The translations under genes were made by a program, and so were the position numbers. This document shows positions 1 to 28,581 of a stretch of 28,581 nt of DNA, piece after piece. Source of the DNA: Cellvibrionales bacterium UBA4495 (GTDB lineage Bacteria > Pseudomonadota > Gammaproteobacteria > Pseudomonadales > Porticoccaceae); assembly GCA_002388905.1 (NCBI GenBank), contig DGNJ01000103.1:15178-43758 (forward strand). The letters run 5' to 3'. The stretch's first letter is position 1, and the number at the start of each line of letters is the position of its first letter. Under the pieces are notes generated by a model. It made no database searches and had not been told where the DNA came from. It saw only the letters and a list, made by a program, of their open reading frames with translations.

Positions 1-2516
1 TCCAGCCACTGGCGGATCTCCTTCACCTTGTTGTCGGCAAGTACGCCTTCGGCGGCATTGGCCTTGATCAGGATTACCCGGGTCTGGTCGATGCGGGTAA
101 TGCTATCCACCCGCTGTTGTGGCACTTTGTCGACAAAGGCGGCCGGTGACACCGGCCCCCGGGGCGATGTCACCTTGAGCCAGTCCAGGGCCTCCAGGGT
201 ACGGTCCCCGGCCGGAAAGCGGACCCGGATCTCCACTTCCTCCTCCGCGTCATCGGGCCGGTACTCGCCCACGCGGATGCCCTGGGTCACCAGCTGGAGC
301 ATCTGCCCCACCTGGGATACGTCTATTCCCGCCATGGCGGCCCGGGGGCGGTCCACCACCATCCGCCACTCGATACCCGGCAAAGGCAGGGTGTCTTCCA
401 CGTCCCGCAACCCGGCCATGCCATCCAGGTGGGAGCGCACCAGCCGGGCGATCTCGTAGAGCCGTTGCTCGTCCTCCGACCCCACCTGGATCTGGATATC
501 CTTGCCCACCGGCGGACCGCCCTCGACCATCTCGACCGAGGTGATGATACCGGGAAAGCCCTGAATCGCCTCGCGTATACGGGCAAAAATGGCCCGGCTG
601 GAAATGTTCCGGCGATCGGCGTCCTCCAGTTCGATGAGGATGCTGGCGATTTCGTCCTTGGCCTTGTCCCGGTTCGCCTGCAGGGAGATGCCGCCCCTGC
701 CGGCGACGGCAAACACGGCCTTGACCCCCGGGATCTGCTCGATGCGTTCGGCCACGGGCCGCGCCAGGACATCCATGTCCTCGACCCGGAGGTTGCCCCT
801 CGCCCGCACATAGGCGTACCCGTACTGGTTCTCGGTTTCCGTAAAAAAGATCAGGCCCTTGCCGAAAGTCCCGTAGCCGGCATAGATAGCCACCAGGGCA
901 GCGAGACTCAACACCAGGGTGCGCAGGGGATGATCGAGCACCCGCTCCATGAATCCGGCATACCAGCGCCCGGGCCGGGACAGGTCGTCACTGTCCAGGA
1001 CTATCTGCTCCTGTGCTTCGTCATCCGGCGGCGTCGCTGGCGTGCGATTGTGCAGACGTCCCAGCGCCACCCCCAGCACCGGGGCAAACAACAGCGCATA
1101 AAGCAGTGACCAGAGCAGAACGATGCTGACGGTGACCGGTAGGTAGCTCATGAAGTCCCCGGCTATGCCCGGCCAGAACAACAGGGGAATAAAGACAGCC
1201 AGGGTGGTGGCGGTGGAGGCGATCACCGGCGGCGCCATGCGCCTGACGGCGAGCAGGTAGGAATTCACCAGCGTCATGCCCCGGCGAAACTGCCTTTCCG
1301 CGAACTCGACAATCACCACGGCCCCGTCGATAAGCATCCCCAGAGCCAACAGCAAGCCGAACATCACCATAAAATTGAAGGTATATCCCAGCAGGTAAAT
1401 AACGGCAATGGTGCCCAGCAGGGAGAAGGGAATACCGAAACTCACCAGCAGCCCGTATTTGACCCCCATGGCCGCCACCACCACGATCAGCACCAGAACG
1501 ACGGCAGTGATGATATTGCCCTGCAATTCGTTGACCATGGTCCGGGAGTGCGCGGAGGAATCGAAGAAGTAGTCGAGACGCACGGCCCCGAGTTTGTCGC
1601 GGTTGGCATCGATCACCGCCTTGACGTTGTCCACCGCCTCAACCGTGCTCTCGCCGGTGCGCTTGTAGATCTCAATGGCGATATTGCGGCGACCGTTCAT
1701 GCGCGTGATCTGTTCCGGCTCCTTGAAGGTACGGCGGACCCTCGCCACTTCCCCGAGGGTCACCACGCCGGCGTCATTGGCGACAACGGGCAGGTTGACC
1801 ACATCCTCCCGCGTCTCCAGCAGTCCCTGTATCTTGACGCCGAAACGACCACTGGCGGCGTCGTATTCACCGGCGGGAACCAGCAGGTTGTTGGCACGCA
1901 CGGTGGCCAGCAATTGCGGTGCCGTCAGGTTGTAGTATTCGAGGCGCGCCGGGTCGATGATGACTTCCACCACCTCTTCCCGGTCGCCCACCATGGGCGC
2001 ATCCATGACCAGGGGCGCGCTCTCGATCTTTTTCTGGAAATAGGTGGCTGTGCGGAACAGTTCCCGCTCGTCCAGGCCCTCCCCGGAAAAACTGACCACC
2101 AGGTCCGGATTGGGCATGGCCGCCACTTCGTCGATCACCGGCTCCTCGTAGCCATCGGGAAACTCGGCCTTGGCCCGGTCCACGGCTTCCCGGGTCCGGT
2201 CCAGGGCATCGTCCATGTCCATGCCCGTCTCGTACTCGGCCACCACCAGGACACTGCCCTCCCGGGCCGTGGCGGTGATTTCCTCAAGGCCGGCCAGCCC
2301 CTTCAACTCCTTCTCCATGGGGCGAACAAGCAGGCGCGCGCCGTCCTCCGGGGAAGCGCCCTCGTAGGCCACCATGATCAGCACGAACGGCGCATTGACC
2401 GGTGGGTTGATATCAATGGGGACAGCGCCGCGGCCCACAAGACCCGCCAGCACCACGAACGCCATGATCACCAGGGTGGCGCGTCTGCGCTCGATGGCCA
2501 GGCGCAGGAATTTCAT
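1..2516 (-). CDS. RND-family efflux permease (C-terminus cut by window edge)
   Basis: Inner-membrane proton-driven RND transporter that would pump substrates together with the adaptor encoded directly upstream. I read 838 codons without a stop from an ATG at 2516 to the left edge; the family is usually about 1,030 residues, so roughly the last fifth is outside. The start MKFLRLAIERRR is followed by a hydrophobic helix, then the porter domain and, around residues 340-500, a run of membrane helices. The fourth-helix motif reads GMLIDGAVVIVE: Asp397 matches AcrB Asp407, but the position of AcrB Asp408 is Gly398. The ATG overlaps the adaptor stop (ATGA, 2513-2516), implying translational coupling. 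The family call is secure; the substrate cannot be predicted. No outer-membrane channel gene is visible here. Confidence 0.93.
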   Translation of the reverse strand, partial: MKFLRLAIERRRATLVIMAFVVLAGLVGRGAVPIDINPPVNAPFVLIMVAYEGASPEDGARLLVRPMEKELKGLAGLEEITATAREGSVLVVAEYETGMDMDDALDRTREAVDRAKAEFPDGYEEPVIDEVAAMPNPDLVVSFSGEGLDERELFRTATYFQKKIESAPLVMDAPMVGDREEVVEVIIDPARLEYYNLTAPQLLATVRANNLLVPAGEYDAASGRFGVKIQGLLETREDVVNLPVVANDAGVVTLGEVARVRRTFKEPEQITRMNGRRNIAIEIYKRTGESTVEAVDNVKAVIDANRDKLGAVRLDYFFDSSAHSRTMVNELQGNIITAVVLVLIVVVAAMGVKYGLLVSFGIPFSLLGTIAVIYLLGYTFNFMVMFGLLLALGMLIDGAVVIVEFAERQFRRGMTLVNSYLLAVRRMAPPVIASTATTLAVFIPLLFWPGIAGDFMSYLPVTVSIVLLWSLLYALLFAPVLGVALGRLHNRTPATPPDDEAQEQIVLDSDDLSRPGRWYAGFMERVLDHPLRTLVLSLAALVAIYAGYGTFGKGLIFFTETENQYGYAYVRARGNLRVEDMDVLARPVAERIEQIPGVKAVFAVAGRGGISLQANRDKAKDEIASILIELEDADRRNISSRAIFARIREAIQGFPGIITSVEMVEGGPPVGKDIQIQVGSEDEQRLYEIARLVRSHLDGMAGLRDVEDTLPLPGIEWRMVVDRPRAAMAGIDVSQVGQMLQLVTQGIRVGEYRPDDAEEEVEIRVRFPAGDRTLEALDWLKVTSPRGPVSPAAFVDKVPQQRVDSITRIDQTRVILIKANAAEGVLADNKVKEIRQWL

Positions 2517-3583
2517 CCCGCCTCTCCGCCGTCCTCGATGGCCACGGTCTGGCCGGCGCTGATATATTCCTGTCCCAGGGTGATAATGGTGGCGGTCTCG
2601 GGCAAGCCCGACACCCAGACGCCCCGGGCATCCTCGCCCACGATCATGACCTCGGCAAAACGGGCGGTATTATCGTCGTCCACCAGGTATACCCCCAGAT
2701 CGCCGGCATCGTTCAGGGACAACACCGCCGACGGCACCCGGTGGGCCTCGATACTGTCCAGGGGAATACTGATATTGACGGCCGTGCCCGCCTTGAGGCG
2801 TCCCCCGGGATTATCAGTCTGCAATTCCACCCGGTAGGTCTTGGTATCGGGATCGGGCGTACGGGCAACATAAGTGACCCGGCCCCGGCGCTCGACACCC
2901 TGGCCAAAATCGATGCTGGCGGCCTGGCCTTCCCGGATCATGGCAATTCTATCCCCGGCAACATGCCCCAGTACTTTCAGGGGATCGATTTCCACAACCC
3001 GGGCACAGGGCTGGCCCGACGCCAGGTAGTCACCGACTTCCACGTAACGCTCTTCCAGATACCCCGAAAAAGGCGCCTCGATGTCCAGGTTGGCCACCGC
3101 CAGTTGCCGGCGTTTGAGTTGTGCCTCGGCCCGGTCCACGGCCTCCCGGGCCCGGGCAATCTCGATCTCGGATTGCAGGCCGCTTTTTTTCAGGCGTAAC
3201 ACACCCTGGTATTCCATCCTGGCCCGCTCCAGGGCGGAGCGCGCCTCCGTCAACTGTTGTTGCCGGTCTTCTTCCGCAAGTCGGCAGATCACCTCGCCCG
3301 CCGACACGGGCCGACCCTTGGCAGCGGGCACGGCGACGACCCGGCCGCTGATCTCAGCCTTGAGCCGGACCGAACGATTGGGCTCGCTGATCCCCCGGAC
3401 CGACAGTCGACGGCGGTAATCGACGGCCCGCGCGTGTTCGACACGCACCAGAAAACGATCCTCCCCGGTTGCGGGCGAGTCGGCCGGAGTCCGCGTCAGC
3501 GGACCATTACCGAGCAGGCCGGTGGCAAACCAGATCACCAGGATCGCCGCAATGGCGAGGGCTATCTTGACGTTGCGATTCAC
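2513..3583 (-). CDS. Periplasmic adaptor (membrane fusion) subunit of RND efflux pump
   Basis: HlyD/AcrA-type adaptor, 356 residues, bridging the inner-membrane RND pump to an outer-membrane channel. An N-terminal signal anchor (about residues 5-24) is followed by a biotinyl/lipoyl-like half, a coiled-coil hairpin (about residues 105-160, rich in Glu, Arg and Ala), the second lipoyl half (IEAPFSGYLEERYVEVGDYL) and beta-barrel and membrane-proximal domains. The start is a GTG; no in-frame ATG or TTG lies between it and the upstream stop, and no good ribosome binding site precedes it. A 13-codon reading frame ends in TAG overlapping the GTG. The gene overlaps the RND permease by four bases. The family call is strong; the exact start is only moderately sure. 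Confidence 0.92.
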   Translation of the reverse strand: MNRNVKIALAIAAILVIWFATGLLGNGPLTRTPADSPATGEDRFLVRVEHARAVDYRRRLSVRGISEPNRSVRLKAEISGRVVAVPAAKGRPVSAGEVICRLAEEDRQQQLTEARSALERARMEYQGVLRLKKSGLQSEIEIARAREAVDRAEAQLKRRQLAVANLDIEAPFSGYLEERYVEVGDYLASGQPCARVVEIDPLKVLGHVAGDRIAMIREGQAASIDFGQGVERRGRVTYVARTPDPDTKTYRVELQTDNPGGRLKAGTAVNISIPLDSIEAHRVPSAVLSLNDAGDLGVYLVDDDNTARFAEVMIVGEDARGVWVSGLPETATIITLGQEYISAGQTVAIEDGGEAG

Positions 3584-3624
3584 TATCGAGGCAGGTCCAT
3601 GTAGCTTTTTTGCTCCGGATCCAT
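3583..3624 (-). other. Possible 13-codon leader ORF overlapping the adaptor start
   Basis: An ATG at 3624 opens the short frame MDPEQKSYMDLPR, whose TAG stop overlaps the adaptor's GTG start (TAGTG). The adaptor start lacks its own clear Shine-Dalgarno, so re-initiation after this leader is plausible. The leader also has only a poor upstream ribosome binding site (an A-rich AAAAAGCGA), so this may be chance. Confidence 0.25.
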
Positions 3625-3664
3625 TCGCTTTTTATTCGATGCCGCTGGCGCCCGGGCCGAAAAA

Positions 3665-4306
3665 TCAGGTGCCGGTGCGTAACTGACCCAGTTCCCTGTT
3701 CAGTGACACCAGGCGCTCCGATAAATACTCGGCCTGTGTGCGCAGGGCAAGCAGTTCCTCCCGTGTGCCCGGCGTGCCGCTGAACGGACGCAACAAATAG
3801 GGCTCCCTCGCCAGCGGGCTATCGGGAAACCGGATTTTGTAGGCATCGTTACGCCAGCGCAACATATGCACCATCTGGCGGTAAAAAATCAGCTGGGTTT
3901 TAAGACTGGCCCCGCCGTCATCCTCCAGGAGTACGCTGAAGTCCGTGGCGAAAACCGTGCTCGGCCGCCCCGACTCCGGTACCCGTATATGAGCCGTTCG
4001 CGCCGATTTTCGCAGCAGTGCCGTCTCCCCGAAAACCTCGCCGGGCCTCAAGGTACCCAGCACCGAATCCCGATTGTCGTCGGCACAGGCCTCCAGCTCG
4101 CCGCGAACCAGGCAGTACAGGGCCCGATCCTTGTCGCCCTTGCGAACCAGGTACTCGCCCGGTTCCAGTAAAAGCAGCCGGGAGTGCTCGATCAGCAGCC
4201 GGAACTGATCCTCGTCGTGGCGACGGACTTCCTTGAAATAGGGCAAGGTCGACAGTTTGCGCTCCAGTTCCTCACTGGTGAGAGAGGATGCATTGTCTGT
4301 TTTCAT
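3665..4306 (-). CDS. Cyclic-nucleotide-binding domain protein without a DNA-binding domain
   Basis: A 213-residue protein whose N-terminal half is a Crp-type cyclic-nucleotide-binding fold. The phosphate-binding cassette is at about residues 89-105 (GEVFGETALLRKSARTA), with Glu94 and Arg103 matching the ribose- and phosphate-contacting residues of CRP-like proteins. No helix-turn-helix follows. The C-terminal 70 residues (about 140-210) are helical and end in a heptad-like segment (ALRTQAEYLSERLVSLNREL) that may be a coiled coil. There is no signal peptide, so it is probably cytoplasmic. It lies 81 bases upstream of the adaptor/RND pair on the same strand and could be co-transcribed, but nothing shows that it controls the pump. 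It may act as a ligand-sensing partner rather than a transcription factor. Confidence 0.85.
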   Translation of the reverse strand: MKTDNASSLTSEELERKLSTLPYFKEVRRHDEDQFRLLIEHSRLLLLEPGEYLVRKGDKDRALYCLVRGELEACADDNRDSVLGTLRPGEVFGETALLRKSARTAHIRVPESGRPSTVFATDFSVLLEDDGGASLKTQLIFYRQMVHMLRWRNDAYKIRFPDSPLAREPYLLRPFSGTPGTREELLALRTQAEYLSERLVSLNRELGQLRTGT

Positions 4307-4594
4307 GATAAATGCGTCGATCCGGGGTGGCGATGGTAAAAGTCAGCCGCAGCCAGGGCCATGGCATCCGTCACCGCTCCCTGGTCATTTTCACGTCCCT
4401 GTATCTGCCACCAATGTTAACCGAGAATCGCCACCGTTGCAGTGCCGACAGGGACACGGCGAGTACTGGACCACATTCCCCAACGACACAATTATTTGAC
4501 AAAAATGTGAAATCCGTCGCCTCCGGGCCCATTGCATTTTATCCTCGCACGCAGTAAAAAGCCGGATGCTGGGGAAATAACGAGCGCCACCGGG

Positions 4595-4604
4595 TACTAT
4601 AAAT
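4595..4604 (+). promoter_or_regulatory. Candidate -10 element (TACTATAAAT)
   Basis: TACTATAAAT fits a sigma70 -10 hexamer (TATAAA, 4598-4603), but no good -35 lies 16-18 bases upstream. It is also very close to the ribosome binding site at 4608-4614, so the 5' leader would be only about 15 bases. Weak call. Confidence 0.28.
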
Positions 4605-4607
4605 AAA

Positions 4608-4614
4608 AGGAGGG
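4608..4614 (+). promoter_or_regulatory. Strong Shine-Dalgarno supporting a TTG start
   Basis: AGGAGGG lies 8 bases before the TTG at 4623. No ATG or GTG in this frame is equally well placed, so the site decides in favour of the TTG start, which also gives an intact signal peptide. Confidence 0.75.
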
Positions 4615-4622
4615 ATCTGACA

Positions 4623-5900
4623 TTGCATACAGGGAAGCGCATTTTATACGGAATCCTGACGGTCCTGATCACTGCGGTCCTGGCCGCTGTGCCGGGTGTT
4701 ACCGGCGCCGTGGATATCAACGGTGTCGCCGCCTACCGGGAATTCGGCAATGTTATTTACCTGGGCGGACTGTCACTGAACACCAGACGGGACGATCCCC
4801 GGGCTATCTTCGCCGACCAGAATGCCAAGACCATGGAAATCCGCTTTGTGGATTCCATGTCGGACCGCCGCTGGGTAAACGGATGGATGCAGGGCATCGC
4901 CATCAACAACAGCAAGGATACCGTCACCGGAGCGGCCGAAGAGCTGGCAGCGGTCCTCTCGACATTCCGGGGGGGGATGCATCCGGGCGACAGCGTGACC
5001 ATTCACTATGAACCCGACCGGGGGACGTCGGTATCGGTCAACGGCACCGAACTGATTGCCAACCGCTCCAGGAGCCTTTTCAACCTGTTCCTGTCGGCCT
5101 GGATCGGGCCCGTACCCCCTTCCACCCAGTTCAAGCAGGCAATTCTCGGCGCGGAAGGGGAAAGCGGGCTGGCCGCAAGGTTTGCCGGCATTTCCCCCAC
5201 TGTCGAGAGAGTAAACGCGGTCCAGGGCTGGGTGGAAACCGCCAGTGCCGAAACCGAACCGGCAAATGATGACAACAGCGCCGGAACATCCCGCCAACTG
5301 GCGGGAATTACCACCGAACCGGCCCCCTCGCCCCAATCCGCCAGTGCAGAACAGGCGGCACCGGCCGCCCCGGGCACCAGGGCACCGGCATCTTCCGTCG
5401 AAAATCGCCAACCGGCCCAGACTGCAGAGCCGGCGGCAACCACCGGCGGGATCCAGAGCATGGCCCAGGCACCGGACAGGAAGGCCGCGCAGGAGACCAT
5501 GGCCGACCAACCGAAACTGGCCAGCCTCGGCAATAGCGGCATAGAGGCAGCCATGATCGACCGGGCGGACAGCCGCCGGGCCACCAGCCTCTCTGTCAGG
5601 TCCGTCATGGCCCAACAGGCCTACGTGGCGAAAGTGATCAAGCGGATCTATCAGTCGGTGCGCTACCCCGACAGCGCCATACGGCGGAATCAGCAGGGCA
5701 GCGTTCGGGTCAACCTGGAGCTGGAGCGCTCCGGCGATATTCGCCATCTGGCCATTGCCGAGAGCTCCTCCCATCGCGCGCTGGATTGGGAGGCAAAACG
5801 GGCCATCAAGACAGCCGCGCCCTACCCGGCATTCACCGAGGCAATGGCGGACGACATCCTGACGATTCCCATTCCCATCTCATTCCGGTTGGCCGAATAG
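4623..5900 (+). CDS. Secreted chalcone-isomerase-like / TonB C-terminal domain fusion
   Basis: A 425-residue exported protein. The first 30 residues form a signal peptide with probable cleavage after VTGA. Residues about 30-185 match the bacterial chalcone-isomerase-like family in pattern: YLGGLSL, then MEIRFVDSMSDRRWVNGW, GDSVTIHYEPDRGTSVSVNG and AWIGPVPPSTQFKQAILG. A linker rich in Ala, Pro, Glu and Thr (about 190-320) leads to a TonB C-terminal domain (about 335-425; VRYPDSAIRRNQQGSVRVNL through IPISFRL). Unlike true TonB, it has no retained N-terminal helix for ExbB/ExbD, because the N-terminus looks cleavable. The TonB-like part may therefore bind an outer-membrane or periplasmic partner without energy transduction. 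The isomerase-like domain in bacteria is of unclear function and is probably not an active chalcone isomerase. The start is TTG with a strong ribosome binding site. Confidence 0.82.
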   Translation: MHTGKRILYGILTVLITAVLAAVPGVTGAVDINGVAAYREFGNVIYLGGLSLNTRRDDPRAIFADQNAKTMEIRFVDSMSDRRWVNGWMQGIAINNSKDTVTGAAEELAAVLSTFRGGMHPGDSVTIHYEPDRGTSVSVNGTELIANRSRSLFNLFLSAWIGPVPPSTQFKQAILGAEGESGLAARFAGISPTVERVNAVQGWVETASAETEPANDDNSAGTSRQLAGITTEPAPSPQSASAEQAAPAAPGTRAPASSVENRQPAQTAEPAATTGGIQSMAQAPDRKAAQETMADQPKLASLGNSGIEAAMIDRADSRRATSLSVRSVMAQQAYVAKVIKRIYQSVRYPDSAIRRNQQGSVRVNLELERSGDIRHLAIAESSSHRALDWEAKRAIKTAAPYPAFTEAMADDILTIPIPISFRLAE

Positions 5901-5970
5901 CGCGGTACCCCGGCCGGAATCGCGGCGAACGCATGGCGACCCCGGCGGGATGACTTCCCACGCGTCCGTG

Positions 5971-6321
5971 CTATCCGGAGTTTCCCGCCTCTTCCCGGCG
6001 CCGGATATCTTCCAGCAACTCCCGGATCTCCTCGATTCCGGCTTCGGTGAAGAGGTAACCCCGGCCGCCCACATATTCTCTCTCGGCAATTTCCAGGCAG
6101 CGGCGCTGGATCGCCTCCAACTCCGGGTTGTGGCGGATGGGCACACCGGTGAAGACATGCCAGTCGGACTCACTGGCTTCCCCGGCCATCACCATATCCA
6201 GCAAGGCGATGACATTCCGGCGCTCCAGCCAGTAAACCGGCGGACCCAGCTTCCAGAAACCGTAGAGGGCCGCCAGCACCACCAAAAACGTCAATAACAC
6301 TGTCGCGGCAAATGTCAGCAT
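5971..6321 (-). CDS. Small single-pass membrane protein of unknown function
   Basis: A 116-residue protein with one N-terminal hydrophobic helix (about residues 3-24) followed by a cytoplasmic or periplasmic helical region. The soluble part contains DWHVFTGVPIRHNPELEAI, a segment I associate with conserved hypothetical gammaproteobacterial proteins, and a charged C-terminus. An AGGAG at 6331-6335 lies 9 bases before the ATG and supports the start. It is separated by 34 bases from the AEC transporter upstream on the same strand, so the two may be co-transcribed. It ends convergently, 70 bases from the chalcone-isomerase/TonB gene, with no recognisable terminator between. No function can be assigned. 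Confidence 0.8.
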   Translation of the reverse strand: MLTFAATVLLTFLVVLAALYGFWKLGPPVYWLERRNVIALLDMVMAGEASESDWHVFTGVPIRHNPELEAIQRRCLEIAEREYVGGRGYLFTEAGIEEIRELLEDIRRREEAGNSG

Positions 6322-6355
6322 CGCACTTGGCTCCTCACCTCGCCCGCCGCCCAGT

Positions 6356-7243
6356 CTACAGCAGAAAAGTGAGAACGATTGGCAGGGTGACGAAGGAACA
6401 GAAAGTCGATATCACGACACCGCTGGCAACGGCGCCGGGCTGGCGATCGTATTTCAGCGCCAGCAGGTAATTGAAAACCGCCGACGGCATGGCCGACTGG
6501 AGCACCAGCACCTTGGCGGCCAGTCCGGAAACACCGAACAGCCAGACGACCCCGAGCCCCACCAGCAGTCCCCCGCCCAGGCGGGTCACGGCGATCAGGC
6601 CCCCGGCCGCCCAGTCACCCGCCTCCAGCCGCGCCAAGGATACCCCCAGGGTGAGCAGCATCAGGGGAATGGTCATGTCACCCAGCAGCCCGGTGGTCCT
6701 GGCCAGGGACGGGGGCAGTTTCCAGCCGGTGACAATAAGCAGGAAGGCCACCAGAGCCCCGTAGACCAGGGGTTGACGGGCAATCCTGGCAAAGCGGCGG
6801 GCCAGGGACCCCTCACGGCTGAGCACCAGATCGGCGCTGGTGTACTGGGTCAGCGACATGGTGACGAAGATTATCAATGCCAGGGCGAGCCCGTCCCTGC
6901 CGAAAGCGAACAGACTCAGGGAAAGCCCCATGTTGCCGGCATTGGAGAAAATCACCGCCACTGACAGGGAAGGGACGTCGAGGCCCGCCAGCCGGAATAC
7001 CAGGATACCGACCACCGCCGAACCCGCCATCATGGCCAGCGTCAGTCCCGCCATGGTCAGAAAATCGTTTGTCGCCAGGCTGCTGCCATTGATGGAAGAG
7101 ACGATAAGGCAGGGAGCGCCGATAAGGATAATCAGTCGGGTAACAAACTCATGGGCATACGCGACCCGGCTGCGCCCCCAGACAAAGCCGACCCCGAGAC
7201 AAAGCACCACCGGGGCGATAACGTTGAACAGTGTTGTGAACAT
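6356..7243 (-). CDS. AEC-family (auxin efflux carrier-like) transporter
   Basis: A 295-residue integral membrane protein with about ten hydrophobic segments, of the AEC permease family (bile/arsenite/riboflavin transporter superfamily). Bacterial members export or take up small carboxylates such as malate; the substrate here is unknown. Family hallmarks include VIFSNAGNMGLSLSLFAFG in the middle, where the helix is broken by Asn-Ala-Gly-Asn, and the C-terminal MPSAVFNYLLALKYD segment. The frame is open for another 20 codons upstream. I chose the ATG at 7243 because it starts MFTTLFNVIAPVVLCLGVGF, directly entering the first helix as usual in the family. It is divergent from the large envelope operon, with 178 bases between start codons. 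Confidence 0.88.
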   Translation of the reverse strand: MFTTLFNVIAPVVLCLGVGFVWGRSRVAYAHEFVTRLIILIGAPCLIVSSINGSSLATNDFLTMAGLTLAMMAGSAVVGILVFRLAGLDVPSLSVAVIFSNAGNMGLSLSLFAFGRDGLALALIIFVTMSLTQYTSADLVLSREGSLARRFARIARQPLVYGALVAFLLIVTGWKLPPSLARTTGLLGDMTIPLMLLTLGVSLARLEAGDWAAGGLIAVTRLGGGLLVGLGVVWLFGVSGLAAKVLVLQSAMPSAVFNYLLALKYDRQPGAVASGVVISTFCSFVTLPIVLTFLL

Positions 7244-7357
7244 CCCGCGCCTTTTTTTGTCTATACTCTGTGCGTGTGGCAAAAGAACAATCAAGCATAA
7301 CAACGAAGCCGGACATTAACAGTTTTTATAGGGCGGACAATGTCGACTCCCGATGGC

Positions 7358-7381
7358 GCAGTCTCATAAAAGCGGGACTGC
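7358..7381 (+). other. Hairpin in the leader of the large operon
   Basis: GCAGTCTC (7358-7365) and GGGACTGC (7374-7381) form an 8-base stem with one G-U pair and an 8-base A-rich loop. It lies 40 bases before the ATG of the first operon gene and has no T-tract, so it is not an intrinsic terminator. It may structure the 5' leader. No known riboswitch consensus was recognised. Confidence 0.4.
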
Positions 7382-7421
7382 ATGATGTAACAGATTCAGT
7401 TTGATATTCGGTGTTTCGGAC

Positions 7422-8738
7422 ATGTCTATCAATAAACCCTTCCTCCCTGGAAAGAAAAACACGATCCCGGCGCTGGCCTGCGCCATCTTCGCTGTCTCTC
7501 CCGCACTGGGCTCATCGCCGGCTGGAGATGCCGGCGCTACCCAAACGGACGGACTCTCCCTGGCGGTCGCTCCGCGGGAAGTGGCATTCGGCGAACGGGA
7601 GTTCAACCGGCAGCGGGTCGACACCTACCTGGCGCAGGTGCGGGCCCAGGAAATCAGCGGCAGCACCTACAGCCCCCTCCTTGGGGAAAGTGTCCTGGGT
7701 ATGGCCAGGTCTCTGCACAACGCCGGCGAGTATGTTCGGGCCCTGGAGGCCTATCAGCGGGCCATGCACATCAGCCGGGTCAATAACGGCATCTACAGCC
7801 TCAGCCAGGAACCCATGATCCGGGGCATGATAGAAACCTACCAGGCCGTCGGCGACCCCATCAGTGCTTCGCGCCAATATCAGGACCTGTACCGGATCTA
7901 TGCCGGCACTTACGGCAATGACGACCCGCACCTGCTTCCCGTGCTCGAGGAAATCAGCGAGTGGCACATCCGGGCCTACGCCCGCCAACCCCAGCGCGAA
8001 GGGCTTTTTCATCTGGTGTCGTCACACAACTTTACCGAAAATGCCCTCAATCTCGCCGCCGTATCACCCTCGTCCAGCGAGGTGCGCGTACTGCCTTTAC
8101 TGCACAACATGGTGACCATCAACTACCTGCTGGCCCTGCATCACCAGCAGTTTCCCGGGGGCAGCGGCGAAAGCTTCCGCTTCACGACCACCAGCGCCGA
8201 CGGATTTCCCGAACCGCCCTCCCGGGAAGAAACCCTGATGATCAACAGCTACCGCAACGGACGCAGCGCGCACGAGCAGATCATCGATATCGTCTTCAAT
8301 GACCCGGACTCCACCCCCAGGCAAAAAGCAGATGCCCTGGCTGAACTGGGTGACTGGTACCTGCTCTTCGGCCGCTACTCTTCCGCCCGCCAGGCCTACG
8401 AGGATGGCTGGAAAACGCTCGCCGAGGCCGGGGTGCCGGAACATAAACTCGACGAACTGTTCGGGCAACCCCGTATGCTCCAGCCCGTAGCGGGGATCGA
8501 TGATCGGGGGGGAGTCTCTGCCCCGTCCGAATATGCCAGGGTCGTGATGACGATTACCGACCGGGGCAATGCCGATGAGATCCAGGTTCTGGAAACCCAC
8601 CCGTCCGATGACAAAGGCCTGGCCCGCACCGCCGTGAGAACGCTCAAATACAGCAAGTTCCGCCCGCGCCTGGAACACGGGCAGGTGGTCGCCACCAAAG
8701 AAGTGCCCCTCAAACTCTACCTGACAGAGGCCCAATGA
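7422..8738 (+). CDS. Secreted TPR protein with TonB-like C-terminal domain (operon gene 1)
   Basis: A 438-residue exported protein. The frame is open from a TTG at 7401, but the ATG at 7422 gives a cleaner signal peptide (MSINKPFLPGKKNTIPALAC, then a hydrophobic stretch ending near SSPAG). Tetratricopeptide-like helices occur around residues 80-110 (LHNAGEYVRALEAYQRAM), 130-165, and 305-335 (ALAELGDWYLLFGRYSSARQ). The last 75 residues (VVMTITDRGNADEIQVLETH to VPLKLYLTEAQ) have the beta-alpha-beta pattern of TonB C-terminal domains. With no retained membrane anchor, it is likely a soluble periplasmic or peripherally bound adaptor. It opens a 13-gene operon and overlaps the next gene by four bases (ATGA). 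No confident promoter is visible in the 178-base divergent gap. Confidence 0.83.
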   Translation: MSINKPFLPGKKNTIPALACAIFAVSPALGSSPAGDAGATQTDGLSLAVAPREVAFGEREFNRQRVDTYLAQVRAQEISGSTYSPLLGESVLGMARSLHNAGEYVRALEAYQRAMHISRVNNGIYSLSQEPMIRGMIETYQAVGDPISASRQYQDLYRIYAGTYGNDDPHLLPVLEEISEWHIRAYARQPQREGLFHLVSSHNFTENALNLAAVSPSSSEVRVLPLLHNMVTINYLLALHHQQFPGGSGESFRFTTTSADGFPEPPSREETLMINSYRNGRSAHEQIIDIVFNDPDSTPRQKADALAELGDWYLLFGRYSSARQAYEDGWKTLAEAGVPEHKLDELFGQPRMLQPVAGIDDRGGVSAPSEYARVVMTITDRGNADEIQVLETHPSDDKGLARTAVRTLKYSKFRPRLEHGQVVATKEVPLKLYLTEAQ

Positions 8739-9709
8739 TTTACCGACTCTTTTTCCTGGCGCTAGCGACTCTGCTGCTGAGCGCCTGCCAAAGCCAGCAA
8801 CAACAGCAGAGCAGCTCGCAGCCACAGACGTCCAGCAGTTCGCCGTCGAGCCAGAGCCAGACTGCTTCCCGGAGCCAGCCATCATCGGCAAGCCGGTCGA
8901 CCGCGGCCGGCCAGTCGGTCCCGGGGGCACCGCCGATGCCTTCCGGCGACAACAGCACCGAGGCCGGGCCACAGGCCGACACACAAAGTACCTCCCGAAC
9001 CACCGGCACGGGCCAACAAAGCTCCTCCCGGCAACCCTCCCCGCCGGCAACCGGCGACAGCACCGGGACAGCCTCGCTGCCCGGACAAACTCCGGGTGAT
9101 ACCGGCAGCGAGAGCCCCGCAACCGGACAGGGCGGATTTGATGAAACCGCAGGCGGCCCGCGGGGTGAGGCTTCCGTCTCCGGCGAGGAAGTGGCAGAGG
9201 GCGCCGCCGGCGGTTCACCGGGCGACTCCCGGGCTTCCGGGCCGGCAACGGCCGGCGAGCGTATCGGTGTTCTGGACGAGCAACTTGACGAGTCCCTGGC
9301 CGTGTTCGACGGCATGATTCTCACCGAGCGCCGGGCCGTACAGGTCAGCGAAGACGCCAATATCGAGGATGAGCCTGCCGGTGGCAGCGGCGACGGCGCT
9401 GACGGTCCCCTGTTCGAGGAGGCCGACCTGTCCGAGCCCGGCAGCGGCGGGCAGGGGCCCGGTGGTGCCGGCGACCGGGATGCAGACAGCACCGTGCCGC
9501 CAATGCCCGGCGGAAGAGAGGCCAGTGGTCCGGCCGTGGCCTCCGCCACCAGCGACGGCGGCGTGCCCCCGGACCTGGTGGACGGCAGCGATGACGACAT
9601 CGTCGCGCGACAGATTCGGGAAGCGGCGATGAACGAGGAAGATCCGGAACTGCGGGAAAAACTCTGGGAAGAGTATCGCAAATACAAAAACCAACAGCGG
9701 GGCAACTGA
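8735..9709 (+). CDS. Low-complexity lipoprotein (operon gene 2)
   Basis: A 324-residue predicted lipoprotein: MIYRLFFLALATLLLSAC is a signal peptide with lipobox LSAC (Cys18). The mature N-terminus is a long Gln/Ser/Thr-rich tract (about residues 20-120), followed by Gly-, Pro- and acid-rich sequence with little predicted fold. Two short segments look conserved-like: GERIGVLDEQLDESLAVFDG (about 177-196) and an acidic helical C-terminus (DIVARQIREAAMNEEDPELR). It probably acts as a flexible tether between the outer membrane and periplasmic partners. Overlaps on both sides (4 bases before, 1 base after) imply coupled translation. The long antisense frame here is a by-product of repetitive codons. 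No family is recognised. Confidence 0.85.
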   Translation: MIYRLFFLALATLLLSACQSQQQQQSSSQPQTSSSSPSSQSQTASRSQPSSASRSTAAGQSVPGAPPMPSGDNSTEAGPQADTQSTSRTTGTGQQSSSRQPSPPATGDSTGTASLPGQTPGDTGSESPATGQGGFDETAGGPRGEASVSGEEVAEGAAGGSPGDSRASGPATAGERIGVLDEQLDESLAVFDGMILTERRAVQVSEDANIEDEPAGGSGDGADGPLFEEADLSEPGSGGQGPGGAGDRDADSTVPPMPGGREASGPAVASATSDGGVPPDLVDGSDDDIVARQIREAAMNEEDPELREKLWEEYRKYKNQQRGN

Positions 9710-10878
9710 TGGGCCGCTCACTGACGACAATCGCGACGCTTCTCTTCACGGCCTTACTGGTGACCGGTTGCGGTTCCACCACGGTCAAGTCCACCGCCTT
9801 CGAGCCCCTGGCCCAGGAGACCGCCCTGATCCCCGAAAGCCGGCTGCTGGACGTGGGAGTGCTCACCTTCGATCCGGGACTGGACGATGTCGAGGAGGGC
9901 CAGTCCCTGTTTCCCGAGGTGCGAAATGCCGAATCACGCTATTTCGCCGACCAGCTGGTGGAGACTCTGCAACGCAGCGGCGCCTGGGGGCCGGTGAGGG
10001 TCATTCCCAGCGGGGACACGGTGGTGGACCTCTACGTCCGGGGCAAGATCCTGCATTCCGACGGCGAGCGCCTGGCCCTGGCCATTGAAGCCCGGGATAC
10101 CAGCGGCCGGCTCTGGCTCGACAAGGACTACGAGGAGGTGGTCAGCAGTTATGCCTACGACGGCCGCCGGAAAAGCGAGCGGGACCCCTTCCAGGGCCTT
10201 TTTAACCGCATCGCCAATGAACTGCTCAAGAAACAGCACAATCTGCCTCCGGAGCGGGCCGAGGAACTGCGCCTGATCTCGGAACTGCGCTTCGCCCGGC
10301 GCTTTGCACCGGACGCCTACAGCGGTTACCTCAGGGAAAACCGCAAGGGGGAACTGGAAATCCTTCGCCTGCCGGCCGAAAACGACCCCCTGCTGGCGCG
10401 CATCGAACGTATCCGTCGCCGGGACTACCTGTTTATCGACACGCTCCAGGAGCATTACAACGCTTTTTCAAGGCGCATGGACAAACCGTACCAGACCTGG
10501 CGCGCCTCCAGCTACGAGGACGTGATCGCCGCCCGGGAACTGCAGCGCCAGTCGAAGGCCCGGCTGATCGGTGGTATTGCCGCTGTGGCGGCGGGAATCG
10601 CCGCCGCTACCGGCGACGGCTCCAGCCAGGTGGGGGGCATGATGGCCGCCGGCGCCGGGGGTATGCTCATCAAGAGTGCCCTGGCCAAAAAGCAGGAAGC
10701 CCAGATGCATATTGAAGCCCTGGCGGAACTCGGGCAATCTCTGGAGGCGGAAATCGAGCCCCAGGTGATCGAGCTGGAGGATCGCACCATCACCCTGACC
10801 GGGAACGCCGAGGCCCAGTACGAACAATGGAAGGACATCCTGCAGCAAATGTACGAAACCGAGAGAGGCGATATCTGA
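9709..10878 (+). CDS. Lipoprotein with TolB-N/CsgG-like domain and glycine-rich segment (operon gene 3)
   Basis: A 389-residue predicted lipoprotein, with signal peptide and lipobox LVTGC at Cys21. Residues about 45-150 alternate beta strands and helices: DVGVLTFDPGL, then ADQLVETLQRSGAWGPVRVI, then DLYVRGKILHSDGERLALAI. This resembles the TolB-N/CsgG-type fold common in envelope lipoproteins; that is a fold-level impression only. A hydrophobic Gly/Ala-rich stretch near residues 284-325 (GGIAAVAAGIAAA and GGMMAAGAGGMLI) resembles a glycine zipper and may insert in a membrane or oligomerise. The C-terminal 60 residues are helical and charged. The start overlaps the previous stop (TGATG). Function unknown; probably an outer-membrane-associated part of the operon's complex. 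Confidence 0.85.
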   Translation: MGRSLTTIATLLFTALLVTGCGSTTVKSTAFEPLAQETALIPESRLLDVGVLTFDPGLDDVEEGQSLFPEVRNAESRYFADQLVETLQRSGAWGPVRVIPSGDTVVDLYVRGKILHSDGERLALAIEARDTSGRLWLDKDYEEVVSSYAYDGRRKSERDPFQGLFNRIANELLKKQHNLPPERAEELRLISELRFARRFAPDAYSGYLRENRKGELEILRLPAENDPLLARIERIRRRDYLFIDTLQEHYNAFSRRMDKPYQTWRASSYEDVIAARELQRQSKARLIGGIAAVAAGIAAATGDGSSQVGGMMAAGAGGMLIKSALAKKQEAQMHIEALAELGQSLEAEIEPQVIELEDRTITLTGNAEAQYEQWKDILQQMYETERGDI

Positions 10879-10911
10879 TCGGCGTGTCGACGAGCAACCC
10901 GAACGAGAAGT

Positions 10912-12396
10912 ATGGTTGACGACAACGATTTCAAGAACATCGCGCCGGCGGATGTCGATCTCACCCGCCCCGCCAGCGGGGCTGCGGGAGACAAGCCCGA
11001 CACAATCGGCAACGGCAACCGCTGGTTACTGCCGTCCCTGATCCTGGCGCTGCTGGCCGTGGCAGCGGTGATATTCATCCTGCCCCGCTATATCCAGCCC
11101 GATACCACCGGACCGAAAGCGGAGAGGACTGCCCCGGCACCGGTCAAGGAGTCGCCGTTCCGGGAAGCCCAGTTGGCCAAGGCCAGGCAAAATGCCCAGG
11201 AAGTGCTGGCGGGGGTCCTGGAAAAGCAGGGTTTCCTGGAGGGGAAAAATGTCAAAGAATGGGGCCGTGAAGACTATGAGCGCGCCCTGTCCCTGGCCGC
11301 CGAGGGGGACGCCCTCTATCGCAAGCGGGAATTCGGTCCGGCCCTGGACCGGTATCAGGCCGCCGATCAAGCCCTGGCCGAACTGGAAAACCGCATCGAC
11401 CGGGAGGTGGCCACGGCGCTCGAGCGCGGACAGTCCGCGCTGGCGGCCGGCGACGCCGACAGGGCCACTGAGGCCTTCCAGCACGTACTCGCCATCGAAC
11501 CCGACAAAGAGACGGCCCGCAAAGGCCTGGAGCGGGCGCGCGTATTGCCGGCGGTCCGCTCGTTGATTGCCGGTGCCGACAGCGCCCGGGAAGCCGGGGA
11601 TTGGCAGCGCGCCCTGGAACTCTACCGGGAAGCCCGTCAGCGTGACCCGGCCAATACCGAGGCCGACGAAAAACTCGCGGATCTCGAACAGGCGATCCTC
11701 GACAGGGATTTTGCCGGGGCCATGAGCCGCGGGTTCTCCGCTCTCCAGGCCGGCCGACCGGAACAGGCGGCTGACGCCTTCCGTGCCGCCCTCAAGCTCA
11801 AGTCCGACAGCAGCGAGGCGCGGGACGGTCTCAACCAGGCCCGCAACCAGCTCGACCAGCGCTGGATCCGGGAGCGGCTGGCCCGGGCACGTGACCTGGA
11901 GTCCCGGGAACAGTGGTCCGGAGCACTGGACCTCTACCAGCAGATTCTCGACCGGGAAAGCGTGATGGATGCCCGCATCGGCCTGATCCGAAGTCGCGCC
12001 CGGGCGGAACTGGATGCGGGCCTGGAAAAAACCCTGGCCGATCCGTTGCGCCTGGGTGAGCCGGCGGTGGCCCGCCATGCCCGCCAATTGCTCGAGGATG
12101 CCCGCAGTATCGAAAACCCCGGGCCCCGGCTTGCCCGGCAGAAACAGGCGCTCGCGGATGCCCTTGAATCGTCTGCCGACCCGGTCCCCGTCACCCTGCA
12201 CTCGGACAACAAGACCCGGGTCACGCTCTTGCGGGTAGGCAAACTGGGCACCTTCGACACCCGGCGGATTGCCCTCAAACCCGGTCGCTACGTAGCGGTG
12301 GGTACCCGAGAAGGCTACAGGGATGTGCGCGTTGAATTCGAAGTGCACAGCTCCGAGCAGACCGGGGTGACCATTGCCTGCCGGGAACCGGTTTGA
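10912..12396 (+). CDS. Single-pass inner-membrane TPR protein with C-terminal PEGA-like domain (operon gene 4)
   Basis: A 494-residue protein. Residues 1-35 are cytoplasmic, 37-58 form a membrane helix (WLLPSLILALLAVAAVIFIL), and the rest is periplasmic by the positive-inside rule. Several TPR-like repeats follow, for example YERALSLAAEGDALYRKREF, ERGQSALAAGDADRATEAFQ, DSAREAGDWQRALELYREAR and RGFSALQAGRPEQAADAFRA (about residues 120-310). The last 70 residues are beta-rich (VTLHSDNKTRVTLLRVGKLG, then RIALKPGRYVAVGTREGYRD) and resemble a PEGA-like domain. This links it to the next protein, which carries several such repeats. It starts 33 bases after gene 3 and its TGA overlaps the next ATG. 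Likely an assembly scaffold in the periplasm. Confidence 0.85.
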   Translation: MVDDNDFKNIAPADVDLTRPASGAAGDKPDTIGNGNRWLLPSLILALLAVAAVIFILPRYIQPDTTGPKAERTAPAPVKESPFREAQLAKARQNAQEVLAGVLEKQGFLEGKNVKEWGREDYERALSLAAEGDALYRKREFGPALDRYQAADQALAELENRIDREVATALERGQSALAAGDADRATEAFQHVLAIEPDKETARKGLERARVLPAVRSLIAGADSAREAGDWQRALELYREARQRDPANTEADEKLADLEQAILDRDFAGAMSRGFSALQAGRPEQAADAFRAALKLKSDSSEARDGLNQARNQLDQRWIRERLARARDLESREQWSGALDLYQQILDRESVMDARIGLIRSRARAELDAGLEKTLADPLRLGEPAVARHARQLLEDARSIENPGPRLARQKQALADALESSADPVPVTLHSDNKTRVTLLRVGKLGTFDTRRIALKPGRYVAVGTREGYRDVRVEFEVHSSEQTGVTIACREPV

Positions 12397-14456
12397 TGAC
12401 GGAGCGGAAATCCGGACAGGATCGGGGCATCGAACCCACCGCTTTCGAGCCGCTGTCGGGCCCACCCACCCGCCGGCGCCGGCGGATCCGCGCGGCTGCG
12501 GTTGTCCTGGCTACCCTGGCCGTGCTCGGCATTGCGGTCCTCGCCTTCCTGTTCACAGCGCGCTCCCTGACCCTGGAAACCGAACCTCCCCAGGCATCGG
12601 TTTCCCTGTCCGGCGGTCTTGTCGTCAATCTTGGCGATCACTACCTGTTGCGCCCCGGCGAGTACCGGGCGTATGTCGATGCCGAGGGTTATCTCGGCCG
12701 GGAAGTAGCTTTTACGGTGACGGAGGCGGACAACCAGCGACTCCTTGTGACCCTGGAGAAAGAACCCGGCCACCTGGCCGTTACCAGCGAACCGGCGGGC
12801 AGCCTGGTATTGCTGGATGACACAAGCCGGGGGCGAACGCCCGTCACCCTCGACAGCGTTTCACCGGGCACCCATACCCTGACCCTTAAACATCCCCGCT
12901 ACTTTTCCGAAACCCTGGAGATCGACGTGGCAGGCCGGGATATCACCCAGGAAGTGGCGGTCACCCTGAAGCCGGCCTGGGGCACGATCCGGTTGAGCAG
13001 CAACCCGGGCGGCGCCAGGGTTACCGTGGACGGAAAAACGCTGGGCACCACGCCCCTGGCAGCGCCGGTATTGTCGAGCGGGGAAACCGTCACCCTGACC
13101 CTGCCCGGGCACAAGACCTGGGAGCGCACCCTGGCCGTCGAGGCCGGGCAGACCCGGACCCTGGATACCGTCGAACTGGAGCCCGCCGACGCTATCGCCC
13201 ACTTGAACAGCCAGCCCGGCGGCGCCTCGGTCACCGTCAACGGCGAATACCGGGGACGAACCCCCCTGGAACTGGCGCTGTCCCCCGGCCAGCCCCATAC
13301 CCTGCGCCTCTTTCTCGATGGCTACCGCACCGCCGAAAAAACCCTGACCCTGGCCTCCGGGGAAGAGCAATCCGTGACTGTCGACCTCCAGGCGCGCACC
13401 GGTACGGTCCGCGTTGTCAGCGAGCCCGGCGGTGGCGATGTCTATGTCGACGGCAAGCGACAGGGTTCTTCCGGGGATGTCCTGGAACTGCCGGCCCGGG
13501 CCCACCGCATCGAGGTGCGCAAGGAGGGCTTTGCTCCCCAAGCCAAAACAGTCACTCCCCAGCCCGGGCTGGAGCAGGTGCTGCGCTTCTCGCTGCTCAC
13601 CGAAGAGGAGGCCCGCTGGCGCAGCACCCCAAAACAGGTCCGCACCGGTGCCGGACAGACCCTGAAGCTATTCCGGCCCGAAACCACCTTTGACATGGGC
13701 TCCTCGCGCCGGGAACAGGGCCGGCGCGCCAATGAAGTGGTCCGCACCGTGCGCCTCGAGCAACCCTTCTATCTGGCGGTCGCCAAAGTCACCAACGCCC
13801 AGTACAAGCAGTTCCGGGCCACCCACAGTTCCAGCCACGCCGGCGGCAAAACACTGGATACGCCGCAGCGCCCGGCCGTGCGAGTGAGCTGGCTCGATGC
13901 GGTGCGCTACTGCAACTGGCTCAGCGAAAAGGACGGCCTGACCCCTTTCTACCAGATCAGCGACAACAAGGTGACCGGCATCCAGGCCGGCGCAAACGGT
14001 TACCGCCTGCCCACAGAAGCCGAATGGGCCTGGGCCGCCCGCATAACCGAAAACGGCTCCAAAAAATTCCCCTGGGGAGACGGTTTCCCGCCACCGCCCA
14101 AGGCCGGCAACTTCGCCGACCTCAGTGCCCGGGAAATCGTTGGCCGCATTATTTCCGGGTATCGGGATGGCTTTGCCGTCTCCGCACCCGTGGATGCCTT
14201 CCCCGCCAACGACAAGGGGCTCTTCGGGCTCGGCCACAATACCGCGGAATGGCTCCACGATTACTACGGCATCGAGGCCAGCCTGGGCAGCAAGGCGGAA
14301 GTCGATCCCCTGGGGCCGGACACCGGCGAATTGCGCGTGATTCGCGGCGCCAGCTGGCGCCACGGCTCCATTACCGAGTTGCGCCTGTCTTTCCGGGACT
14401 ACGGCCTCGATGGCCGCGACGACCTGGGCTTTCGAATCGCCCGTTATGTGAAATAA
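12396..14456 (+). CDS. Single-pass protein with PEGA-like repeats and a SUMF1/FGE-fold domain (operon gene 5)
   Basis: A 686-residue protein. It has a cytoplasmic N-terminus with an Arg cluster, a membrane helix (about residues 31-54), then about five PEGA-like beta repeats starting near residues 57, 124, 195, 264 and 334 (typical pattern: NSQPGGASVTVNGEYRGRTP). Residues about 415-686 form a formylglycine-generating-enzyme-like (SUMF1) domain: VTNAQYKQF, VSWLDAVRYCNWLS, GYRLPTEAEWAWAAR, HNTAEWLHDYY and VIRGASW, ending in DDLGFRIARYVK. The catalytic cysteine pair of true FGE, expected after RGASW, is absent, so a binding or structural role is likelier than sulfatase maturation. The ATG at 12396 (TGATG overlap) is preferred over the TTG one codon upstream. 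SUMF1-fold proteins also occur with the GldLM motor in Bacteroidota (GldK), an analogy only. Confidence 0.9.
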   Translation: MTERKSGQDRGIEPTAFEPLSGPPTRRRRRIRAAAVVLATLAVLGIAVLAFLFTARSLTLETEPPQASVSLSGGLVVNLGDHYLLRPGEYRAYVDAEGYLGREVAFTVTEADNQRLLVTLEKEPGHLAVTSEPAGSLVLLDDTSRGRTPVTLDSVSPGTHTLTLKHPRYFSETLEIDVAGRDITQEVAVTLKPAWGTIRLSSNPGGARVTVDGKTLGTTPLAAPVLSSGETVTLTLPGHKTWERTLAVEAGQTRTLDTVELEPADAIAHLNSQPGGASVTVNGEYRGRTPLELALSPGQPHTLRLFLDGYRTAEKTLTLASGEEQSVTVDLQARTGTVRVVSEPGGGDVYVDGKRQGSSGDVLELPARAHRIEVRKEGFAPQAKTVTPQPGLEQVLRFSLLTEEEARWRSTPKQVRTGAGQTLKLFRPETTFDMGSSRREQGRRANEVVRTVRLEQPFYLAVAKVTNAQYKQFRATHSSSHAGGKTLDTPQRPAVRVSWLDAVRYCNWLSEKDGLTPFYQISDNKVTGIQAGANGYRLPTEAEWAWAARITENGSKKFPWGDGFPPPPKAGNFADLSAREIVGRIISGYRDGFAVSAPVDAFPANDKGLFGLGHNTAEWLHDYYGIEASLGSKAEVDPLGPDTGELRVIRGASWRHGSITELRLSFRDYGLDGRDDLGFRIARYVK

Positions 14457-14478
14457 TGACGCCGACAGAGATCCAGCC

Positions 14479-14748
14479 ATGAGCTCAGAACGCCTCGCAA
14501 CCCTGCTCCTGATAGCCATCCTGCTGATCGTCCCGGGAATGGCTGTCCGGGCCCAGCAACCGTCCGACAGCACGCCGGGCGATAATTTGCCGGAATCCGG
14601 GCGAGAGGCGGCTGAAACGAGCCAGGCCGACAACCCGCCCGGCGAAAGCCGGGAAAATAACGTGTCCCCCGACCGGCCGGACGTGACCTTCAAGCCATCG
14701 GAAGAGATATCCGAAGACCTGTCGGTGCCGTTCCCGGTGGATATATAA
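14479..14748 (+). CDS. Short secreted protein of unknown function (operon gene 6)
   Basis: An 89-residue protein with an N-terminal signal peptide or membrane anchor (residues 8-25, cleavage possible at VRA-QQ). The mature part is short, polar and probably disordered, rich in Ser, Pro, Glu and Asn. It ends in a more hydrophobic tail (VTFKPSEEISEDLSVPFPVD) that could be a binding motif. It sits between the PEGA/SUMF1 gene and the channel subunit gene, 22 and 17 bases from them, which suggests a small accessory partner. No family recognised. Confidence 0.75.
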   Translation: MSSERLATLLLIAILLIVPGMAVRAQQPSDSTPGDNLPESGREAAETSQADNPPGESRENNVSPDRPDVTFKPSEEISEDLSVPFPVDI

Positions 14749-14765
14749 AAAAGGAAATCGTCCCT

Positions 14766-15575
14766 ATGACCGTCTACAGGAACCAGGAATTCATTTTTCA
14801 ACTTTTCGCCCTGATCATCGCCCTGATTCTGGTGCACGGTCTCTATGTCACCCTTATCCGTCCCGCCGCCAGCGCCCAGCTGGAAGCGCAACTGGAACGG
14901 GAGGCCGCCGGCGAACCCTATGTGGCCGAGCGCTCCTTCTATATTGTCGTCAAGGATTACGAGCAGGAAGCCTGTTTCGTGCTGATGCTCTGGGCCATGG
15001 CGATCATGGGCTACAAGACACGGCTGACCCTGAAGGAACGCCGGCTGCTCGACACACCCATGATCAACGTCTCCGAGGGTACCCGCATCCTGCCCGAGGA
15101 CGCCCGCCAGCTGGCCCGCCCCATCGAGGCCCTGCCCCGCCACCAGCAGAATTACCTGCTGCCCCGGGCCCTGAGCGCGGCGCTCCAGCGCTTCAGTGCC
15201 ACCGGCAGCATCCAGGCGGTCTCCGGTGCCGTCAGCGAGGTGTGCGAAACGGAGAATGAACGGCTCGACTCGGAACTGGCCATGGTCCGCTACATTGCCT
15301 GGGCGATCCCCTCCATCGGCTTTATCGGTACGGTGCGCGGCATTGGCGAGGCCCTGGGCCAGGCCCACAAAGCCGTGCAGGGCGATATCGCCGGGGTCAC
15401 CGCAAGCCTGGGCGTGGCCTTCAATTCCACCTTCATCGCCCTGGTGATCAGCATCGTGGTGATGTTCCTCATGTATCAACTGCAACTGATCCAGGAACGG
15501 CTGGTACTGGAGACACACAGCTACTGCGACCGCAACCTCATTCGCCACCTCAAACACGAGGGCCCGACGGCGTGA
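14766..15575 (+). CDS. MotA/TolQ/ExbB-type proton channel subunit (operon gene 7)
   Basis: A 269-residue inner-membrane protein of the MotA/TolQ/ExbB superfamily, whose pentamers conduct ions around a dimer of an ExbD/MotB-like partner. Four hydrophobic segments are seen (about 9-31, 69-84, 174-196 and 213-240), with a cytoplasmic domain between the second and third. The family signature is in the last two: IPSIGFIGTVRGIGEALGQA (181-200), matching the GLFGTV-type motif of TolQ/ExbB, and VTASLGVAFNSTFIALVISI (211-230), carrying polar Asn220, Ser221 and Thr222 that would line the pore. An AAGGAAA precedes the ATG by about 8 bases. No stand-alone exbD, tolR or motB is nearby; the two VWA proteins downstream have the matching anchor helix. 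The stop overlaps the next GTG start. Confidence 0.92.
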   Translation: MTVYRNQEFIFQLFALIIALILVHGLYVTLIRPAASAQLEAQLEREAAGEPYVAERSFYIVVKDYEQEACFVLMLWAMAIMGYKTRLTLKERRLLDTPMINVSEGTRILPEDARQLARPIEALPRHQQNYLLPRALSAALQRFSATGSIQAVSGAVSEVCETENERLDSELAMVRYIAWAIPSIGFIGTVRGIGEALGQAHKAVQGDIAGVTASLGVAFNSTFIALVISIVVMFLMYQLQLIQERLVLETHSYCDRNLIRHLKHEGPTA

Positions 15576-16900
15576 ACGGAGCCGACACCAACACCCGCAG
15601 GCCCGCTATTATCGAGCTTGTGGACAGCGACATCCGCTGCCTGGCACCCGACGGTACCCTGATCGCCACCGCCGGTTACGCAGTTCTGGAAAAAGGCGGC
15701 ATCGCCACCGGCGACGAGGCCCTGGCCCGGGCCTGGCTGCAACCCCAGCAGACGTTCAATCACTTCTGGCACCAGCTTAACCTGGCTCCCCTTCCCACTG
15801 ACAGTCGGCACGCCCGGCACCATGCCGACCTGGCCTTTGCCCAGTTGAGCCGGTTGTTCGAGGCACTGGGACAGCCGGGCGAAATACTCTTTGCCGTACC
15901 CGGTAGCTTTTCCCGGGACCAGCTCTCGGTGCTGCTCGGCCTTACCGCCGCTCTGCCCGCCAGGGCGGCGGGCCTGGTGGACGCCGCCGTGGCCGCTGCC
16001 AGCCATGGGCCCTGGACCGGAGAAGTTCATCATCTGGACATCCAGCTGCACCAGGCGGTGATAACCCGCCTGGCGGTGGACACGACGGTTGAACGTCTGG
16101 CGCTGGAGGTGGTGCCCGAGGCCGGCCTCAGGGCCCTCTACAACGGCTGGGCACAGCACATTGCCGAACTCTTTATCCGCACCTATCGCTACGATCCGTT
16201 GCATGCCGCCGAGGGCGAGCAGCAACTGTTCGACCGGCTCCCGGTCTGGCTGGCCCGCCTGCGCGAAACCCCGGAGCTGGAAATCGAACTGGCCACCCCC
16301 AGGGGCGACTTCCGCCTGACACTGCACCGCAACAGCCTGCTGGAGAATGCCGAACATCGCTTTGGCAAACTGGCGACAACGCTCCAGCGGCTCGGCAAAG
16401 TGGACCACCTCCTGGCCAGCCACCGCGCCGCCGGCCTGCCCGGCCTGGCCGACTATCTGGGCGCCGCGCCCCTGGCTGCCGACAGCGCCATTAGCGGTTG
16501 TCTCTCCACCCTGGAAGCAATCTGCGGCGACGGCGAATCGGTGGACTTCGTCACACGCCTGCCGCACCGGCCGGGTCGGGCCGCCGGGTCCGCGCCGGCC
16601 AAAGCCCCTACGACAGGCGCCCGGGAACCGAGCCCCGAAATCCCCACCCACCTGCTTTGCGGGCATCAGGCCTACCCGCTGGCGCCGGCACTGGGTATCG
16701 ACTGGCGCGACGGAGACGTTGTTTTCACCCGGTCTTCCGGAGCGCCCGTACTGGTGGAGCGCCGCGACGGTCGAATCCACATCAGCGACAACAGTAAAGA
16801 TGGCCTGGCGCACGCGAGCAGCGCCGAGCCCCGCTGCGGCGACACCCTGACCGTCGGCGACCGCCGCCTGCTATTCATCGAGGTGGAACCGGGCACCTGA
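15572..16900 (+). CDS. Cytoplasmic protein with possible degenerate actin/Hsp70-like fold and FHA-like C-terminus (operon gene 8)
   Basis: A 442-residue protein with no signal peptide or membrane helix, started by GTG overlapping the channel gene (GTGA). The N-terminal 330 residues show an alternation suggestive of the ASKHA (actin/Hsp70) fold: a first beta region (IIELVDSDIRCLAPDGTLI), EILFAVPGSFSRDQLSVLLG followed by AAGLVDAAVAAAS, and a second-lobe strand (VHHLDIQLHQAVITRLAVD). The glycine-rich phosphate loops of active members (DxGTT and DxGGG types) are missing or replaced. After a linker (about 335-360), the C-terminal 80 residues are beta-rich and end GDTLTVGDRRLLFIEV, reminiscent of the last strands of an FHA domain. 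Both assignments are fold-level inferences. It may be the cytoplasmic regulatory or scaffold subunit bound to the channel. Confidence 0.72.
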   Translation: MNGADTNTRRPAIIELVDSDIRCLAPDGTLIATAGYAVLEKGGIATGDEALARAWLQPQQTFNHFWHQLNLAPLPTDSRHARHHADLAFAQLSRLFEALGQPGEILFAVPGSFSRDQLSVLLGLTAALPARAAGLVDAAVAAASHGPWTGEVHHLDIQLHQAVITRLAVDTTVERLALEVVPEAGLRALYNGWAQHIAELFIRTYRYDPLHAAEGEQQLFDRLPVWLARLRETPELEIELATPRGDFRLTLHRNSLLENAEHRFGKLATTLQRLGKVDHLLASHRAAGLPGLADYLGAAPLAADSAISGCLSTLEAICGDGESVDFVTRLPHRPGRAAGSAPAKAPTTGAREPSPEIPTHLLCGHQAYPLAPALGIDWRDGDVVFTRSSGAPVLVERRDGRIHISDNSKDGLAHASSAEPRCGDTLTVGDRRLLFIEVEPGT

Positions 16901-16901
16901 T

Positions 16902-17963
16902 ATGGCCAGGAAACGGCGGCGCATCAACCCCTTCAGCCTCTCTTTTCTGGATATCATGGCCTGCGGCTTCGGCGCCGTGACCCTGCTGTTCCTGATCCTC
17001 AAGCACGATGTGGGCAGCGCCACCGGCGAACCCGGTGTGCGGGCCGAGGCGGACCTGCTCCGGGAAGAGATCCGCACCGGCGAAAAGGACCTGGTGGCGT
17101 TGCGCAACAGTCTCGCCCGCATGGAGGAGCAGATCGTCGAAGCCAGGGGCCTGTCAAAGCGGATCGTGGGCCGTATCGAGGAAACCCGTCGGGAACTGAG
17201 CGTCCAGTCCGACCCGGAAGACGAGATCGCCCGCCTGCGCAAGCAGGTGGAGGAGATGGAGCGGGAAGTGGCGGAGCAACGGGAACAGGGCCGCGACCGC
17301 AATGTCCGGCGCTTTGTCGGCGAGGGCGACCGACAGTACCTAACCGGCCTCAAGCTGGGCGGCGAACGGGTACTGATCCTGCTGGACGCCTCGGCGAGCA
17401 TGCTCGCCGAGGATATCGTCAATGTCCTGCGTCGGCGCAATATGGACGAGGACATCCGGCGCCGGGCGGACAAATGGCGCCGGGCCCTGCGCACCGTGGA
17501 ATGGCTTTTGGCCCAGCTGCCACCCCGCAGCCGCTACCAGGTTTATACCTTCAATACCGCGGTCCGACCCGCCATCGAGGGTTCCGCGGGCACCTGGCAG
17601 GACGCCGCCGACCGGGCCGCCATGGACCGGGCCGTGGCGGCCCTGCGCGAGCGGGTACCGGGGGACGGCACCAGCCTGGTCAACGCCTTCTCCGCTGCCG
17701 GCGACTTCCGGCAGGGGCCCGACAATATTTTCCTGATCACGGACGGCCTGCCCACCCAGGGCAGAAAACCGCCCGCCGCCAATACGGTATCGGGACGCAA
17801 GCGGGTCGAACTCTTCGATGAGGCCACCCGGGCGCTGCCCGACGCGCCGGTGAATATCATCCTCTTTCCCATGGAGGGGGACCCGATGGCGGCGGCACTG
17901 TTCTGGCAACTGGCGGTGGCGAGCCGGGGTGCCTTTCTGAGCCCCGCCAGCGACTGGCCGTAA
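16902..17963 (+). CDS. Membrane-anchored VWA protein with ExbD/MotB-like helix, paralog A (operon gene 9)
   Basis: A 353-residue protein. A basic start (MARKRRR) precedes one membrane helix (about residues 12-34) containing SLSFLDIMACGFGA, with Asp17 placed as in ExbD/TolR/MotB anchor helices. A coiled coil follows (about 46-135), then a von Willebrand A domain (about 150-353) with a complete metal site: Asp162-x-Ser164-x-Ser166, Thr257 in GDGTS and Asp281 in ITDGLP. The positive-inside rule puts the VWA domain in the periplasm. It starts one base after the preceding stop and is followed 16 bases later by a paralog with the same layout. I infer it is one of the two stator 'B' subunits for the MotA/TolQ/ExbB-type channel. 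Confidence 0.88.
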   Translation: MARKRRRINPFSLSFLDIMACGFGAVTLLFLILKHDVGSATGEPGVRAEADLLREEIRTGEKDLVALRNSLARMEEQIVEARGLSKRIVGRIEETRRELSVQSDPEDEIARLRKQVEEMEREVAEQREQGRDRNVRRFVGEGDRQYLTGLKLGGERVLILLDASASMLAEDIVNVLRRRNMDEDIRRRADKWRRALRTVEWLLAQLPPRSRYQVYTFNTAVRPAIEGSAGTWQDAADRAAMDRAVAALRERVPGDGTSLVNAFSAAGDFRQGPDNIFLITDGLPTQGRKPPAANTVSGRKRVELFDEATRALPDAPVNIILFPMEGDPMAAALFWQLAVASRGAFLSPASDWP

Positions 17964-17969
17964 GGAGGG
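17964..17969 (+). promoter_or_regulatory. Strong Shine-Dalgarno of VWA paralog B
   Basis: GGAGGG directly after the TAA of paralog A and 10 bases before the ATG at 17980. It is stronger than sites inside the rest of the operon, suggesting independent and possibly higher translation of this subunit. Confidence 0.6.
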
Positions 17970-17979
17970 CGTAGACAAG

Positions 17980-18972
17980 ATGCGCAAGCGACGTAGAGAA
18001 CTGGTGCCGGAAATCAGCCTGTCCTTTCTCGATGTGATCAGCTGCGGTTTTGGTGCTATTGTTCTGTTATTACTGATCGCCAAGACCGTGGAATCCACGG
18101 CCCTGGAAAAGGCCCCGGATTTCGAGGGCAGTGTCCGAAAGCTCCAGGAACAGTTATTCGAGATTCGCGGGGAAACCACCCAGCTCAACCGCGAACTCCA
18201 GTCCCGGGAGGAACAGCTTTCGCAAATCCGGGAACGCGTGGCCAGGCTGCGGGAACAACTGGCAAGCCTGGAAAAACAGCGGGATGCGGTGGCGGAAGTG
18301 GATACCGAGAAGAAAGAAGAACTGACCCTGGCCCTGCAAGTGCTCAGCGAGGAAATGGAACGCCTCCTGGGGCGGGATTTTCGCAGCGAAAACAACCTTG
18401 TCGGCGGCATCCCGGTCGACAGTGAATACATCATATTTATTGTCGACACCTCAGGCAGCATGTTCAATTATGCCTGGCCGCGGCTGCGGCGGGAGATGGT
18501 CAATATTCTCGACATCTACCCCCGGGTGAAGGGAATCCAGATCATGAACGACATGGGGGATTACATGTTCCCCGGCTATCGCGGCAAGTGGATTCCCGAC
18601 ACTCCGGCCCGGCGACGGGTAATCCTCCAGCGCCTGGCGAACTGGACCCCGTTCAGCAACTCCAGTCCCGTGGAGGGTATCCAGCGGGCCATCAGCAGTT
18701 ATTACGACCCCGACAAAAAGCTGAGCCTCTATGTCTTCGGCGACGACTTCACTGGCACGTCCATTCGCCAGGTGCTGGATACCGTCGACAAGATCAACCG
18801 CGATCGCCTGGAGGGTGACCGGCTGGTGCGCATCCACACGGTGGGCTTTCCGGTACACTTCCTGGTACCCGGAGGACGCCTTCAGACGGCGTCCCGCTTC
18901 GCCGCCCTGATGCGGGAGCTGAGTTACCGCAATCACGGCACGTTCATCGGCCTCAACAGCCTTGAAAACTGA
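17980..18972 (+). CDS. Membrane-anchored VWA protein with ExbD/MotB-like helix, paralog B (operon gene 10)
   Basis: A 330-residue protein with the same plan as its neighbour: a basic start (MRKRRR), a membrane helix (about residues 13-35) with SLSFLDVISCGFGA and Asp18, a long coiled coil (about 45-130), and a VWA domain (about 150-330) with Asp156-x-Ser158-x-Ser160. The VWA parts are much more diverged than the anchor helix, so the shared constraint is on the membrane segment. Features unique to this copy are NDMGDYMFPGYRGKW and SLYVFGDDFTGTSIRQVLDT. Together the two could form a heterodimer inside a channel pentamer, or alternate homodimers. It is probably periplasmic apart from the N-terminus. 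Confidence 0.88.
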   Translation: MRKRRRELVPEISLSFLDVISCGFGAIVLLLLIAKTVESTALEKAPDFEGSVRKLQEQLFEIRGETTQLNRELQSREEQLSQIRERVARLREQLASLEKQRDAVAEVDTEKKEELTLALQVLSEEMERLLGRDFRSENNLVGGIPVDSEYIIFIVDTSGSMFNYAWPRLRREMVNILDIYPRVKGIQIMNDMGDYMFPGYRGKWIPDTPARRRVILQRLANWTPFSNSSPVEGIQRAISSYYDPDKKLSLYVFGDDFTGTSIRQVLDTVDKINRDRLEGDRLVRIHTVGFPVHFLVPGGRLQTASRFAALMRELSYRNHGTFIGLNSLEN

Positions 18973-18973
18973 C

Positions 18974-19597
18974 ATGCACAGATTCTTCGGCGCCGCCACC
19001 GCGATTGTCCTGCTGGCCCTGGCCGGTTGCAGCACCAGCGTCACGGTGGACAGCGATTTCCCCGAACCGGTCAATCACAGCCTGCCGGTCCGGGCCGGCC
19101 TGCTCCTCGAAGAGGACTTCCTTGCCTACACCTTCGAGCGCGACAAGGGTCGCGATATCACCCTGGCCCTGGGCAACGCCCAGGGCGAACTGTTCCGGAA
19201 CGTGGCCAATCACCTGTTCGTCTCGGTCCGGGAACTGGAAGCGCTGCCCCAGGGCGACAGCGGCCTGGACCTGGTTCTCTCCCCCCGGGTGGAAGACATA
19301 CAGCTTGCCACCCCCTTCGACACCAAGCTCGAGGTCTTCGAGGTCTGGATCAAGTACAACATCCGGGTCTACCGGGGCGACGGCGAACCCCTGGCGGACT
19401 GGATCATGACCGCCTACGGCAAAACGCCGACCCGGTTCCTGAAATCCCGGGGAGAGGCCCTTAACCGGGCAACGGTGGTGGCGCTGCGCGATGCCGGGGC
19501 GCGCCTGATTATCGAATTTCCGCGTGTTCCCGCTGTCTATAATTGGTTGAAGGACAATATTCGCGAGAAAGACGCATCCACGGGGGCCGGGCCATGA
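18974..19597 (+). CDS. Lipoprotein of unknown function (operon gene 11)
   Basis: A 207-residue predicted lipoprotein, with signal peptide MHRFFGAATAIVLLALAGC and lipobox LAGC at Cys19. The frame is open from a TTG at 18962, but the ATG at 18974, one base after the previous stop, gives the proper signal peptide. The mature part alternates strands and helices (VRAGLLLEEDFLAYTF, then LALGNAQGELFRNVANHLF, then LDLVLSPRVEDIQLATPF), compatible with a compact alpha/beta lipoprotein fold of the TolB-N/CsgG or YajG kind. I cannot name the family. It overlaps the next gene by four bases. Confidence 0.82.
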   Translation: MHRFFGAATAIVLLALAGCSTSVTVDSDFPEPVNHSLPVRAGLLLEEDFLAYTFERDKGRDITLALGNAQGELFRNVANHLFVSVRELEALPQGDSGLDLVLSPRVEDIQLATPFDTKLEVFEVWIKYNIRVYRGDGEPLADWIMTAYGKTPTRFLKSRGEALNRATVVALRDAGARLIIEFPRVPAVYNWLKDNIREKDASTGAGP

Positions 19598-20271
19598 ACT
19601 TTCGTCTGCTGATCCTCGCAAGCACCCTGGTACTGGGCGCCTGCACCACCACCACGGTCAACGAGCACCGGACAAACCCAGTCGGACTGACACTGGACGG
19701 TTCCGAGAAAGTCGTGGTCCTGGGCCGTCGCCACGCCGGTCAATACGAGACGGAACCGGATTTTATCGATTGCATTGGCGGCAAGCTCGACGACAACACC
19801 GCGGTCACCATTGTCGACGAGGGCGACTTCATCGACAGCCTCTATCCCTGGTTCGAACCGCGCACCGCCCCGCTGCGCCTGGGCCGCCTGGAACGGATGC
19901 TGGCAGACCCCCTTATTGCCCAGCAGGTCCAGGCACTGGGGATCCGCTACATGATCTGGGTGGATGGCAACACCGAAACCACCGAGTCCGACGGCAGCAT
20001 CAGCTGTGCCGTAGGGCCCGGGGGCGGCGGCTGTTTTGGCTTTGCCACCTGGGAGAAAGCCTCCAATTACGAGGCGGTGATCTGGGACATAGAGCAGCTT
20101 GCCGACATGGGACGGGTGAAGGTCGACGCCAAGGGCTCTTCCTATCTGCTCGCCGTGGGGGCACCGATTCCCTTTATTGCCCGGGTCCAGGGCGAGGCCT
20201 GCGACGGCATCGGCACCCAGTTGCGCTCGTTTTTTAATCGCAAAGGTATCGCCAGCAACGAGGATTCATGA
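19594..20271 (+). CDS. Lipoprotein of unknown function (operon gene 12)
   Basis: A 225-residue predicted lipoprotein, with signal peptide MNFRLLILASTLVLGAC and lipobox LGAC at Cys17. The ATG at 19594 overlaps the previous stop (ATGA) and is preferred over an upstream start at 19543 that would lack a signal peptide. Notable segments are DSLYPWFEPRTAPLRLGRLE, LGIRYMIWVDGNTETTESDG, a Gly-rich loop with two Cys (CAVGPGGGGCFGFATW), NYEAVIWDIEQLADMG, and a third Cys near the end (GEACDGIGTQL). The cysteines could form a disulfide. The fold resembles the nucleotide-free alpha/beta lipoproteins that support envelope machines, but no family is named with confidence. Confidence 0.82.
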   Translation: MNFRLLILASTLVLGACTTTTVNEHRTNPVGLTLDGSEKVVVLGRRHAGQYETEPDFIDCIGGKLDDNTAVTIVDEGDFIDSLYPWFEPRTAPLRLGRLERMLADPLIAQQVQALGIRYMIWVDGNTETTESDGSISCAVGPGGGGCFGFATWEKASNYEAVIWDIEQLADMGRVKVDAKGSSYLLAVGAPIPFIARVQGEACDGIGTQLRSFFNRKGIASNEDS

Positions 20272-21692
20272 CCTTTCTCGTTCGTCGACAACGCGTGTGG
20301 CTCGTTCTCTGCCTGCTGATCGCCCTGCCGGCGCGGGCGTTCTTCATGTCCGCCGACAAGGAGGCCGAGATCGGCCGGGAGCTTTACGAAAAGATCACCT
20401 CGCAGATGGCGGTGTACGAAGAGCCGGAGCTCAACGCCTACCTCGAGCGCGTCGGCGACAGGCTGGTGGCGCAAACCGAACGAGCCGACGAGGATTTCAC
20501 GTTCACCATTATCGACAGTCCCGACATCAATGCCTTTGCCACCCCCGGCGGCTATGTCTACGTCAACCGGGGCCTGATCGGCTACCTTCAGTCCGAGGCC
20601 CAGTTGGCGGCGGTGGTGGCCCACGAGATAGCCCATGTCACCGCCCGCCACGCCGCCCGCCAGAAACGGGCAAGGACCACGTCCAACATCGCCGCCGGGC
20701 TGCTGGCCATCCTTTCCCGCAGCGGGGAGGTGGGCGAGGCCACGGCCCTGTGGGGGGAAGCCACTGTGCGCGGCTACGGCCGGGACATGGAGCTGGAGGC
20801 GGACGGCCTGGGCGCCAAATTCCTGGCCAGGGCGGGGTATCGCCCCCAGGCCATGATCGACGTCATCACCCTGCTCAAGGACAACGAACGCTTCGAGAAA
20901 CGCCGGGCCAGTGAATCGGGGCGGGAAACCCAGACTTATCACGGCCTCTTTGCTACCCACCCGCGCAACGATCAGCGACTCCGGGAGGTGGTATCCAGTG
21001 CCGGCGACATCCTGGAAGCCGAGGGCGAAACCAATGCCACGGCCTTTCGCATCGCCACCGACGGCCTGGTCTGGGGCGAGAACTTCCAGGCCAAGCCCCG
21101 CAAAAAAAACCGCTATTATCATGAGGGGTTGCGCTTTCGCTTCGACTATCCCGAGAACTGGCAATTCACCGAAAGCGAAGGCACCATCGTCGGGCAGCGG
21201 GCAGACGGTAGCGGCGAACTGCACCTGGCCATCCACACGCGCACCCTCGCGCCGCCGGCGCAATTTATCAAGGACAGCCTGGGGATCCCCTTTATCCGCA
21301 AATCCCAGCCCTTTTCCCAGGGCCACCTGCAGGGCCACACGGGCCTGATTCCGGGAAAAGACGGCGCTCCCGACAAGCGACTGGCGGTGATCTACTACAA
21401 CCGCCACGCCTATGTGTTTACCGGCGAAGTGCGCGATACCGGCAACCGCGAAGTACTGGACGACGAGTTCCTGCAGATCATCGGCAGCTTCGCGCCCCTG
21501 TCCCGGGCCCAGTTGAGTAACCGGGAGCCGGAACGCATTCATTACGTCAAGGCCACCGACAACACCACCTTCGCGCAACTGGCCCGCTACCTGAAGCTGG
21601 GTCGCTACGGGGAAGAGCAACTGCGTCTGATCAACGGCTATTATCCTGTCGGCGAACCCGAGGCCGGCGAATGGATCAAGATCATCCGCTGA
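20268..21692 (+). CDS. M48-family zinc metalloprotease with LysM-like C-terminus (operon gene 13)
   Basis: A 474-residue exported protease similar in plan to BepA/YfgC-type envelope proteases. The signal peptide ends near LPARA. The zinc site is HEIAHVTARHAAR, with His119, Glu120 and His123, and the downstream ELEADGLGAKF (residues 175-185) supplies the third ligand Glu. After the catalytic domain (about 25-260) comes a region with YHEGLRFRFDYPENWQF, typical of M48 proteins that carry an extra folded domain. The last 50 residues (IHYVKATDNTTFAQLARYLK to GEWIKII) look like a LysM-type peptidoglycan-binding domain. It overlaps the previous gene by four bases and closes the operon. Its likely job is quality control or processing of envelope parts, perhaps of the operon's own proteins. 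Confidence 0.92.
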   Translation: MTFLVRRQRVWLVLCLLIALPARAFFMSADKEAEIGRELYEKITSQMAVYEEPELNAYLERVGDRLVAQTERADEDFTFTIIDSPDINAFATPGGYVYVNRGLIGYLQSEAQLAAVVAHEIAHVTARHAARQKRARTTSNIAAGLLAILSRSGEVGEATALWGEATVRGYGRDMELEADGLGAKFLARAGYRPQAMIDVITLLKDNERFEKRRASESGRETQTYHGLFATHPRNDQRLREVVSSAGDILEAEGETNATAFRIATDGLVWGENFQAKPRKKNRYYHEGLRFRFDYPENWQFTESEGTIVGQRADGSGELHLAIHTRTLAPPAQFIKDSLGIPFIRKSQPFSQGHLQGHTGLIPGKDGAPDKRLAVIYYNRHAYVFTGEVRDTGNREVLDDEFLQIIGSFAPLSRAQLSNREPERIHYVKATDNTTFAQLARYLKLGRYGEEQLRLINGYYPVGEPEAGEWIKIIR

Positions 21693-21701
21693 GGGGGTTC
21701 C

Positions 21702-21730
21702 TTGTTAGGGTCGGGGCTATCCCCCATAAT
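21702..21730 (+). promoter_or_regulatory. Probable sigma70 promoter for slyD
   Basis: TTGTTA (21702-21707), a 17-base spacer, then CATAAT (21725-21730), 34 bases before the slyD ATG. The -10 lies inside the 11-base palindrome CCCATAATGGG (21723-21733), which could be an operator. Confidence 0.6.
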
Positions 21731-21764
21731 GGGCGGACATTCATGACTAAACCCAAGGTCTTCT

Positions 21765-22247
21765 ATGTCTATCAAAGCCAACGCCGTCGTCGCCATTCAC
21801 TACGCCGTGAAGGATGAAGAGGGCGCACAACTGGATTCCTCGGAAGGAAAAGAACCGCTTACCTACCTCCACGGGGCCAACAACATTATCCCCGGCCTGG
21901 AGAAGGCCCTGGAGGGCAAGGCCGAGGGCGATCAGGTGGAAGTCACGGTGGCACCCGAGGAAGGCTACGGCGAGCATCGGGAAGAGCTGGTCGAGGCGGT
22001 CCCGCGGGAAGCTTTCGGCGACGTGGATCAGCTTGAACCGGGCATGCGCTTCCAGGCCCAGACCGACAAGGGCCCGGTTTCCGTGGTTGTCACCGATGTC
22101 CAGGAAGACACCGTCACCGTCGACGGCAACCATCCACTGGCGGGCAAATCCCTGAACTTCAGCGTCAAGGTGGACAGCGTGCGCGACGCCACCGAGGAAG
22201 AGATTTCCCACGGCCACGTTCACGGCCCCGAAGGGCAGGAACACTGA
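21765..22247 (+). CDS. slyD: SlyD-like FKBP-type peptidyl-prolyl cis-trans isomerase
   Basis: A 160-residue cytoplasmic folding catalyst that isomerises prolyl bonds and, in SlyD, acts as a chaperone and metal-binding protein. FKBP strands are at both ends (VVAIHYAVKDEEGAQLDSSE, and the conserved LTYLHGANNIIPGLEKALEG with GDQVEVTVAPEEGYGEH). The insert-in-flap chaperone domain lies at about residues 70-125, and the C-terminus is a short His-rich tail (ISHGHVHGPEGQEH), shorter than in E. coli SlyD. The start follows an AAGG at a good distance. It has its own promoter between the envelope operon and this gene, so it is probably not part of that operon. Confidence 0.92.
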   Translation: MSIKANAVVAIHYAVKDEEGAQLDSSEGKEPLTYLHGANNIIPGLEKALEGKAEGDQVEVTVAPEEGYGEHREELVEAVPREAFGDVDQLEPGMRFQAQTDKGPVSVVVTDVQEDTVTVDGNHPLAGKSLNFSVKVDSVRDATEEEISHGHVHGPEGQEH

Positions 22248-22281
22248 GCGCGAGTCAGACACGGGTTCCAGCCGGCAAGCC

Positions 22282-22746
22282 GTGAACTACTGGCTGTTCA
22301 AGACCGAACCGGACGTTTACGGCATCGCCGACCTGGCGGCAGAACCGGGCAAGCCGGTGCGCTGGGACGGGATCCGCAATTATCAGGCTCGCAACTATCT
22401 CAGGGACAGGGTCGCCGCCGGCGACCCTGTTTTTATCTACCACGCCGGCTGTCGCATACCCGGTGTCGCCGGCATTGCCGAGGTAGCGCAGGCGGTCTAT
22501 GCCGATCCGGGTCAGTTTGATAGCGAAAATTCCGGCTACGATGCCAGGAGCGACCCGAAAGCGCCACGCTGGTACTGTGTCGATGTGCTTCATCGCCGCA
22601 CTTTCGCTCCCCTGATTCCCGCAGAGCGCCTGAAAACCCTGCCCGAGCTGGCGAATATGGTGCTCTTTCGCCAGGGCCGCCTGTCCGTGCAACCGGTGAC
22701 GGAGGAGGAATGGCACACGATTGTCGACCTCGCCGACAATAGCTAG
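22282..22746 (+). CDS. EVE domain-containing protein
   Basis: A 154-residue protein of the EVE (PUA-like) family, thought to bind modified nucleic-acid bases or RNA. The motif series is complete: NYWLFKTEPDVYGIADL at the start, VRWDGIRNYQARNYLRD, AAGDPVFIYHAGC, GIAEVAQAVYADP and WYCVDVLHRR. The GTG start is chosen because the family begins almost directly with xYWLxKxEP; no good ribosome binding site is seen. It follows slyD by 34 bases on the same strand and may be co-transcribed. The function in bacteria is mostly unknown. Confidence 0.92.
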   Translation: MNYWLFKTEPDVYGIADLAAEPGKPVRWDGIRNYQARNYLRDRVAAGDPVFIYHAGCRIPGVAGIAEVAQAVYADPGQFDSENSGYDARSDPKAPRWYCVDVLHRRTFAPLIPAERLKTLPELANMVLFRQGRLSVQPVTEEEWHTIVDLADNS

Positions 22747-22913
22747 AACCCAAGCAAAACTTGCGCCTCTTCAAAGTCCGCCTGGGCTCTGGCGCACACC
22801 CCGAAGCACCAACCCCGGAGCCACCCGACAAGTGTGAACCCTGCCACTTCCGGGCGCCATTACCTGCTCTATAGTCGGGACTCAGTTTGGTACTGACGCA
22901 ACGGAGACAGGCC

Positions 22914-23240
22914 ATGAACAAGAATACCGACTCCTCACCCTATTTTATCGTTTCCCGACTGGTCGTCACTGCCGTTCTGGCGATTCTGTTCGCCTCGCCC
23001 GCCACCGGGGAAACGGGGCCGGACCGTCAACCAACCCGATTCTGGGGACAGCCCATGGATGCCAACCCGACAAGCGGTGACACCGAAGCAAATGGCGCCC
23101 AGGCCATTCGCCCCCTGCAATCACTGGCCGGCGGCCGGCCGGAACCCGCCCGCTGGTCGATCAGGCCCTATGCCAACCGCATCGAGATCGTCGACAACAG
23201 CGCCAACATCCTGGGCCTGCGCTGGGAGTTCAAAATGTAG
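22914..23240 (+). CDS. Small exported protein of unknown function
   Basis: A 108-residue protein with a signal peptide (hydrophobic about residues 18-38, cleavage near ATGE). The mature part is polar and Pro/Gly/Arg-rich, ending in a beta-like segment (WSIRPYANRIEIVDNSANIL). A GGAG at 22903-22906, 7 bases before the ATG, supports the start over an upstream alternative at 22887. A TATAGT at 22870-22875 may be a -10, but no -35 was found. The preceding gap (22747-22913) contains no other gene. No homologous family recognised. Confidence 0.65.
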   Translation: MNKNTDSSPYFIVSRLVVTAVLAILFASPATGETGPDRQPTRFWGQPMDANPTSGDTEANGAQAIRPLQSLAGGRPEPARWSIRPYANRIEIVDNSANILGLRWEFKM

Positions 23241-23259
23241 ACGGGTGCCCGCCCACTGA

Positions 23260-23287
23260 TTGAATTGCCCCGTCCCCGTGCCATAAT
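23260..23287 (+). promoter_or_regulatory. Probable sigma70 promoter for pgi
   Basis: TTGAAT (23260-23265), a 16-base spacer, and CATAAT (23282-23287), 42 bases before the pgi ATG. The -10 is embedded in the palindrome CCATAATGG (23281-23289), the same core found at the slyD promoter. Confidence 0.5.
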
Positions 23288-23329
23288 GGGCCCTTCAGGG
23301 ACCAGCGAGCGGGGACAGCCTCGGGGTAA

Positions 23330-24907
23330 ATGGACAGTATCGATTTCGATCCCGCCGACACGCCGGCCTGGAGCCGGCTGTCGGCTCTGGCGGCCAGCCA
23401 CGGCAACGACAGCATCTCCGACTATTTCCGCGACGATCCCGAACGACCCGAGCGCTACTCCCTGCGCGTCGGTGAACTCTACCTGGACTATTCCAAAAAC
23501 CGTGTCTCGGACGCGATTTTCAGTGCCCTGATGGACCTGGCGGAGCAGTCGCCCCTTTCCAGCCGCCGGGAGGCCCTGTTCGCCGGCGATATCGTCAACC
23601 CGTCGGAAAGCCGGCCGGCACTGCACACGGCGCTGCGCCACCCCCAGGGGGCGAAGCCGGAAATCCGCGACGCCATCCGCGCGGAACAGGAAAAGCTCCG
23701 TTTCTACAGCGAGGGGGTTCGGGACGGTTCCTGGCGCGGAGCGACCGGCAAGGCCTTCACCGACGTGGTCCATATCGGCATTGGCGGTTCCGAACTGGGG
23801 CCACGGCTGGCCTGCCAAGCCCTGCGGGAATTTCGCACGCCGGGTATCACCCTGCACTTCCTCGCCAATGTCGACGGCGCGGAGGTCAACACGCTGCTGG
23901 CAAGACTGAATCCGGAAACCAGCCTGGTCATCGTCGCCAGCAAGACGTTCACCACCCGGGAAACCCGGCTCAATACCGACACGGTCATGTCCTGGCTGGC
24001 CCGCGGCCTGGATCGCGACGATCCCCAGGCGACGTCCCACGTGCTGGGGGTAACCGCCGGCGCCCCGGAAGCGCTGGCGTTCGGTATACCGGAAAAACAA
24101 ATCCTTGGTTTCTGGGACTGGGTTGGCGGGCGCTATTCCCTTTGGTCGGCGGTGGGCCTGCCCGTCGCCATCGCCATCGGCTACGAGCCGTTTTCACAGA
24201 TGCTTTCCGGCGCCGCGCACATGGACGCGCATTTCCGCACCGCCCCCCATGAACACAACATGCCGGTGATTCTCGCCCTGCTGGGCCTGTGGTACAGCAA
24301 CTTCCTGGGTGCCCCCAGCCACTGCGTGGTGCCCTACTGCGAGCGGCTGGGCCTGCTGCCCGCCTACCTGCAGCAACTGGATATGGAAAGCAACGGCAAA
24401 GCCGTTACCCTCGATGAGCACGTCACCGGCTACCGCACCGGCCCTATCGTCTGGGGCCAGACCGGCACCAGTGCCCAGCACGCTTTCTTCCAGTTGCTTC
24501 ACCAGGGCACCCACCTGGTACCCGTGGACATGATTGCCGCGGTCCGTGACAACCTGAGTAGCCGCCGTCACCATCGGGTCCTGTTGGGCAATATGCTGGC
24601 CCAGGCGGCGGTACTGATGGCCGGCAACAACAGCGCCGAGTTGCCGGCCCACCGCCGTTACCCTGGCAATCGTCCCTCCAACACATTGTTGCTGGATACC
24701 CTGAGCCCCGCCAACCTGGGTGCACTGCTCGCCCTGTACGAGCACAAGGTTTTCACCCAGGCCAGTCTGTGGAATATCAATCCCTTCGACCAGTGGGGCG
24801 TGGAACTGGGCAAGAAGCTGGCCGCGCAACTGATGGACGACGGCGAACAGAGCCTGGCGGGCCTCGACCCCTCCACACGGGACCTGCTAGACCACCTGGA
24901 ACTTTAG
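23330..24907 (+). CDS. pgi: Glucose-6-phosphate isomerase
   Basis: A 525-residue cytoplasmic enzyme interconverting glucose-6-phosphate and fructose-6-phosphate in glycolysis and gluconeogenesis. It is slightly shorter than E. coli Pgi (549). Two SIS domains are present. Key residues are kept: Arg268 in VGGRYSLWSAVG, the catalytic base Glu353 in MESNGK, His384 in SAQHAFFQLLHQGT and Lys495 in FDQWGVELGK. The loop usually written GEPGTNGQH reads GQTGTSAQH; the changed Glu is not the catalytic one. A GGGG lies just before the ATG. It ends convergently with the GNAT/C39 gene, with five bases between stops and no visible terminator. Confidence 0.97.
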   Translation: MDSIDFDPADTPAWSRLSALAASHGNDSISDYFRDDPERPERYSLRVGELYLDYSKNRVSDAIFSALMDLAEQSPLSSRREALFAGDIVNPSESRPALHTALRHPQGAKPEIRDAIRAEQEKLRFYSEGVRDGSWRGATGKAFTDVVHIGIGGSELGPRLACQALREFRTPGITLHFLANVDGAEVNTLLARLNPETSLVIVASKTFTTRETRLNTDTVMSWLARGLDRDDPQATSHVLGVTAGAPEALAFGIPEKQILGFWDWVGGRYSLWSAVGLPVAIAIGYEPFSQMLSGAAHMDAHFRTAPHEHNMPVILALLGLWYSNFLGAPSHCVVPYCERLGLLPAYLQQLDMESNGKAVTLDEHVTGYRTGPIVWGQTGTSAQHAFFQLLHQGTHLVPVDMIAAVRDNLSSRRHHRVLLGNMLAQAAVLMAGNNSAELPAHRRYPGNRPSNTLLLDTLSPANLGALLALYEHKVFTQASLWNINPFDQWGVELGKKLAAQLMDDGEQSLAGLDPSTRDLLDHLEL

Positions 24908-24912
24908 GCCCA

Positions 24913-26037
24913 TCACTGGGGGATTCTGCCCTTGACCAGGACCGCGGTGCGCAACTGGCTGCGCCCGAACCGGGACATGGCGGTAAAATCCCGCCGGGCG
25001 ATGGGCAGGTACTGGCTGTCGATACCGCTGGCGCTCTGTTCTTCCGGGTCCGGATCGGGGTCATGCACATACAGGCAATCCTCGTCGTATCCGCTCATGG
25101 TGACCCAGTGGGGCGCTTTCTTGCCGTCCAGGCGGTAGGTGCTGATCAGAATCACCGGGACCTGGCCGCGGTCGAAGGCCTCGGCCAGGTCCCGGTCGGA
25201 GAATTCCCGGTAGAGCAGGGGCAGATCCTGCTGGCGGGCCTGGTCGATGTAATCCATATGCACCAGTTCCACCACCCGTTTCTTGTTCTCGCTGCGCACA
25301 CCGTCCAGAAAGAGTGTCCCCGGCTGATTGAGCCAGACTTCCACATCGTAGCCCCGCCGGCGGCCCGCAAGGGCCAGGCCCACCGGGTGGCAGCCGCCGT
25401 GACCGGAGGTCATGAAGATGGTCGTGGCCTCGCGCCAGATTTGCAGTTCCTCGTGGAGAGTGGGTATCCGCACCGGATCGACACCGCCCATGGCCATCAT
25501 CAGGGCGGCGGGCCCGCAGGAGAAGGTCGTGGTTTGCCGGATCCAGGGAATGGAGCGGTTGGCCTCGGCGCCGGTATAGCGGCGCACACACTTCTGCATG
25601 CGCAGCGCGTCGTTGTCGTCTTCGTAGTACTGGTGATAGACGCCGAAGGGCTGGTAACCCAGGGAGCGATAGAGATTGATACCGGCCTCGTTGTCGACAC
25701 CCACCTCCAGGCGCAGAAACAGGCGGCCATCGTCGACGGCGGCCCGCTCCCCTTCGTCAATGAGTTGCCGGGCGATGCCCAGACCCCGGAAGTCGGGATC
25801 AACGGCAATGGAGTAGAGCCGCGCCAGGGTGGTACCCCGCAGGAAAATAATCAGGCAGTAACCGGCCAGACGGGCATCGACACGGGCCACGAAAAATGCG
25901 CAGTGCCGGGCACCGAGCCAGCGCCGGAAGCTTCGACGACTCAGCCGGTCGGTCTCGAAACAGCGGTTCTCCAGGGCCACCAGGGCATCCAGGTCTTCCG
26001 GCACAGCCTTTTCAATGGTTGCAGTCCCGGCGCTCAC
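24913..26037 (-). CDS. GNAT acetyltransferase fused to a C39-like cysteine peptidase
   Basis: A 374-residue two-domain protein without a signal peptide. Residues about 5-155 form a GNAT domain, with the acetyl-CoA loop DPDFRGLGIARQLID and the C-terminal NEAGINLYRSLGYQPFGVYH. Residues about 160-374 form a papain-like C39-type domain with Cys174 (FSCGPAALMMAMGG), His310 (APHWVTMSGYDED) and Asp326 (YVHDPDPDP), so the catalytic triad looks intact. C39 domains usually cut after double-glycine leaders. The gene is divergent from a RimK-like ligase, 286 bases apart, and that pairing suggests a peptide or protein modification pathway in which a product is acetylated, ligated and trimmed. The substrate is unknown. 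Confidence 0.92.
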   Translation of the reverse strand: MSAGTATIEKAVPEDLDALVALENRCFETDRLSRRSFRRWLGARHCAFFVARVDARLAGYCLIIFLRGTTLARLYSIAVDPDFRGLGIARQLIDEGERAAVDDGRLFLRLEVGVDNEAGINLYRSLGYQPFGVYHQYYEDDNDALRMQKCVRRYTGAEANRSIPWIRQTTTFSCGPAALMMAMGGVDPVRIPTLHEELQIWREATTIFMTSGHGGCHPVGLALAGRRRGYDVEVWLNQPGTLFLDGVRSENKKRVVELVHMDYIDQARQQDLPLLYREFSDRDLAEAFDRGQVPVILISTYRLDGKKAPHWVTMSGYDEDCLYVHDPDPDPEEQSASGIDSQYLPIARRDFTAMSRFGRSQLRTAVLVKGRIPQ

Positions 26038-26151
26038 CGGCGCAACTCCCGCCGCATCGGCAACGACCGGGCGGCCAGAGGCCTGTGAGGGCAGAAAAAT
26101 CGTTCTGAACCGGTGATGGCACCCATGGCCAGACTCCGCGACAGGGGCTGC

Positions 26152-26180
26152 ATCATAGCGATAATGGCCGTTTACGTGAA
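26152..26180 (-). promoter_or_regulatory. Possible sigma70 promoter for the GNAT/C39 gene
   Basis: On the minus strand, TTCACG (26175-26180), a 17-base spacer and TATGAT (26152-26157) lie about 115 bases before the start codon. Four of six and five of six positions match consensus. Confidence 0.4.
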
Positions 26181-26240
26181 TTCATTTCATGCCGTATTCC
26201 CCCTGCCCAGGAGCTTTTTTTATCCAGCCATTCGCGCCTA

Positions 26241-26270
26241 TTGCTACCGGCTGGCGATTCGGCGCACAAT
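26241..26270 (+). promoter_or_regulatory. Possible sigma70 promoter for the RimK-like gene
   Basis: TTGCTA (26241-26246), an 18-base spacer and CACAAT (26265-26270) lie 53 bases before the ATG at 26324. Moderate matches only. Confidence 0.33.
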
Positions 26271-26323
26271 TCCGCTACTCCCGGGCCCGGCTCCATTCCC
26301 GCCACGCCAGTATTGCAGCCACC

Positions 26324-27799
26324 ATGACCCAAACCCTGATTATTGTAGACGACATGGCCGACTGGGCGCCCTTCTACCCCAGCGACAATGTCGTGCTGTT
26401 CGCCGATTACCTGGACAGTGTCCGCATCGCCCCGCAGGAACGGACCCGCGTCATCAACCTGTGCCGCAGTTTCCGCTACCTTTCCGACGGCTATTACTGC
26501 TCCCTGCTCGCCGAGGCCCGGGGCCATCACGTGATCCCCTCCGTGAGGGTGCTCAACGACCTGGGCAAGCGCTCGCTGTACCGCATCCAGCTGGAAGAGG
26601 TGGCCGCCGAGCTGGACCGGAGCCTGGGCAGCCAGGGCCCGGCCGGCGAACGGGTGTTGCGCAGCTATTTCGGCACCACCGCCGACCCGGCGTTCCGGGA
26701 CCTGGCCCGCCGCCTGTTCGACCTGTTTCCCTGCCCGATCCTGGAAATCACCCTGCGCTTTCGCAAGCAGTGGCAGATCGCCTCCCTGCGGGCACAATCG
26801 CACCGGGAACTCTCGGATGCGGAGGAAACCGAGTTCGCCGAGGCCCTCAACGGTTACAGCCGCAAGGTCTGGCGCCAGAGCCGGGCACGCCGGGTCTATC
26901 AGTACGACCTGGCAATGCTGGTCAACCCCGAGGAGTCCATGCCCCCCAGCGACACCAAGGCCCTGAAGAAATTCGTCAAGGCCGGCGCCGAGCTGGGTAT
27001 CGACGTTGAAATCATCGGGCCCCGGGAATATCCCCGGCTGCCGGAGTTCGACGGGCTCTTTATCCGGGAGACCACCGCCATCGACCATCACACCTACCGG
27101 TTCGCCAAGAAGGCGGAAGCCGAGGGGCTGGTGGTGGTTGACGACCCGAACTCCATCCTGCGCTGTACCAACAAGATCTACCTGGCCGACCTCTTCCACA
27201 AATTCAGGGTGCCGGCGCCGAGAACACAGATCCTGCGGCGCGACAACAGCCGCCAGCTCGACGAACTGGAGGCGGCCTTCGGCTACCCCATCGTCATCAA
27301 GATCCCCGACGGAGCCTTTTCCCGGGGCGTGGTCAAAGTCTCCGATCGGTCGGAACTGGAGGATAAAACCCGCGAGCTGTTCCAGAAAACCTCGCTGCTG
27401 CTGGCCCAGGAATTCCTGTACACGGATTTTGACTGGCGCATCGGCATCTTCAACAACAAGGCCCTGTATGCCTGCCGCTATTACATGGTGAAAAACCACT
27501 GGCAGATTTACCGCCACGGCGCCAAGCGGGTGGACAGCGGCGGCTTCGATACCCTGCCCACCTTCGAGGTGCCCCGGGGGGTGCTGGACGCGGCCCTCGC
27601 CGCCACCCGCCCCATTGGCAACAGTCTTTACGGCGTCGACGTCAAGGAACGGGCGGGCAAGGGCTACGTGATCGAGGTGAACGACAACCCCAATATCGAC
27701 CGGGGCATCGAAGACCGCTATCTGGGCAACGAACTCTACGCCCAGGTCATGGCCGAATTCCTGCGCCGGATGCAGGCCCGCCGCAGCGCTGCCGGCTGA
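26324..27799 (+). CDS. RimK-family ATP-grasp ligase with N-terminal RLAN domain
   Basis: A 491-residue cytoplasmic protein. The N-terminal 200 residues (starting MTQTLIIVDDMADWAPFYPS) are of the RimK-like ATP-grasp N-terminal type. Residues about 240-490 are an ATP-grasp ligase of the RimK/glutathione-synthetase class: FDGLFIRETTAIDHHTYRFA, the ATP-binding YPIVIKIPDGAFSRGVVKVS, LLLAQEFLYTDFDWRIGIFN, and the metal-binding YVIEVNDNPNIDRGIEDRY near the end. Such enzymes form amide bonds between a carboxylate and an amino group, often adding amino acids to peptides. The frame is open upstream to 26189, but the ATG at 26324 matches the family's start. It is divergent from the GNAT/C39 gene. It is much longer than E. 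coli RimK (about 300), so it should not be called rimK. Confidence 0.92.
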   Translation: MTQTLIIVDDMADWAPFYPSDNVVLFADYLDSVRIAPQERTRVINLCRSFRYLSDGYYCSLLAEARGHHVIPSVRVLNDLGKRSLYRIQLEEVAAELDRSLGSQGPAGERVLRSYFGTTADPAFRDLARRLFDLFPCPILEITLRFRKQWQIASLRAQSHRELSDAEETEFAEALNGYSRKVWRQSRARRVYQYDLAMLVNPEESMPPSDTKALKKFVKAGAELGIDVEIIGPREYPRLPEFDGLFIRETTAIDHHTYRFAKKAEAEGLVVVDDPNSILRCTNKIYLADLFHKFRVPAPRTQILRRDNSRQLDELEAAFGYPIVIKIPDGAFSRGVVKVSDRSELEDKTRELFQKTSLLLAQEFLYTDFDWRIGIFNNKALYACRYYMVKNHWQIYRHGAKRVDSGGFDTLPTFEVPRGVLDAALAATRPIGNSLYGVDVKERAGKGYVIEVNDNPNIDRGIEDRYLGNELYAQVMAEFLRRMQARRSAAG

Positions 27800-27809
27800 C
27801 AGGGGCCGC

Positions 27810-28439
27810 TCAGGACTGCCGGGCCTCCCGGGCCTGCTCCTGACTCTTCCCGACAATATAGGGCCATAGAGCATCCACAAGCAGCGGCTGTGCCTCTGCC
27901 GTGGGATGGATACCGTCGGACTGGACCAGCGAGGGATCGTCGAGCAACCCGTAACCGAGGCTGGCCAGGGGCAGGTCGTTGCGGCGAGCCAGGCGTTCAA
28001 AAACGTCGTTGTACCTTTCCAGGAAAAACTTGCCGTAGCTGACCGGCAACTGCACACTAATCAGCACCACACGGGCGCCGGCCCCCCGGCTCAGGTCAAT
28101 CATGCGCTGGAGATTGGCCTCCATGCGCTTCAGCGACAACCCCCGCAGACCATCGTTGCCGCCCAGTTCAAGCACCACCTTATCCGGGTTATGCTTGGCG
28201 AGAAGGCCGGGAAGGCGGTCGGCACCGCCGGCGGTGGTATCGCCGCTGATGCTGGCATTGATTACCTGGTACTGCCCCGGGCGCCGCTCTTCCAGGCGCT
28301 CCCGCAGCAGGCTGACCCAGCCGGCATCCAGGGGAATATTGTAGGCGGCGCTGATGCTGTCGCCGACCACCAGGATGGTATCGCCGACGGCGGGAACCGC
28401 GGCCACCGACAACAACAGCACCAACAGGAATCGTTTCAT
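27810..28439 (-). CDS. tesA: Arylesterase / acyl-CoA thioesterase I-like SGNH hydrolase (TesA)
   Basis: A 209-residue periplasmic lipase-esterase acting on thioesters, lysophospholipids and aryl esters. The signal peptide is MKRFLLVLLLSVAAVPAVG. SGNH blocks are all present: VVGDSISAAYNIP with the nucleophile Ser28, the oxyanion-hole Gly in ISGDTTAGGAD, ELGGNDGLRG with Asn, and SDGIHPTAEAQP with the catalytic Asp and His. The frame is open to 28547, but the ATG at 28439 gives the signal peptide. Its start codon overlaps that of the divergent ABC ATPase gene within CATG (28437-28440). The same tesA/ATPase divergence is known in E. coli (tesA-ybbA). It ends ten bases from the RimK-like gene, convergently. 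Confidence 0.95.
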   Translation of the reverse strand: MKRFLLVLLLSVAAVPAVGDTILVVGDSISAAYNIPLDAGWVSLLRERLEERRPGQYQVINASISGDTTAGGADRLPGLLAKHNPDKVVLELGGNDGLRGLSLKRMEANLQRMIDLSRGAGARVVLISVQLPVSYGKFFLERYNDVFERLARRNDLPLASLGYGLLDDPSLVQSDGIHPTAEAQPLLVDALWPYIVGKSQEQAREARQS

Positions 28440-28581
28440 GGAATTCAATCGGAGAGAGGTGATACTTACCGCCAGCGGCCTGGGCAAGACAGTGACCACC
28501 GCCAGCGGCCCTCTGACAATTCTCGCGGATATCGGGTTCGCGATCAACCGCGGCGAAAGCGTTGCCGTGGTGGGGGTCTCC
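28438..28581 (+). CDS. ABC transporter ATP-binding protein, YbbA-like (partial, first 48 codons)
   Basis: The frame opens MEFNRREVILTASGLGKTVT and continues through LTILADIGFAINRGESVAVV to GVS at the right edge. That is the typical N-terminus of a LolD/YbbA-type ATPase just up to the start of Walker A (GxSGSGKS expected next). An AGGAA at 28426-28430 precedes the ATG by 7 bases; a GTG at 28459 is a less likely alternative. Divergence from tesA supports an ybbA-like identity, with a permease (ybbP-like) expected beyond the window. Confidence 0.8.
   Translation, partial: MEFNRREVILTASGLGKTVTTASGPLTILADIGFAINRGESVAVVGVS

Follow-up and report, generated by a model that had tools for sequence, protein, structure and literature searches.

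To our knowledge, a function has been established for only a few types of ion-driven 5:2 motor. A motor core consisting of a TolQ-like gene and a VWA pair, with an Asp-bearing transpore helix and no tolR, was predicted in June 2025 (Mol Biol Evol, msaf138; PMC12204202). In the AF3 models published there for the same family, the Asp sits within the TolQ-like pentamer. Where this TPH-vWA family is treated in that paper (section 8), the channel and the VWA pair are the only parts described; its Fig. 4c may draw neighbors, and the wording of its main text contains no PEGA, SUMF1, Hsp70, micropeptide or small protein. The text of PMC12505986, as far as it was available, does not mention VWA. Full-text literature searches, with bioRxiv and most subscription papers outside their scope, found only PMC12204202 as a description of the motor core and, within the same scope, no phenotype report for it.

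The locus analyzed here shares with the TPH-vWA/TolQ-like family (PMC12204202, Fig. 4, C and D) the channel, the heterologous VWA pair and the predicted 5:2 motor: a tolQ-like gene and two heterologous TM-VWA genes were found, with no tolR nearby. We consider it probable (approximately 0.6) that the operon around this core encodes an ion-driven trans-envelope machine, in which a 5:2-type motor with a VWA pair works on envelope partners. A previous sequence-only reading had assigned the operon to the 5:2-motor class and had recognized no named system in it. The class assignment is supported by the channel family and by conserved residues in the channel and both VWA proteins, and the machine around the core does seem undescribed; the motor core itself, however, had already been predicted in print (PMC12204202).

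Gene organization of the locus

The window (the whole stretch of DNA analyzed, 28,581 nt) contains thirteen ORFs on the plus strand between positions 7422 and 21692. Junctions ranged from -4 to +33 bases (the widest gap), with four 4-base and two 1-base overlaps, which bears out the tight, overlapping same-strand arrangement previously described. The thirteen genes are as follows.

Gene 1, 7422..8738, plus strand: exported protein with TPRs and, at its C-terminus, a TonB_C-like domain; extra, lineage-specific
Gene 2, 8735..9709, plus strand: disordered Ser/Gln/Pro/Gly-rich lipoprotein; core
Gene 3, 9709..10878, plus strand: lipoprotein combining an FlgT/PelC/CsgG/TolB-N-like alpha/beta domain with a long helical hairpin; core
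Gene 4, 10912..12396, plus strand: inner-membrane bitopic TPR protein, TM 39-57; core
Gene 5, 12396..14456, plus strand: inner-membrane bitopic protein that combines PEGA repeats with a SUMF1/GldK-like head; core
Gene 6, 14479..14748, plus strand: micropeptide with an N-terminal signal/TM segment and the tail ...P(S/T)E.ISED..V.FPxDI-COOH; core
Gene 7, 14766..15575, plus strand: MotA/TolQ/ExbB-type channel subunit (PF01618); core
Gene 8, 15572..16900, plus strand: cytoplasmic subunit of the Hsp70/ASKHA fold, ending in an FHA-like domain; common, although several lineages lack it
Gene 9, 16902..17963, plus strand: VWA1, with a TM helix carrying Asp17, a coiled coil and a VWA domain (VWA_2, 31.8 bits); core
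Gene 10, 17980..18972, plus strand: VWA2, VWA1 paralogue with Asp18; core
Gene 11, 18974..19597, plus strand: lipoprotein; extra, 68 of 80 named loci
Gene 12, 19594..20271, plus strand: lipoprotein in which several Cys are invariant; extra, 68 of 80 named loci
Gene 13, 20268..21692, plus strand: exported M48 metalloprotease with a BepA-like catalytic domain; extra, 56 of 80 named loci

Third-codon-position G+C was 0.74-0.84 in all thirteen ORFs; seven long shadow frames on the minus strand were checked as well and had 0.65-0.74. The plus strand was favored for most genes; gene 2 (0.74) equaled its own shadow frame. Their conservation establishes the plus-strand frames as the genes.

Pfam matches above the cut-off were obtained for genes 1 and 4 (TPR_12, 38 bits, and TPR_2, 41 bits), gene 5 (PEGA, 195 bits; FGE-sulfatase/SUMF1, 120 bits), gene 7 (MotA_ExbB), gene 9 (VWA_2) and gene 13 (M48, PF01435, 123 bits), in agreement with the earlier TPR, PEGA/SUMF1, channel and M48 calls. 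Genes 2, 3, 6, 8, 10, 11 and 12 had no Pfam match above the cut-off, and a PDB profile search with gene 3 returned nothing useful. The TonB_C score of gene 1 (21.6 bits) was below the cut-off of 24.6; this gene was in the cluster at 32 of the 80 named loci, although upstream truncation affects many of them. Gene 13 scored 145 bits against the BepA model over residues 26-246 (cut-off 570). The TM segment of gene 4 was placed by hydrophobicity, and gene 5 has a single TM near residues 35-54. Formylglycine-generating enzymes have a catalytic Cys pair in a C-terminal loop. In the corresponding columns of gene 5 (648-681, 99 distinct sequences), Cys occurred once at 652, once at 670 and otherwise nowhere; with the pair absent across these sequences, gene 5 is unlikely to be an active formylglycine enzyme.

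The four lipoproteins previously proposed were seen in the window, where genes 2, 3, 11 and 12 encode an N-terminal signal followed by a lipobox Cys, and their relatives matched a simple lipobox pattern unevenly (gene 2, 38/74; gene 3, 70/95; gene 11, 80/91; gene 12, 63/89). Lipidation may therefore not extend to every relative, gene 2 being the least certain case.

Recurrence of the gene set

A gene set up to thirteen genes long, in the same order, is found in many marine and iron-oxidizing bacteria. Of 122 member loci, 120 have their genes in the order of the window, and for this reason we do not attribute it to chance. For 84 related loci the sequence reached far enough upstream, and among these, genes 2, 3, 4, 5 and 7 were present in 83, 82, 83, 83 and 83, respectively. 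The recurrence across distant taxa expected by the sequence-only reading was thus observed for the channel, VWA and PEGA-SUMF1 genes of its defining set; the ASKHA-like gene 8, however, was missing from 13 of these 84 loci. Mariprofundus carries the seven-gene core and the micropeptide.

Gene 7 was on the same stretch in 111 of the 122 loci with the VWA pair. Ten of the other 11 had fewer than 1,300 bases remaining upstream, and the last is L051, whose genome (G213) carries gene 7 on another contig and has no gene 3 to accompany the VWA pair. A further exception, L123, has genes 6-13, with genes 2-5 absent within the available stretch. Distances were correlated between core genes (Spearman 0.76-0.88, 84 non-redundant loci), a level that common descent alone can produce.

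Member counts (order and gene presence) leave out L055, L056, L198 and L199, which were removed by hand. Genomes G199 and G269 were false positives, their match being confined to the coiled-coil region with no gene 7 match, and 6 of the 22 phylum-level matches (G574, G285, G328, G342, G362 and G531) were likewise limited to that region. Genome G090 carries a related yet different locus (L055), and L198 was a false positive for VWA2. Viral contigs scanned with VWA2 gave 10 stretches and 0 confirmed relatives.

In the window's family, the system occurred in 35 of 37 genomes, including one 1.3 Mb genome listed as 100% complete. Because it is nearly universal there, even in this small complete genome, it probably has a basic envelope function in the family.

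Predicted motor core

Gene 7 matched PF01618 with 54.1 bits (cut-off 22.9). Its residues T189 and T222, which we take to be the pore-lining Thr/Ser positions in the last two TM helices of 5:2 motors, were invariant across all 111 distinct sequences, a set that includes one sequence from L055, a different locus. In VWA1, D17 was found in 118 of 119 sequences (the remaining one, L155, has a gap) and D162, S164 and S166 in 118, 119 and 119 of 119. In VWA2, D18 and D156/S158/S160 were each found in 120 of 121 sequences, the D18 exception being the false positive L198. These residue counts still include L198 and L055.

Of the two VWA proteins previously called, gene 9 was confirmed by VWA_2 and gene 10 by comparison with gene 9. 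We treat gene 10 as a VWA protein, despite its lack of a Pfam match, because its profile matched that of gene 9 over the full length (E 2e-29) and 7 of 22 members of its family matched VWA_2. PDB profile searches returned nothing useful for the channel and were dominated by coiled-coil matches for VWA1 and VWA2. When the VWA1 and VWA2 helix profiles were aligned with 23 ExbD/TolR helices (hhalign), no significant match was obtained (probabilities 2.7% and 1.0%, E about 0.02), and the local alignment ended short of the Asp. The proposed equivalence of these Asp residues to the ExbD/TolR Asp is based on their position, their invariance and the published models.

Conserved tails and putative docking motifs

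The sequence-only reading had given no role to the 89-aa gene 6 product, which proved to be a signature component with a near-invariant tail. Its length decreased to about 45 aa elsewhere. An FPxDI-type tail was found at the gene 6 C-terminus in 110 of 112 loci and in diverged form in one more. In 108 of 112 loci the ORF with the tail directly preceded gene 7 (of the four misses, two were displaced and one was diverged). Across 84 distinct tails, Asp was present in 100%, Ile in 98% and Pro in 98%. At locus L048, gene 7 lies elsewhere but gene 6 still follows gene 5, which suggests gene 5 rather than the channel as the partner of the tail. Gene 2 also ends in a conserved motif of approximately 31 aa, DDDIVARQIREAA..E.DPELREKLWEEYRKYK, found in 84 of 90 distinct tails, with examples from Mariprofundus to Microbulbifer.

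Gene 8 corresponds to the cytoplasmic fold-like subunit of the sequence-only reading, to which an Hsp70-like fold can now be added (profile match, E 8e-6; model pLDDT 90; Foldseek to DnaK, E 3e-16). Hsp70 chaperone ATPases have nucleotide-binding phosphate motifs; by eye, no clear DnaK-type motifs were seen in the gene 8 alignment consensus. FHA was matched in 2 of 24 family members (best E 1.8e-12). Gene 8 was present in 71 of the 84 well-covered loci, Mariprofundus being among the 13 without it.

A cytosolic motif in gene 5 was present in 69 of 76 proteins from loci with gene 8 and in 0 of 16 from loci without it (P 8e-13). These counts leave out cut-off proteins, and their inclusion gave 71/79 and 0/20. 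A docking motif in gene 4 was weaker (40/73 vs. 0/15, shuffled rate 5%). In PilM/GspL-type ASKHA scaffolds, a cytoplasmic actin-like fold is proposed to bind the short N-terminal peptide of a bitopic protein. The proposed docking of gene 8 on the gene 5 N-terminal motif would be similar, with the difference that gene 8 also ends in an FHA-like domain.

Proposed machine

The machine would draw its energy from the proton (or sodium) motive force. In it, five gene 7 subunits would form an inner-membrane ring, traversed by one VWA1 and one VWA2 helix as an asymmetric, presumably heterodimeric axle; TolR/ExbD would not be needed because Asp17 and Asp18 of these helices would carry the ion. Ion flow would turn or rock the axle, and approximately 115 residues per VWA protein, mostly coiled coil, would hold two metal-site heads roughly 12-15 nm above the membrane. 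The heads would act on envelope-fixed partners, namely two rods, one of PEGA-SUMF1 type (gene 5) and one of TPR type (gene 4), and the gene 3 and gene 2 lipoproteins. The -FPxDI-COOH tail of gene 6 and the conserved gene 2 terminus are likely ligands to be gripped and released, and either the VWA metal sites or the SUMF1-like head may be the gripping site. In most lineages, gene 8 would be a cytoplasmic scaffold or regulator docking on the short N-terminal motif of gene 5. The most likely output would be mechanical work on the outer membrane or cell wall, as Tol-Pal-like anchoring or pulling.

A more specific version, which we put forward tentatively and hold to be doubtful as it stands, is a distinct motor family whose VWA (or SUMF1-like) heads grip the FPxDI end of the micropeptide and walk or pull on a lipoprotein ring in the outer membrane. 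Such a motor would have its own built-in peptide ligand.

As far as our searches show, the conserved machine around the motor core, gene 6, the disordered gene 2 lipoprotein with its conserved end and the gene 5 motif tied to gene 8 seem to be new. The predicted motor core thereby gains a full parts list, the seven-gene core and the micropeptide, which extends from gammaproteobacteria as far as Mariprofundus and offers residues and tails for mutation.

Alternative readings and comparison with known systems

The operon resembles type IX/gliding systems (GldKLMN) in combining a predicted 5:2 motor with a SUMF1-fold partner. Its product could be a secretion or surface-transport/gliding machine in which the motor would drive a GldK-like SUMF1 ring beneath the outer membrane, with the lipoproteins serving as exit or track. 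GldK was the best NCBIfam match of the gene 5 head (85 bits), the gene 5 family profile scored 99 bits against PorK chains, the gene 3 domain is similar to two secretion lipoproteins, CsgG and PelC, and a 2026 review (PMC13104615, as far as it was available) states that GldLM has been proposed to push a conveyor belt of GldJ/K/N. We nevertheless find this unlikely. Solved formylglycine-generating enzymes outscored PorK (118 vs. 99 bits), so that the GldK link holds at the superfamily level only, and the 85 bits were far below the GldK equivalog cut-off of 350, on which type IX identity was rejected. Moreover, the ten proteins scanned contained no NCBIfam match to GldL, GldM or GldN, the 13 products included no outer-membrane barrel family in Pfam, and gene 5 is anchored in the inner membrane, whereas GldK is a lipoprotein.

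An envelope sensor or regulator, in which load on the VWA arms would gate ion flow and the FHA-like domain of gene 8 would report to the cytoplasm, seems rather improbable. It would fit the cytoplasmic, Hsp70-like and FHA-like gene 8 with its link to the gene 5 cytosolic motif, and the related VWA/TolQ-like locus L055 carries, by eye, a PP2C-like phosphatase and FHA-like proteins. Gene 8 is dispensable, however, since the motor, rods and lipoproteins are kept in the 13 of 84 well-covered loci that lack it.

Anti-phage defense like that of Zorya, with the 5:2 motor triggering an effector, had been named as a possible output and is highly improbable: the motor type is shared (gene 7 is MotA_ExbB), but a PADLOC scan of ten proteins gave coiled-coil noise and no defense family, near-universality in the window's family with uniform gene order is a housekeeping pattern, and no effector-like gene was recognized in the core. 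Zorya itself was rejected, with 0 PADLOC families for gene 7 and only a coiled-coil match of VWA2 to ZorA2 (E 4.8e-4). In Bat aerotolerance operons, VWA genes occur together with DUF58 and a MoxR ATPase. At E 0.1, models of AAA/MoxR and DUF58 had no match among the 13 products, and this identity was also rejected.

The preferred reading, an ion-driven trans-envelope machine, shares several features with Tol-Pal: a predicted 5:2-type motor, the TolB-N-like fold of gene 3, and TPR and TonB_C-like domains nearby. Identity with Tol-Pal was rejected, however, since gene 7 scored 29.1 bits against the TolQ model TIGR02796 (cut-off 221) and TolR/ExbD was absent on the contig.

The ExbD family (PF02472) had no match on contig C14, and its four matches in the genome were on C131, C8, C88 and C99. 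The same genome also holds, by eye, a separate tolQ-tolR-tolA-like set.

Distribution of the operon

The thirteen-gene operon proposed in the sequence-only reading was borne out: on rechecking, the genes with their start codons and spacings, and the composition by codon position, were all as first described. The source genome was a 3.38-Mb draft in 132 contigs (about 93% complete), and the closest named relatives of the window proteins were mostly Porticoccaceae (judged in each search from the top 120 matches, out of at least 8,000).

With VWA2 (gene 10) as the query, 18 of 229 genomes of the class, source genome included, gave a match. Genome G199 was discounted as a member, its match being confined to the coiled-coil region and unaccompanied by a match to gene 7 (the channel), and G090 was set apart because it carries a different locus. 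The 16 remaining genomes bore 13 family labels; in two of them (G087 and G098) the matched protein was VWA1, on a short contig. Among close genomes, VWA2 matched in 39 of 58. Within the window's own family, 35 of 37 genomes matched (G235 by a contig-edge piece only) and no VWA2 match was found in the other two, G247 and G250; in the rest of the order, 4 of 21 close genomes matched, one of which (G269) was a probable false positive. At the phylum level, 22 of 398 genomes matched, 16 strongly and 6 in the coiled-coil region only, and 13 of the 16 strong matches came from one family outside the class, Mariprofundus. Protein matches also point to relatives in Sneathiella (Alphaproteobacteria), Candidatus Kentrum and Desulforhopalus. 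In named genomes, at least 254 relatives were confirmed among at least 591 stretches, and 80 were kept, including loci from Microbulbifer, Halieaceae, Pseudoalteromonas denitrificans, Bowmanella and Lysobacterales. The 80 also include operon copies in metagenome-assembled genomes labelled Desulfatiglandales (L146) and Candidatus Desulfobulbus rimicarensis (L157); these could be due to horizontal transfer or to mis-binning.

Gene order and co-occurrence

We examined 131 loci (L045-L161 and L186-L199) from pooled collections, counted without merging any duplicates between them. Because nearly all were picked through a VWA2 match, finding VWA2 there carries no weight in itself, and the evidence lies in the neighboring genes. 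Both VWA genes were found in 122 of the 131 loci; the nine others were non-members (L055, L056, L198 and L199), loci cut by a contig end (L060, L061 and L125) or loci picked through gene 3 (L195 and L196). All core genes found kept the order and strand of the window in 120 of the 122 loci with the VWA pair. In L048, one of the two exceptions, gene 7 sits after gene 10; the other, L102, has what appears to be a match to gene 6 on the minus strand, the remaining set being in order.

In the 84 well-covered members (8,500 or more bases of sequence before VWA1), genes 2, 4, 5 and 7 were each present in 83, gene 3 in 82 and gene 8 in 71. Within genes 2-7, the absences all came from L051 (genes 3 and 7) and L123 (genes 2-5). 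In L051 (genome G213), the VWA pair and genes 2, 4, 5, 6 and 8 were present, gene 7 was on a separate contig (C39) and gene 3 was not found. L123 had genes 6-13 in order, with genes 2-5 not found within the sequence stretch around the locus. Among the 80 named loci, genes 1-13 were in simple order in 27 and genes 2-13 in 15, the remainder being cut by a contig end or missing some genes. The Mariprofundus operon was 2-3-4-5-(6)-7-9-10.

Gene 3, a query independent of VWA2, matched in 15 of the same 229 class genomes, 14 of which were also VWA2-positive. The fifteenth, G185, retained genes 2, 3 and 4 only as fragments (L195:8373-11305) and gave no VWA2 match in the class search, which fits an apparent loss of the entire system. 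Among the 16 VWA genomes, no gene-3 match was found in G087 and G213. Distances of six core genes gave Spearman coefficients of 0.76-0.88 (84 non-redundant loci); shared ancestry alone would likewise yield high values.

The micropeptide

The gene-6 micropeptide had a variable middle and near-fixed last residues. In 84 distinct tails, Asp was conserved in 100%, Ile in 98%, Pro in 98% and Phe in 84%, and 81 terminated in [FYL]PxD[IM]. The gene-6 profile missed the gene between genes 5 and 7 in 14 loci (8 from Mariprofundus); in each of them, this interval contained a short ORF whose product terminates in FPVDI or a closely similar sequence. In a frame-blind search of 112 loci, 108 had a tail ORF directly before gene 7. 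Of the other four, L048 and L146 had the tail displaced, L117 had the ending ISLHADI, and L055 is a different locus. Elsewhere in 2.18 Mb, such a tail preceded 7 of 148,643 stops, two of the seven being those of L048 and L146, and a search of the source genome for DNA encoding FPxDI followed by TAA or TGA gave a single occurrence, at gene 6. Being rare elsewhere and single in the source genome, the tail looks, from sequence, like a dedicated part rather than a general sorting tail.

Predicted motor proteins

The two pore threonines of gene 7 were kept in all 111 sequences. VWA1 and VWA2 were full-length homologs with the same layout: a short basic N-terminus, a single transmembrane helix beginning FLD, a segment of about 115 residues matching coiled-coil models, and the VWA domain. 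The transmembrane Asp was present in 118 of 119 VWA1 and 120 of 121 VWA2 sequences, the exceptions being a gap (L155, VWA1) and a false positive (L198, VWA2). Equally strict conservation was found for the residues of the DxSxS-type metal-site motif. Four residues past the Asp was a Cys (residue 21 of VWA1 and 22 of VWA2; window 16902-18972), conserved in 111 of 119 VWA1 and 115 of 121 VWA2 sequences, mostly replaced by Ser elsewhere, and absent from all 23 ExbD/TolR segments collected. A profile comparison of the VWA1 and VWA2 helices with ExbD/TolR was not significant; the reading of the Asp as the TolR/ExbD equivalent thus rests on its position, its invariance and the AF3 models published for the TolQ-like/VWA motor family (PMC12204202, section 8). 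The operon's contig carries none of the four ExbD-family genes of the source genome, and a tolQ-tolR-tolA-like set lies elsewhere in that genome.

The sequence-only reading had matched the operon to no named system; as a prediction, the motor core is already known since June 2025 (PMC12204202). PEGA, SUMF1, Hsp70 and micropeptides go unmentioned in the text of that paper, Figure 4C (which draws gene clusters) and supplements aside, and no other description appeared among the matches listed in full-text literature searches. If largely helical, the approximately 115 residues from membrane to VWA domain would extend for some 12-17 nm, and a PEGA rod with at least four units could be similarly long; the component lengths would fit the proposed mechanism.

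Related locus and operon surroundings

A related but different locus and three genes outside the operon were recorded:

L055, 9725-14416 (G090:C1; domains named by eye): TolQ-like channel, a single transmembrane VWA protein with an Asp in the helix, a PP2C-like phosphatase, and two proteins with FHA-like parts, one also zinc-ribbon-like and the other trypsin-like with the FHA-like part at its end
Window 4623-5900, plus strand: gene with Chalcone_3 and TonB_C domains (both above cut-off), upstream of the operon
Window 24913-26037, minus strand: acetyltransferase-like gene (by eye)
Window 26189-27799, plus strand: RLAN/ATP-grasp gene, adjoining the acetyltransferase-like gene

The frame-blind search found no micropeptide tail in L055. 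Two minus-strand ORFs lie between the Chalcone_3/TonB_C gene and the operon.
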